This document shows positions 1-64,000 of a stretch of DNA of 64,000 nt, piece by piece. Source of the DNA: Azorinus chamasolen (Eukaryota; Mollusca; Bivalvia; Cardiida; Solecurtidae). Within the stretch, counting starts at the first letter, position 1, and the number at the start of each line of letters is the position of its first letter. A program made the position numbers and the translations under genes. The DNA is taken from contig OY755239.1 of the NCBI GenBank assembly GCA_963576725.1, positions 57,815,453 to 57,879,452 of the forward strand, read 5' to 3'. The notes under the pieces were generated by a model. That model was given only the letters and a program-made list of their open reading frames with translations. It made no database searches and had not been told where the DNA came from.

Positions 1-436
1 TTTCTGGGCCATGAACTTAGGGGGCGTGAGTAGTGTAGCACTTTTAATTACTACTCATGAACAGGCTCAATAAAACCAAGTTTGGAATGTTCTATTTCCC
101 ACATTGCTGCCTTTGCTTTCGCAATGTTCTTACATTAAGCAGCTGTTACATATTAGCCCATTGTTCATAGCAACTAATCCATTAAGAACGGTTTAGGTAT
201 ATAACTAGTGCAACCTTTTTGGATGTTGTATGGCAATTGACAAAGTGTCAAATTTGTTACAAGTATGTGCCTTCTCCTCTGCAACGACGCGGTACCACCA
301 TACATTGTGAATTATATCCGTCAGGGTTAATGTATACTAGTATTGGTTGATATTAATATCTTACATATATATATTATATTTAGGATAAAATCAAAGTCTC
401 ACTACTAGGAAACATGTTGAGGATAATTACGATAAT
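1..436. other. noncoding, no feature recognised
   Basis: AT-rich sequence with no long open frame on either strand and no repeat family that recurs elsewhere in the window. Confidence 0.5.
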
Positions 437-438
437 GT

Positions 439-499
439 TGTTGATGATGATGATGATGTTGATGATGATGTTTATGATGATGATTATGATGATTATCAT
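439..499. repeat. GAT-type trinucleotide microsatellite
   Basis: Imperfect run of GAT/GATGTT/GATTAT triplets. Confidence 0.85.
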
Positions 500-1137
500 T
501 TCGTTAGGTTACATTTAGTCCTTCTATACACTGAAAAACGGTAGAAATATATGACAAAAAATGATCCGATTCATTTTAGAGGTATTTTATAATTACTATA
601 TAAATGTCATTTGTAAATGACTAGCACCGTCCATGAAATTCTGTTTTTTTTGTTCTATATTTATACCTTGCTCTGGGTCTATACTATTTGCAAATGCGTG
701 AAAGGGTTTATATTAAGAAAAGAGTTATAATAAGTGATACGTAAACTTATCTCATTTGATTTAATGCGATTTGCATGTGCAAATACTTGCTTAAAGACAT
801 TTTAAACCTACTCGGGATAAACGTATAAGATGTGAAGGTCAGTAACACGTTTTGCTGCTTCGAAATGGGTCCCTCAGTTTTCTAAAGATTATGAAAAAAG
901 GAAATTAATGCAGGTACAAAAGCTGACGGTATCAGATATGTGCAGTATGGAAACTAACAAAAATGTTAAAAACAATTGCATTGTCAAACAATTCGTCGTC
1001 CCCCACCGGAAACTGCTCTTCTATACTCCAGGCACAATTCCTGATAAAAAATTTGATAAAATTGAGGTCAAGATCAAGGTTGTTAGACATTTTGAATTCT
1101 AACTCGATTTACCTTTGTGTATATATCTTCCGTACAT
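500..1137. other. noncoding, no feature recognised
   Basis: A 64-codon open frame at 908-1102 has no recognisable motif and no splice context. I see nothing else. Confidence 0.45.
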
Positions 1138-1440
1138 AAGAGCAAGGAGACAGGAAGCTGGCTATTTGTATTTTGTCACTTCTGTCGAATCCCAAATTAC
1201 TTTTCCACCATTGGCCTCTGACTGGTCACCGGGTACATGGTTTCGATGTCGTTTTTGTTATCCTTCCAATAAAAGAGTTTACTTATCTTTTTAGAATCCC
1301 ATGTATTCAACCACTTTTCCGTTTTATTAAAACGTTGCTTAATTTATGAAGTCATTTGTTTTACATTTTGGTCTTGGACGTCGTTTCTCATGTTGCGGGG
1401 TTTGGAAAATTTATTTTATTGTTTGACTTATAAATATAAA
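1138..1440 (+). mobile_element. 3' fragment of Penelope-like retroelement
   Basis: Resembles 2600-2830 base by base: a GGAAG-TGG-TATTTGTATTTTG stretch, then CTGTCG, then GGCCTCTGA, then CTCATGTTG. It therefore carries the region just after the reverse-transcriptase frame of the neighbouring copy in the same orientation. Lying head-to-tail upstream of that copy, it gives a partial tandem arrangement, which is common for Penelope-like elements. Class assignment is inference. Confidence 0.55.
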
Positions 1441-1482
1441 TACATAATGACATTGCAAATAAGTATATATGGAAAAATAGTC

Positions 1483-1672
1483 AAACAGGGAGAGCCACAC
1501 ACGAAATGACATCGCACCAGACACCATCAAACAAGAAACGGTATAGCCACAAGACAAAACATAACAGGACGCATATCAAGACGAAAAACATTAAACATTA
1601 AGCATATTAAATAACAAAGTTGACCATATGCTGAAAGCAGGAGTACCGCCTTGGAACGGTCAGTAACTAAAC
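1483..1672 (-). repeat. inverted terminal-repeat arm of Penelope-like element
   Basis: The reverse complement matches 2911-3092 over about 180 bases. Shared blocks include GACCGTTCCAAGGCGGTACT, GTCAACTTTGTTATTTAATA, TTTTGTCTTGTGGCT and GACTCTCCCTGTTTGA (one or two differences each). It flanks the reverse-transcriptase relic on its 5' side, so the relic sits between inverted arms. Confidence 0.8.
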
Positions 1673-1740
1673 TAAGCTACTAGTATACCTAGATCTTTGT
1701 GACGCAATTACTGTTCTGTTAGACAATATATTTGTTTGCT

Positions 1741-2690
1741 TTGGTAATTCTGTAAATCGCCAGGTGATTGGTATTCCCATGGGAACCAACTGTGCACCTT
1801 TAATTGCAGACTGGTTTTGTATTGTTATGAGCGGGATTTATGCTTAACCTTAAAACCGGTTGCCAGGCAGATGTCATCAATGCTTTTAACATTACATCAC
1901 GTTATTTAGACGATATATTTGATATTGATAACCTTTCCTTTGATTCTATGATAACCTCAATCTACCCTAAAGAACTCAAGCTGAATAAAGCAAATAGTTC
2001 TGACATATCTGCAGCCTTTTTAGATTTAGGATTATCTATAGACAATGGAACAATTTCTTCAGGAATTTATGACAAAGAGATGACTTTAACTTTAAAATAG
2101 TTAACTATCCTCATTTGGATGGGGATGTTCACCGTTCTACATGCTATGGGGTTTACATTTCTCAGCTTATTAGTTTTGCTAGGGCTTGTTCCTCTGTTGA
2201 TGATTTTAAAAATCGCAACCTTATTATCACTGAAAGACTAGTAAAACATGGCTACAGATATGACTTCGTTTTCGAAACATTTTTCTAAATTTTCCTCTGT
2301 ATTGTTCCGCTCATCAGCATATACAATTGTAACTTACGTACCTTTTTAAAGTTATGTATTGCACATCCGGAGTTTTACGGCGATGTCGTTTACAAACTTC
2401 GAAAAATTGTTGGACACGCATGTGGTGATACTTTGTCAAACGTATACAACAATTCATTAAACAGTGTTATTACCCTTCTATATTTCAGCACACTACATGC
2501 TTGGTGGTCAACCCCTTTACAGTTGGGCATTATGCTTTCCTCTTTTCTTGTGCGACGACAGAAAAAACTAATACTCTATGAAGACAGTCTCTTAAACCCG
2601 TTTACGGAGGGAGGAAGTTGGATATTTGTATTTTGCCAGTTCTGTCGTACCCCAAATGAATTCTCCACAATTACGCTGGCCTCTGAATAG
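1741..2690 (+). pseudogene. reverse transcriptase relic, Penelope-like
   Basis: Decayed reverse transcriptase readable across three frames. At 1765-1830 it reads GIPMGTNCAPLIADWF, the fingers/palm motif of this family. After a frame change, 1840-2100 carries TSRYLDDIFDIDN with the catalytic YLDD at 1903-1914. This is followed by IYPKELKLNKANSSD, FLDLGLSIDNG and YDKE. Another frame change gives VYISQLISFARACSSVDDF and GYRYD, and a later block at about 2365-2430 reads PEFYGDVVYKLRKIVG. The order is as in intact relatives, but stops and frameshifts make it non-functional. The inverted and direct terminal repeats around it suggest a Penelope-like element, though I see no GIY-YIG domain attached here. 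A related retroelement class cannot be excluded. Confidence 0.75.
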
Positions 2691-2830
2691 TCATCGCGTA
2701 CATGTTTATGACGGTACCATGTTTATTCTTTTCCAAATAAGACAGCTACATATTCATTTTAAATTATTTAGTCTTGACATCGTTACTCATGTTGTGTAGT
2801 TGTCTGGAGGGGGATTTTATTTTACATTTT

Positions 2831-3092
2831 GACTTGGGTGAAGGTGGGATAAGTGTGAGGTTGGGTACCCACAAACCAAGTTTAAACCCGCAGTAGCCAT
2901 TTTTGCAACTGACCGTTCCAAGGCGGTACTCCTGCTTCACCATATAGTCAACTTTGTTATTTAATATGCTCCATGTTTAATGTTTTTGTCTTAATATGCG
3001 TCCCGATAGATTTTGTCTTGTGGCTGTGCCATTTCTTGTTTGGTGTTTAAGACAGTGTCATTTCGTATGTGACTCTCCCTGTTTGACTTTTT
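2831..3092 (+). repeat. terminal repeat copy 1 of Penelope-like element
   Basis: Starts GACTTGGGTGAAGGTGGGAT and runs through AAGTGTGAGGTTGGGTACCC and GACCGTTCCAAGGCGGTACT to CTCTCCCTGTTTGACTTTTT. It is repeated directly downstream (3086-4016) and inverted upstream (1483-1672). Copies also occur at 32870-33000 and 36160-36270. The TTTAAACC at about 2880 corresponds to the site into which a MITE inserted in the downstream copy. Confidence 0.75.
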
Positions 3093-3119
3093 TCATATTG
3101 GGTGAAGATGCGATAAGTG

Positions 3120-3461
3120 CGGTGCCCCGATCGCGACAAATGAAATATCGCCCTCTTTACACTGTTGAAGTCCTTCCGAGACATACATATATGCGATATT
3201 AAGCACTGTTAAATATCGCTAGTCATTTCTCGCAAGAAGTAATATGCGATATTACAAGGGCGCTATTTAGCGCATGTCGACAAATGCGATATTTAAAAAA
3301 GACTATATTATATCGCATGTATGTAAGTGTGGTGAGGGATTCAACAGGCAATAATATAACCTGTTTTAAAAATCGCATGTGTCGACATGTGCTAATATCG
3401 CCCAATTCTAATATAGTATTCTCGACAAGCGCTAATAGCATGTGCCGCGATCGGGACACCG
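3120..3461. mobile_element. MITE with ATATCGC words, GATAAGT duplication
   Basis: Ends are inverted repeats, CGGTGCCCCGATCGCG on the left and CGCGATCGGGACACCG on the right. GATAAGT flanks both sides (3112-3118 and 3464-3470), suggesting a 7-8 bp target duplication, which would fit a hAT-like element. The interior is built from ATATCGC and its complement GCGATAT about ten times, plus inverted CGCATGTCGACA / GTGTCGACATGTGC. No coding potential. Confidence 0.75.
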
Positions 3462-3497
3462 TAGATAAGTTTGAGGATGGTTGTCCACAAACCTGGT

Positions 3498-3716
3498 TTA
3501 AACCTTCGCTTGCTATTCACGTCAATATACCTACCTGTAAATAGTGAAGACCCAGATGATCTGCACTATTTACAAGTCGATTGTGCAACGAGTGCTCTCC
3601 ACAGCAGTGGTTGCACAGCGAAATACTTGTACACAGTGAATATATATGTAATTATACAACAGGGCATGGGTAAAGAAGGAGAAATGTATTTTAAAATCCA
3701 GCAAGAGAAGGGTTAA
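3498..3716. mobile_element. TTAA-5 MITE inside Penelope-like terminal repeat
   Basis: Bounded by TTAA on both sides. It is a reverse-orientation, partly deleted relative of the copies at 52386 and 62277 (TTCGCTTGCTATTCACGTCA ... AGCAAGAGAAGGGTTAA). One arm of the central hairpin is lost. Confidence 0.85.
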
Positions 3717-4016
3717 GCCCAAGCTTCTGACGGTGCCAAGGCGGTACTCCTGCTTTCACCCCATAGTCTACATGGTTTTTATATGGCAAATGTTTTACAG
3801 TTGTACTCAGATAACTCGAACTTCGGGATGACTCGAGGTAAACGTTTGCAATACTGAATTGTTCTAAAATGTATCACTACGCATATCTAGAGACACACGG
3901 GACAACTGTATGTCTTCTTGTGCGTTTCGTCAGGTTTTGTCTTGTAATTGTGCTGTTTCATGACGAGGTTTGTCGTACCCGTTTGTGTGTGACTCTCCAT
4001 GTTGGACTGTTTTTCG

Positions 4017-5425
4017 GACTTTCCAAGAGAGTCAACGTAATATAGTATCATTTAGATCGACGTGTTTTGTCTCTGGGAAGTAATAAACATCGCAAAAAGA
4101 CCACGTTCGGTTGGGACGATTACGTCTGTTGGGACGATTACGGATGCAGCGCCGACCATATTCAGACTTAAATTCAACTGCAGCAAATGTTTACATTTTG
4201 ATAACATTGAACGAATTCATCCCAATCAAATGTGTATTCAGGATTTATGCAACAGATGATAGAGCATGCGAATGAATATTTGCTAAGAATCTGGTTCACA
4301 AGAAGTTACACTAATAGAACAAATCAAGATTAGTAAATTAATATGTGAAAACCCGAAGATTACTGATAGTGTACTAAACATAATGCATGCTGTTGTACAA
4401 TTAACTAAATGGTGTTTATAGATGTAATTGCACTTACTGCATTGTGAAGACTTTCTGCAAATTGAATAATGTATTACTCGTTTGTGGATCATAAAGCTAT
4501 CACGTATCGGATTAATTTTCCTCTGAGCTTTCTAAATTCGTGTTTATTACCAAGCACTCCCAGAGTGTGGAGCATTGTCCTTGGAACTATTGCTGCCGAT
4601 TGTAGTTGTCATAAAGTGACACATTTATAGCACTGCCGTGCAAGATTGTTCCATTAGCTGGTAACATCCAAAGGAGATTTGCATCAATGAAGATGGCCAG
4701 CTTGAGTGTCGTTTGTGTGTATTTGTTAGGTGATATTCATGTTTCACAGTTCTCGTCTTTTCTTTTCATATTTGTTTACTTATGTAGACGAGACATCATT
4801 TTGTTTCAAAACGGGATAAATATTTACTGGTGAATTCAATCGCCGTGTCGTTGCTTTGCAGGAGGCGTTTGGGGGTGTCTTATGAAGCAATACCCTGTAT
4901 AATTTACAGAAAGTTTGACTAATATATATAATCTTAAGTTAGGTAAAATCCATACTATTGTGATATTCGCCTGTCGAACTGTTCACTGTCGGATCGTGAA
5001 TGGACCGCCGCACAGGCAATGTCACGTGCGACTTGCCACTGCACACGAAGCCGAATTGTCATACCATAGGTTCTCGGTATTTAGAAAGCATAGGTTACCG
5101 ACGGACGAAAATATCATACATTTGTTCTCAGGACCTCGTATCGTGGTATTTTAACTAGAATACACCAGTAAATAATCATATGAAGCCTTTGTATTACATG
5201 TATATATATATTTGTATACGCTTTCAACTCACCATGCATATTCAGCCAAGTCCATCTAAACATCCATCGCCGAAACAAATCTTTATAAACTGAGGTCTGA
5301 TGTATCAGTGTTTTACACTGGGCGTCTAAAATAACCAGGGCAACTCTACAGATGAGAGAATGGCATTCTCTGTATCCTCCTCTCTCTCTATGGCGTCTAA
5401 TTAACCTGTATTTGGCAGAAACTGA
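4017..5425. other. noncoding, no feature recognised
   Basis: Short open frames only, with no motifs. Contains ordinary AT-rich sequence and a few TATA runs near 5200. Confidence 0.45.
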
Positions 5426-5641
5426 TAACCCATTCCTTCATAAAACGTGTTTAAACGCATGTATAGGAGCCGTCTGATCAGGGTCTACTCTGTTTCCTAA
5501 CGGAATTGGATATATTCTGTTTCTTTACTTTCTAAAATGGCAACAATGCTCCACCTTCCATATTCCGTTATAACTATTTTGTCCATGAATATTCAGTTGG
5601 TATTGAAATTTGGAATAAACATAAAACAGGGAAAGGGTTGA
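5426..5641. mobile_element. TTAA-1 MITE, left arm deleted
   Basis: Keeps the left end (AACCCATTCCTTCAT), the right hairpin arm TAGGAGCCGTCTGATCAGGG, the right body (GTCCATGAATATTCAG) and the right end CAGGGAAAGGGTT. Compare the intact copy at 42261-42510. Confidence 0.8.
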
Positions 5642-6855
5642 GCAACTCAAACCATCTAAACAAAGGCAATCATTACAAACTTACATGTAAATGTTGTTTG
5701 GAAAACCATTATTAGGACTGAAAATCCATAACTGAAAAATCCCATACATGTATCAGAAGATTACGAAGCACTGAAATACGATGTTAAATGCATGTTTTGC
5801 CATTTGCATAAATTAGAATAGCTCTTGTCCTTGGCGACAGCCTAAAGTGTTCATAGACAGGAAGTGCATTGATGGATATTTTCAGTGCAATCGCTGATCA
5901 ACTACTACTATTTGTGAATGTAATATCCATGCAATTACACCAGGGACTCACTCATATTAACATGCCGAACATAACATTTTCAAAACATTTCCCTTAAACA
6001 TTTTTAAGATAGCTTTGTAAAACTATCGAGTATTGGTGCGTCTTTACAGCATATAAAGTTAAAGTCGATATTTGACTGAACCCGTATAAAAACAATTATT
6101 TATAGAACAACAACGGTTATAGATATCTATCATAGTCATACTGAAGTATCTAACATATGTGTAAATGTAGTTACAGTGATGCAGGTACGAATATTTCGGC
6201 ATCTAATTGTCCATTTTCCGAGATATTGTGAAAACTCAAAGTCTATTAACACCGTTTCCCATGCTTTATTTTTTCCAATTAAAGACATTCATTTCCTCCT
6301 ATGCAGGTGGTAGCAATAACTTCATTCAGAGAGTTCTATGTTCTGATTAACGACAATATCCATTGCAAAATGCGTTGGCATTATGCAGAGCTTAGCGCTC
6401 AATGCTACACAGCTTGCGAGCGATTGTAGAGTTTGCTTGTGTCTACATGTGAGGTAAAGTGCGACCATATATACAACATGATTGCACATAAACTTATACA
6501 TGAAAGTACATCAATATAGATCGTAAATGAAATGCAGTGACATTGTATCTATGTTTAAAGGCAGGTTTCCGTTTTGCAATGGGCACATTGTATAGATTAA
6601 GGTAGGATGTAGTATTCGAACAAGATCATTCGTCGATTTACGGAGAATTATGAAAGTATGAACAGCAATTAAAGTTGCCAAACGTTTTGATATTTGAATA
6701 AAGGGAACATGTTAATCTTTGTTTACATCTTTCTAATATATATACATTATGAATGACTTGCTGCAAAAGTGACGTATGTTTCTAAATTTATTACTTTTCG
6801 GAACACCTTAAACCAAAGAAATAGTCTTCAGGTCAACGTGTATGCAATCGAGATA
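5642..6855. other. noncoding, no feature recognised
   Basis: No open frame with recognisable motifs. The sequence appears single-copy within the window. Confidence 0.45.
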
Positions 6856-7060
6856 TACAGTAGAACCCCTCTAATATGACCATATAAAGATAACCATAAC
6901 CGCAGCTGTAAGCAGGTGGATGCTTAATGCAGGAGGAAAGTAATGCAGAAACCTCCTATGGGAGCGTTCTGCATAACTTTCGTCCTGCATTAAGCTACCA
7001 TCTGCCACTGTCACCAAGAATTATGCCCTTTTGTGGTCGCATTAGAGGGGTTTTACTGTA
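6856..7060. mobile_element. TA-1 MITE, GCGACC-end type
   Basis: Ends TACAGTAGAACCCCTCTAAT and its complement AGAGGGGTTTTACTGTA form terminal inverted repeats that start with CAGT next to TA, as in pogo/Tigger elements. The centre is an imperfect hairpin (CTTAATGCAGGAGGAAAGTA ... CGTCCTGCATTAAGC) with apex CTCCTATGGGAGC. Confidence 0.85.
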
Positions 7061-7130
7061 TCCGTATTTGTCCTACAAACAACGGTTATATAAAAACGGT
7101 AAAATAGAAAGACGTGTGTTTCTATGCCAG

Positions 7131-7338
7131 TACAGTAAAACCTCTCTATAACGGACACTAATTTGTGTTAATTATTTGGTATCCGGGACAGGTGACCGCT
7201 TAAAGCAATGTGAAAGTAAAACAGAACGCTCCAATAGGAGCGTTCTGTTTTACTTTCACCTTGCTTTAAGCAGCCACTTGCCTTTAACACAAAATATTTG
7301 ATGTAATTTAGTGGCTGTTATAGAGAGGTTTTATTGTA
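7131..7338. mobile_element. TA-1 MITE, CGGACAC-end type
   Basis: Ends TACAGTAAAACCTCTCTATA and TATAGAGAGGTTTTATTGTA. The inner hairpin has arms GTGAAAGTAAAACAGAACGC and apex GCTCCAATAGGAGC. Same design as the copies at 16040 and 51015. Confidence 0.9.
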
Positions 7339-7449
7339 TATAAACACTTTCTTATAAACTGGTTTACACGTTTGAGTTATGTGCCATGTGATGTCAAACT
7401 ATTAAGACTCGTTGCTCTGCTTGATTCACTGTAACAATATAATGCCTGC

Positions 7450-7755
7450 TTAACCCTGGTTCCCTGTTCTATGTTTATTCCAAAGTTCAATACCTACTGA
7501 ATATTCATGTACTAAATAGTTATAATGAAATATTGAATATGAATATTCATGTACATGTACTAAATAGTTATAATGAAGTATTGAATATGGGACATTGTAG
7601 ACATTTGTCATTTTAGAAACTAAAGAAACAAATATATCAAATCCCTCTAGCAAACTGAGCAGACCTTGATCAGACAGTTCCTACAAGAGCCGTCTGATCT
7701 AGATCTACCCAGTTTGCAAATGCGTGAAAAAGCGTTTATATGATGGAAAGGGTTA
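7450..7755. mobile_element. TTAA-1 MITE
   Basis: TTAACCCTGGTTCCCTGTTC at the left and a degraded GGAAAGGGTTAC at the right. The central hairpin GCAAACTGAGCAGACC ... CCCAGTTTGC lies at 7650-7721. A roughly 50-bp stretch containing AATATTCATGTACTAAATAG is duplicated inside (7498-7585). Confidence 0.85.
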
Positions 7756-7784
7756 CATTTGGATCCGTCCAATTGTGACTACGT

Positions 7785-7927
7785 CCGATTGAATAAACCT
7801 TTTGAGAAACAATTGACCTAGTTTCACACAACTTGGATTCTGATGAGATACCGAGTTACTCGTTATCATCTGGATCCAAGCTGTGTGCAAATGCGAGTCA
7901 GGTCGCGCTCAGTGGGATATGGATTAA
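7785..7927. mobile_element. TTAA-3 MITE, partial
   Basis: Half-copy with the hairpin CTTGGATTCTGATGAGA ... ATCATCTGGATCCAAG and right end GTGGGATATGGATTAA. Its last TTAA is shared with the next element. Confidence 0.75.
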
Positions 7928-8138
7928 CCCTTTCGCTGCCAAAGTCTGTCGTCTGCTAACTTTGTCGTCTGTTACAAATTTGTATTTTTTTTTATTTTCT
8001 TCATTTTTGTTTAAAAAACATAGTAACAGTAACAAACAGTTTGAATCCTGATGAGACGCCGAGTTACTCGGCGTCTCATCTGGATCCAAACTGTTTGCAT
8101 TGTAATCACCGATCCGGCATTCGCAGCGAAAGGGTTAA
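7924..8138. mobile_element. TTAA-3 MITE, complete
   Basis: TTAACCCTTTCGCTGCCAAA at the left and GCAGCGAAAGGGTTAA at the right. The central hairpin arm is AAACAGTTTGAATCCTGATG with apex CGCCGAGTTACTCGGCG. TTAA target duplication and CCC-starting ends are piggyBac-like. Confidence 0.92.
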
Positions 8139-8230
8139 AGGGTATATAATAGTAGAGGCAAACATTCAGCCTAAAGTAGGAACCAAACTCGTGCGTGAAA
8201 AAGGTGTTGTTTCACCCTTTACTCCTTGAT

Positions 8231-8307
8231 TATCACCGTAGTAATACTTATATTATGAGTATTAATCCCAAATATCACCGTAGTAATACTTATATTATGA
8301 GTATTAA
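8231..8307. repeat. 42-bp tandem repeat carrying a TTAA site
   Basis: TATCACCGTAGTAATACTTA begins at 8231 and again at 8273. Unit 1 keeps an intact TTAA at 8262-8265. In unit 2 the same TTAA (8304-8307) is occupied by the following MITE. Confidence 0.9.
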
Positions 8308-8518
8308 CCCTTTCGCTGCCAAACTCTGTCGTCTGCTAACTTTGTCGTCTGCTACAAAATTTCATTCTTTTGATTTTCTTCATTTTTGTTTAAAAAATAT
8401 AGTAACAGTAACAAACAGTTTGGATCCTGATGAGACGCCGAGTTACTCGGCGTCTCATCTGGATCCAAACTGTTTGCATAGGTAATCACATATCCGACAT
8501 TGGCAGCGAAAGGGTTAA
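8304..8518. mobile_element. TTAA-3 MITE, complete, with paralogous empty site
   Basis: Nearly identical to 7924-8138. Both ends read CCCTTTCGCTGCCAA (the right one inverted, with one change). The hairpin of about 31-bp arms has apex GCCGAGTTACTCGGC. The flanks GAGTA-TTAA and TTAA-TCCCAAATATCACCG rejoin exactly as in the neighbouring unoccupied 42-bp unit. Confidence 0.95.
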
Positions 8519-8768
8519 TCCCAAATATCACCGCCCAATATCGCATAAATACACCACGACAAATAGAGCAGTCCCAGATCAGACGCCGTCTTTCCAAAGC
8601 GGTGTCTGATCAGGGACTTCATTTTTTGTCCCAGTCTCTATTTCTATATTTGTGCTTTATTCATTTGAAATTAGAATTTATCTAGTATCTCATTTCCTTA
8701 TTATACTGAATGATTTAACAAACTTGGATTGCAGACGACAATTAGAAATTTGGCGCCGAACGGGTTAA
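8515..8768. mobile_element. TTAA-4 MITE
   Basis: Related to 34050-34295 (reverse orientation) and 47661-47906. Hairpin GTCCCAGATCAGACGCCGTC ... GGTGTCTGATCAGGGAC, body GGATTGCAGACGACAATTAG, right end GGCGCCGAACGGGTTAA. The left end TTAATCCCAAATATCACCG is diverged. Confidence 0.85.
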
Positions 8769-9294
8769 GCAGATTGTTTGTTATACTAGTACATGAACAC
8801 AGGAATAGTGCAGGAAAATCTAGAATCATATCTGTATTATATATTTAGCAAACAGTAGACCATGGGTGAAGCGTAGAAAGCCATATTTATGGAGTAATGG
8901 TTTAATAGAACCACACACACATATATATATATGGAGTCTTAATTGTGCGAGCACTACAAAGATTGGTAGTATGTACTCCATAGTCTCTATATAATACTGG
9001 CTTGAAATAGTCCCGAATTAAATACAACATGTCAGTAGTGAGGACAGCGCGAATGTACGTTATTCCCTTTTTGCAAACATAATCTCGCTTATAATAGTTA
9101 ACCCTTTCCTTCATATATACAGAAGTATTTTGTATATGATCACAATTCTGGTGAATTAGGGGCCAAAGTGCCGGGTCGTGAGTTTATTATTTGATCTATT
9201 GCAGTTGATATACTTGTACAATGCACAAGTCAAAATAATAAAACATTATCTTATAATATTATAAAATATTATTTTATAATAGGCTTTTATACGC
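8769..9294. other. noncoding, no feature recognised
   Basis: Contains an ATATAT run near 8925, a possible TTAA-1 left-end scrap at 9099 (TTAACCCTTTCCTTCATA) and an AT-rich stretch near 9240-9280. Confidence 0.45.
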
Positions 9295-9362
9295 CCTTAC
9301 AAATAGAGTAGACCCAGATTAGACGGCTTATGTTGGTACCGTCTAATCAGGACATGCTCTTT
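9295..9362. mobile_element. TTAA-1 hairpin fragment
   Basis: CAAATAGAGTAGACCCAGAT through ACCGTCTAATCAGGACATGC. Only the central palindrome remains. Confidence 0.7.
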
Positions 9363-10009
9363 TGCCTATGGAATTCATAAATCAGATTTTGTAGTTTCCA
9401 CCATGGTGAACAATAAATCCCTTTTCAAGGTTTTATTGATTCTGTTCATGAATAATAATGTTGAATAAATGTTAAACAGCAAAACGGTTAATTAGAATAC
9501 CCTGTTACAGATCAAATAACCATCCTGACTTATCAGTTCAATCGGATTGGTCGATTATTATTTTCATTCAAAGATTTTTAGACAAATAACAAATTTACCC
9601 AATAATAATTCGTTTGAAGAGTTCCGTGGGCGATGTGGAAGCTTAAATAGCAACTACTCATTGATTAGAGCTACAGCGTATCGCCGGTCTTCCTTAGACA
9701 AACAGAATAATGGCTCATTGGTATTAAGTGGTCAGTGACTCACCGTAGAATTAATATCCCCACTGCTGAAGAAACAAAATAAAATAACCAATTTTGGTTA
9801 TGAATATCAATACCGGCCGTACTTAAACACGGAGTGAAAAGACGTTGTATTCCAGAAGTGTGAGTGACGTTTCATTTGAGCAAGCGAATATGTGGAGAAA
9901 GTATGTGAGGAATTAGTAGAGAGGATTTGGTTAAAACTATCAAATCACTTACATGTACAAACGACGTTTCATCAGATAAGAAACAATGACTTTTCCATTG
10001 TATATTCAT
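9363..10009. other. noncoding, no feature recognised
   Basis: A 63-codon frame at 9547-9738 shows no motif or homologous flanks. Confidence 0.4.
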
Positions 10010-10494
10010 TTAAGGGGAAGTCCCTACATTTGACGCATTTCTTACAGAATCATTTGTTTATATGCTGAAAAGTAGTATATCGCAAGAAAACCCATCCAAT
10101 TGCCGTTTATAATGACAAAACAACCATGTGTTTGATATCGCCGATCCCGAATTTACTCCTTGATGTTTCAGTTTTATTCGGGTTGGGTTTTAGTTTCGTA
10201 ACGGTTCGCCCATTTCGCGTTTCTCCGACCACTTCCGAGAAAAGCTATTACGTAAACAATGGGGGTCGGGTGATCATCGGCAAAACGCGGAAAAAAATAA
10301 CGGATAAGGCCGATAATATTGTGTTGTAGAACAAAAATTACCAGTATTGATGAAATCGGTTTACTTGTATCACAGGGGCATTTTTCGATATAAGTTCAAA
10401 TTGGCAACCTTCATAATAACGAATGGGCATAACAAATAACAAGTTTTATGATATTATTGAAAATATGCGTTCATTGTAAGGACTTCCTCTTTAA
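10010..10494. mobile_element. TTAA-bounded inverted-repeat element, 485 bp
   Basis: Left end TTAAGGGGAAGTCCCTACAT and right end (inverted) TTAAAGAGGAAGTCCTTACA form terminal repeats of about 30 bp, each with TTAA at the boundary. The interior is GC-richer than its surroundings (10126-10300) and holds a 67-codon frame without known motifs. I see no hairpin core, unlike the other TTAA families here. Confidence 0.7.
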
Positions 10495-10569
10495 GTGAAT
10501 TTTATAATGGTACATTGACACAGTACTTATTTATCTTGGTAGAAACTGTAGAAATCACATCTATATGTA

Positions 10570-10625
10570 AGTAACCCGAGCATACCCTGATCAGACAACT
10601 CCTACAGGAACCGACTGTTATGCGT
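10570..10625. mobile_element. TTAA-1 hairpin fragment
   Basis: ACCCTGATCAGACAACTCCT followed by ACAGGAACCG; only part of the palindrome is left. Confidence 0.6.
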
Positions 10626-10654
10626 TAATTTATTACAAAAGTATGAACAGGCTT

Positions 10655-10882
10655 TTAACCCAGTCCCTCATAGGCGATTTTTAGATCATACCTCTTTGAA
10701 TAAATCTACCGAAAAGGAGCATTAACCAGAGAAAAGGAAAATTTTATAATTTTGTAGTTTGAAACCGTTGTGATAAATAGAGCATTTGCTCCTATAGGAG
10801 TAAATGCTCTATTTATCACAATGGTTTCAAGAACTGACTATTACAGTGGCGTAGAAAAGGCGTATTTATGGAGGAAAGGGTT
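10655..10882. mobile_element. TTAA-2 MITE
   Basis: Left end TTAACCCAGTCCCTCATAGG. The centre is a strong palindrome, arms TTGTGATAAATAGAGCATTT with apex GCTCCTATAGGAGT. Orientation is opposite to the copy at 30341. The right end is truncated at GGAAAGGGTT. Confidence 0.88.
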
Positions 10883-11671
10883 CAAGCAAGCAAAAAGGTT
10901 TAACAAAGAGTCAGTATGTATAAGACATCGACTAAGATACAATAAATCCGCTTGCATTTTGTATCAGTTTTCTTGGGACACAAAATACACCGTACTGTCC
11001 CAGAGAATAGTGTAGGTACAGAATTTTCTGGAAACCTTATCACGCTGTGATGGATGTTTGGTAATTCTGTAAATTGAAATTGAATGGTACTTATGGACCA
11101 TTTCACGGTCAGTTTCAGATTCAATGGGATATTTACTGGCAATCCAATTAGACTGTAATGAATCGTCTCTCTCGTTAGCCGGTATAGACGATCTGTAAGA
11201 AAAGAACGCAGTTTAACGGACCGGGGATTTTGATAATTAAATCGCTTGGTTTACGCTAAGTATCATGGGCAGACAAATTGAGGTTGACAGTTAAGCAATA
11301 ACGATAAACTACGTCAGTTACAGATACTTTGATAAGACATTGATAGAAGGCTTGCGTTAGGTCATATATCAAGGTAAGTCAAGCAATGCCACAGGAATTA
11401 GTGTGGCATTAAATGCATGGCGATTTTAGATAATCTTGAACACGATCGGAGCAATTGAAAAATATGTGTACATGTATTCAAATACTAAAGGCATCATGTC
11501 CGAACTAATCACAAAGGCTGGTGACAAAACATAGTTTGATGGAGAAATAATTGAGCTATGTTTGAACTTATCTGGGCCTCTGAAAATTATATGAATAGAA
11601 ATATTTCAACCTCTCTACACCAAGGATTTAGCAAATACAATGAAGACTGAAAATTCAGATATGTTTAGGTA
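10883..11671. other. noncoding, no feature recognised
   Basis: No repeat family from elsewhere in the window and no coding signal. Confidence 0.45.
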
Positions 11672-11825
11672 TGCGGTGGCTTAATGTAGAGTGACAGTCA
11701 TATCGAATAGTCATTTAGGAAATGTTTGTATTATTATGCTTCTGCATTAAGCTCCCATCTATCTTAACGTCTTGCCACTTAGTTCAGTGTTCTGTTTATA
11801 GAGGTTTGTTCTTTGAGTTTACTGT
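11672..11825. mobile_element. TA-1 MITE relic
   Basis: GGTGGCTTAATGTAGAGTGA, then CTGCATTAAGCTCCCATCT and TATAGAGG near the end. The hairpin is decayed. Confidence 0.55.
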
Positions 11826-12180
11826 ATATTGATATGTCCATTCTATGCATATGTACTACGAATCTGTGTTTCCAAGTAAATGAACGATCATGTGTTTCGG
11901 ATTCGGAATTTTTTTTATCCTGGCTCTACCCGACAAGTCATTATGTAGCTCACATGCAGACGAACCATACCCTTAACATGCAAGGGCTATTTAACATCGT
12001 ATCATTGCATGCATTCCAGCTCGGTGGTGCATTGCGTAGATCTGACATAGGTGTGTTGGCATGCAATTGTGTAACCGATCAGTACAGCTTCAGTTTGCAC
12101 AGATAGATTGGTGAATAACGACAAGCATTCTGTGAGGTTTATTATATGTATTATTAGCCTGCAAAATGTAACATTATTTG
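11826..12180. other. noncoding, no feature recognised
   Basis: An open frame (11813-12106) shows no conserved motif. Confidence 0.4.
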
Positions 12181-12388
12181 TACAGTAAAACCCATCTAAA
12201 CCGGATTTCTAGTAGAGAAGATTTTAGATTCTTTTAGGCAAGTGGCTGCTTACTGCAGGGTGAAAGTCGTGCAGAAAACTCCTAGAGGAGCTTTCAGCAT
12301 GATGTTCACCCTGTATTAAGCTGCCACCTGTCTCCAAGACCGATATTCATATTAAACTTAACACCTCGGTTAGAGAGGTTTTACTGTG
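12181..12388. mobile_element. TA-1 MITE, CCGGA-end type
   Basis: Ends TACAGTAAAACCCATCTAAA and AGAGAGGTTTTACTGTG. Hairpin GGTGAAAGTCGTGCAGAAAA with apex ACTCCTAGAGGAGC. Confidence 0.85.
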
Positions 12389-12480
12389 TTTGCAAACAGT
12401 CTAAATCCAGATGAAACGCAGAGTAATTCTCACCAGGACCCAGGCTAGTTGACACTCGAGCAGTAGTTTCGCAAACGCTT
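12389..12480. mobile_element. TTAA-3 fragment
   Basis: GCAAACAGTCTAAATCCAGA, then TTCTCACCAGGACCCAGGCT and TTGACACTCGAGCAGTAGTT, the usual order of TTAA-3 derivatives. Confidence 0.65.
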
Positions 12481-12521
12481 CAACGAATGAAACTTAGGCA
12501 TAACATTGTCTATGGAATGCG

Positions 12522-13208
12522 GGTCGGGACATGTCAATTGCTATTTTGCCAGTTGCCAAATGTTAATTTATTTTTGCTAGTTGCGAAAATGCCAATTGCT
12601 AATTTGCCAAAAGTGTATGCTTATTGCTTTTTGCATGTTAATAATTGCCATTTATTCTAGTTTCTTTTCTCTGATGAGTGCTTGCTGGTAGCCGGCATAT
12701 TTGATGATACGTTTAGTAGGTTAAGTACCGCCACCGCATTGCCCTTTCGGGATCCAGATCGGCGGGCTTCATTCAACAATATGTTTTGTGTCCTTGAATG
12801 ATATTGTTCAGACATTTTAATGAATATAGAATAAGATCGTAGGACCCTCGTCGGTACCTAATGGAATGCGGATCGGGCCATGTCAATTAAATGCCAATTG
12901 CTAATTTGCCAAATGCAATTGCTAATTTGCCAAATGCCAATTTGCCAATTGCTAATTTGCCAATTGTCAGTTGCTAAATGCCAGTTGCTTATTGCCATAT
13001 TGTCATTATTTCTAAATTATTTTCTCTGAAGAGTGCTTGGCGGATCCAAGGATTAGATCGGCGGGCTTCATTCTACAATATGTTTAATATCCTTATCAAA
13101 ACAATGATATACCAAATTTCTGTTCATCTGTACGCGAGAAGAATACGTCCGTAAATTTTTCATTTGGCAAATTGCAGTTCAGCAAGTGGCAATTGGCATG
13201 TCCCGACC
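12522..13208. mobile_element. AATTGC-rich inverted-repeat element with internal duplication
   Basis: Outer ends GGTCGGGACATGTCAATTGC and its near-exact inverse (GGCAATTGGCATGTCCCGAC). Next to them lie dense direct and inverted copies of GCCAATTGCTAATTT and relatives, at least 15 in all. An internal block is duplicated directly: ATGGAATGCGG through the AATTGC words to AGATCGGCGGGCTTCATTC occurs at 12512-12772 and 12861-13071. There is no open frame. Subterminal transposase-binding repeats are typical of hAT, CACTA and Mutator elements, but I cannot assign the superfamily. Confidence 0.75.
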
Positions 13209-13245
13209 GAATAATTCGGCGTCTCATCATGATCCAAACTATTTG

Positions 13246-13531
13246 ACACCCTGAGACCATATTTGTAGACTAATTGATTAAAGCTAGCATTTTGAAAATG
13301 TAATGGGTGAAAAATTATATAAAGATAATTTTCTCAGCAAGCTGAAAGTTAAACGATGTAGAGGTTAAATGAACAATATTCTTCTTTTGTGAATATTGAT
13401 CCACAGATAAAACAAATGGTTTGTGTTGGTTTTGAAAGTATTCGCCAATTAGGTTTCATTTTCATTGTGACAACACTTGAACCATATTATCTTATTATTA
13501 TTATGATTGTTTTGTTGTTGCTGTTATAAAC
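13246..13531. other. noncoding, no feature recognised
   Basis: A short TTAA-3 scrap (ATTCGGCGTCTCATCATGAT) ends just before this stretch. The rest is AT-rich and unassigned. Confidence 0.4.
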
Positions 13532-13534
13532 ATT

Positions 13535-13595
<61 letters not shown>
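13532..13595. repeat. (ATC)n microsatellite
   Basis: About 20 nearly perfect ATC triplets. Confidence 0.95.
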
Positions 13596-14017
13596 CGACA
13601 ATCCAACGCACTGAAATTATAACTTCACGTAAACGTATCTGGAAAAGGAAATCGTTTGTTTTATATTTTCAAACACTTGATGACATATTACTCACATATG
13701 TGAAACATCAAGACGGAAAACGGCACCGGCTTGTTTTATTAGTCTATCGAGACAGAAACAGATACCTTACCAAATACAAATGTAACACCCTTGAACATGA
13801 AATGGCGGGACAATATTTACGAAATATTACAAGTTTCGTGCAAGAAGAATAAAACCTAATTGTACAATTTGTAAAACAAATTCTATTTGTCTCTAGTGAA
13901 TTATAAGCACAGAATTTATGACAATGTTGAAAATTTATTGAATGGCAGGGTACCCTCCGAACACTCGCGGAATAGAGACTACATTAGCATAGTTGTGACA
14001 GTAGATGTCTGTTAATG
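13596..14017. other. noncoding, no feature recognised
   Basis: No coding or repeat signal seen. Confidence 0.45.
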
Positions 14018-14432
14018 TACAGTAAAACATCGCATATCTGACCACTCAAATAAATATAATTATCACCCTTAACCCGTTCCCTGTTCAATATTTATTCCAA
14101 ATTTCAACACCTACTGATTTTTCATGGACAAAAAAGTTATGATGAAATATATGGAAGGTGGAAGATTGTAACCATTTCAGAAACTATAGAAACAGGTATT
14201 TCACTAGCAAACAGAGCAAACCCTGATAAGACGGCTCCTATAGGGGCCATCTAATCGGGGACTACTCTGTTTGCAAATGAGTGAAAACATGTTTATATGA
14301 AGGAAATGTTACGAATTACTTTAGTAGCTTAATGAAGGACGGAAACCATGTGGAAAATACATCAATTAAGCTACATGCACCTATCTAAACGTCTTCTTTA
14401 CTAACAGTTCAAGTTAGTCAGGTTTTACTGTA
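14018..14432. mobile_element. TA-1 MITE interrupted by TTAA-1
   Basis: Left end TACAGTAAAACATCGCATAT and right end AGTCAGGTTTTACTGTA. Part of the inner arm (GTAGCTTAATGAAGGACGGA) follows the insertion. The insertion at 14069-14311 sits between the left end and the hairpin. Confidence 0.75.
14069..14311. mobile_element. TTAA-1 MITE nested in TA-1
   Basis: TTAACCCGTTCCCTGTTCAA ... GGAAATGTTAC. Central hairpin GCAAACAGAGCAAACC ... ACTCTGTTTGC with apex GGCTCCTATAGGGGCC. Confidence 0.85.
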
Positions 14433-14755
14433 TATCAAACACAGGTATTGCAGACACTTTATATGGACACAGAATTGTGTTAAGTTACATTCATGCTACT
14501 GATGTGGACAATATATATCACGTATACGAATTTTAGTTTATCTCTTGATTTGACGTATACTCGTGTAAATAGTAATAGATATACTAAATAATGAATAATA
14601 CATGGCTTTTTTGTAATGACATTGTAAACAATGACATGTGAGGACTTGACAGAGTCACAGACACTGTAAAACCTCAGTCTATAGATCGGAAGTTTGATAA
14701 AGAAAAACGAAAGATTTGTTAGGCAAGTAGTTTTAATTCAGGACAAAAACCATTG

Positions 14756-15015
14756 CGTGGCTTGGTTTACTATTGTTCTTGGTGTACCATTGCTCTTGGT
14801 CTACTATTGTTCTTGGTGTACTATTGCTCTTGGTGTTCTATTGTTCTTGGTCTACTATTGATTGCTCTTGGTGTACTATTGTTCTTGATGTACTATTGTT
14901 CTTGGTGTACTATTGTTCTTGGCGTTCTATTGTTCTTGGTCTACTATTGATTGCTTTTGCTCTACTATTGCTCTAGGTGTACTATCGCTCTTGGTGTACT
15001 ATTGCTCTTCGTCAA
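14756..15015. repeat. 17-bp minisatellite
   Basis: About 15 copies of TACTATTGYTCTTGGTG. Because 17 is not a multiple of three, all three frames stay open and give artefactual leucine/cysteine-rich peptides. Confidence 0.9.
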
Positions 15016-15582
15016 CATGCATCTCTATCAGGTAAATGTTTACCATAAGGAAACGAATATCGATTTCAATACCAGAAAGAATCGAAGATAGTTTTTAGCA
15101 AGTTTTTAGCTATAACAGCCGTAACACGAGTAATGATTTAATATTGGTTTATTAGTGGTTATCATATTGTAATTGTTTCTTTTTACATTATATGTATAAT
15201 AACAATACTAATCATTATGCCGCTATCGGAGAAGTGCCTCGAAGTTGAAACCAGTTTGGGTCCAGATGAGATCAAACGAGTAACTCGGTGTTTCTTAACT
15301 TTCTAAGCTGTTTTACACTCGACCAATAGTTTCTCAAAAGCTTAATCTTATTGTAAGTATTCAAAATTGAGTCCGATCCAGATTTGACTGTTATGTTTTT
15401 AACAGCTAGGATAAAGATTAAATAATATATGTATGATAACAATATCCAAAGGTAGTTGCCAGTCAGCACTTCGCATTCGAATAACGAACTGCAAACTTGA
15501 CAACCAGCATAACCCTGTCTATGGAAATGTATGTCTAGGTAAATTGTATATATAGTCACATTATATATTATAGCAGATGCAC
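15016..15582. other. noncoding with TTAA-3 scrap
   Basis: A TTAA-3 derivative is visible at 15250-15350 (GTTTGGGTCCAGATGAGATC ... CGACCAATAGTTTCTCAAAA). Otherwise nothing. Confidence 0.5.
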
Positions 15583-15787
15583 GGTATATCCCCTCTATAC
15601 AGAAATTCTAATAGAGAAGAATTTAGATACTTTTAAGCAGGTGGCTGCTTAATGCAGGGTGAAAGTCATGCAGAAAGCACCTAGAGGAGCTTTCTGTATG
15701 GATTTCACCATGCATTAAGCAGCCACCTGTCTCCAAGACCGATACTTACACTAAATTCAAGGTCCGGTTTAGAAGAGTGTCACTGTA
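15583..15787. mobile_element. TA-1 MITE, CCGGA-end type
   Basis: Hairpin AAGCAGGTGGCTGCTTAATG ... CATTAAGCAGCCACCTGTC with apex ACCTAGAGGAGC. The terminal repeats are decayed (CGGTATATCCCCTCTATA; AGTGTCACTGTA). Confidence 0.8.
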
Positions 15788-16039
15788 CCAATCTAACCGG
15801 TAGCTGAATACGAAACGTAGGTAATAATAGCGCAATAACAAGTGACAAGTAAATGGTAGACATAAGTACTTCGGAAAGGAATTCCACATAAGCTATGCTA
15901 CCAGAAGTGAGCAATAGCAGATTTAATTCAATTCAACTCAGCAAGTGTTCCTCATGTCTAGACTGTCATCAGTATTCTATTTCAAACCCATAGTTATCCC
16001 CTACCCCGCTGTGGAACAACCATTCCCAACTAAAAGTTG

Positions 16040-16231
16040 TACAGTAAAACCTATCTATAACGGTCACTAAATTACATCAATTAGTTTGTGTTAAAGACAG
16101 GTGGCTGCTTAAATCCTATAGGAGCGTTCTGTTTTACTTTCACCTTGCTTTAAACAGCCACCTGCCCTAAATGCCCTAAATACCAACTAATTAACACAAT
16201 TTAGTGGCCGTTATAAAGAGGTTTTACAGTA
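16040..16231. mobile_element. TA-1 MITE, CGGACAC-end type, one arm deleted
   Basis: Ends TACAGTAAAACCTATCTATA and TATAAAGAGGTTTTACAGTA. The left hairpin arm is missing between CTGCTTAAA and TCCTATAGGAGCG. Confidence 0.85.
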
Positions 16232-16245
16232 TTTGGTGCAACATT

Positions 16246-16387
16246 GTCGACCAAGCTTTACAGAAACTATTGATGGTTTGTCCATGAGCTTGGACCCTAA
16301 TGAGACAACGGGATACTAGGCGTCTCGTCTGGATCCAAGCTGTTTGTAACTGCATGTAAGGTCGCGAATAGTGGGATAAAAGGTTAA
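16246..16387. mobile_element. TTAA-3 MITE, partial
   Basis: AGAAACTATTGATGG, hairpin TGGACCCTAATGAGACAACG ... GTCTCGTCTGGATCCAAGCT, right end GTGGGATAAAAGGTTAA. Confidence 0.75.
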
Positions 16388-16459
16388 TTGGGAATATTTG
16401 CCACTACGTCACGGTAGTAATGATATTGAGACATTTCGAACAATACTAACCAACTATCA

Positions 16460-16640
16460 GACCCTGCTTTTCGTTTTTTATAATGGAACATGGACACAGA
16501 AATTGTAGGCCTTGGCAGAAACTGTAGAATCAGATCAATATAATTCCATAAGCAAACTGAACAGACCCTGATCAGACAGCTCCTGTAGGAGCCGTATGAT
16601 TTAAGTCTGCTATGTTTGCAAATATGTAGATAAGGGTTTA
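16460..16640. mobile_element. TTAA-1 MITE, left part lost
   Basis: Body GGCAGAAACTGTAGAATCAG, hairpin GCAAACTGAACAGACC, apex GCTCCTGTAGGAGC, and right end AGATAAGGGTTTA. Confidence 0.75.
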
Positions 16641-17288
16641 AATGAGGTACATGTATATGCATGTATTGTCATTTGCAAACAGCGTAGATCCAGATCCAGA
16701 TCATATATCTCCTAGATAATACATATAAGCAGGAACTGCATTGTTTGTCTTTCAAACTCCTCTATCAAATTTAAGCCTTAAAGTAATTCGCTTGTCAAGT
16801 ACATCAGTATTACGTCCATTACCGCTATGAACATTAACCAGGGAAAATACTGTGAACACATTCCTATGTGACCAGATATATACCTGTATCCCTTATTGGT
16901 TTCGACCCTTGATTCCTATCGAGCACATCTAAGGCACATATCTCTGAACAATACTATAACTTAAGCCAAATGTATCCTGCGCTGATAGGAACTAAAGTGT
17001 TGAAGTCGTCCTTACATTTTTGATAGTAACCCTTGCTCAGGTTGGAAAATGAGGCTCTGGTACTTCCGTTGGTTCTAAAATGATTGACCTATTGTCAATA
17101 AAGTGTGGCTCCTGATGAAAGGCGGTTACTCGGCTTCTAATATTAATTTAAAGCTGTTTGCTAATATGATTCATTCAGGCCGCGGAAAGTGAGATGAATG
17201 TTAGTTGAGAGACATTTTTAACTTTGTTATACTATGTTCAGATATAAACATTTAACCATCGGTTATATAATCATATAGCGATAGCTTA
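16641..17288. other. noncoding with TTAA-3 scrap
   Basis: 17105-17215 resembles a decayed TTAA-3 half. The rest is unassigned. Confidence 0.45.
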
Positions 17289-17290
17289 AT

Positions 17291-17310
17291 GAAACTGAAA
17301 CTGAAACTGA
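17291..17310 (-). repeat. LINE 3' microsatellite tail
   Basis: GAAACTGAAACTGAAACTGA on the plus strand, i.e. about three CAGTTT units at the end of the minus-strand LINE. Confidence 0.75.
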
Positions 17311-17547
17311 ATCACTTGGTTAAACGCCTATTTTTGCAAATAATGCATTCAATGGCGTTGTACATTGACATAAATAAAATCAGAGACAAATAAAAATCGA
17401 TAGAGGATATACAATACACGAATATACATTTAAGAAAGCATAAAAACTAATATCCATAAAACGATAGTTAAAAAAAAAATGTTATAATATACTAAAACCC
17501 AGACTTTATGTAAAGTACTTTATACATCTAAAACACGCGGACAGTTT

Positions 17548-19458
17548 CTACGAAATATTAAAAAGTGAGTTAAAGTGTCTGAAATAATGTGTTTTCAACT
17601 TTCTTTTAAAAGATTCAACATTTTCTGCTCGTTTAATCTCGCTAGGAAGCCCGTTCCAAAGTCTGGGACCTGCTGTCCCAAAACTTCTATCACTAAAGGT
17701 CTTTCTCTTGTTGAAAGGCACAGCATACATCTCTTGGGCTTTGTCTGCCGATCTCAGACAGCGTGTTGGTGCTGGCTTTACGAGAAGTTCTGTCAGATAA
17801 ACGGGAGCGTGGTTGAGAGAGCAATTGTACATGTATGTCAATATCTTAAAAGTGATCCTAGCTTTGATAGGTAACCAATGTAAGTCTTTAATAGATTGTT
17901 TGGAGCTGTATGACCATTTCCTATTCAAAACGAGTTTAGCGCACATATTTTGGATTCGTTGTAGTTTATCTATATCACACTGTGCAATTCCGTATAGAAT
18001 GACATTGCAATAATCTAAATGAGAGATCACTAGTGAAAGAACTAAAATTTCGGCAGATTCTTTTGTCAAGTATTTCCTAATACATTTTATTCTATAGTAG
18101 TTCAACATGGCAACGCGACACTTTCTTTTCACGTGTTCTTTGAAGGTTAATGATTCATCGAGAAAAGCACCTAGGTATCTAATACACGTTTCCGATTCAA
18201 CAACATCTCCTGCGATATCAATTGAATGTGTAGTACATTTGTTTAGCTGTTGCTTATTTCCAAAAATGATGAATTCAGTTTTTGCTGCGTTCATTTTAAG
18301 TTTGTTTTCGTTCATCCAGTTATTGATCGTTATGGCACATTCTTCAAGGTTTTGAACAGTTTGTCTTTCACTACTGGGGGTAGGTTTAAAGCGTTTACTT
18401 GCAATATGGTCATCAGCGAAACCGTATACTGAGACAGATGGAGGAATAACATCGAACAAGGTTCCTGCGTATGCAAGGTAGAGCCAAGGACCAAGGCAAC
18501 TACCCTGTGGAACACTGCACTCCAACAAACGAGGTTGTGATTGTGACGAATTTACATTCACGCGACAGCTTCTTGGTCGTAAGTAGGAGTCCAACCATTT
18601 CAGAGCATTATTACAAACTCCATATTGACTCTTGAGAACATCGAGAAGAATATCATGGTCAACAGTATCAAAGGCAGCACTAAGATCAATGGCAATAAGG
18701 GCAGTTACTTCTTGGTTCTCCATAGCCTCAAGTAGGTCATGAACAAGTCTCAATAAGGCAGATTCGCAAGAGTGAAATCGTCTGTAAGCCGATTGATTTT
18801 TGGGCAGAAGGTCATGGTCAGTTACGTGGATGTTAAGTCTAAACAATGCAGCTTTCTCAATAAGTTTTGACAGAAAGGAAAGATTGCTTACGGGTCTGTA
18901 ATTTGACAGTTCTAGTTCCAATCCTACTTTCTTCAGCAACGGTCTTATTATGGCTTGCTTCCATTTCGATGGGAAAACACCATGTTTCAATGAAGTGTTA
19001 ACTAACTTTGTGATAACAGGTAATAGTTCATCTAAAAACAATTTCAGAATCTTTGTAGGCAGAATATCTAATTCACATGACTTTGTCTTGAGCTCGTTTA
19101 TCAATTTTCTAATTTCTTCTTGACTCAGTTCTTCAAATTCAGTAAACTGTACAACATCTTTCTGAATGGGCTCAAAGTTTTTAAAAGAATTCAAAGAATC
19201 TCGAATGTTCCGTATCTTGTTCATGAAATAGTCGGCAAAGTCTTCACTGAGGGTAATCTCACTTTCGCTAGGAGGCAGTGGATTTTCGGATTTAGTTCCT
19301 GTCAAATCAGATACAAATTGATACAACTTTTTAGAGTCACCCTTACAATCAATGACTTTTTCACTCAAATATTTTCTTTTTTCCTTTTTTAATTGACAAC
19401 TGTATTCATTCCTTGCTGCTTTAAAGGTTTCAAACTGTTCGGGTTCCTTGTGTTTTTT
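17548..19458 (-). pseudogene. LINE reverse transcriptase half
   Basis: Open frame of about 636 codons running from the base after the TGA at 19461-19459 to the stop at 17548. Counting from a TTG at 19368 (used only for numbering), it shows the jockey-type RT motifs in order: SNYRPVSNLS (155-164), LLPKNQSAYRRFHSCESALL (187-206), AIDLSAAFDTVDH with the catalytic aspartate (226-238), VPQGSCLGP (286-294), YGFADDH with the two metal-binding aspartates (315-321), then WMNENKLKMNAAKTEF and RYLGAFLD. The C-terminus has FGTAGPRLWNGLPSEIK, characteristic of CR1/L2-like elements. The RT itself looks intact. It has no obvious ATG of its own, so loss of continuity with the endonuclease probably disables it. 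Confidence 0.9.
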
Positions 19459-21000
19459 TCAAAGACGCTCAGATTTGCGCAACTTTCGCTTTAGCTGGAG
19501 TATTTCATTTGTAAACCATGGTTTAGGTGCACGGCAAATTTTGGTTTTCTCTTTGAAGGGAGCATGTGTGTCTAAAACGTCTTTAATCTCTGTTTCAAAC
19601 TTTTCTACGCAAATGTCAACATTTTCAGAATCAATTGAAATTTCAGATAAACTGTTCGTAAATGCAGACTTGTCCATGTTTTTGAAATCTCTAAAGGTAA
19701 CTGCTTTACTTGTAATGTTCTCTTTCTTAATATTCGTGACGACTTTGACTACACAATGATCTGATAAGAAGGGACCAGGCTGACAGGAGACTACATCGAC
19801 ACCATTTACTTCCTCAGTAATAACTAGGTCAAGGCTATTTCCACCAGTGTGAGTACTAAAATTTACATGCTGCACAAGACCCATTGCCTGAATCGAATTT
19901 TTGAAATCCAATATTGCATTGTTGTCCTCTTTGAGATGTAGGTTAAAATCTTCCATAACCATTAAGTTTGAATATGTAGGTATAATGCCTTCCATATATT
20001 GCAAAAAGTCCGTTACAAATTGAGAATATGTACTAAGTGAAGGAGGTCTGTAGATTCCTACTACATGTAAAGTTATGTTTTTAAGAATAAGTCGCCACAG
20101 TCCAAACTCGAAGCTTTTGTTCGTTCCGGTGGAAAGTTTATGTACGTTAATGTTTGTTTTATATGTCAAAGCAATGCCATCGCCTATTCTATTTTTCCTA
20201 TTGGTGACACTGACACTGTAACCATTTTGATTTAGGTCGGACGTTTCATACTGATGTTGCTTGTCGTCAGAGAACCATGTTTCCGTAAGAAGTGCAAAAT
20301 CAATTTTTTCTTCCCTTAATAACTGGCCTATAATTGTATCTTTTTTAACTACTGATCGGCAATTTAGAGTTAGACAAGTGATTTTTTCGTCTCTGTTCAA
20401 TTTGTTGCAGGTCTTCGGATATAAAAGATTGCTAAAATTTCTAATGTCGGTGTGGAATTCTGAAGTGTTGTTGTAGTTGTTATGGTCGACGTAGTCATTA
20501 GCTTCAGGCAAGTTTCGCAAGTTGTTAACATTAATTCCTTGATTGGTGTCCCAAATGCGTCGCTCTCGAGCATGCCCGCCTCGACTACCTCTTTTGTTAT
20601 GTCTGTATTGTAGTATGCCTAACTGTTTAAGCGTTGACAATAAGAACGGATTAGGCTTGTCCGCTGTTGATTTGCCTATTGTATAAAGATCACACCTGTC
20701 GTATGTAATCCTTGAATCTTGGTCACTCATGGCTAGTGAAAACAAAATGCACTGAGGCGTTACTTCAAATAAAATTTCCAAAGTGATTTTAAAATGCAAA
20801 TTTCCAACAAAATACAATAAAAAAGCTGATAAAAAACATACAATTCTAATCACAGTCTGTTTATGTACATACATGACAAAACTCGAGTTTCTGAAAGTAG
20901 TAGTTATGCAGTAAATAGTCAATATCGTAAGAGCTAGATAAATGCAGCCAACACTCGGCGCAATGCAATAGTAGTCCTTCTGTTTCAGCTGTTTTGCCAT
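19459..21000 (-). pseudogene. LINE endonuclease half, ends at premature TGA
   Basis: 513 codons. Residues about 207-420 form an exonuclease-endonuclease-phosphatase domain: TLNCRSVVKK (Asn213), LLTETWF (Glu240), GIYRPP (Tyr317), MEDFNLH (Asp351, Asn353) and SDHC (Asp414, His415). This nicks target DNA to prime reverse transcription. The usual Gly before the catalytic Asp of GDFN is Glu here, a possible second lesion. Residues 1-90 are very hydrophobic and unlike LINE proteins; Met91 (about 20730) is a likelier start. A basic patch (RHNKRGSRGGHARERR, about 133-148) could bind nucleic acid. The frame stops after RKLRKSERL at a TGA and then continues in the same frame into the RT half. Confidence 0.88.
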
Positions 21001-21208
21001 TTGTTATAGGAAACTCTAGAACTGTTTTGTTAATTTTCAACGTTTTCTAATTGAGTCATATTGACTGAATGTTTCCCCCGGCGTAGTATCATTTTCATTT
21101 GTTGACTAAAATGAAGTTCTCTAGAGACACAGACATTCGAAATGGAAAGTCATAGACTGAAACGTACTCTGTGAGTGTAATTCTGCTGGACCATTTAGTT
21201 AGGTGGTA

Positions 21209-21444
21209 CCTCTTATCCTCGTATAAACGTGTTATCACGCATTTGCAAACAGAGTAGACCCAGCTCAGACGGCTCCTAGAGGCCTGCTCTGTTCGCTAAT
21301 GAGATTTGATAGATCTATTTGTTTAGTTTTCAAAATGGCTACATGTACAATGTTCCACCTTCCATATTTTATTATAACTATTGTGTCCATGAATATTCAG
21401 TAGGTATTGAAAGTTTGTCTAAATATAGAACTGGTAAAGGGTTA
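21209..21444. mobile_element. TTAA-1 MITE
   Basis: ACGCATTTGCAAACAGAGTA, a shortened hairpin, GTCCATGAATATTCAGTAGG, and right end TGGTAAAGGGTTAC. Confidence 0.82.
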
Positions 21445-21490
21445 CATGTAATTAACCGTAACAATGAGCAAAATACACATTGTATGTACA

Positions 21491-21689
21491 ATACAGTGAC
21501 CATGCGTTAAGCGGTCATTCATTTATTGAACATAGGAATATGAAAAAGCAGGATGTTGCTAATGCACGGCAAAAGTAATGCAGAAAGTTCCTATGGCAGC
21601 TTTCTGCATACATTCATTATGCTACCACCTGTGTTACAGACCAATAATTAGACCTGTTTAGGTGACCATTTAAGACAGGTTCTACTATA
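21491..21689. mobile_element. TA-1 MITE, GCGACC-end type, decayed
   Basis: GCACGGCAAAAGTAATGCAG, apex GTTCCTATGGCAGC, right end ACAGGTTCTACTATA. Confidence 0.72.
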
Positions 21690-21867
21690 TATACAAACAT
21701 AACAAATTGAAAATGTTCACACTTACTCCATGACATATCATGAAAGGAATAATGAATATTAATTAGAGAGGATGTTTTATCATTGAATTCCATATGAATA
21801 CACGAAACGTTGACAATGGCAGAAACAACATATAACACCAAACCTATATTAATCCAAAAGAAAATAC

Positions 21868-21962
21868 ACAAGCTGCTGATCAGATGACTCCTACAAGAAC
21901 TGTCCTATCTGGATCTACCCTGTTGCAGCGTTTAAAGGCAAATGTGTGGAGTAAAGGGTTTA
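21868..21962. mobile_element. TTAA-1 fragment
   Basis: CTGATCAGATGACTCCTACA ... GGATCTACCCTGTTGC, right end GGAGTAAAGGGTTTA. Confidence 0.65.
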
Positions 21963-22276
21963 GAAACACACATTCTTCATTCCATCTATGATCCTACTCT
22001 TGAGGATACATTTGCTACGTATTACCTGACCCAAATAATGCGTGTTGTCTTTCCGGCTACATTGGTTGGCGTATACCGTGCGTGGACGTACATATCAAAA
22101 TAACAAATCAGCCTCTGTTCGTCGTTTTAGTAATAGTATCGGATGAAGCTTGGACCGAACATATGACATACATCTAATCAAACATTTGAATACTGTAGTC
22201 CCTGTTCGCTAAACCTTTGCAGCTAGATGTATGAGTATTTCAGACCTGACATTCAGGCGATATATGTATGCGCTGG
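21963..22276. other. noncoding, no feature recognised
   Basis: Nothing beyond ordinary AT-rich sequence. Confidence 0.45.
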
Positions 22277-22440
22277 TATAAAAGAACCTCTCCAAAGCGA
22301 CCCCGTAATACTATCAAAATGTGGTTTCAAATGTATATGGTTGCGTAATACAGGTCGAAAGTAATGCAGAAAGCTGAGTTAGGAGCTTTCTGCATAGCAT
22401 TCGTCCTACAATAATCCGCCACCTTCCTGAATACCAAGGT
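22277..22440. mobile_element. TA-1 MITE, right end lost
   Basis: AAAAGAACCTCTCCAAAGCG, then GTCGAAAGTAATGCAGAAAG and AGGAGCTTTCTGCATAGCAT. Confidence 0.75.
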
Positions 22441-22559
22441 AATGAAGACCACGATCTGATCCAAGAAACTTGCGGTTGTGAATAACAGAATAAGGGCTAA
22501 CACTTCCATACCATAATTTAATCTAGTGTGTTGCTAGCTTCGATGATACATCTGGCTTA

Positions 22560-22653
22560 CTATAAAAGGAAAATGTTAGCAATGTGTAGTTTTGAAACCA
22601 GTGCGACACATAGAGCAGTTGCTTCTATGGAAGCGATTTTAACAGAGGTATCC
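22560..22653. mobile_element. TTAA-2 left half leading into tandem array
   Basis: GTTTTGAAACCAGTGCGACA and CATAGAGCAGTTGCTTCTAT match the TTAA-2 hairpin arm, followed by AACAGAGG as in other TTAA-2 right bodies. Confidence 0.65.
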
Positions 22654-22800
22654 AATGACGTCAATATTGGCGAATGGGTTTAAGGCATCAAATGGCGTCA
22701 AAATAGGCGAATGGGTTTAAGGCATCTAGTGGTGTCAATATTGGCGAATGTGTTTAAGGCATACAATGGCGTCAATATTGGCGAATGGCTTTAAGAACGC
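22654..22800. repeat. 37-bp tandem repeat, four copies
   Basis: AATGRCGTCAATATTGGCGA plus ATGGGTTTAAGGCAT, starting at 22654, 22691, 22728 and 22765. The unit resembles the right terminus of TTAA-2 (compare GGCGTCAATATGAAGGAATG at 41227), so the array appears to be an expanded MITE end. Confidence 0.9.
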
Positions 22801-23321
22801 CTTTTGTTTGCGACACTGGATAGCCATACGCTACTCATCAACGAAACTTAAACCTATGAACTGAAACTAAATTTATAATGAATTTCTATAAACGTCAAAC
22901 CGACGTCTAGCGATGAATCCTTCGTCACCTTTGTGAATAGTTTGGATTCATGTGATACTGAATAACCCTGTGTCTGTCTGCATCACATGGTTTGACACTC
23001 TGTTTGTGCCATGACGAGAAATAGAGGAAAGTCTTCTTCGAAATCTAAAATAAAACTCCATGTATTTTCTTTCTACAATTATTTGCTCGGCATGCTAAAT
23101 ATCAACCTTTAAGCCTTTTCGAGACGATTCTAAAGAGTGACCACGAATAAAGGAGATATTGTGAATGAAATTGTTTAAATGTACGCATCTTATCTGGACA
23201 TCTAAATATATGGGTTTGTCATCGAGACAATGACGCATTTATTATCTCAAAAAGACCAACGAATATTTGGTCTAAAGGTATCAATAGTTGCATTGTGGTA
23301 TCTTATCTCGCTAACCGCATC
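22801..23321. other. noncoding with one hairpin-H scrap
   Basis: 23117-23150 has TTTTCGAGACGATTCTAAAG, half of the hairpin seen complete at 27859-27948. The rest is unassigned. Confidence 0.5.
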
Positions 23322-23538
23322 CCGACTCACATTTGCAAACAGGTTTGATCCAGATGAAACACCGAGTGACTCAGATTCTCATCTAGATCAGACCTGTTTG
23401 ACAATCTGTCAATCATTTCTCAGTAACTTGTTTCATGATCTTTGGTCAATAGTTTCTCAAAAGGTTTGATCGAGTCGGAAGTAATCAAAAGTACACCGGT
23501 CCAAAATTGAGCAGACGTTCTTTTTTACAGTGGGTTAA
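23322..23538. mobile_element. TTAA-3 derivative
   Basis: Hairpin CAAACAGGTTTGATCCAGAT ... ATCTAGATCAGACCTGTTTG, tail GTCAATAGTTTCTCAAAAGG, ending GTGGGTTAA, which is shared with the next element. Confidence 0.8.
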
Positions 23539-23782
23539 CCCTTTCCCTGATTGATATTCATGTAGGAAATAATGACGTCATAAATATTAATAAGATTTGT
23601 TTTATAATGGCATATGAACACATGACATTTTGGCTCAGGCAGAAGCTGTAGAATCATATCAATATTACACCATAAGCAAACAGAGCAGGTCCTGATCAGA
23701 CGGCTCCAATAGGAGCCGTCTGATCTGAGTCTACTCTGTTTGCAGATGCGTCAAAATGCGCTTACAAAAGGGAAAGGGTTAA
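23535..23782. mobile_element. TTAA-1 MITE, complete
   Basis: TTAACCCTTTCCCTGATTGA and GGGAAAGGGTTAA at the ends. Hairpin GCAAACAGAGCAGGTCCTGA with apex GGCTCCAATAGGAGCC. Confidence 0.93.
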
Positions 23783-24396
23783 GGTTGGTTTCTAGATAAA
23801 CTATTTGAAGTGTAATTTGTATAGGGATACGTTGTGATCCCGTTGCGTCGGTAAACTGTTATGGTGTTTGATAGATTTGCAGCAGATTGCCTCTGTTTTG
23901 AATCTAAATAGGCTTTAGTAGCCCATTGGGATACACGGTTATTTATATTCAAATTTGAGAATAACTTTTACATCTAATTCGGCAAATAATGCCTAAGATA
24001 TAAATGTATAGGGGGTATGTAAATATGTATGTAAAATTGGCTTATGTAATGTGTTTATTCAAATTTCAAATCTGTTTCATGTTATTTAATCATTTGAATA
24101 TGAGAAACAACTGTGTGTACGGGTATTTGAGGTCACTGTAGACCTAGATCCAGGATGAGTCATCTGATCAGGGTCTGCACTGTCTGGCATTCAAAGTCTT
24201 GCTGCAAAGTTACGCCTGCATAATGCATGGACTCTATCGTTAAACACGATTAGACCAATCCACTTTGGAAATGCAGCATCGAAAGGGTTAGTGCGACGAC
24301 AAGCTTGTTAAAAACATGTTGATTCGATATTACTTCTGCCACTGTATGTATAAATATTCATATAAGGATTGAGCAAAACACGTTATATTGAATAGA
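23783..24396. other. noncoding with TTAA-1-like scrap
   Basis: 24138-24190 (GACCTAGATCCAGGATGAGT ... CTGATCAGGGTCTGCACTGT) resembles the hairpin of TTAA-1. Nothing else. Confidence 0.45.
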
Positions 24397-24628
24397 TTAA
24401 CTCATTCCCTCTTTGAATACCTTTATACCTAATCTCTTTGAATATATCTACATGTAATAAAAATGATCATTTACTAGAAACAAATGAATATTTTAGAATA
24501 ATATAATTTTTTAAACCAGTGTGATAGAAAGAGCATTTTGCTCCAGAGGATCACATGCTTTACTTATAACAATGGGTTCAAAAATGACTTACGGAGACGT
24601 CAAAAGGCGTCAGTGTAGAATGGGTTAA
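24397..24628. mobile_element. TTAA-2 MITE, decayed
   Basis: TTAACTCATTCCCTCTTTGA ... GTAGAATGGGTTAA. The hairpin (CCAGTGTGATAGAAAGAGCA ... TTATAACAATGGGTTCAAAA) has lost perfect pairing. Confidence 0.82.
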
Positions 24629-24923
24629 AGTATGTACATGTCCAATTCAGCGTTTCTGGTTTCTGTAAATTAAATTCTAAAGAACACGTGTAAATACAAT
24701 GAAAGTGTTTATAAGATTGTGTTGATATACATCTCCCGATCTCAAAGGTGGTCTAGATATACGCACATCGACCATTTGTAGATTGATTATATATACAATT
24801 TATGAGTAATACAATATTTAATCATTTGCATGCAGAAACGAGTTGGCTATCATTTGTAACCAGTGTATGTTCAGATGTGAGAGCTAAACGTGTATACCCT
24901 TTGATGCTGGATGCATTCTACCA

Positions 24924-25152
24924 TTAAGCCATTTGCTCCCAGTGGGTTCTTCCATGTTTATATATTTGATTAGTCCAATTTTTGTCTAAGGGGTGCCTGG
25001 TCTAAATTTTCAATTTCGTTTTGTTTTATATTGAAATTCCTATCAGCAAACAGTGTAGACGCTTGTCAGACGCCGCATGATGCGACGTATGATCAGAGTC
25101 TACACTGTTTGCCTACGTCCCATATATGGGATCGTGGGAGCAAATGGGTTAA
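24924..25152. mobile_element. TTAA-6 MITE, complete
   Basis: Ends TTAAGCCATTTGCTCCCA and TGGGAGCAAATGGGTTAA are inverted repeats of 18 bp with one or two mismatches, unlike the other families. The central hairpin GCAAACAGTGTAGACG ... GAGTCTACACTGTTTGC has the arm type of TTAA-1, with apex GCCGCATGATGCG. Confidence 0.9.
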
Positions 25153-25277
25153 AGTGTAGCGTTTGATGTGTAGAGATAAAGTTATCTAATTGTGTCGATA
25201 GAAAGGGCTCATTCTGTAAGACACTGGAATTATTTGAGGTATAATCATACACATCTCGTAAAATGATGAGTTTATAT

Positions 25278-25475
25278 ACAGTAAAAACTTGATTATTCGA
25301 ACACTCAAGTACGTAATCATTATCGATCTTGAAGGCGGGTGGCAGCTTAATGCGGGGTAAAAGTCATGCAGAAAGCCCCTGAAGAAGCTTTCCGCATGAC
25401 TTTCATCCTGCATTAAGCAGGCACCTGCCTAAATTTTTCTATAATAATTGTTGGTACAATCGAGGTTTTACTGCA
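25278..25475. mobile_element. TA-1 MITE, TTCGAAC-end type
   Basis: TACAGTAAAAACTTGATTAT ... CAATCGAGGTTTTACTGCA. Hairpin TAAAAGTCATGCAGAAAGCC with apex CCCCTGAAGAAGC, closing CTGCATTAAGCAGGCACCTG. Confidence 0.88.
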
Positions 25476-26285
25476 ATAAATCATTGCAAAATATACAGTT
25501 ATAGAACTGAAACACATAGGCGCCTGTGACTCATAAGTTACCTCATGCTGTGGAATCAACTGTACAATCATGTATGATTCATTACAAATATACTAATAGT
25601 TAGAATGTTGGTCATGTCATGAGTAAACATCAGCAAACCAATTACACATGCATATGACAATACGAGGGTGTTCGAAAACGTTTGCAAATGACATGTTTTC
25701 TCCAAGACGTCAATTAAAAGTTGATATTACATTGGCCCAGTTATCTTCGAAATGCATCCCTTTAGCTAATAACACATCGTTTCAATATTTTAGCCAATAT
25801 TCGAAACATTTTTATATTCGTTTTTGGGTACATCCATAAGAAACTGGTAAACTGAGGAGCATATCTAGGCCTATATCTCCTACCATAAAAGTTTTCTTGT
25901 CATTTGTGTTTAGGAAAGGTCGCACGGGACCAGGTTTGGGTTATGGGACGGTGCGACAATACACCGACCTTGTCAGACGTCAAAACGGTACGGCAGACGA
26001 GGATGTGTAAACAGGAGTATTGTCATATAACAAATGTACATGCTGGAGACCTACTGTCTCTGATATTTGTTGGCAACTTTTTCAGAACCACTCCCCGTAT
26101 TTCTGACAAACACATAATTAATTATGAACACCTTGGACCCGTCTAATATAAGTTATCAGAACGTTTAACATTCGGGAAGTGTGCGATAGTCGAATTAATT
26201 TCAATCGTACGAAATTAGTCGCAATGGCTACACACTAGTACATGTAAGTGCGAATGTTTCGGAAATCTAAGAAATGATGGCATCA
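25476..26285. other. noncoding, no feature recognised
   Basis: 63- and 80-codon open frames (25648, 25904) have no motif, signal or splice context that I can support. Confidence 0.45.
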
Positions 26286-26498
26286 TGAATATTTATTACA
26301 TGTAGCTGAAGTTTTATAATGTAAACTTTTCAGGGTAATTTTATTGCTTCGACAAAAAACTGTAGAATCAGATCTATATCACGTCAAAAGCAAACAGAGC
26401 AGACCCTGATCGGACGGCTCCTATATGAACCGTCTGATCTGGATCTTCTCTGTTTGCAAATGCGTGAAAAGGCGTTTATGAAGGTTCCAAAGGGTTTA
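26286..26498. mobile_element. TTAA-1 MITE, left end lost
   Basis: ACTGTAGAATCAGATCTATA, hairpin GCAAACAGAGCAGACCCTGA ... TTCTCTGTTTGC, apex GCTCCTATATGAACC, right end TTCCAAAGGGTTTA. Confidence 0.8.
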
Positions 26499-26957
26499 AA
26501 CAATGCATCTAGATCCATAGTATGACTAATAATGTCAAATGCCATTAAGTGGGTATGGACAAGTTGAGAGTTACAGAGTTGCTGTTGTTGTAAAAGTATA
26601 CGTACAATCTTTAGCAACAATCAAAATCCGAACTGTGTGACGTTGGGCCATTATTTAGTTTCAAAAATATCATTAAATTGGATGTACATGCAGTTAACCG
26701 GAGATAAAACAATCATGTCTTTCAAAACTCTGAGTTGTTGCATATTTTACTTACTTCTGATTTGTGTGAGCGCTTGAGAAATCTATCTGTCTATCTATTT
26801 ATATCTGTCTATGTGTCTGTTTGTGTTTCTGTGTCTTTGTCAATTTTGTTGTGTTTGTATGTACATGTATGTATGTTAGTTTGTACGTCATTTCGTCCGT
26901 CCATCTGTATGTGTGTCTGAATGTGTAGTATGTGTAACTGTCGGTCGGTCGATCGGT
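26499..26957. other. noncoding, TCTG/TATG-rich in second half
   Basis: 26770-26950 is a degenerate pyrimidine-purine simple repeat (TCTATCTG, TGTGTCTG, TGTATG). Confidence 0.6.
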
Positions 26958-27040
26958 TGTAGAGAGAGACAGACAGACAGACAGAGACAGACAGAGAGAG
27001 ACAGAGAGAGGTATACAGAGAGAGAAAGCGAGAGAGAGAA

Positions 27041-27099
<59 letters not shown>

Positions 27100-27112
27100 T
27101 AGAGAGATTTTA
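26958..27112. repeat. (GA)n / (GACA)n microsatellite
   Basis: GACAGACA repeats give way to a long, almost pure GA run. Open frames on both strands here are artefacts. Confidence 0.95.
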
Positions 27113-27504
27113 CAGAAACTAATGCTATCTACATTATAACCAATTTGTCGACAAGCGAATAATGGATCCGTTATTAGATGCCTTTTTTCCAATCTATTTG
27201 CAAATATCGTGAATTCATGATGAAATTGAATTCCGGCTCATGACGGATCATTTTCAAAATGCTATTGTAATACACTGACAGAATAATTACTTTACTCGCA
27301 ATCCTGTGTTAAAATATTTGATTCCAATCAATCTTCCACCAAAATGTTCGCAAATACCGAAGAAAAACGATTGATTCGGGGATGAAATGGCTTCCGAACT
27401 CTTGGCAATATCACACGTATCATCTGTACAAACGAAAAAGAATGCTGGCAGGAATCTTGACTACTTTAAATTGACACATGGAGACGATTGTCATGGTTAT
27501 ATCT
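27113..27504. other. noncoding, no feature recognised
   Basis: No coding or repeat signal seen. Confidence 0.45.
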
Positions 27505-27674
27505 TTAACCCTTTCCCTGTTCTATGTTTATTCCAAATTTCAATACCTACTGATTATTCATGAACAAAATAGTAATAATGAAATATGTAAGGTGTAACAT
27601 TGTAGTCATTTTAGAAAGTAAAGAAACAAATCTATCAAATTCCATTAGCAAACAGAGCAGACCCTGATCAGAAT
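27505..27674. mobile_element. TTAA-1 MITE, broken at the hairpin
   Basis: TTAACCCTTTCCCTGTTCTA through GCAAACAGAGCAGACCCTGA, then stops inside the hairpin arm. Confidence 0.85.
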
Positions 27675-27790
27675 CTCACCAGGATCAAAGCTGTTTCACA
27701 CTCGGTTATTACTTCCTCAAACGTTTGATCACATTAGAAGCCAGTGAACGGTTTAGCATATCAGACGTTGAGCAGATACTATTTGTTTCA
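27675..27790. mobile_element. TTAA-3 right half fused to TTAA-1
   Basis: Continues from the broken TTAA-1 arm as ATCTCACCAGGATCAAAGCT and CACTCGGTTATTACTTCCTC, the right half of a TTAA-3-type hairpin. The join falls within the two arms. Confidence 0.7.
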
Positions 27791-27825
27791 GTATGAGACC
27801 AGAGGTACAGATAAGATGCGTAAAT

Positions 27826-27975
27826 TCAAATATGTTCAAGAATAGCTAATTTGTTTCTCCACCAAACCCTATACTGTGACCACTCTTTAGAATCGTCTCT
27901 TCGAGACGATTCTAAAGAGTGGTCGCAGTATAGGGATTGGTGGAGAAATGACGATTTTAGTATTTGGGTACGCAC
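27826..27975. mobile_element. hairpin-H element
   Basis: Near-perfect palindrome at 27859-27948: CTCCACCAAACCCTATACTG, GACCACTCTTTAGAATCGTC, apex TCTCTTCGAGACG, then the inverse. Related copies lie at 29803, 51911 and 53720. No clear target duplication. Confidence 0.85.
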
Positions 27976-28337
27976 CTTTATATGTAGCTCTGATTGAGAT
28001 GTCTTAAACATTTAACAGATACCTTTATCTGTGGTACACGATGGTAGCGCAAGATATTTTATAACTTTAGTTTTATCCTTTTACAAATTTCATCAGGATA
28101 CCATATTGATACTAAGCATTGCTCCTAAAGACAATATAATTCCACTGACATAAATAGTCCAAACTACTTTCCAAATAAAGACATATATAGCATTTTCATC
28201 ATCGTTATCATCTCATTATTCATCAGTTTTATATGACCCATTCAGTGTCGCAGTGATGTGTAATCTTATACAATCATTGTCATACTTTCGGTTGATATTC
28301 AAAACAATTACAGATTGTTGATATTTGATGTACAATG
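27976..28337. other. noncoding, no feature recognised
   Basis: No coding or repeat signal beyond short CATCAT words. Confidence 0.4.
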
Positions 28338-28408
28338 TACAGCAAATCTCGATAATTCGAACACTAAACACGTATCATTATCTAACTACCGAGATCAGAT
28401 CTACTGTA
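28338..28408. mobile_element. TA-1 relic reduced to both ends
   Basis: TACAGCAAATCTCGATAATT and GAGATCAGATCTACTGTA, TTCGAAC-end type, with the hairpin deleted. Confidence 0.65.
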
Positions 28409-28558
28409 TATTAAGCCTTACTGTATACTTATTTGGCCATGTTTTATCGGACACTCTTATATTTGTTTGCATGGAATGATCATAGTCACTCCAAGCATTA
28501 AGATTAAAAAGCGTTTAAGTATATGTGGTGCGTTGAACACGTGTCATTCCAGTCATAC

Positions 28559-28801
28559 TTCACCCTTTACTCCATAAATACGCCTTCCTATGCCTTTGCA
28601 AACAGAGTAGACCCGGATCAGAGGCTCCTTCAGGAGCCGTCTGATCATGGTCCGCTCTGTTTACTTATGGTATAATATAGATTTTACAGTTTCTGTCCTG
28701 GCTAAAGATTACTGTGTCCATATGCTTTAATAGCAATACATCTGATTAATGATCGTGATGTAATTATTTCTTACATAGATATTCTTGAAGAAAAGGGATT
28801 A
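28559..28801. mobile_element. TTAA-1 MITE
   Basis: CACCCTTTACTCCATAAATA ... GAAAAGGGATTA. Hairpin with GCTCCTTCAGGAGCC apex. Confidence 0.83.
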
Positions 28802-28886
28802 AAATGCTTGTTGAAACAAAATACTGACACTGATGCTTCACTGAAAACGCTTTTATCGACCTGGTTCGAATTACATGTACATGTAA

Positions 28887-29042
28887 CAAATAGCTTTGAT
28901 CCAGATGAAACGACGAGTAATCAGCTAGCGTATTATCATGATCCGATCTATTTGACACACTGTCAATAGTTTGAAGTAGCCAAAATTTGCACCATATCCA
29001 AATTTGAGCAGTCATTTTTATTTGCAGCGGGATAAAAATTAA
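28887..29042. mobile_element. TTAA-3 derivative
   Basis: AGCTTTGATCCAGATGAAAC ... ATCATGATCCGATCTATTTG, tail GACACACTGTCAATAGTTTG, end GCGGGATAAAAATTAA. Confidence 0.72.
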
Positions 29043-29055
29043 GACAATGATCAAT

Positions 29056-29174
29056 TACAGTAGAAACTGTCTTAAGCGACCATTAAAAAGAGGTCTAAAT
29101 ATGGGTATGTAATGCAGGCGGTAGCTTAATGCAGGTCCAAAGTAATGTGGTCGCTTAAGACAGGCGCTACTGTA
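29056..29174. mobile_element. TA-1 MITE, internal deletion derivative
   Basis: Perfect-looking ends TACAGTAGAAACTGTCTTAA and TTAAGACAGGCGCTACTGTA enclose only one hairpin arm (GGTAGCTTAATGCAGGTCCA). The ends pair over about 25 bases. Confidence 0.85.
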
Positions 29175-29639
29175 TTATCTACGCATACATCTAACGATAG
29201 TTGCACGTTGCTTTAATTGTTTCAATCAAAGAGGGCAAATAACTCGTTTTCTTACGAAACTTGGCTAACAAAATAATTCAAACTCAGTATTGCTACATAG
29301 GTTAAGGAATAATTCCCAAATTCTTGTTAGAATATGCTTAATATATGGAACGTATCTGCATGGTCTGAAAAGCAAGTAATGAATGTTTTAGCATTTTCCA
29401 TATTTGAACAGCCATTTTATGATTTTTAAACATCCTATTTATCACTCTGTTTTCAACTTGAAATTTAACTGAATTCTAATGATAGTTGGTGCGCCATAAT
29501 TGTATTAGGGTTTTACATTCACTGTTGACAACACAATATTTCTAAAACTGCATTCATTTACAATATCGTCGGATAGATTGCCTTTTATGAATTTTCCTGA
29601 AATGGGTTCGTATGTAGCAAATTGGTAACGTAAACCATG
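29175..29639. other. noncoding, no feature recognised
   Basis: AT-rich, nothing recognised. Confidence 0.45.
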
Positions 29640-29725
29640 TTCTAGCCTGGATCCGAGCTGTTTGCGCTCGCAAGTCAGGCGTCTCTTACCATGATAGGCA
29701 GGCGTCTCTTACCATGATACGGGTT
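29640..29725. repeat. TTAA-3 scrap with 24-bp duplication
   Basis: GGATCCGAGCTGTTTGC followed by two direct copies of CAGGCGTCTCTTACCATGAT. Confidence 0.7.
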
Positions 29726-29802
29726 AGATCAAGATGTACACTAATTGTAAAATTTAACAGAACTACATGTACTGATAAAGGTGCGTACCGAAATACTAAA
29801 AT

Positions 29803-29905
29803 CGTCATTTCTCCATCAAACCTTGTACTGTGACCACTCTTTAGAATCGTCTCGAAGAGACGATTCTAAAGAGTGGTTACAGTACAGGGTTTGCTGGAGA
29901 AAACA
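29803..29905. mobile_element. hairpin-H element
   Basis: TTTCTCCATCAAACCTTGTA ... CAGGGTTTGCTGGAGAAA, apex GTCTCGAAGAGAC. Confidence 0.85.
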
Positions 29906-30025
29906 AGGAGTTATTCCTTTAAATATATTTAATATAAATCTTATCTGGACCTCTGAAACTGTTAGATAATGAATTACCAGTACTAATGAGTACCAACACT
30001 TTAACTGTTAAGCGTTTGTGTAAAC

Positions 30026-30222
30026 CAATAATGACATAATTATCTTTAATTAGCTGAGATTGAATATGAATACACTGAACGTTTGGCTAAAGCAGAATCT
30101 GTAGAAACAGATAATTATTTTCATTGCATAAGCAAGCAGAGCTGACCTAGATTAAACGGCCTGTACAGGTCTGTACAGGAGCCGTCTGATCTCGGTATAC
30201 TCTGATTGGAAATGCGTTCAAT
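30026..30222. mobile_element. TTAA-1 MITE, decayed
   Basis: GCAGAATCTGTAGAAACAGA, GCAAGCAGAGCTGACCTAGA, then a local CCTGTACAGGTCTGTACAGG expansion at the apex. Confidence 0.72.
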
Positions 30223-30340
30223 GACATATTTGTGTTATAATATTCCCAATACAGCTCGGTAATGGCGACAGACAGAGCGATGTTATTGGTTGCATATACT
30301 TATGAAGTCAACGTTCTTAATATTTTCACAAATAGTGCAG

Positions 30341-30568
30341 TTAACCCATTCCCTCATATTGACGACTTTTGACGACTCTGTAAAAGTCACTTTGTGAAAC
30401 CATTGTGATAAATAGAGCATTTGCTCCTAAGGAGCAAATGCTCTATTTATCACAATGGTTTCAGAACTACACAATTCTAAAACAATTCCTTTTTTCTAGT
30501 TAATGCTCCTTTTCGGTAGATTTATTCAGAGGTTGGATCTAAAAATAGCCTATGAGGGAATGGGTTAA
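30341..30568. mobile_element. TTAA-2 MITE, complete reference copy
   Basis: TTAACCCATTCCCTCATATT and TATGAGGGAATGGGTTAA are inverted ends of at least 16 bp. The central palindrome has arms GAAACCATTGTGATAAATAG / CTATTTATCACAATGGTTTC with apex TTTGCTCCTAAGGAGCAAA. Between palindrome and right end lies CTAGTTAATGCTCCTTTTCG, diagnostic for the family. Confidence 0.95.
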
Positions 30569-30696
30569 CAGCCAATTAACTCGTATTTTGATGTAAAGCA
30601 ATGGTAACTGATAAAACGCCGATATGTTTTACATACTTCATGTTTGCAGTTGGAGAAAATATTGATTGAGTTTCAACTCGGATGGATCCTGGGTCC

Positions 30697-30840
30697 AAGA
30701 TTATAAAACTTCTGAATCTGACTGAGTCTGAGATCATTCTCAAGTATCTGATTGGTCTGATTCTGAGCAAGCTCAGAATCTGATCAATCAGAGGCTTGAT
30801 AATGATCTCAGACTCAAGCAAACAGTTTTATAATCTCGGG
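30697..30840. repeat. palindrome F
   Basis: About 70-bp arms around GAGCAAGCTC (30766-30775): left ATTATAAAAC ... GAGTCTGAGATCATTCTCAA ... TGATTCTGAGC, right its inverse with scattered mismatches. A decayed relative lies at 50300-50430. Confidence 0.85.
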
Positions 30841-31439
30841 GTCTGGTGAGATGCTGAATTACTCGGCGTCTCAATTGGACTTGTAAAGGCGAAACTGACT
30901 GTGCATAGTTGGATAACTGTTACAAATGGTCATATTTCTATATGTAAATAGTTTGATCGTGGAATAATATACAAATATTTCCGAATTCATGATGTCATTA
31001 TAATAGTCAGCTAATTACTATACATAGTGGCATTATTTCCTACATAAGAGTTCATCAGATATAATATTCTGAAAATGGGTGATCCTTCGAAAGCAAAAGT
31101 AGCAATGCGAAATGAGAAAATTGAAGACTCGGTTTTATTGAGTCTGTTCATGAGTAGCAATTAAACGTGCCTAGCACCGGCTTAAGCGTATTCAATTTTC
31201 AAAACTAATAACATCAACACTAAGGCTACAATACGAACAGGCACAGTTATACAGAATACGGGATCCTTTTATCAGAGTTGTGATTATCAGTAAATAAAAT
31301 CATTCGCCATAAATGACACTGTGGTTCGTGTTTAGGCGCACTATACGATACATTGCGTTTATTTTGCATTCTTGTAGTAAGTCTTAACCTTAACCACACA
31401 CAAAAAAATACGATCTGGTCAAATTGGATTGGTTTAGGT
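30841..31439. other. noncoding with TTAA-3 scrap
   Basis: 30841-30890 (GTCTGGTGAGATGCTGAATT) is a half TTAA-3 arm. The rest is unassigned. Confidence 0.45.
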
Positions 31440-31605
31440 TTGACTACGTCCGATACAATGCAGATATTGAAAAGAAACCGTTGACCAAGTGTCAAACAGA
31501 TTGGATCCTGATGAGACGCCGAGTTACTCGGCGTCTCATCAGGATCCAATCTGTTTGTGAATTCGAGACTATGTGCGGAAATCGGGATAAGGTTTATTTG
31601 TATCG
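31440..31605. mobile_element. TTAA-3 derivative with perfect hairpin
   Basis: 31493-31557 is a palindrome with two identical 31-bp arms (CAAACAGATTGGATCCTGAT plus GAGACGCCGAG) separated by TTA. No mismatches seen. Confidence 0.88.
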
Positions 31606-32209
31606 AATAAAACAAGCTAACCGATATTATGACTACTGTGCACACTAGACGTAGAAACAACCACATATCAAAATGCCAGTAATATATCACTCTAACCAAG
31701 CTATGCTTCGATAGGTCCTGGGGAGAATACAGGCAGTAAAGAACGGAAAATTGTTTACACTGACACATGTTTCATATGCGTTTCTTTTCTGTTGTCATTT
31801 TAACAGAAAACACATATAAATATTGTTTATGTATAGGTAACTGTATTTCCGTACAATTACATACAGGATTTGCCTTATTGCAGTAAAATTCTCAATAAGA
31901 TCGTAGCAATAGTAGTGCGTCTGTCAACTTAAGAAATTTCTTAGCGTTCTAGGGAAAAGTTGGGCTTCTGAGCTTTTAAGGAGAAAATCGCTTTTAAAAT
32001 AAAAAGCTTCTGGAATAACACTTAAGAAATGTCTTAATTTTTTAGAAAATATTTGACGGGGTTTAAGAAAGGTATCTCACTTAAGATATTTTTAACTGAA
32101 GATGCTACTGGAATACGACCCTTATTCCTTGGAACTTTGTTTTCCTACGAACCGGTCAAACATCAGCAGAAGTAATGCAGTTCGATGAACGTTTATTTGC
32201 TTTTGTTAT
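31606..32209. other. noncoding with AAGAAAT/CTTAAG words
   Basis: 31925-32110 repeats CTTAAGAAATTTCTTA-like words in both orientations and may be a decayed inverted-repeat element. Flanks are unassigned. Confidence 0.45.
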
Positions 32210-32487
32210 TTAACCCTCTACGTGTTGGATATTCATGTAGGACACAATGACATCATGAATATTATTTCACTGAAGTTTGATAATGTTTCATTAACAATGA
32301 AGCTTTTGCCATGACAGGGTTTTATATTCACTAGTTAAGATAAATATTTCTAAACCTTCAATTATTGAAGATTTCAGTTGCTAATTTAACTTTCATTAAT
32401 TTTCCAGTCCGCGCTTAGCACAACGTGGACGTTTATTGGAAAATACTCCCAGGTGTTAAAAAGCGTATTTACGGATTAAAGAGTTAA
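32210..32487. mobile_element. TTAA-bounded element of TTAA-1 type, no hairpin
   Basis: TTAACCCTCTACGTGTTGGA ... ATTAAAGAGTTAA. GATATTCATGTAGGACACAA matches the end region of TTAA-1 (GATATTCATGTAGGAAATAA), but the centre has no GCTCC hairpin. Confidence 0.7.
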
Positions 32488-32647
32488 CAATCATTAAATA
32501 CAGTAGCCTATTCAGCCAAACGGAAAGCATTTGCCTATGTTTACTTTGAAAATACATTATTTCTTCACTTTTTAAAGAAATGCGATCAGATTGTCAAACA
32601 GTTTGGCTCCTCTTTGCTAGCACGATGACAGGCCGAGGGTAGTACTC

Positions 32648-33260
32648 TATGATGGTATACTCTTAAACCCAGAAATGGGATGAGCTTACCAGACTCATGT
32701 ATTACCTTTTCTCTGTCGTGCCCTTAACGGCTTCCCTGCAGTTGCTCTGTCTTCAGCAAAGTCATTGAGTACATATTTGACGGACTTTCGCAGTTGTTAT
32801 GCTATGTTTTACATTTTGTACTGTGATTACTGTCTTCTATGTTGTGGGGAAGTCCAGCGGGGATACCTTTATTTACAATGTTTGTTTAGCTAGGGTGACT
32901 TTGAGATAAGTGTGAGGTTAGGACGTCCGTAAACCGGTTTAAACCCCTAGTGGTGATTTTGCTACTGACCGTGCCAAGGCGGTTCTCTCTTTGTCACCCT
33001 TACTTTTGTTTGTCTTGTGTCTTTGTGCTTGTGTTTTGTTCATGTTTGTCTCTGGTGCTCGTGTATTTGTTGGTGTTTTATGTGTTCTTCTCGTGTGTTT
33101 GCGTGTGTTTGGTTGTGTGTGTGTGTGGCATGCTGTCTATTGATGTGTTGGTGGTGATTGCGTCTTGTATTTGACTTTCTACTGTATGTGTGTGTATGAG
33201 TATACATTGCAATGCTTTCTGTAGGTGTTTTGGTGATGGTGGCGTTTTGTGTGTGGCTTT
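32648..33260 (+). mobile_element. Penelope-like 3' region fragment
   Basis: Contains CTCTTAAACCC, then the terminal repeat GATAAGTGTGAGGTTAGGAC, GTAAACCGGTTTAAACCCCT and GACCGTGCCAAGGCGGTTCT. 33000-33260 is GTGT-rich. No reverse-transcriptase motif is left. Confidence 0.7.
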
Positions 33261-34049
33261 TCCTGCTTGACTTTACTACTTTTTCATTCTGATGAAACGC
33301 CGAATTACTGTTTTCTTTTGGAAATAATCATAGAATATTCACTGATATTAGAAATATAATTTGTTCTGTATTTCTGTATTTAATCCGCAATAATACTAAT
33401 GACACCGCAAACTTTTGATATTTTAAGAGATTTTTCTTATTTGCTTTAATGTATGATAATTCCATTAATTCACCTTGGGGTATACAGTCTTGCTTTTGTG
33501 GTGCCGGTGAAGGTGTTGGTCCTTGCTCATTATTGGAAGGCATACCTGAATAAACAAACATTATTTAAAAAATGTTATGAGTTGTTTTGGTATTCAATAT
33601 CAAAGTTTATGAAACTTGTAAACAAAGTGGCTTAATTCAATATAAATAGGGGATCTCACACGAGTGGTTATAAAGTACAAAAATGTTGACTAAAATGATA
33701 GTATATGAACATTGGAGAGTGTCATAGTTTATTTTAACCAGCGTATTGATCATAAATGATGATATACGGGCACACTTATTACTGAATTGATTGAAGACTT
33801 ACATTTGTAATCACATGTCCGTAATAATATTTTCCGCCAAAATATAATATTGTTTATGGTAATGTCACCACAAATGATGCAATTGGGTGTCCCACTTCAT
33901 GCAGCGTATATTGACGAGCAAGCAAACTATAATGATAATTACATTACTATTGAATTATGGAAAATAGTACATGGATTTCGCACACTGCCGGAGAGGATTA
34001 AATATGTGATAATTAAACCTACTAAATACATGAAATGTTTTGTTCGTTG
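33261..34049. other. noncoding, no feature recognised
   Basis: Short frames only, with no motifs. Confidence 0.45.
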
Positions 34050-34295
34050 TTAACCCTTTTGGCGCCAACTTTCTAATTGTCGTCTGCAATCCAAGTTTGT
34101 TAAACCATTCAGTAAAATAAGGAAATGAGATAAATAAATGCCAATTTCAAAGGAATAAAGCACATATATAGAAATAGAGATTGAGACAAATAGTGAAGTC
34201 CCTGATCAGACGCCGTCTTGAAACGGCGGCGTCTGATATGGGACTGCACTTTTTGTCATGGTGCATTTATGCGACTGCGGCGGTGAAAGGGTTAA
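34050..34295. mobile_element. TTAA-4 MITE, complete
   Basis: TTAACCCTTTTGGCGCCAAC and GGCGGTGAAAGGGTTAA. Hairpin GTCCCTGATCAGACGCCGTC ... GGCGTCTGATATGGGAC with a GAAAC loop. Reverse orientation relative to 47661. Confidence 0.93.
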
Positions 34296-34814
34296 ATATT
34301 ATGCAAAGTCTACTGCATAGTTATGCTATCAAAGCCAGAGTCAACGCCATTTCCCCCTCTGATTTTCATTGGTTCTGGCGTAGCTGCGGAGACTGCCTTC
34401 TGATTGGTGACCCGCCACAGTCATGACATAACGAGTCTCATAATCACCAAGTCGAAGGCAATGGTTCGAGTAACTCCCGAAAATAGAAACATAAATATTA
34501 ACCAACAAAAGTCGCAATTGTCCTGAAAATACATGTATTAGCATTTATATAGATCAAATAAACAGCTATTACAAAAAGGTTTCGAAAACTACATTTAATA
34601 TTTCCTGAAAATATTGATATTTAGATTTTTATATAACAAGTTGAACAAAACGTTTTAAACCGTCATACTATTTTTGGTTAAGATGTATTGTTTCGATATT
34701 TAGAAAACAGACATTAAATTACTGTAAGCTGTAAATATATAATTGTTTTAATTTATTTTAATTTACCTTGACAGCTTTGCTTCGGCTGATAACGTTTTTA
34801 TTTTATCACCAAGC
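34296..34814. other. noncoding, no feature recognised
   Basis: No repeat or coding signal. Confidence 0.4.
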
Positions 34815-35232
34815 TGTTTTTCCTACTGCCAAGATATCGTAGCATAATTCTCTGTCTGACTTAGCCTTAGGTCGACGAATGAAGGCTTCACTCTCCCTCG
34901 ATGCACACATACCTAGTGAACGATGTGTATCAGCACGAGTTATTGTTTGTCCTATAGATGTCACCACCCTGATTTCCGTCATCTGCTTTGGCATTTTCTC
35001 TTTTGTGATTGTTAGTGGTCATGTCCCGCACAGTTTTCATCAATAAAAAGGTCAGATTGTTTTTAGTTCACGTAGAACTTCATGTTTACGAATACAGAAA
35101 TAAACACACATTTTATTCTGAAGGATAACATGGTTATCAGTTTCAAAAGAACAATACATCTTAATATGTAAATCATCGACCTAAGGCTTAGCCTGAAAGA
35201 GCTACGATATCTCGGCACAAGTAAAAACGGAT
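34815..35232. repeat. inverted repeat around an unidentified frame
   Basis: The reverse complement of about 34815-34880 (GACCTAAGGCTAAGTCAGAC, GCTACGATATCTTGGCA) matches 35178-35232 (GACCTAAGGCTTAGCCTGAA, GCTACGATATCTCGGCA). On the minus strand 34994-34806 is a 62-codon frame (RVVTSIGQTITRADTHRSLG) that I do not recognise. It may be a transposon remnant or chance. Confidence 0.55.
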
Positions 35233-35259
35233 TGGTGATATTTTCAACTTAGATAACCC

Positions 35260-36420
35260 TTTCTTTGATGTTTCCTACCATTTACCCAGAAGAACTAAAA
35301 TTGAATATAGCTAACCTTTCCGACACTTATGCGACGTTTCTTTTTTTCTAGACCTTAATATTGACAATGGAATGATTTCTTCTTAAGATTATGACAAAAG
35401 AGACGATTTTGATTTTAGTATTGTAAAATGTCACTCATTTTGATGAAGATGTTCCCCGTGCACCATCTTACGGTCGCTAGAGCATGTTTTCTGTTGACGA
35501 TTTTAACAGTCGAACTATTATTTTAACTGAAAAGCTGCTTAAGAAAGGATATAGGTATCATAAACTAAGAAAAACATTCTCTAAATTTTATTATCGAAAT
35601 ATCTCACTTATTGGCAAATACATGTACATGTACAAGTGTAATCTTATGGCGCTCCTGCGACACAGTATTTCACATCCTGAATTCTATGGTGATGTGATTT
35701 ACAAACTTCGTAAAATTATTGGATATACCCATTTTCTCACTTTGTTCATTAAATACGTTAAACCATTCATTAAAAAGGCATATGATCCTATGATATTACA
35801 ACATACTGCATGTCTGGTTTTTAACACGTTTACAGTTGGCAATCACGCTGCTCTCTTTGCATGAACGCCGAAAAGAAATACTCCGACAAGAAAGATTGTG
35901 TACTCTATGAAGGCGACCTCTTAAATCCGTAAACGGAAGGAGGACGTCGGATATTTGTACTCGTTTTTGTCGTATCTTTTATTACGTTTCTACAGTTACT
36001 ATGTTTGTAGCTCAATCATTGAGTACATTAGCGATAGGTGGATGCAGTTTGTTTCACTTAAATATGTTTTCGGTTTACATGCACTTAACCACTGTATTTG
36101 CCATCGCTGTTGTTGTAGATTAGTCAGTGAGGGTATACGTTTATTTACACAGTTTGTCTTTTAGGGTTGGTGGAATAAGTGTCAGGTTGGCACCCCTAAA
36201 CCGTTTTAAACCCCTAGTGACTTTTGTCACTGACCTTTCCTAGGCGGTACTCCTGTCTTCCCCCTCTTGTTATTTTGTTATGTCTTTGTTCGTCTCGTTG
36301 TGTCTTTTATATACATATACATTTATTGTTTTTGTCGTGGTGCTGTTCGGGCGATTGTGTGTTTTGTATGCAGTGTTTCCTCCATGACTCATACATATAC
36401 TTTGCTTAAGGGCTGTTTAT
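35260..36420 (+). pseudogene. reverse transcriptase relic, Penelope-like, 5' truncated
   Basis: Begins near IYPEELKLN (about 35281), passes LDLNIDNGMIS and YDKRDDFDFSIV with frame breaks, then a clean frame at 35484-35864: VDDFNSRTIILTEKLLKKGY, HPEFYGDVIYKLRKIIGYTH, ACLVFNTFTVGN. The catalytic YLDD region is missing. The 3' terminal repeat follows (GGTGGAATAAGTGTCAGGTT, CCTTTCCTAGGCGGTACTCC). Same family as 1741-2690 and better preserved in its C-terminal part. Confidence 0.75.
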
Positions 36421-37064
36421 GTTGAACTTTCGATTTACCATCCTGCTTCAATTTAACCAACATTAGAAAATCATGTTTGTATCGCTAAAACTCATGCCAT
36501 TGACAATGCCCACTTCCATTTGCTTTTCGAAGTGTTTTTAAAATCCGTATTTTATTGACAACGTTGGCGTTTTATTGTACAGTTTTCCATCGGATGCCCG
36601 TGCTGCTGGATAGGATTTTAGCAGGAAGGAATTTAATCTAAATATTTGTTCGAAACGTCTGGGGACGGAAAGACGACATTTTCCTCCTCACAATACGTTT
36701 GGAGAATGGTCACATGTTTTTTACTAAGTGAACTGTCACCGAATCTCGACATTTTCACACATAGAGACCGTCTCCGGAAAACGATCAGTGTTAGCGGAGT
36801 GCTTGAGTGTTTACATTTTGCATGTTGTTTAAAGTTCAGGCCCGACGTCGGTTATCCAGTGTAAAGAAAATCTTAACTTGTTGGTGCAAAGTTTGATGCA
36901 AAATGTTCTGTACAAAGTAGATGTTACTCCATTTATTCACACTTAAACTTACAGTTAATGCAGGACATGCGAATACATGTATATAATCAGGCTATACCAT
37001 TTCGTGGTCAATTACACTGTCAATTGGAGTTTTGCACGTTGAGCAAATTGTCGGTCGTTGTAAT
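36421..37064. other. noncoding, no feature recognised
   Basis: A 72-codon frame at 36646 shows no motif. Confidence 0.45.
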
Positions 37065-37180
37065 AAAATATTGTGACCCCCGTGATATTATGACTCACTG
37101 GTGATGATATTACGACCGGGGTCATAATAGTTCGACCCGGTCATAATATTACGACAATGGGTCATAATATTTCGATTACC
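37065..37180. repeat. GTCATAATATTACGACC cluster
   Basis: Five to six degenerate units such as GGGGTCATAATAGTTCGACC and CGGTCATAATATTACGAC in 115 bases. Confidence 0.65.
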
Positions 37181-37190
37181 CGGTAAAAAT

Positions 37191-37265
37191 GTTATTATTA
37201 TTATTATTATTATTATACCACATTTATATAGCGCTCTTTTCACACAGGATATGTGCGTTCAAAAG
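37191..37265. repeat. (TTA)n plus TATATAGCGCTC motif
   Basis: Eight TTA triplets followed by CCACATTTATATAGCGCTCT and TCACACAGGATATGTGCGTT. The TATAGCGCTC block resembles 3' ends of LINE/SINE-type repeats I know from other animals. This is low-certainty recall. Confidence 0.5.
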
Positions 37266-37289
37266 CTCTGCCCAAGGATGAAATTACTA

Positions 37290-38030
37290 ACCTGAACGAA
37301 CCGCATGGTTATCTATCCAGACAATAAAACAATAGATATACCATACATATAAAATCACTAGCCGGGAGGAAACGCATAATTATCCATCCGGTCAATGAAA
37401 GATATACAAACGATTTACAATATGAAATTACTAACCAGAAGGAACCGCATGATTGTCCATCCGGCCAATGAGAGATATACAATAGATATAAATAAAAAAA
37501 ACAAAACCGGAAAGAATCGCATGATCGTATATCCGGTCAATGAGAGATACATGTATGCAATAGATATACAATATATATGAAATCACTAACCGGAAGAAAC
37601 CGCATGATTGTCTATCTAGTCACTGAAATATATGCAATAGATATACAATAAATATGAAATCGCCAAACGGTAGGAACCACATGATTATCTACACGGTCGA
37701 TGAGAGATATGCAATAGATATACAATGTACAATAAATATAAAATCACTAACCGGTAGGAACCACACTATTGTCTATTCGGTCAATGAGAGATATGCAATA
37801 GATATACAATATATTATATAAAATCACTAACCGGTAGGGACCACATGATTGTCTACACGGTCACCGAGAGATATGCAATAGATGTACAACAAATATAAAA
37901 CAACTAACCGGTAGGAACCACATGATTGTCTACACGGTAAATGAGAGATATGCAATAGATATACAATAAATATAAAATCACTAACCGGTAGGAACCACAT
38001 GATAGTCCACAAGGTCAATGACATATCGAT
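37290..38030. repeat. 78-bp satellite, about nine copies
   Basis: Unit runs CTAACCGGTAGGAACCACAT, GATTGTCTACACGGTCAATG, AGAGATATGCAATAGATATA, CAATAAATATAAAATCA. Early units are diverged, later units are more alike. Spacing is 75-90 bp. Confidence 0.9.
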
Positions 38031-38539
38031 TCCTACAACATATCCAATTGGCTGCAATGGCAAAGGAATCATATCAGACAAATCGACACTGATTGACGCC
38101 CAACGTTAGCTACGTTTCCAAAACTGTCATAGTAATATATGTTGAAGAAATGTGTTTTCAGAGATCATTTGAAACATGCCAATGAGCTTGCATCTCTAAT
38201 GCCTGATGGTAGAGCATTCCTGAGTTTCGGAGCTGCATGCATGAAACTTCTCTCACCGTATTTCACCTTACGACCTTTTGATACAACCAACGACAAGGAA
38301 CTTCTTGCTGGCCTTAATTCTCTGACCTTATGACCTCCTTACATAATTACAAATGTATTACAATTCGACTCACCAAAACATTGAGGATTAACCAGTGTGT
38401 CGCATAAAAACTAACCGGATTGTTAAGCCAAGTAATATAGTTTATTCACAGGGTTGTACTACTTGAAATAGTCTTGACATGTCAAGTATTAGGGACACAA
38501 ATAGGCAATCAGTTTACAATGTGTCTACTAATATTAAAT
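38031..38539. other. noncoding with an unidentified 65-codon frame
   Basis: 38139-38333 reads FRDHLKHANELASLMPDGRA then SFGAACMKLLSPYFTLRPFD. It looks like a protein fragment rather than chance, but I cannot name the family. No ATG or splice context can be defended. Confidence 0.4.
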
Positions 38540-38880
38540 GAGAGAAAGAACTGTAGTATATGCAATTAAATGCAGTAAATGCGATATAATGGTGTACGTA
38601 GGCGAGATTTAGAGAGAAATTCGTGAGAGAATGAAAGATCATTTAAGTGATGTAAGGCATGAGAAAAAGAATCCAATACATAGACATTTTGGAGTCGGTG
38701 GTCATAGCAGTGATGGTGTTAAATTTTTAGTTTTTGAAACGGATGCTCAATGCATGTAGAATTGAAAGACAGATTCATGAAACTGATTGGATAGGGAGGC
38801 TGAGAACTTACAGACCATTTGGCTGTAACATCAAGGAGGATAATGCGGTAATGCATGCATGACGTCATTCGATTACGTCG
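38540..38880 (+). pseudogene. GIY-YIG endonuclease relic
   Basis: The frame from about 38570 reads CSKCDIMVYVGE, an in-frame stop, REIRERMKDHLSDVRHEKKN, PIHRHFGVGGHSSDGVKFLV, FETDAQ, then stops. One frame change later it reads DWIGRLRTYRPFGCNIKED. VYVGE is the second half of the GIY-YIG motif, and the R-E-R-x-x-x-H helix and LRT-x-x-P-x-G-x-N end are those of GIY-YIG domains in Penelope-like retroelements. At least two lesions; not functional. Confidence 0.75.
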
Positions 38881-39267
38881 TGATATTTTAAATAACAACC
38901 CAAAATCACCATGACGCTGGGTCAACATTGTTCTCTTTTGACACAATAATCTTTAAAAAAGGCCATTAGTGATCGAAATATTAGATCGGAGCTATTCAAG
39001 TACTTATATAACTATTTCGTCCATGAATATTTAGTAGGAAATGATCTGGTAATAGGCACAAATCCTTGATAAACTAATCTCAAATACGACATACTGATTT
39101 CTAGGATCTAAGTTATTTGTGTATATAAGTGAGAACAGTGAAACATATTGCAGCTGCATTTTTCTGGAGTGTAACTCTGGAGTGTAGTCTCGCAGTAAAC
39201 CATGGTCATTTTGAATTTCCATTAAAGATCGGGCTGCGATCGCAGCCCAATTATTCGAAGGTTAAAA
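38881..39267. other. noncoding
   Basis: 39010-39040 has a TTAA-1 body scrap (CGTCCATGAATATTTAGTAG). 39230-39247 is an 18-bp perfect palindrome GGGCTGCGATCGCAGCCC. Confidence 0.5.
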
Positions 39268-39550
39268 CTTAGAATCCTGATGAGACATCCAGTTAACCCT
39301 TAGTCTGCTATGAAAAACATGTCTTGCTTTATTTCCGATTTGTTAAAATTTTCATTTATTTCCGTTTCGTCCAAGCTTTTGAGAAACTATTGACCGAGTA
39401 TCGAACAGTTTAGATCCCGATGAGACGCCGAGTTACTCGATGTCTCTTCTGGATCCAAGCTGTTTGCAAAATGCCAGTTAAGTCGCGCTTAGAAGGCAAA
39501 GGGTTAAACGGTGTCTCATCTGGGTCCAAACTGTTTGCAGATGCATTCAC
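39268..39550. mobile_element. TTAA-3 hairpin split by another TTAA-3
   Basis: Left arm AATCCTGATGAGACATCCAG and right arm ACGGTGTCTCATCTGGGTCC of one hairpin, separated by the complete element at 39293-39507. Confidence 0.85.
39293..39507. mobile_element. TTAA-3 MITE nested in TTAA-3
   Basis: TTAACCCTTAGTCTGCTATG ... AAGGCAAAGGGTTAA. Body GCTTTTGAGAAACTATTGAC, hairpin TTTAGATCCCGATGAGACGC with apex GCCGAGTTACTCGATG. Confidence 0.9.
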
Positions 39551-39825
39551 AAATATGTCCATAGCCCACTAATGTTAAAACATACAATGCTATTAAATTG
39601 ATATCTAGCCATTCGTTGGAACAAACCATTATCAGGACAATCTCCACAACAGAGACTTACATGGCTAGAGTTATGTTATTTTCTACATACACACATCTTC
39701 ATCAAGAATAACTGTTACCCCACTGTGAACAAAATGTCTGCCTAGATTTAGATCTGTTCAATTTTGACAGCGTCAGATTCGATTAAGGTTTTGAAGAAAG
39801 TATTAACCGGATGTAAAGCAGCATA

Positions 39826-39925
39826 TATCCTGATGAGATGCCGATTTCATCGGCGAATCATCTGGATCCAATCTGTTTGCAAAGCAGGTCATGTTATGAA
39901 TAACGGAATAAGTGTTTAGTCTCCA
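39826..39925. mobile_element. TTAA-3 fragment
   Basis: TCCTGATGAGATGCCGATTT ... CATCTGGATCCAATCTGTTTG and a decayed right body. Confidence 0.7.
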
Positions 39926-41043
39926 ATCACTTAATCTAGGACTGGCTTGTTTTATTGTTATTGCTGAACTGTCAACATTGATATGTCATTTTCGGTTATT
40001 TGACACATGTACCGAACAAACTGATTAACAAAGACCTGTGGTCTTATTTCCTAAAATATTATCTTACATGGCGTCCAAAACAGCAAACTGGAGAATCGAC
40101 TCATTACTACCTAATCTTGCTGTAAGTAAATAGCACAATTGCTAAGAATACCGCCGGATAAACTAACTGGGTTTCTATGAATGAAACCATTGCCCGTATT
40201 CTTAAAGCTCCTAAGGAGACAATTAAGAAAATCCATTAGCTTCCTGAACATCAATACAAGTAAGATTATTCCCTTGGAATGGCGCTTAAAATAAATCATG
40301 TAGGTTACAAACTATTCCGAGATCTATTTAATTAATTTTCATTGAATAGTTTTGTTACAGATTAAGACAGACACAGAGTTGTCTTACGTTCAAAATAATC
40401 TTCAGGAGATTATTTAATATGGGCCTTTATTCTACGATCGACTTCTGCAGACAGTCGGGTGATCATTTACACCACGGGGAAGGAATTGTGAAATAATGGT
40501 AAAGAATTACACGTGACGTAAGAACATCAATAAAAACACGTGTTGCGTACATTTAACTCACTATATGACCATAGTTTTGTTTCCTTTGTTTATTTAATGT
40601 AAATTCAACGTCCCTTGTTTTGTTTATATGTCAGTGGAGGTGAATCTTAAAATTGACGTTAAAAACTAGTTGATTCCAAAACACATTTATGATCTTTAAT
40701 TAACATATGCCACGTATATATCATCATAGTTAGTAGAAGAATATGGAAAGATTTACAGGTAGTTTGCTTATAAATCGCTTTATTCAATCAGGTTATATAA
40801 GTTAAAATATATTAATGCAACATTATTCATTTTTCATAACTAAAATCATTAAAATGTATGACCCCGAAAGACCAGAAACAACACTGCGAATGAAGAAGGG
40901 GCGACCTTTACGGTCGTTGTAAAGTGAATAAATTCTAAAATTGACATTAGAGGGAAGCTATGCTTTAGCATCAGCGCAATATCAATATATGATAGTGTCA
41001 GCATCTGGAGCGGGATGCGACAGGTTTAACCAATTGCATCATA
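39926..41043. other. noncoding, no feature recognised
   Basis: Longest stretch of this segment without a recurring repeat. No coding signal. Confidence 0.5.
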
Positions 41044-41251
41044 GACCTATTTTAGACCTAACCTCTTTAAATAAATATACTGAAAAAGACCATTTACTAA
41101 ACAAACAGGAACCTTTAAGAATTATATAGTTTTTTATTTGAAACAGTTAATCCTATTTAGCAAATGCCCTATTTATTACAATAATTATTATGGTTTCAAA
41201 AAGTGTTTTACAGAGGCTACAGAAGGCGTCAATATGAAGGAATGGGTCGTG
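41044..41251. mobile_element. TTAA-2 MITE, decayed
   Basis: ACCTAACCTCTTTAAATAAA ... GGCGTCAATATGAAGGAATG. The hairpin is partly lost (TAGCAAATGCCCTATTTATT). Confidence 0.75.
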
Positions 41252-42260
41252 CCGTGACACACCAAAGTCGGTATAAACCGAAGTAGCAGTTTCCTTGCTT
41301 AAGCCCAGCATTACAAGGTGAGTTCTACATGTATGGGCTATGCCTGGTCGGTCCTGTGTCATACTTTACTTCCATCAGAAGATAAGGGAAAGATAGAGAT
41401 GGCTTTTGTTGTCTCTGCATAAATTGTAGACCTTTATCAGAGAAACCGTTTCTCTATGTGTCCATGAAATGATATAGATTTGAATTCTTCAGTTTCTGCC
41501 ATGTTCAAAATGTTCCAACATTCCCTTCTGATAATCAAAATGCTATAATAACACAATTAATTAATATTCATGATGACACTATTGTTTGTATGAATATTCA
41601 TCAGGTAAAGGGTTAAACATGTTCCATCACTGTTAACTGTCGCATCTTTGATAACCTAATAGTATGCAAACTGTTTGTATCCAGATGAGACGTCGAGTAA
41701 CTCCAGTAACTGTCTGTTATTGTGACTAAATTATCTATTAAAAATAAATAAAAAATAAAATGAAAATTGTAGCAGACGACAAAGTCTGCATGCGACAAAG
41801 TTTGCAGACGACAAAAATTCGTATCGAAAGAGATAATGCCTCAGACAACAACATCGTCAATATATCGTCTTGGAGCAAACGGTCAAGCCGAAGCGTCCTT
41901 ATAAATGGACGAAGATTGCTATGACTTTCGCAACCGTACATAATACAGATATCCCCATGATAACAGGTCCCTATCATGACCAGACACATAGGTGGACAAG
42001 GGGCATTCAATAACAATTCCCTTTATTAATCGGAGTGGAGTTTATATGATGTTCAAACTGTCCCTTCGTCATAATAAACAACATTACCTTTTTTATAAGC
42101 ATTGGACACGTTGCTTTGAATAAAACTTACTATTTTTATATCATTGGTTTTATTTACGACCCTTTGATTCTGCATTTGATATGGACAAAGCTAATAATCC
42201 ATTTCCAAAACCTAAATTTAACAGACATTGAATATATTATCACAACATATTTCGATTTGT
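41252..42260. other. noncoding with small MITE scraps
   Basis: 41560-41618 is a TTAA-1 end (TTAATATTCATGATGACACT ... GGTAAAGGGTTAA). 41664-41705 is a TTAA-3 arm (ACTGTTTGTATCCAGATGAG). Nothing coding. Confidence 0.5.
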
Positions 42261-42510
42261 TTAACCCTTTCCCTCATATAAACGTGTTTTCACGCATTTG
42301 CAAACAGAGTAGACCCAGATCAGACGGCTCCTAGAGGAGCCGTCTGATCAGGGTCTGCTCTGTTTGCTAAAATAATTTGATAGACCCGTTTCTTTACTTT
42401 CTAAAATGGGTACAATGTTCCACCTTATATACTTCATTATATCTATTTTGCCCATGAATATTCAGCAGGTATTGAACTTTGGAATGAACATAGAACAGGG
42501 AAAGGGTTAA
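42261..42510. mobile_element. TTAA-1 MITE, complete reference copy
   Basis: TTAACCCTTTCCCTCATATA and AACAGGGAAAGGGTTAA. Central hairpin of about 32-bp arms, GCAAACAGAGTAGACCCAGA and TCAGACGGCTCC, apex GGCTCCTAGAGGAGCC. The two sides outside the hairpin are not complementary beyond the ends: left ACGTGTTTTCACGCATTT, right CCATGAATATTCAGCAGGTA. TTAA plus CCCTTT ends suggest a non-autonomous piggyBac element. Confidence 0.95.
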
Positions 42511-42655
42511 ACCTATCTAAAGCAACCAGGAAAAAAAGAGGTTTAATTATGGGTATTAAAGGCAGGTGGTAGCTTAATACAGGACGGACGTTATGCAGAG
42601 AGTTCCCCTAAGAGCTCTCTGAATTAGTTCGTGGTGACAATCACATTCTTCAATC
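42511..42655. mobile_element. TA-1 MITE, right half lost
   Basis: AAACCTATCTAAAGCAACCA, then GGTGGTAGCTTAATACAGGA and AGAGAGTTCCCCTAAGAGCT. Confidence 0.72.
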
Positions 42656-42672
42656 TTACTCAACCTTACTCT

Positions 42673-42899
42673 TTAAGTCATTCCTTCCTACTGGCGTCTT
42701 TTGACGCCTCAGTAAAAGTCATATTTTGAAACCAATGTGATAAACAGAGCATTTGCTTCATAGGGGAAAATGCTCTATTTATCACAATGGTTTCAAAACT
42801 ACACAATCATATTGTTTTCCTTTGCTCTAGTAAATGCTCCTTTTCGGTAGATTTATTCAAAGTGGTTTGGTCTAAACATAGTAATAGGGAATGGGTTAA
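42673..42899. mobile_element. TTAA-2 MITE
   Basis: TTAAGTCATTCCTTCCTACT ... AGGGAATGGGTTAA, same orientation as 30341. Apex GCTTCATAGGGG is mutated. Confidence 0.9.
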
Positions 42900-43668
42900 T
42901 GTACCCGCTGTACCAAATGAGGGCATCTTTCTAGGTTTCTAAATATGAATAACAATCAATTGTAATAGTTGAAGAAATTTTCATATTCGTAGCATAGATG
43001 ATAATCTACTTCTTTTTCCGTTGATATTAAAATCAAATCACGAGAATGGATTGCTATTTTTTAAAAACAAGAGATCGAAGACCGCATGTTTTTATCTGAT
43101 GACAGCCCATTCGAATGACATATTTACTATATCAACCTAAAGTAGTTGATTAATCGGTGTATTATATACATACAATATAATCTTTCTTAAGCGACCTTAT
43201 ATTAATTTGACACATGCATCTTAAAAAACTGATGATTGTTTGATACAGGCCAAAACAGAAAGCTCGTTTACCTGCATTAAGCTTCCATCCGTCTTACATA
43301 CTCATAATTATTTTTGATGATCTCTTAATACATGTTCTATTGTTCTGATAAATTCTAGGTGAAAAGCGTTATCGAACTTAGGAACCTTTATAAATTATTG
43401 ACAGGTATATAAAATGTTAAATTCTATACACGTAAGTAACTGATAAAATTAGCAGTTTATCATAAAATTTGTATGTATGTCTGATGCTGGCTAGACTATG
43501 AAACGTTTGAACGTTCAAAATCACACAGCATTAATCATAATGGTTGCCCCTCAGCAAACATGTATGATGTTGTGTAACGAGCTCCATTCGTGCAATAAGA
43601 CCCTTTGAAACGCTTCAACAGCCGGCGATACACTGGTTCTTTTAGGAAACAATCAGGTATGGTATACA
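42900..43668. other. noncoding with TA-1 relic
   Basis: 43170-43350 keeps CTTTCTTAAGCGACC, CAAAACAGAAAGCTCG and CCTGCATTAAGCTTCCATCC of a TA-1 element. The remainder is unassigned. Confidence 0.5.
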
Positions 43669-43886
43669 CTAATTACCCTAAATATTCGGACAGAAACACT
43701 AAAGAAAATATGGTAGACCCAGATCAAACGACCTTCTGAAGAATCCGTTTGATCAGGATCTACACTATTTGATACTATTTCTGTCTAATCTACAGTGTTA
43801 ACTTATCAAGATGATGCCAAGTGGAATTACAAGCCGATATAATGGGGAGCTGGAGTTTCAAAATACTAAGGATTAGTAGGATATGC
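43669..43886. mobile_element. TIR-L element
   Basis: Left end CTAATTACCCTAAATATTCG. Hairpin GGTAGACCCAGATCAAACGA ... CGTTTGATCAGGATCTACAC. The right end (AAAATACTAAGGATTAGTAG) is decayed. The better copy is at 61849-62066. Confidence 0.72.
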
Positions 43887-43903
43887 ATTTGTTTTTATTG
43901 TAA

Positions 43904-44071
43904 TTAACCAAATCCACCCTACGTACTGACACTTTTTGACGCATCTGTAAAAGTCATTTGTGAAACTACGCAATATTCTAAATGTTTCCTTTTCTTTAGT
44001 GAATGCTTCTTTTCGGCAGATTTATTTAAAGAGGTTTAGTCTAAAAGTGATTCATACAAGAGGTTACTTAA
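43904..44071. mobile_element. TTAA-2 MITE, hairpin lost
   Basis: GACACTTTTTGACGCATCTG, GAATGCTTCTTTTCGGCAGA, and an end that runs into the next TTAA. Confidence 0.75.
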
Positions 44072-44282
44072 CCCATTCTCTCCTTCTGATACATGTACCT
44101 TTCCGTAAAAACAACAAACCGATGTCATAAATAGAACTTTTTTTTTTCTCCATAGGAACAAATGCTCTATCTATCACAATGGTTTCAAAACTACACAATT
44201 CTAAAATTCCTCCTTTTTCTATAGTTAATGCTCCATTTCGGTAGATAAATAGTTGTGTCGAAAATAGTCTAGGAGGGAATAA
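44068..44282. mobile_element. TTAA-2 MITE, abutting previous copy
   Basis: TTAACCCATTCTCTCCTTCT ... TAGGAGGGAATAA. Right arm CTATCTATCACAATGGTTTC is kept, the left arm decayed. Shares its first TTAA with the copy to the left. Confidence 0.83.
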
Positions 44283-44329
44283 CACTTGCAAAAACCGTCT
44301 AAACTTTCAACTGGTGCAAGTTTGACTCC

Positions 44330-44640
44330 TCCCTATTCGATCAAGCTTTCGCGAAACTATTAACCCTTTACTCCATAAATACGCCTTTCTGATCAGGGTC
44401 TACTCTGTTTGCTTATGATTTGATACTCATCTGATTATACAGCTTCTGTCATAATTAAACTTGTTTTGATCAATGTGATGTTATAAAAAATAATTTCATT
44501 AATATTCATGATGTCATTATTTCTTGCATGAATATTCATAGGGTAACGAGTTAAGTGAGTATCAAACAGCTGTTTAGACCCTGAGTTGTTTGGCATCTTT
44601 TCTGAATTGCAAGTCAGGCGAGTAGCTGGATAAGGGTTAA
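44330..44640. mobile_element. TTAA-3 MITE split by TTAA-1
   Basis: Left GATCAAGCTTTCGCGAAACT and right GTGAGTATCAAACAGCTG join across the insertion into the usual TTAA-3 text. Right end GCTGGATAAGGGTTAA. Confidence 0.78.
44360..44554. mobile_element. TTAA-1 MITE nested in TTAA-3
   Basis: TTAACCCTTTACTCCATAAA ... CATAGGGTAACGAGTTAA. The left hairpin arm is deleted; CTGATCAGGGTCTACTCTGT remains. Confidence 0.83.
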
Positions 44641-44765
44641 TGCAGAATAAAAGTAATGCAGAATGTTCTTATGGGAGTCTTCTGAATACATTTCATCCGA
44701 CGTTAAACTACCACCTTACAATGAGACTAAAAGTCAGATTTCAGCTGAGTGGTTTTTGTAGAGTG
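44637..44765. mobile_element. TA-1 fragment to the right of a TTAA insertion
   Basis: TTAATGCAGAATAAAAGTAA, GTTCTTATGGGAG, GACGTTAAACTACCACCT. Its TTAA is the last TTAA of the TTAA-3 element, so that element may have landed in TA-1's own CTTAATGCAG. Confidence 0.65.
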
Positions 44766-44974
44766 GTTTACGCATCTGATTCTTTACTAGTTGCAAGTCC
44801 AATGCCTTCCTTTTCCTTGTTCTCTTGTAAAACGCATGATTGATATGTTTTTTGTCTCATTTCTACACTGTTCTGCAATGTTTCATTCCTACACTGTTCT
44901 GCAATAGTTTTAAACCATACCCCGCAGTGAAACATAATGTCCGCTCAAATGCGGACCTGGTGTTTTTCACTACT

Positions 44975-45122
44975 TTTGATGCGATCAAGCTTTTGAGAAA
45001 CTATCGGCCGAGTGTGTCAAACAACTTGGATCCTAATCAAATACAGACTTACTGGGAGTTTCATCTAGATCAAAACTGATTGCAAATGCGAGTCAAGTCG
45101 CAATTAGCGGGATAAGTGTTGT
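44975..45122. mobile_element. TTAA-3 derivative
   Basis: GATCAAGCTTTTGAGAAACT, GTGTGTCAAACAACTTGGAT, ATCTAGATCAAAACTGATTG, GCGAGTCAAGTCGCAATTAG. Confidence 0.75.
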
Positions 45123-45849
45123 CTAAATGTACATGTATGCTACTGACGGGAACTAGATCATTTCTTAATTACACTTTCAGGTATGCTTACATTCATCTAT
45201 AACTGCATACACATGTACATATAACTGCATGTACACTCTTTTATAACTATATTGTCCTATAATAAGTAACCTATAAATATAACTACGTTCACTTACACCT
45301 ATATTTACCCATACATTCAGTGGTAAATACGCTATTATTACCCATTTACCCGTTTTTCTAAGCGTAAGAAACGGGTAGTGAACGGTTAACGAACGGTTAA
45401 CGAACGGTTACGCGATAAACGGTTTACACGCGTTAAACGCGTAAAGAAACGATTATACCAGAGAAGTAGCGGTAGGTGCATAAGTTTTCCGTTTCATGCG
45501 GAGATTTCGGATCTTATCGATGATAGCCGTTTTAAAAAAAAGTCCGAATGAAACTGGTAAGCCAAAATAAGAACCGATTCGTCACTCAACGAACGTTTAG
45601 CGAACCGGCTAGTGTCGACGATTTGCTCATTTAGGGAACGATATGTTCTTAAATTTTGTTTGTACAAAGCTATAAAGCTATAATATCAGATACCCAATGT
45701 ATATCAAACAAATGGAATGAAGAGTTAGTTCTTTTTGAGTAGGTTTCTACATTTCCGATAAAAAACTGTCACAAAGTAAACCATCATTTTTTTTTATCTA
45801 GAATGAAGAAAACTACTAAAGAATTCAGATCTATTCTATTTCTTTTTGA
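45123..45849. other. noncoding with an 11-bp tandem repeat
   Basis: 45378-45412 repeats GAACGGTTAAC three times, followed by GCGATAAACGGTTTACACGC. Otherwise nothing. Confidence 0.5.
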
Positions 45850-46046
45850 TATAGGCTATTTTTAGATACAACCTCTTTGAATACATCTACCGAAAAGGAG
45901 CATAAATTAAAGAAAATGTATATTTTAGATTTTTTCAGTTTGAAACCATTGTGATAAATAGAGCATTTGCTCCTATATTGCTCTATTTATCACAATGGTC
46001 TCACAAAGTAACTTTTACAGAGTCGTCAAAAGTCGGAATGGGTTAA
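45850..46046. mobile_element. TTAA-2 MITE
   Basis: GGCTATTTTTAGATACAACC ... CGGAATGGGTTAA, reverse orientation. The hairpin has lost its apex: GCTCCTATATTGCTC. Confidence 0.87.
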
Positions 46047-46318
46047 CTGTATCAAGCCATACATGCAACTAATATATAGTGCATTATACAGATTATGTTA
46101 TGGTAAGAAATCCCAGGATCATAATGCCATTATGAAAAAAGAAGCTACTTAATATTCATGCAATAAGTATACATTACATGAATATGCATGAGCCAGTACG
46201 TCAAGGTTGTTTCATTTAATGATTCATTGGTACATTTCCTATCGATGTAGCTTAACGAGGTTAACACCTACCTTACTCTAAATATCTGCTCCAAATTGAA
46301 TTATGTTCACAAGTTTAG

Positions 46319-46507
46319 TACAGTAAAACTCCTCTAATGCAACCAGCAAAAAAGAGCAAAATTCACGGTGGCAGAGACAGGTGGTAGCTTAATGCAGGAC
46401 GAACGCATAACTGTCTGCATAACTCTATTCCTGCATTAAGCAACCACCTGCTTATAAAGACAGGTATGTTTATTCATTAAGTGGTCGCATTAAAGGCGTT
46501 CTACTGT
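46319..46507. mobile_element. TA-1 MITE, GCGACC-end type
   Basis: TACAGTAAAACTCCTCTAAT ... AAGGCGTTCTACTGTA. Hairpin GTAGCTTAATGCAGGACGAA ... TTCCTGCATTAAGCAACCAC with the apex deleted. Lies just upstream of msp130 exon 1. Confidence 0.88.
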
Positions 46508-46527
46508 AGTCCGTTGTGAATCTACTG

Positions 46528-46619
46528 AGTCCAACAGCTTGGATCCTGATGGGGGCGTTTAATCTGCATCCTAACTGTTTTCAAATATGAATCGTGTCTC
46601 GAATAGCAGAAAAGGTTAA
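46528..46619. mobile_element. TTAA-3 derivative next to exon 1
   Basis: CAGCTTGGATCCTGATGGGG ... GCATCCTAACTGTTTTCAAA, end GCAGAAAAGGTTAA, stopping 24 bases before the exon. Confidence 0.72.
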
Positions 46620-46643
46620 TATATGAATCTCGCTTATTTACAG

Positions 46644-46840
46644 GAACATGTGGGCGTACAGACTGATCTTTGCAGCAGCGTGTCTGCAGATGGCGTTGGG
46701 TTATTTCCAGTTAAAGAAGTTATCGTACATGCAAATTCCAACTGCTTTTAGCAAAGGGGTATATTCATACCAAGGCCTCGACAGACAAGCAGCTGTGGCT
46801 GGTGCATATGATTTCGTCAACAACATTGTCTATGTCGTCG
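46644..46840 (+). CDS. msp130: msp130 exon 1: signal peptide
   Basis: Preceded by acceptor TTATTTACAG, so at least one 5' untranslated exon probably lies upstream; alternatively transcription starts nearby. ATG at 46648. Residues 1-18 are hydrophobic and end MALG, a good signal-peptidase context. The mature start YFQLKKLSYMQIP leads into YSYQGLDRQAAVAGAYDFVN, the first blade. Donor GTAGGT at 46841, phase 1. Confidence 0.88.
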
Positions 46841-49800
46841 GTAGGTATAAATGCCTAATAACATTACAGAACTATACAACTGTAAAACCCCGCTAATGCG
46901 ACCACCTAAAAGAGGTCTAATTCTGTGTGCTAAATGCAAGTGGTAGCTTAATGCAGGGAAAAAGTAATGCAGAAAGCTCCTAGGGGAGCTTTCTGCATTA
47001 CTATTGCCCTGTATTAAGCAACCACCTGCTTATAAAGACACACATGTTTATTAATTAAGTGGTCGCATTAGCGGGGTTTTACTGTAATTCGATGACATAA
47101 ACATAATTGAAAAACTTTACAAAGCCACTGCTTGTCTCATATCTTTTCCAAATGTTTAAGCACTTCAAGAATGTTTAAGCTATTTTAAAACAATACAATA
47201 CAAAATGTTATTTAAAGTCGATATGGTATATAACAATTAACATTAGCTATGAATAGCTATTGACCTGCACACATATATAGAGGTTACAAGTAAGCATGAA
47301 TTAAAATTATAATGATACACAACAGGATATCGAAGCAATAGGGTAGTGACAAAAAACAAACAACACTTTAAAGAAGTGTGCATTTAATTATTTGCTGTAT
47401 TTAAAAGTGTAACAAGGCAGGCAATACATATATTACAAGCGTACATTTGACAAAATAAACTGCGTACTTTGAACAGGTTTACAACGCGACAAAATACTAC
47501 ATGAGTGCATTTAAAATAATAAGCTGCTGTAAAATCACAGTCATTTTAGTAACATTGACCAACTTGCCTCACATACTTTATGTACAGAGAAACCCCGATA
47601 GTTCGAACACTAAAGCAAGTATAGTTATCGGAGAGCTTTCTGTGTGACTTGTATCCTGCATTAACCCTTTCACCGTCAATGTCGCAAAAATGCACCACGA
47701 AAAATAGTGCAGTCGCTGATCAGACGCCGCCTTTTCAAGGCGGCGTCTGATCAGCGACTTCACTTTTTGTCTCAAGCATTATTTATACATATGTACTTTA
47801 TTCCTTTGAAATTTGCATTTATTTATCTCATGTCCTTATTTTACGAAATGATTTAACAAAATTGGATTGCAGACGACAATTAGAAATTTGCCATCGAAAG
47901 AGTTAAGCAGTCACATGCCTACAAAGACATACGTTCTTCATTACTTAACATTCCTAATATCGAGTTTTTTTTTACTGTATATTATACAAAATTTTAACTA
48001 CTATATATTAATACAATCAGGGACAAAACTATACTTCTAAACCGTGAAACAACTTTGTAAAACATAATAACTCCTGAAGGACACGACGATTATTGCTAGC
48101 ATTGCAAACAACGGAGGTAATTACTATATCATAAAGGCACAATGGATTCTTTATGGTTTGTTATAGCCACTTTCGTAGCGATGTATATTTATAAACATGT
48201 ACGAGTGTATTGTCTTGACTCTAGTTATGTAGATCTCACTCTGCATTTTCTAAAATGGGGTAGAAATTATGTAGTTATATGCCATCTAATATTCAGCTCA
48301 TTAATATTATATGATATTGTATTAAGACAGAATACATACTCAACACCAAATATAAATAGTTTATTATGTCTGATCAAGGTATGTTCTGTTTACGTATAGT
48401 ATAATATAGGTCTGATTCTACATTTTCTGCCTGGCCCAAAACACGTCCCGTGTTCATACGCCATTCATAAATTAATCTAATAAATATTCATAATGTCGTT
48501 ATTTCCGGTATGAATATTGAATAGTGAAAGTGTTAAATTTGCTAAATAAAACACATCAAGGCTATTTTTGAAGGTGCGAGAAAACACGCAGATTTGCAAT
48601 GATGTTTTATGCGTGCTATTCGCAAGATCATTTATGTTTTCTCAGCGTCCACGCCGCACCTGTTACACGGAATTGACATAGCAGATCCGGCCAATCCACA
48701 GCTACTCTTCACTCATCAGTTCACGGTGGGCGAGGGCGTGCCACAGTCTGTGGCAATATGTGGTGATGAGGTTGCTGTTGGACTTGCCTCACAAACGAAC
48801 GTCAACGAAGGACACGTGCGTTTCTATAAACGGTTCACGAAAGGCGCTGGTGAAACTGATATAACCATTGATGGATACATGACAGGTACACGAACAGTTT
48901 TGTGACATCAATTTGAAACGCTTATGAAATGATCATATCATGAACAAATATTAAGCCCTTGTTTTATATCGACTTAACTCTTTCAGCGCCAATGTCGCCT
49001 GTTGGCACCATGAAAAACAGTGCAGTCCCAGGTCAGATGCCGCCTTGAAAAGGCGGCATCTGACCTGGGACTTCACTGTTTTCTGTATTATTTTAGCCCA
49101 AGCATACAGTTTTTTTAAAAACAAATGTTTTACTAATATACCTTTATTATTTAGTTTATAAATATTTAATATGAAATTATCATTGCAGACGACACTTTTA
49201 AATTTGGCGTCAAAAGGTCGCTTTCAAATTATTCAAAATAGATTTTCTCTATTCAAGTTATTTTACAAAACAAATAATTATATTCTGTTCTAGGCAGGTA
49301 CTTTTATTGAAACACTTTCCCGTAGAAACAAAGTATGATTAGACATTAACAACTGTTAAATCGACCTTTCTATCACAGGTTTGCTGTCTTAAAATGCATC
49401 AAATGTAAAGATACTTTAGAGTGTGACTTTCAATTGTAAAGTGTAAACTGTATTCTACATTGGTTGTAGTGATTAATACATGCCGGCTATTCAAACAATC
49501 TTTCGAGACATTTGACCTTTATTTATATTGTTTGCACGCCCATGCGAATGCTATTTTGTATGCCAAACAGTGGGACCCCACCCTTCTAGTCTACATTATA
49601 CGGACGACTGTGCATACCTAATGGTACCCAATGAGGGTGAGGCTGGGAAGGACGAGGGAGGCAGATACACAGACCCCGAGGGTACACTGTCAATCATCCA
49701 TGGGGAACAAACTGGCAATCCCTCCTTAAGACACGTTGACTTTCAAGATTATGATATCGGCCAGCAAAGCTACAGGTTACTAGATCATTTTTATTTATAT

Positions 49801-52800
49801 AACCATTAATTAAATAATCATATTTTGTAGTAGTATATAATCCGTGCCGTTAATCCAAGATATCTATCATAATAACGCGTGTTCAGTTTTACTATAATAA
49901 TTGCCTGCCTTTTGTATTCTAAGTATATTAACAATTATGGTACTGCAATTGAAATTAACCTACAATGGATTGACTATTGAATTTGACCGAAACTCATCTA
50001 TATATGTCACAGACTAGTCAAAATATTGTAAGCACTGAAGATAGCTTTAAAATAAATCGCTATGCTTACTATGGATATTAAATTACAACATCAACATTAT
50101 TATTCAATTGCAGAGCTGATATAAGAGTGCCCTCCATGTTCATCCCAGCTTCAAGGCTTGCCACATTGACAACGTTGTCTCAGGACGTAGAGCCAGAGTA
50201 TGTGGCAATGTCTGCAGACGGTACTAAAGCCTGGGTTACACTGCCGGTATTGACACATTTGTCATTGAAGACTTTCTGTGGCTGCGACCTTGACGCGAAA
50301 TTATTAATGTTTTGCTTGAGTCTGAGATCATTCTCAAGCACCTACTCGTAATTGGTCACATTTTGAGCTTGCTTAGAATACAGATACTTTAGAATGATCT
50401 CAGACTCAGATACAAAGTTTTATAACATAGGACCCTTAGTTCTCTTTTGTATATATGGTCACATGCACAACACATTGAACGTTAAATTGGTTCGCAATGG
50501 TACAATACCTATCCGTAACTAAAATGGTTAAACGATGGTTACAAATTAGCTAGTGATTAACCTCATAATCTCCAGACCATATACATGTATACATACTCGT
50601 ATTTGACCAAGTTGCACACGGATATGCCGTATGTAATATTCTATCATATCTATAAAATAAAAGTGAGACATATACCTAAATGCACAAGACCATTCTTAAC
50701 TGTCGTATTTGGAGATACCATATACTTTCATACATTTACTCCTACAGTATCTAAGTTTGTTTTGCAAATGATTTGCTGACATCGCTTTTAGTGGTTCAAT
50801 CATTCGACTGATTTTTAATAGACCCCGCTTGTTCATTTGTGTTAGGGTTTAGTGGTGATTCAGGTCTCAACCTTTATCCGCACACACCGCGACTTGACAA
50901 GCATTTGCAAACGGCTTAGATTCACACAAGACATCGTGTACATTGGTGTCTCACCAGGCTCCAAGCTGCTGGACACTCGGTCAGGAGTTTCCAAATGCTC
51001 GTTCGAATCAGAAGTACAGAAAAAACTCTGTAAACCGGCCACAAAATTCTGTTAATTAGTTGGTATTTAGGGCAGGTGGCTGTTTAAAGCAATGTGAAAG
51101 TAAAACAGAACGCTCCTATAGAAGCGTTCTGTTTTACTTTCACCTTGCTTGAAGCAGCCACCTGTCTTTAACACAAAATGCTTGATGTAAATTAATGGCC
51201 GTTATAGAGAGGTTTTTCTGTAGCCACAGTTACACAAGATCCAAATGTGAGCAGATCACATTTTGCACAGAGAGATAATAGTTAAAACTGATATACATGC
51301 GGACGCAATGAACACATCTGGTCAATGCAAATAAGGCGAACCCGAACGACAATTTGCTTGTAAAAACAATGTACATGTATACCTGACAAGACACTGGTTT
51401 ACATGTAAAGGCGTTGGCTGATCTTGGTCTGTGATTCAGAAAAATATCGATTATTCGAACACTTAAATACGTATCATTATCGATCTTTAAGACAGAAGGC
51501 AGCTTAATGCATGGTGAAAGTCATGCACTGCTTGACTTTCAACATGCGTTAAGCAGCCACCTGCCTAAAATTGTCTAAATTGTCTAAACTTCGAATAATC
51601 GAGATTTTACTACATATACATGTACTATCCGTAGAATGGGTTTCTTACAAAAGGGATCGTTGTATTCAATTACTACAATAGTCCTCAACGGCCAATATAT
51701 GTTTCAGGAAAATAATGCTATAGCTGAAATCAATGTTAACAATGCCGTCGTGTCGAACATATACTCACTGCCACTAAAGGACTGGTCACAGAGTGGGATA
51801 GATACTAGTGATAGAGATGGAGGTGAGACATACTATGCATTACTCTTAACCCATTCCCTATAGGCTACATTTAGGCCGTTCCCGCATTAGTTGTTTTAGA
51901 CAATCTTCTTTATTTCTCCACCAACACCGTATGTTGTGACTACTCTTTAGAATCGTCTCGTCGAAGAGAGGTAAACGATAGCGTTTTGTCATATGTATTT
52001 ATTGCACAATCGTTTTGTCCCAATCCATCACGAGTATGGCCGTTTTAGACCTATTTTGTAGGAATTTCACGTCGGCACTGGCTACGGCTTAGTCGGAATG
52101 TATCAAAAGTTACATTATTTTAAAAGTACAATGTCCGAGCTTCACGTTCGTACCAAACATTAGTGGTTATTCCATTGGGTGTTATTTCGAATCGGTTGCG
52201 TAATCATCGAATTGGTAGTTGGACCCCTTGTGTATAATATAGCGCTAAATCGACCCAATCAAATTTTTGTTTACTTTTTAGACCATCTAGACCCACGAAA
52301 TGACCCCCTGTTGGTCACAAGATAGGGTTTGGCGGAGGAATGACGACTTTAGTACGTGACTACGCACGTTTATCTGTCGCTCTGCTTAACCCTTCTCTTG
52401 CTGAATTTTAAAACACATATCTCCTTCTTTACCCATGCCCTGTTGTATAATAACATATATCTTCACGGTGTACAAGTATTTCGCTGTGCAATCACTGCTC
52501 TGGAGTGCACTGGTTGCACAATCAATTTGTAAATAGTGCAGACCCTGATGAGACAGCTCCTGCAGGAGCTCTCTCATCTGGGTCTTCACTATTTACAGGT
52601 AGGTATATTGACGTGAATAGCAAGCGAAGGGTTAATGTTGAAAAATCGAATGACCTATACTTGTTCAATAATGATAATGTATAATTTGGGAGAGAGAGGC
52701 TTTGAGATGACAAACAGTGCAGATTTTGACCAGAGGGCTCCTCTATGAACCCTCTGGTCTGGATATATACTATTTACAAACGGCATCCAAAGTTCTATGT

Positions 52801-55800
52801 CGACTGTCTAATGTAATGGCGTACATATTTTATCATTTATTACTAGGTGTTCATAGACGTATGTATGCAGGTCTTAAGTCATTACGACAACCGACAGTCA
52901 TCAAAGCTTTGGATGTGAATGGCAAGACGTTTTTATTCACCGCTGATGAAGGCGCCAAGAAACTCTACACCAGGAGTATCCATGGATTCGACTGGACCGA
53001 TGCTTCCAACGGAAGGACACTTAGTAAGAATAAAACACCCATCACAATTAAGCCCAGCACACTAAGCCACGTTGTGGATAACAATCTGCCCAAATTTGGA
53101 TCGTGTGCACTTCCGATTCAATAATGCTTTTGCGAAACTTATTATCAGAATCTCAAACAGCTTGGAACCAGATGAGACGTCGAGTTACTCGATGTTTTCA
53201 TCAGGATCCAAATTGTTTACAAATGCAAGGAACATTGCATACATAGAAGAATAAGTGTCAAAGAGCCCTCTCATCTGGGTCTACACTGTTTGCAAAGGAC
53301 ATTAGTAATTCTTGTCCTGTACTGAACATATTAAGATAGTTTTTTAACCAAAGGCAGTTATTTGAAGTTGTAGTTTTCGAAGATGTCTTTTCAGTTAATT
53401 CACATTAATTGCTTAAAGCAGTTAATGTAATTTATTCTAACCAGACGCTATTATGTTAGATTAATTTTCTTAATAGCATTTGCTCAAACTGAACAAAAGA
53501 TAGCGATTTTTTATCTATGATATTGTTAGAAACGACACTTGAATCCTTAGTAGACGCGTGTATACATCTGGGACCATATTAGCCAAGCTCCTTGGGATAA
53601 ACAATATAATCCTAATTGCACCCAGAGCTACAGAACTATATGTACCAATGTCGTTATTTCCCCCATCAAACCCTTTACAATATAATCCTAATTGCACACA
53701 GAGCTACAGAACTATATGTACCAATGTCGTCATTTCCCCCATCAAACCCTATACTGTGACCACTTTTTAGAATCGTCCCAAGGAGACGATTCTAAAGAGT
53801 GGTCACAGTATAGGGTTTGGTGGAGAAATAGAGGAGCTTTTCTTGAAAATGTTTAAATTTACGCATCTTATCTGGACCTTCTATATACGGTAAATCCATT
53901 ATTTTCATCAAATCAAAAGGATACTCTATATTAAACGAATAATACTCACTTTGAATTAGCATTCTAAAAATCATGGATTGACAAACTACTCACCAGTTTT
54001 ACTACAATCCTAAACAGTATTTTTCTGGTTTAAATGTTAAAACATTCTTGGGTGACTTTATAAGTATGAATTTATTAAATATTTGTATATGTGTCTGCCT
54101 CGAAACTAGATCGCGAATATATCGTCCGAATTCATACATGATTTTGATACATATTTCTCCCACATTCTATTGCCAAACAGCGCATACCCACACAAGGTGT
54201 CTGACCAGAGTTCTCACTGCTGCAATTGCAAACAGCTCAAATCAGATCGTAGTATTTGGCGTCATGTCAGATATCGAACTGTTGGACTTTAGTTAACCCA
54301 TTTATTGATATTGACCCCTTTTGAAGTCTCTGTAAAAGGAAGGCACTTTTAGAAACAATTGTTTATCACAATGGTTTCAAAATTGCACAGTTTAAAATGT
54401 TCCTTTTTTCTAGTAAATGCTCCTTTTCAGTATATTTATTCAAAGAGGCTGGGTTAAAAATAGACTATGAGGAATGAGGGAATTGGAACTTTGTTCATAC
54501 GATACGACTACTCAAATGAAGTCTGATTTTGGCTTTTTAAAACAGATGGAAGCTCAATGTAGGACAAAGGTGATATAGAAATCCCCTATAGGATTGGAGC
54601 TTCCTGTATCACCTTTGCCTTGATTTATTTCTTCCTACCTATGTATTATTTTATATTCCTACCTATATTGTATTGTTTTATTTTCAAACCTAGATATCAT
54701 TTAACCCTTTCCCTTATGTAAGCGCTTTATGACGCATTTGCAAACAACAGTATACCCAGATCAGACGGCTCCTATAGGAGCCGTCTGATCAGGGTCTGCT
54801 CTGTTTGCTTATGGTGTAATATATATCTGATTCTACAGCTTCTGTTTGAGCAAAAATGCCATGTGTTCATATGCCATTATAAAAAATAATCTTATTAATA
54901 TTCATGACGTCATTATTTCCCTCATGAATATTCATCAGGGGAAAGGGTTAATGTTGCGACCTAGATATTACAGTAACACCCTCCTAAACTGGACGTTTAA
55001 TTTTAGTATAAATATCCGTTTTGGAGACAGGTTGCAATTTAATGCAGGGAGAAAGTTATGCAGAAAGACTTTCACCATGCATTAAGCAGCCATCTACCTT
55101 AAAGTTTCTTAATTCTTCTCTACTAGAATCCCAGTTAAAGGTATTTTTGTATTTTATTTTCCTTCCTAGACATTATTTTATTTCCTACCTAGATATTATT
55201 TAATTTCGCTACCTAGGTATCAATGAATTTTCTACTTATATATCATGTTACTTTCCTACTTAGATATCTTTTAATTTTGCTACCAAGTATTACAGTAATT
55301 CCCCTTTAATGCGACCACCTAAAAGAGGTATAATTCTAGGAGTTAGGTGCAGATGGTAGCTTAATGCAGGAGAAAAGTAATGCAGAAAGCTCCTATACAT
55401 TACTTTTGTCCTGCATTAAGCAACCACCTGTTTATAACGACACCCATGTTTATTATTTAAGTGGTCGCATCAGAGGGGTTCTACTGTATTTGATTTTCTT
55501 ACTGAAATATTATTGTATTACCCAGACATAAATATAATTTGATTTGTTTTACCTAGGTATTATTTTATTTTTGATTTTACTATTTAGGTACTCAGATCGA
55601 CGTCTCCCAGTCTGCACTTCAGACAAATGCAGCCAATGATGAGTTTTTAGGTATAGTTGTATGTTTATGTCCCCTTTATACATATATGCATACTGCCTGT
55701 ATCATATATAGATGCATTGTCATGGTTTTGCAAAAAGGGTAGACTAAGACCAAACGAATTCTCAAGGAACCGTTTGAACAGAGTCTACCCTGTTTGCTTA

Positions 55801-58800
55801 TGACATTATATAAAGCTCATTCTACAGTCTCTATCACGCCTAAAACGAAACGCATGCTTTCTTAACGCATAATAAAAATTCTGACAATTAATATTCTTGA
55901 TGTTACCATTTCTTGCTCACCAGGCAATGATTAAATAGTATAGTTTCTTGTGAGTGATTGTGGAACGGTGGATCTATGAAAAACTGCCATTCAAATAAAT
56001 GGAATGTTCCTTCTCTAACACATGTGCTAGCTGAAATATTGAAAAGTTGCAAACAGAGTAGACAATGATAAGAGCAATTCGATCAGGGCCTAATTTGTTT
56101 TCTTATTGAAATATAAAGATATGATTCTATAGTTTCTGCAAAAGCCTAATGATCATGTGATCGTATAGTTATTATTATAAAACACCAGCTTATATATATT
56201 CCTGATGCCATTATTTCTTACATGGATATTAATAAGGTAAATAGTTAGTACGTATCTTGTAAACAAACACATACTGCATTCGTAATTATTGAAAACGTCA
56301 CGCGCCTAGATGAGAACTATACACGTAGTAACTTGGCGTCTCATCATGATTCCAGCTGTTCGATGCCTAAACAATTATTTTTTCAAAAGCTTGCTTGAAA
56401 TAATGGGAAAACATACACCGCAATATAGTATACGTTAGCATGCATATTTACAAAGGGATAAGGTTCGCCGGACAGCTTGTTCAACCTTTATCATGCTGCG
56501 GGTGTGATTACCTATGCAAACAGTTTGGATCCAGATGAGACGACGAGTAACTCGACAAGATCCAAACTATTTCATGATCTGACCATGAACGCGTTGTTGA
56601 AAGGAAGGCGATAACAGTTTCCACTAATACAGTAAAATCTCTCTAAATCGGACGTTAAATTTGGTATAAATATCGGTCTTGGAGACAGGTGGCAGCTTCA
56701 TGCAGGGTGAAAGTCATGCAGAAAGCTCCTAGAGGAGCTTTCTGCATGACTTTCACCCTGCATGAGGCAGCCACCTGCCTAAAATTATCTAAATTCTTCT
56801 CTACTAGAATTCCGGTTTAGAGGGGTTCTACTGTACACGTTTTTTCCCAGCCGGCTAACGTTAAAAGATGCCATGTTCATACATTGGTACCTATAAAAAG
56901 TTTCTACTGTTATCTGCACATTCTACATTGTAGCATTATGGTTTATTACAAAGTTAGTTTCATACCAGTAATATTTCTTAACATGTTAAACTGATGGTAT
57001 CACGTTTTAGTGTCTCTTTGCACGCACGTGTGAAGGCATAAAACGGCAGTATAGTAAATCAACAAGGGCAGAATTTCGATATAATTTATTACATTTACGC
57101 GTGTTTGTACTTCCAATACATATTAAGGAAACTAAAATTAAATCTATAGGGTTCTTACATGTCTTTGAAAAGTTGTCTGAGCTCGAATATAAGATATGTT
57201 AGGTACAGATATGTACATGTAAGCCATGTGTGATCAGTTTAGATCGATATTTATAACTAGGAAAAATCTAGGGAAATCCTAGTGAAATCTTCAAACCGGT
57301 GTTTTAAAGTACTGAATTCAAAAACAGTGAATTTGAAGTAAACTTTGATATAAGCAAATTGTATAGTAAAGACACTCTAACGTGACCACCGAAACATACT
57401 TAATTGTGGTCATTAAAGGTTAGTGGCAGCCTAATGCAGGGTAAGTGTTAATAGGAACGCTCCCGGGAGAGCTTTCTGCATTACTTTTATCCTACACTAA
57501 ACGACCACCTGCTGTTGTAAATACAAACGTGTATTCAGTAAGCGTTCGACAAAGAGATATTTGCTATAATTAGTAACAAATATTTATTTTGGCCCATCTG
57601 ATGTCTCACTAACATGTCCTATTTTCTCACTGGTATGGTCTTAATAATACATTTATGATACAGCTAATGCCTACTGATATGCTTAACTAGGGTGTCGCTG
57701 GTACACATGTGACCCAAATGTCCTCACTAATAAGGCATATCTAATGCCTCGAATAAATGGCCCAACTAAATACCTCACTAATACACGCATGACCCCACTA
57801 CTTTCACTACTATGGCTTAACGAATGGGCAACCAATATAAACCGACTAATGCCTCATATACACGTATGACCTCAAATACAATCACTAATATGGTATAACT
57901 ATAGCCTCACTAATACGACCCGATTAATGTTCCACTAATATGACCCAACTAATGTCCCATTAATATGACCCATCTAATGCCTCTCACTAATATGACCCAA
58001 CTATTGTCCCACTAATATCACCCATCTAATGTCTCACTAAAATGACCAATCTAATGTCTCACTAATGTGGCCAAACTAATGTCCCACTAATATGACTCAT
58101 CAGATGTCTCACTAATATGACCCAACTAATGTCTCACTAATATGACCCATCTAATGTCTCTCACTAATATGACCCAACTAATATTCCACTAGTGTGATCC
58201 AACTAATGTCTCACTAATATGACCCAACTAATGTCTCACCAATATGACCCAACTAATATTCCACTAGTGTGACCCAACTAATGTCTCACTAATATGACCC
58301 AACAAATGTCTCACCAATATGACCCAACTAATGTCTCACTAATATGACCCAACTAATATTCCACTAGTGTGACCCAACTAATGTCTCACTAATATGACCA
58401 AACTAATGTCTCACCAATATGACCCAACTAATATTCCACTAATATGACCCAACTAATGTCTCACTAATATGACCCAACTAATGTCTCACTAATATGACCA
58501 AACTAATATTCCACTAATGTGACCCAACTAATGTCTCACTAATATGACCAAACTAATGTCTCACCAATATGACCCAACTAATATTCCACTAGTGTGACCC
58601 AACTAATGTCTCACTAATATGACCAAACTAATGTCTCACCAATATGACCCAACTAATATTCCACTAATTTGACCCAACTAATGTCTCACTAATATGACCC
58701 AACTAATGTCTTACTAATATGACCCAACTAATGTCTTACTAATATGACCCAACTTGTGTCTCACTAATATGACCAAACTAATGCCTCACCAATATAACCC

Positions 58801-61800
58801 AACTAATATTCCACTAGTGTGACCCAACTAATGTCTCACTAATATGACCAAAGTAATGTCTCACCAATATGACCCAACTAATATTCTACTAATATGACCC
58901 AACTAATGTCTCACTAATATGACCCAACTAATGTCTTACTAATATGACCCAACTAATATTCCACTAATGTGACCCAACTAATGTCTCACCAATATGACCA
59001 ACTAATGTTCCACTAATATGACCCAACTAATGCCTCACCAATATGGCCAAATTACTGTCTCACTAATATGACCCAACTAATATCTCACTGATTTGGCCCA
59101 GCTAGTTCCTCACTAGTATTACCCAATTAATTCCCAACTAATATGACCAAGTTAATGTTCACTGATATGACCCAACTAATGCCTCACTAATACGACCCAG
59201 CTAATTCCCCACTAATATTACCCAATTTATTCCCCGTTAATATTACCCAACTAGTGCCTCACTAATATAACTCAACTAACACCCCACTAATATAACTCAA
59301 CTAATACCTCACTAATAGCCCCAGCTAATGCCCCACTAACATCACTAAACATATCTAAACTACTGTCTCGATAGTATGACCCTTCCAATGTCTCACTTAC
59401 ATGGCCCAACTCATGCCTCACTAATATAAAGCAACTAATATAAAGTGCAACTAATGCCCCATTAACACACGTATGGTCCAATCAATGTCGTACTGATATG
59501 ATCCAGATAATATTGCCTAACTAAATCCTCACTAATACCGCCTAATTAATACCTTATTGATGTGGCCAAAGTAATGTATCACTATGAATATGTTGATGTA
59601 ATAAGAAACACTATGTGTTTACATTACTGGATAAAGAAGTATATACATGTATCTATAAACTGATACATGTATGATCTAACCAATGACTCGCTAATATGAC
59701 CAAACTAATGTCTCACTAATACGGTCGAACTAATGTCTCACTAATATGGTCGAACTAATGCCTCGCTAATATGGTCGAACTAATGTCTCACTAATACATT
59801 TATGGCCTAAGTAATGCTTTACAATACTAACATCATGTACAAGAAATCTTTATCCGAAGATCAGTGAAACGGTGCAAATCATAATTGTGGTCAGAGACAA
59901 TTTTTGCTTCTTTCAACGTTTTGTTTAAATTATAAATATTGTACTTTATCAGCAGGACGAGATATTAATAGGTTCCAAATTAAAGGCCATTCCCATACAG
60001 TCTTTGATAAATGTCGTTGATATTTTGTCAATGAACCCTGTATTGCAACATGATAACCAACACCGAACTGTACGAACAGTGTAGAGCAAGATCATAACCC
60101 GCTTTGTAAAGTGGCATTCTTTGAGCCTTTGCACCGTTGGCCACCCCCACAAAGTATGTTCTATATTCCTGACTTGTGAAATAGTGTAGAACCTGATCAG
60201 GCGACTAATTTGACATGCAGCGACTTAGCTGCGTCTACATTGTTTTGATCCTTTATTTTATAAATCTCCATGTAAGAAATAATAGCGTCATGAATATATT
60301 AACCCATTCCCTCATACTGACGACTTTTGACGACTCTGTAAAAGTTACTTTATGAAACCATTGTGATAAATAGAGCATTTACTCCTATGGGAGCAAATGC
60401 TCTATTTATCACAATGGTTTCCAAATACAAAATTATAAATTTTTCCTTTTCTCTAGTCAATGCTCCTTTTCGGTAGATTTATTCAAAGAGGTTGTATCTA
60501 AAAATAGCCTATGAGGTAATGGGTTAATTGGAGTTTGGCCATGGCAGAAACTGAACAATCAGATCTATATAATGATATAAGCAAACAGAGCCGTCTGATC
60601 TGGATCTACTCTATTTGCAAAGGTGTAGAACAACGTATCTACGGCATAAAGGGTTAAGTATAGAAGATATTCTGTATTATTGACAGGTAGACTTGAAGTG
60701 AGCAGCATTGACGGGAAGAATGCCTTTAATCAAAAGTATATGGAGCTGACAGCCTTTGGTGGGCGAGGCTTCTCTGTATGGGATTCCACTGACTTCCGAG
60801 CACCTGTCTTTGACAGTGATGGCTCTCTAGAAGAATATATGGAGTCATTTGATAAATCTGTCTTTAACAGTGATTACGTCTCCAACACCGCCACCTATCA
60901 GTCGCCGGAGAGTCTTAGGGACACGGCGTCCAATCAACAGGTATAATACGTACCAATAGCATGCATTGCGTTCGTGGTGTACAGCTATACTAAATATTTT
61001 CCCTCATATAAACGCATTTCCACTGCCTTGCAAAATGAGTAGGGCAATATCAGACGGTTCCTATAATAACATCAGGGTTTACACTATTTGCTGTATACAT
61101 AATTATGCCATTATAAAAAATGCTAATCAATATTCATGATGTCATTATTTCTCGTATGGATATTGAACAGGGGAAAAATAACCCTTTTTATCATGAATAT
61201 TTCGTGGGAACATAGGATTTGTTTTAGCTGTGCAGAGTCGGTAGCATCGATTGTTGATAAACAAACAGAGCAGACCCTGATCACACGGCTCCTATAGGTC
61301 TTCTCTGTTTGCAAAGGCGGGAACAAGCGTTAAGCATTTGTCTCATGGTTATCCATGTAAGACGTAATTAAATCACGATTAACAATCATATCAATTTTGT
61401 AATTGTACATTATCACAGGATTATTTGTCCATGCCGTAATCATACTGTATAATCAGATCTATTAGCAAATGGCACAGCCCCTGATCAGACGGCTTTGTGT
61501 GCTCGGAATTCACATCTTCCTGTCCTATTTCTATGCATAACCCATTTATTAAGGAAACCCCGTCCAGATAGTACTTTGGAACCCACCCGTCGTTCATGTA
61601 GGGGCACAACAAACACAATATTTGCTGGAATAAGCACTTGATATTTATGAGTTCATCAAATAGTAGTACAAAACCCGGTCAGAGGGCTCCTTCAGGAACC
61701 CTCTTATCTGTGTCTACGCTCTTTGCCTCTGTACTTTTTAACTGACATGGGGCACTATTGGGTTAACACTCTACTATACTTAAATCTGTTTTAATTATCC

Positions 61801-63576
61801 GTGCGTACAAACATACTGCACTGATGGCGTTCGGAAACATTCAAATGCAATACCTAATTATCCTAAGTATTTGGACAGACAACCTGAGGAATACAGTGTA
61901 GACCCAGATCAAATGACTCCTGACCGGATTGTTTGATCAGGATCTGCATTATTTGAAGCTATATCAGCATATAATGCATGTATGGTGATTTATATTTATG
62001 CAGTTTTACAAACCGGTTAACGGGAGAGACTATATGTCCGAATACTTAAGGTAATTAGGGTATGGGTTTTATGCTAGAAACAAGTTGATTTGCTAACCGC
62101 TTTTGTCGTTGATAAGAACAGATAAGAAAGTTACTCAAATAAATGTACTCCTTTTCTTTTGCGCAGGCCAGCATGTCGTCTTCAAAGACGTAGACCAGTG
62201 TTTCCACATAATACTTGATCAACAATAATTAAATAAAAAACTATGACTGTAACCCTTTACTGCATATAAACGCTTCTTAACCCTTCTCTTGCTGAATTTT
62301 AAAATATATGTCTCCTTCTTTACCCATGCCCTATTGTATAATTACATATATCTTAACTGTGTACAAGTACTTCGCTGTGCAATCACTGCTGTGGAGTGCA
62401 CTGGTTGCACAATCAACTTGTAAATAGTGCAGACCCTGATGAGATAGCTCCTGCAGGAGCTGTCTCATCTGGGTCTTCACTATTTACAAGTAGGTATATT
62501 GACGTGAATAGCAAGCGAAGGGTTAATGTCATTGTAAATAGAGAAGATACAGATCAAACGACTCCCGCTGGAGCCGTCTAACAAAGGTCTGGTCTGCTTG
62601 CTTGTGGACTTTTATTATAGATCGGATTCTACTGTTTCTGCCATGAACAAATAATTTCTTTTTATACGCCATTATAAACAGCAAGCTTATAAATATGTAT
62701 ACGAATATATAAACTATTTCTTACATGGATATTAACCCTTGCAGAGCGCGACACGAATCACTAATGTCCCTTGTAAATAGCGTAGACCCAGATGAGAGGG
62801 TTCCTAGAGGAGCCCTCTCATCAGGGTGTTGACTGTTTGTCGTGTTATATTTTTCTTTAGAAAAATCCCCGAAATATTCACCATAAGCTTGACCTCTTTG
62901 AATTTTGGAATATTTCATTTGAACATTCAGCGATGTAAGGGTTAACCCTTTCCCTTATGTTAGTGCCTTTTTACAGATCTGCAAACAGAGTAGACCGCTT
63001 CTTTAGGAGCCATCTGATCAGTGTCTGCTCTGTTTGCTTATGGTGTAATATAGATCTGATTCTGCAGCTTCTGTCTGGGCCAAAATGGCATGTGTTGATA
63101 TGCCATTATAGAAAATAATCTAATTAATATTCATGACGTCATTATTTCCTACATTGTACTGAATATTTATCAAGGAAATGGTTAATGAAGTAAGGGTTAA
63201 TGCAAAGAGAATGTGTATCTCTACAGAGGTATTGTAGTTAGCACTATTTGTGAACTTGTTAGACTGATTTTCCAATTTAAAAGCACAAACACACTTAAAT
63301 CACAGCCAGCCTATTGCAGGGGGGATAACTCTAAAGTTGAAATATTTGCCAGGGAGCTGCAATTAGCGGCCTTGATGTAAAGGACGACAATGGTACGATT
63401 TATCTGGTTGTTGGTACCAAGTCCACAGGGACGCTCTATCTGTACACAGTGGACACCTCCAGCGGGCAACCAGCACCAACGTTCCAGGCCATTCACAGAG
63501 ATGGACTAAAGGATTTACCATGGATGGATTTGTATAGAAATCAAACTGCTGGAGACCTGTATATATCTGATATTGG
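46648..63576 (+). CDS. msp130: MSP130-like cell-surface glycoprotein gene, exons 1-9 (3' incomplete)
   Basis: Spliced model 46648-46840, 48646-48885, 49571-49775, 50114-50246, 51708-51822, 52847-53023, 55588-55650, 60687-60940, 63353-63576: 1,604 coding bases, about 534 residues. Every intron is GT-AG and junction phases 1,1,2,0,1,1,1,0 agree on both sides, with no stop. Exon 1 gives a signal peptide (MWAYRLIFAAACLQMALG, likely cut before Tyr19). The rest follows the 'choice-of-anchor I' beta-propeller-like domain shared by MSP130 and bacterial secreted proteins, with landmarks DPEGTLSII, DVEPEYVAMSADGTKAWVTL, TSDRDGG, FLFTADEG, GRLEVSSIDG and AFGGRGFSVWDS in order. MSP130 proteins are extracellular, membrane-anchored glycoproteins linked to biomineralisation in sea urchins and found in shelled molluscs; the precise function here is inferred. 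The C-terminus and any anchor signal lie beyond the window. Confidence 0.9.
46880..47086. mobile_element. TA-1 MITE in intron 1, GCGACC-end type
   Basis: CTGTAAAACCCCGCTAATGC ... TTAGCGGGGTTTTACTGTA; the first 20 bases pair almost perfectly with the last. Inner hairpin GCAGAAAGCTCCTAGGGGAG. Begins 39 bases after the exon 1 donor. Confidence 0.93.
47087..47582. other. intron 1, no feature recognised
   Basis: AT-rich; nothing recurring. Confidence 0.5.
47583..47979. mobile_element. TA-1 MITE split by TTAA-4
   Basis: TACAGAGAAACCCCGATAGT (TTCGAAC-end type) ... ATATCGAGTTTTTTTTTACTG. The hairpin right arm GTATCCTGCATTAAGCAGTC is interrupted exactly at its TTAA by the element at 47661-47906. Confidence 0.9.
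47661..47906. mobile_element. TTAA-4 MITE nested in TA-1, reference copy
   Basis: TTAACCCTTTCACCGTCAAT ... TGCCATCGAAAGAGTTAA. Hairpin GTCGCTGATCAGACGCCGCC / GGCGGCGTCTGATCAGCGAC with a TTTTCAA loop. The left side carries GTCGCAAAAATGCACCACGA, the right GGATTGCAGACGACAATTAG. Confidence 0.95.
47980..48367. other. intron 1, no feature recognised
   Basis: An 85-codon frame at 48142 is hydrophobic but has no motif or splice signals. Confidence 0.45.
48368..48536. mobile_element. TTAA-1 MITE, right part
   Basis: CTGATCAAGGTATGTTCTGT, CTGATTCTACATTTTCTGCC, end AATAGTGAAAGTGTTAA. Confidence 0.78.
48646..48885 (+). CDS. msp130: msp130 exon 2
   Basis: Acceptor TATGTTTTCTCAG, donor GACAG/GTACAC; phase 1 at both ends. 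Encodes STPHLLHGIDIADPANPQLL, then VPQSVAICGDEVAVGLAS and HVRFYKRFTKGAGETDITI. ID-x-x-DPANP is the strand pattern seen at the first blade of the family. An in-frame extension upstream (RKIIYVFSA) exists but crosses the acceptor and is not needed. Confidence 0.88.
48974..49219. mobile_element. TTAA-4 MITE in intron 2, right end worn
   Basis: TTAACTCTTTCAGCGCCAAT. Near-perfect hairpin GTCCCAGGTCAGATGCCGCC / GGCGGCATCTGACCTGGGAC, right AATTTGGCGTCAAAAGGTCG. Confidence 0.9.
49220..49570. other. intron 2, 3' part
   Basis: No repeat recognised; ends in the exon 3 acceptor GTATGCCAAACAG. Confidence 0.5.
49571..49775 (+). CDS. msp130: msp130 exon 3
   Basis: Enters in phase 1 (completing Val) and leaves in phase 2 before GTTACT. 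Encodes VGPHPSSLHYTDDCAYLMVP, NEGEAGKDEGGRYTDPEGTL, SIIHGEQTGNPSLRHVDFQD. NEGE plus DPEGTLSII corresponds to the ANEGEP ... DPEGSVSII block of bacterial choice-of-anchor I proteins, the best local diagnostic. Confidence 0.93.
49776..50113. other. intron 3, shortest and free of MITEs
   Basis: 338 bases, AT-rich, no repeat recognised. Ends TTCAATTGCAG. Confidence 0.7.
50114..50246 (+). CDS. msp130: msp130 exon 4
   Basis: Enters in phase 2, leaves in phase 0 before GTATTG. Encodes ADIRVPSMFIPASRLATLTT and LSQDVEPEYVAMSADGTKAW VTLP. EPEY-x-A-x-SADG-x-x-AWVTL is strongly conserved between bacteria and animals in this family. Confidence 0.94.
50300..50430. repeat. palindrome F, decayed, in intron 4
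   Basis: TTGAGTCTGAGATCATTCTC ... AGAATGATCTCAGACTCAGA around GAGCTTGCTT. Partner of 30697-30840. Confidence 0.8.
50431..50899. other. intron 4, no feature recognised
   Basis: AT-rich; a 64-codon frame here has no support. Confidence 0.45.
50900..51014. mobile_element. TTAA-3 derivative
   Basis: GCATTTGCAAACGGCTTAGA ... GGTGTCTCACCAGGCTCCAA, tail ACACTCGGTCAGGAGTTTCC. Confidence 0.68.
51015..51222. mobile_element. TA-1 MITE in intron 4, CGGACAC-end type
   Basis: Hairpin GTGAAAGTAAAACAGAACGC, apex GCTCCTATAGAAGC, right TATAGAGAGGTTTTTCTGTA. Left end worn (TACAGAAAAAACTCTGTAAA). Confidence 0.87.
51437..51612. mobile_element. TA-1 MITE in intron 4, TTCGAAC-end type
   Basis: CAGAAAAATATCGATTATTC ... 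GAATAATCGAGATTTTACTA. The hairpin apex is lost (GTCATGCACTGCTTGAC). Confidence 0.83.
51708..51822 (+). CDS. msp130: msp130 exon 5
   Basis: Acceptor ATATGTTTCAG, donor GTGAGA; phase 0 in, phase 1 out. Encodes ENNAIAEINVNNAVVSNIYS, LPLKDWSQSGIDTSDRDG. Directly continues VTLP into ENNAIA, matching the family text VTLQENNALA, which fixes this junction. Confidence 0.93.
51846..51880. mobile_element. TTAA-2 end fragment in intron 5
   Basis: TTAACCCATTCCCTATAGGC followed by TACATTTAGG, then unrelated sequence. Confidence 0.65.
51911..52386. mobile_element. hairpin-H element split by a 344-bp insert
   Basis: Left arm CTCCACCAACACCGTATGTT ... AGAATCGTCTCGTCGAAGAG (51911-51968). The remaining right arm GTCACAAGATAGGGTTTGGC GGAGGAATGAC starts near 52315. 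The sequence between is GC-richer and does not recur in the window. Confidence 0.75.
52386..52635. mobile_element. TTAA-5 MITE in intron 5, reference copy
   Basis: TTAACCCTTCTCTTGCTGAA ... AGCAAGCGAAGGGTTAA. Hairpin TGTAAATAGTGCAGACCCTG ... GGGTCTTCACTATTTACA with apex GCTCCTGCAGGAGC. Almost identical to 62277-62526, so both may be young. Confidence 0.95.
52708..52785. mobile_element. hairpin of a further TTAA-type family
   Basis: ACAAACAGTGCAGATTTTGA, CCAGAGGGCTCC, then GAACCCTCTGGTCTGGAT. Ends not identified. A similar hairpin lies at 61650-61730. Confidence 0.65.
52847..53023 (+). CDS. msp130: msp130 exon 6
   Basis: Acceptor TTATTACTAG, donor GTAAGA; phase 1 at both ends. Encodes VHRRMYAGLKSLRQPTVIKA, LDVNGKTFLFTADEGAKKLY, TRSIHGFDWTDASNGRTL. 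NGKT-[FY]-L-x-TA[DN]EG is a family landmark. It follows DRDG-G as expected. Confidence 0.94.
53116..53245. mobile_element. TTAA-3 derivative in intron 6
   Basis: AATGCTTTTGCGAAACTTAT, GGAACCAGATGAGACGTCGA, CATCAGGATCCAAATTGTTT. 53266-53297 keeps another family's right arm (GAGCCCTCTCATCTGGGTCT). Confidence 0.75.
53298..53601. other. intron 6, no feature recognised
   Basis: AT-rich; no recurring sequence. Confidence 0.45.
53602..53753. repeat. 76-bp tandem duplication
   Basis: CAATATAATCCTAATTGCAC starts at 53602 and 53678. The copies differ at only a few positions. The second runs into hairpin-H. Confidence 0.9.
53730..53827. mobile_element. hairpin-H element at end of duplication
   Basis: CCCCATCAAACCCTATACTG, GACCACTTTTTAGAATCGTC, then the inverse to GGGTTTGGTGGAGAAA. 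The duplicated unit ends in CCCCATCAAACCCT, the first bases of the hairpin. Confidence 0.88.
53828..54292. other. intron 6, no feature recognised
   Basis: 82-codon frame near 54048 without motif; nothing else. Confidence 0.45.
54293..54483. mobile_element. TTAA-2 MITE in intron 6, hairpin partly lost
   Basis: TTAACCCATTTATTGATATT, TTATCACAATGGTTTCAAAA, AATGCTCCTTTTCAGTATAT, GACTATGAGGAATGAGGGA. Confidence 0.82.
54541..54618. mobile_element. TA-1 hairpin fragment
   Basis: GATGGAAGCTCAATGTAGGA ... TCCTGTATCACCTTTGCC. Confidence 0.6.
54701..54951. mobile_element. TTAA-1 MITE in intron 6, complete
   Basis: TTAACCCTTTCCCTTATGTA ... CAGGGGAAAGGGTTAA. Hairpin with apex GGCTCCTATAGGAGCC. Right body CTGATTCTACAGCTTCTGTT and TTAATATTCATGACGTCATT marks the second TTAA-1 subfamily. 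Confidence 0.95.
54969..55139. mobile_element. TA-1 MITE in intron 6, right end lost
   Basis: TACAGTAACACCCTCCTAAA, GGAGAAAGTTATGCAGAAAG, AAGCAGCCATCTACC, ACTAGAATCCCAGTT. Confidence 0.8.
55291..55488. mobile_element. TA-1 MITE in intron 6, GCGACC-end type
   Basis: TACAGTAATTCCCCTTTAAT ... TCAGAGGGGTTCTACTGTA. Hairpin arm GGTAGCTTAATGCAGGAGAA. Apex shortened to AGCTCCTATACATTAC. Confidence 0.9.
55588..55650 (+). CDS. msp130: msp130 exon 7 (63 bases)
   Basis: Acceptor TTTTACTATTTAG, donor GTATAG; phase 1 at both ends. Encodes TQIDVSQSALQTNAANDEFL. Short, but its phase and the join to exon 8 (DEFL-GRLEVSS, like family LGRL-V) support it. A second AG ten bases inside (ACTCAG) would break the frame. 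Confidence 0.82.
   Translation, partial: VLRSTSPSLHFRQMQPMMSF
55720..55930. mobile_element. TTAA-1 relative, diverged, in intron 7
   Basis: GCAAAAAGGGTAGACTAAGA, CCGTTTGAACAGAGTCTACC, TTAATATTCTTGATGTTACC. Ends decayed. Confidence 0.65.
56045..56250. mobile_element. TTAA-1 relative, diverged, in intron 7
   Basis: GCAAACAGAGTAGACAATGA, GATATGATTCTATAGTTTCT, CTTACATGGATATTAATAAG. Confidence 0.62.
56310..56590. mobile_element. two TTAA-3 fragments
   Basis: 56310-56400 (GTAACTTGGCGTCTCATCAT) and 56516-56575 (CAAACAGTTTGGATCCAGAT ... GATCCAAACTATTTC). Confidence 0.65.
56628..56835. mobile_element. TA-1 MITE in intron 7, CCGGA-end type, reference copy
   Basis: TACAGTAAAATCTCTCTAAA ... TTTAGAGGGGTTCTACTGTA. 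Central hairpin with about 45-bp arms (CAGGTGGCAGCTTCATGCAG, GGTGAAAGTCATGCAGAAAG) and apex GCTCCTAGAGGAGC, almost without mismatches. Confidence 0.95.
56836..57361. other. intron 7, no feature recognised
   Basis: No recurring repeat or coding signal. Confidence 0.5.
57362..57568. mobile_element. TA-1 MITE in intron 7, decayed
   Basis: TATAGTAAAGACACTCTAAC ... ACAAAGAGATATTTGCTATA. Hairpin apex CGCTCCCGGGAGAGC. Confidence 0.82.
57590..59815. repeat. 25-bp minisatellite array with 75-bp higher order
   Basis: Unit GACCCAACTAATGTCTCACT AATAT. In 58180-58980 three variants alternate: TCTCACTAATAT, TCTCACCAATAT and ATTCCACTAGTGT, often giving a 75-bp period. Both edges (57590-58000, 59050-59815) are more diverged, as expected for unequal-exchange turnover. 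A non-array stretch lies at 59575-59680. No open frame of note. Confidence 0.95.
59816..60247. other. intron 7, no feature recognised
   Basis: A minus-strand 67-codon frame (59949-60152) has no recognised motif. 60180-60240 has a weak hairpin scrap of TTAA-1 type. Confidence 0.45.
60248..60657. mobile_element. TTAA-1 MITE split by TTAA-2, next to exon 8
   Basis: Left TCCATGTAAGAAATAATAGC and right TTGGAGTTTGGCCATGGCAG form one TTAA-1 body. Hairpin left arm lost, GAGCCGTCTGATCTGGATCT kept. Right end GGCATAAAGGGTTAA lies 29 bases before the exon. Confidence 0.85.
60299..60527. mobile_element. TTAA-2 MITE nested in TTAA-1, complete
   Basis: TTAACCCATTCCCTCATACT ... GAGGTAATGGGTTAA. Palindrome GATAAATAGAGCATTTACTC with apex ACTCCTATGGGAGC. 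Same orientation as 30341. Confidence 0.95.
60687..60940 (+). CDS. msp130: msp130 exon 8
   Basis: Acceptor GTATTATTGACAG, donor GTATAA; phase 1 in, 0 out. Encodes GRLEVSSIDGKNAFNQKYME, LTAFGGRGFSVWDSTDFRAP, VFDSDGSLEEYMESFDKSVF and NSDYVSNTATYQSPESLRDT. LxAFGGR-x-FS-[IV]-WD is the most diagnostic motif of the family. VFDSDGSLEEY matches the LVFDSGDQFEQ region and FNSD the FNAD region. Confidence 0.95.
60990..61336. mobile_element. two TTAA-1 copies in intron 8, decayed
   Basis: 60990-61180 (CCCTCATATAAACGCATTTC ... GAACAGGGGAAAAATAAC) and 61181-61333 (GCAGACCCTGATCACACGGC ... TCTTCTCTGTTTGC, end AAGCGTTAA) lie back to back. Confidence 0.75.
61470..61765. mobile_element. hairpin fragments of TTAA type
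   Basis: 61478-61495 (CCCTGATCAGACGGC) and 61660-61730 (CCCGGTCAGAGGGCTCCTTC ... AACCCTCTTATCTGTGTCTA), end GGGTTAA at about 61765. Confidence 0.6.
61849..62066. mobile_element. TIR-L element, reference copy
   Basis: Left ATACCTAATTATCCTAAGTA TTTGGACAG and right GTCCGAATACTTAAGGTAAT TAGGGTA are inverted repeats of about 28 bp. The hairpin GTGTAGACCCAGATCAAATG ... TGTTTGATCAGGATCTGCAT has the arm type of TTAA-1. The ends are unlike any TTAA family and no TTAA flanks it. Confidence 0.82.
62248..62735. mobile_element. TTAA-1 MITE split by TTAA-5
   Basis: Left GTAACCCTTTACTGCATATAAACG (shortened: TTTACTGCATATAAACG) and right TGTAAATAGAGAAGATACAG, CGACTCCCGCTGGAGCCGTC, CGGATTCTACTGTTTCTGCC belong to one TTAA-1 copy. 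Its right end is cut at the next element. Confidence 0.8.
62277..62526. mobile_element. TTAA-5 MITE nested in TTAA-1, complete
   Basis: Same ends and hairpin as 52386-52635, apex GCTCCTGCAGGAGC; only a handful of differences. Confidence 0.95.
62733..62945. mobile_element. TTAA-7 MITE in intron 8
   Basis: TTAACCCTTGCAGAGCGCGA ... CAGCGATGTAAGGGTTAA. Hairpin TGTAAATAGCGTAGACCCAG, ATGAGAGGGTTCC, apex TTCCTAGAGGAGCC. The ends pair over only about nine bases. Confidence 0.87.
62942..63185. mobile_element. TTAA-1 MITE, abutting TTAA-7
   Basis: TTAACCCTTTCCCTTATGTT ... AAGGAAATGGTTAA. Second subfamily like 54701, with a shortened left hairpin arm. Shares TTAA with its left neighbour. Confidence 0.9.
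63353..63576 (+). CDS. msp130: msp130 exon 9 (last in window)
   Basis: Acceptor AATATTTGCCAG, donor GG/GTAATA; phase 0 in, 2 out. Encodes GAAISGLDVKDDNGTIYLVV, GTKSTGTLYLYTVDTSSGQP, FQAIHRDGLKDLPWMDLYRN and GDLYISDIG. Corresponds to the PEGV-x-x-G-x-x-G-[KR]-TYAF-x-GLER-x-GG-[IV] region, but the bacterial PEPEG and LER residues are replaced. Reading through the donor would stop at once (TAA at 63578), so an exon beyond the window is needed. Confidence 0.85.
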
Positions 63577-64000
63577 GTAATATTCTAGCTTTATTTTGAT
63601 ATATAACAATACTATAATAAAACAGCAGATGTTATGTACTATTCAGATGAAAGCGCTGGATTAACATATTTTCATAAAAGTGGCACTGGTTTTTGACGTT
63701 ACGTCTGAAATATTCCATCGCCAATGTCGCTAAAAGGCACCATTGCAAACAGTGCTGTTCAAAATCACACATCATTTGGTATGATGAACGATATTTTAAA
63801 GTGTTCGTAAAAATGATAATGTGTTTAGTTTGAGAAAATAATCATTGACTCTTAAGCATTTTTCTCCGCGTATCACCAGGATCCAAGCTGTTTGACAAAT
63901 GGTCAATACTTTCACAAAAACATAATCTAACCGGAAGAATCCATAATAATATAATTAATATATACAGTATCCACATTTGAGCAGGTTTTATTTTTAAAGC
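63577..64000. other. intron 9 with TTAA-4 and TTAA-3 scraps
   Basis: 63715-63745 (CATCGCCAATGTCGCTAAAA) is a TTAA-4 end. 63872-63925 (TATCACCAGGATCCAAGCTG) is a TTAA-3 right arm. The next msp130 exon is not in view. Confidence 0.55.

Follow-up and report, generated by a model that had tools for sequence, protein, structure and literature searches.

The question raised by this locus is how short transposable elements with different terminal sequences come to carry one and the same hairpin. A preliminary description of the window (the whole stretch of 64,000 nucleotides that was analysed, 36% GC, eukaryotic in appearance and, to judge from gene fragments and the style of its repeats, probably molluscan) had proposed that unrelated MITE families, served by two transposase types, have a central palindrome in common. 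The pattern is real and unusual, and one hairpin recurring almost equally far inside elements whose ends differ suggests assembly from interchangeable parts.

The hairpin is real and abundant. Near-perfect palindromes (score of at least 14) numbered 44 in the window, against 1, 0 and 0 in three Markov shuffles. With a core profile built from 21 palindromes (GCAAACAGwGTAGACCCAGATsAGACG, apex, complement), 64 non-overlapping core copies, whole or partial, were recovered in the 64 kb (E < 0.05), and separate searches (E < 1e-3) yielded 20 TA-1, 8 TTAA-2 (T2) and 5 H-family hairpins, partial copies included. All four hairpin families together occupy 6,542 bases, 10.2% of the window; at about a tenth of the sequence, they are relevant to repeat annotation and genome stability. 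The exact 20-base core arm was found at two sites (42300 and 53274) and, with up to three mismatches, at 36 sites including those two; the exact apex GCTCCTATAGGAGC occurs once (54768), or nine times with up to one mismatch, 54768 included. The sites previously given at 42261, 24924, 10655, 56628 and 6856 are present, and TIR-L lies at 61853. An arm said to be common to TTAA-1 and TTAA-6 is exact in TTAA-1 (42300) and matched only partly by TTAA-6 (25046).

In the TTAA families the order of parts is TTAA, a proximal end of 35–37 bp, the hairpin, about 95–135 bp of family-specific DNA, a distal inverted repeat and TTAA. The core hairpin is 67–73 bp long with little or no loop, and its orientation is fixed. 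Thirteen TTAA elements, 214–259 bp long, were extracted whole, and in all 13 the base of the hairpin lies 35–37 bp after the TTAA; the palindrome earlier described as central is subterminal. Subfamily S1 comprises S1a (TTAA-1 of the preliminary description; 42261..42510, plus strand, 250 bp), whose hairpin (42300–42367) begins 35 bp past the TTAA, and three S1b elements. These are 54701..54951 (plus strand, 251 bp, hairpin 54740–54808), 23535..23782 (minus strand, 248 bp, hairpin 23676–23743) and 62942..63200 (plus strand, 259 bp as extracted), which has lost part of one arm (hairpin about 62983–63037) and whose ends agree poorly (7/16), so that the element may in fact stop at a closer TTAA (63185). 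S1c (28559..28666, plus strand) has a proximal end of a different subtype (28559–28598), the core hairpin (28599–28666) and an S1b-like distal side. S2 is represented by 39293..39507 (minus strand, 215 bp, hairpin 39401–39467), and S2b, which has the S2 hairpin and S3-like ends, by 7924..8138 (hairpin 8032–8098) and 8304..8518 (hairpin 8411–8477), both of 215 bp and on the minus strand. S3 includes 34050..34295 (minus strand, hairpin 34185–34257) and 47661..47906 (plus strand, hairpin 47700–47769), each of 246 bp, and S4 includes 52386..52635 (hairpin 52528–52597) and 62277..62526 (hairpin 62418–62489), each of 250 bp and on the minus strand. S5 was extracted at 62732..62945 (plus strand, 214 bp, hairpin 62772–62841) and S6 (TTAA-6) at 24924..25152 (minus strand, 229 bp, hairpin 25046–25112).

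Judged by eye, the S2 element at 39293 is nested in another S2 core (39293–39540), which it entered at an apical TTAA; half of that core stands at 39471. An S2-type core is also translated within five proteins from other short contigs, and since the residues outside the core fit the S2 distal flank as well (by eye), the hairpin family seems not to be confined to this contig. Viral contigs gave no exact-pattern match to the core-arm, T2-arm or apex-spanning pattern, and the S1a element gave no match to phage records by distant blastn.

Most TTAA proximal ends start with TTAACCCTT, and those of S6 and T2 with TTAACCCAT. Among the 64 cores, 31 have a match of at least 7/9 to TTAACCCTT at 36–46 bp from the core edge, with a peak at 41, a distance that includes the TTAA and uses a slightly different core edge than the 35–37-bp offset. 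Random placements gave a mean of 3.8 such matches and a maximum of 11 in 200 runs; counted as matches, 33 lie in the interval, against 5.8 predicted from the rest of the flanks. The preliminary description had suggested a scan for cores devoid of transposon ends, and free-living cores are not evident: of the cores with E < 1e-10, the 27 best, the TTAACCCTT-like sequence (at least 7/9) lies at 36–46 bp in 19, two belong to TIR-L (43704 and 61889), three have a decayed end by eye (8559, 16554 and 23335) and three are undecided (9301, 52712 and 55730).

An A.A mismatch is found mid-stem in 18 of 28 aligned cores; the position is paired in five and takes other states in five. In 28 copies oriented by a TTAA-like end (at least 7/9), one of which (14207, with T) was later judged wrongly oriented, the counts of A, T, G and unscored bases at this marker were 18, 4, 2 and 4 in the proximal arm and, read on the same strand, 14, 3, 3 and 8 in the distal arm. 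A constant offset and orientation, together with an inherited mismatch, are what descent would produce if all these elements went back to one ancestral MITE without exchange, selection having kept the hairpin while the ends diverged with their transposases.

The ends of the TTAA families fit such descent in part. TTAACCC(T/A)T is common to most of these families, and CG stands at transposon bp 19–20 in 12 of the 13 representative ends, as aligned by hand. In a longer, hand-picked list (35 proximal rows, of which 42702 is misplaced and 32487 has no core), CG at positions 23–24 was found in 21/35 proximal and 0/26 distal ends, with a window CG frequency of 0.027. The shared start and the CG relate the TTAA families to each other at the level of end signals; wholly unrelated ends, as first claimed for this set, therefore cannot be maintained, and "unrelated" was too strong a word.

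TTAA is present at both ends in 13/13 extracted elements, partly by construction, since distal ends were picked by a TTAA-containing pattern; T2v has TTCA on one side. Bases 5–20 of the two ends agree at 10–15 of 16 positions in 12 of the 13 elements, the exception being 62942, and past base 9 only 2–10 of 11 positions agree. In place of CCC, S6 has GCC, and the S3 element at 47661 has CTC at the distal end. A CCC start of the inverted ends is diagnostic for piggyBac-like elements. Judged by TTAA flanks and matching ends, S1–S6 and T2 are putative piggyBac-like MITEs. The minimal left end of piggyBac, LE35, is 35 bp long, and is described as bound by the main transposase domains over its first 16 bp and by a dimer of the C-terminal domain over bp 17–33 (PMC7351741). 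The proximal end has the length of LE35 and one conserved CG, so the hairpin would start about where the transposase footprint would stop; the length match is suggestive. A CRD-type palindrome in the proximal end (bp 15–37) scored 48 against 43.5 in shuffled sequences, with 99 of 1000 shuffles reaching it. S6 alone stands out (p = 0.004), and for the 35-bp ends in general the score was not significant. No transposase was found among the six ORFs scanned in the window.

TIR-L has the same core between other ends. These are 25 bp long (CCTAATTAyCyTAAGTATTyGGACA) and unlike the TTAA ends. One copy (61853..62060, plus strand) has the core hairpin at 61889–61956, 36 bp from its left end; a second (43667..43881, plus strand, core hairpin 43704–43772) has more diverged ends, with 2 and 5 mismatches to the end pattern. 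TA lies outside both ends in 2/2 copies, one extra terminal base being allowed (by eye). In both, the core is at offset 36 and oriented as in the TTAA families, with the mid-stem mismatch marker on the same side. That TIR-L carries the core and is not TTAA-flanked is thus borne out by two copies, with probable TA flanks and different ends, and the element is presumably of Tc1/mariner type. Probable TA flanks and different ends on the same core speak against descent from a single ancestral MITE.

To compare the parts separately, 20 elements were split into blocks and aligned locally against 200 shuffles (z scores). Between families the core was alignable and the rest mostly not. The core of S1 at 42261 gave z values of 12.7–30.6 with S3, S4, S5, S6 and TIR-L, and of 0.1–9.5 with S2 and S2b copies; for TIR-L the values were 20 in the core, −1.1 in the proximal and −0.4 in the distal block. 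For most pairs of families the proximal and distal blocks scored no better than shuffles, apart from isolated values of up to 3.8 (S2_39507 with S5, proximal, 3.8; S1_42261 with S2_16387, distal, 3.7; S3_47661 with S4, proximal, 3.4; S1_23782 with S6, distal, 3.3).

The S2b elements combine the S2 hairpin with other ends. Against the two S2b copies, S2_39507 gave z values of 36–44 in the core, −0.9 in the proximal and 0.9–1.4 in the distal block, and outside the core S2b against four S2 copies gave −1.1 to 1.1 (proximal) and −1.4 to 2.2 (distal). Of 67 core sites, the two S2b copies have 62 and 63 in common with the S2 consensus, and the S2b core at 8411 agrees with S3 at 47/66 and with the S1 consensus at 46/67. 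In the end comparison, in which S2b is effectively represented by the 8138 copy and S2 by a consensus made by eye, the S2b proximal end agrees with S3 at 13/21 positions (4/5000 shuffles) and with S2 at 9/21 (1258/5000). By single copies, S2b against S3 gave proximal z values of 0.4, 0.6, 0.8 and 4.9 and distal values of 2.8–3.6; the likeness is moderate, the distal values being no higher than the background extremes between otherwise unlinked families. If one ancestral MITE had diverged without exchange, S2 and S2b would have kept nearly all core bases and nothing detectable outside them, and S2b_8411 and S1 far fewer core bases, so that constraint would have to vary greatly.

T2 shows the reverse combination. 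The elements 30341..30568 (plus strand, hairpin 30392–30466, apex CTCCTAAGGAG) and 60299..60527 (plus strand, hairpin 60350–60424) have a hairpin different from the core, with an S1-like proximal end in the former, and T2v (10655..10884, minus strand) has the T2 hairpin (10758–10831) and the T2 distal side with a proximal end of the S1c subtype. The end consensuses of S1 and T2 agree at 17/21 positions while their hairpin arms differ; by single copies, the T2 proximal blocks gave z values of 8.2 and 6.4 with S1_42261 and of 1.3–3.2 with the other two S1 copies. The ends of S1c and T2v agree at 19/21 (z 10.7), those of S1 and S1c at 14/21 and those of T2 and T2v at 15/21, and in T2v, a single copy, diagnostic sites split 6:2 and 5:2. 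S1-like ends joined to another hairpin again count against uninterrupted descent, with which a weak likeness of the S2 and S4 ends (12/21, 72/5000 shuffles) is in keeping. Weighing both sides, we consider an origin from one ancestral MITE without exchange unlikely.

Within subfamilies, proximal, core and distal identities were 0.97/0.94/0.92, 0.82/0.99/0.91, 0.75/0.84/0.85, 0.87/0.90/0.89 and 0.95/0.93/0.87; the three blocks diverge similarly, and a mutational cold spot alone therefore does not account for the core. End and hairpin relationships conflict. The proposal of one hairpin in unrelated families holds in that the core is alignable while other sequence mostly is not and in that end and hairpin groupings conflict (S2b, T2 and T2v), and fails in that the TTAA ends are related.

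The pairing of the stem is conserved. In 28 cores chosen as well alignable, 85.4% of cells pair and 22 of 33 pairs are changed on both sides. The covariation score was 0.356, against 0.160 (sd 0.011) in shuffled and at most 0.095 in slid alignments; the shuffled value is inflated by relatedness among the copies, and the same sequences had served to define the structure. Symmetric double changes within subfamilies numbered 16, against about 3 expected (observed 5, 6 and 5; expected about 1.1, 1.6 and 0.4), an excess that could stem from selection, from arm-to-arm correction or from sub-subfamilies not recognised as such.

Arm-to-arm correction by template switching would equalise the arms, making their symmetry mutational and not selected, and could coexist with an exchange of modules. 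It would account for the excess of complementary double changes within subfamilies. Against it stand the mid-stem A.A mismatch, which persists in S1, S2, S4, S5 and TIR-L copies, and the single changes within subfamilies (45, 46 and 11), which outnumber the double ones (7, 9 and 6); on balance such correction appears somewhat improbable.

The hairpin could also be a neutral hitch-hiker, the commonest repeat, captured into any element by ectopic repair and without function. Hairpin chimeras and rearrangements do occur: by eye, an S1 distal arm is joined to an S2 distal arm inside the hairpin at 27648–27696, and the core at 5432 has lost one arm. Random capture predicts neither one offset and orientation nor maintained pairing, and the number of symmetric double changes is at odds with it, although subfamily structure may inflate that number; we hold such a passive origin to be quite unlikely.

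Conservation as RNA, in a small-RNA precursor or a structured transcript, would suit the covariation seen in a stem of some 33 base pairs. The mismatch cells comprise 52 G-T and 36 A-C, nine of the G-T coming from one inherited column, and by column and subfamily the counts are 40 and 32; the lack of a clear strand preference favours selection on DNA over selection on RNA, short of proof. At the gathering threshold, the sole Rfam match in the window, of SECIS type, lies away from the hairpins. A role as RNA is accordingly judged very unlikely. The match itself (SECIS_1, 35898–35962, 35.7 bits, gathering 35) follows a 126-aa ORF without Pfam match (the pair spanning 35484–35962) and is perhaps due to chance or a pseudogene remnant.

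The relation of TA-1 and T2 to the core is confined to the apex. TA-1 (56628..56834, plus strand), which we take to be pogo-like, has a central hairpin of its own at 56683–56780 with the apex GCTCCTAGAGGAGC. Half-apices of the GCTCCTA type are common to S1, T2 and TA-1 (7/7 and 6/7). The preliminary description had named chance similarity of the apices as the comparison to be made, and they proved more alike than that: by simulation, post hoc, three lineages at the observed level of at least 6/7 have a probability of 0.0002–0.0014, depending on composition, and at 5/7 of 0.058. The simulation counted six lineages; since 54565 matches TA-1, five would be fairer. A core common to piggyBac-like elements and the pogo-like TA-1, as earlier envisaged, gives way to a shared apex only, for TA-1 and TTAA-2 alike, and this sharing may reflect descent, convergence or function. 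The hairpin offset is about 47 bp in T2 and about 54–56 bp in TA-1, so the 35-bp offset is not universal. The S2, S3 and S6 hairpins keep the arms but have other apices, each changed symmetrically as one block (e.g., 39404, 31493 and 8033 have the S2 apex); the apex thus appears replaceable as a block, and we know of no mechanism for such a replacement.

Further features were recorded in the window. The H-family hairpin at 29808..29902 (plus strand; further copies at 27854–27948 and 53735–53827, boundary uncertain) is unrelated in sequence to the core. In two copies the flank towards a presumed end is preserved, and the distance to that end is about 34–36 bp; the possible ends are GATAArrTGCGTA. 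On the minus strand, 17548–21000 contains reverse transcriptase and endonuclease ORFs in two open frames, resembling a non-LTR retrotransposon. A 25-bp tandem array of about 57 copies (57906–59796, consensus CTCACTAATATGACCCAACTAATGT) is followed by a smaller array.

The reading that we prefer, with a probability of about one half, is that these are mosaic MITEs between which hairpin and end modules have been exchanged, combinations with the hairpin beside a working end having been amplified because the hairpin helps mobilisation. Exchange may have taken place by template switching from one hairpin to another, hairpins numbering about one per kb, while DNA was replicated or gaps were repaired, and combinations keeping the hairpin beside a working transposase-binding end would then have been amplified. 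The hairpin might help mobilisation by DNA bending or extrusion, as an inner site for a transposase or host factor, or by fork stalling that couples excision to copying. A wider claim seems doubtful, namely that the hairpin serves more than one superfamily of DNA transposons as a cis-acting module open to exchange, raising mobility beside a transposase-binding end and being recruited repeatedly by new transposase systems while MITE families swap ends around it. If the mosaic reading is right, breakpoints should fall at the base of the hairpin, and the hairpin should measurably influence excision or reinsertion; a fixed hairpin distance from different ends offers a direct handle on how MITEs arise and outgrow their parents.

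Several known systems have parts of this architecture. In bacterial REP-type elements, too, the hairpin and the cut site are a set distance apart, and the stem is irregular. They use a Y1/HUH transposase acting on single strands; the transposase class differs, as the inverted repeats and the TTAA or TA flanks found here point to DDE transposases. PALTTAA elements are by definition palindromic as a whole and flanked by TTAA; here the hairpin is palindromic, and not the whole element of 214–259 bp. In titles and abstract openings among the matches listed, with subscription journals and Repbase reports outside the scope, no description was found of the present layout, in which one hairpin keeps its distance from ends that differ. 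A survey of bivalve transposons reports that MITEs occupy a considerable share of the genome, and its main text contains neither "hairpin" nor "palindrom" (PMC10294476).

The nearest printed precedent found is the PALTTAA2/PiggyBac stretch of Caenorhabditis, six pieces totalling 71 bp that occur in two repeat families of C. elegans and 16 of C. briggsae, with mosaic repeats described (PMC1431705). A stretch shared across repeat families and the presence of mosaics are as here; compared by description only, the account of that stretch gives no hairpin geometry, fixed offset or sharing with TA-flanked elements (PMC1431705). The bivalve pearl/HINE elements, non-autonomous Helentrons, are described as modular, with a conserved palindrome near one end or near a repeat junction, resembling the present ones in this; their palindrome is short and accompanied by subterminal repeats, tandem repeats or microsatellites, whereas the present elements are inverted-repeat elements flanked by TTAA or TA (PMC5139131, PMC7492417). 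Tc1/mariner- and pogo-like MITEs have TA flanks and matching ends in common with TA-1 and TIR-L. From these TIR-L differs in carrying the TTAA-family core at nearly the same offset; the hairpin of TA-1 is a separate one that resembles that core in the apex only. The ends themselves agree with those of piggyBac-like MITEs in TTAA flanks, CCC-type and asymmetric ends and a proximal end of about 35 bp like LE35 (PMC7351741). The piggyBac end palindrome binds the CRD, and a general counterpart in the proximal ends here did not reach significance; unlike piggyBac, the present elements have a hairpin of 67–73 bp directly after the proximal end.
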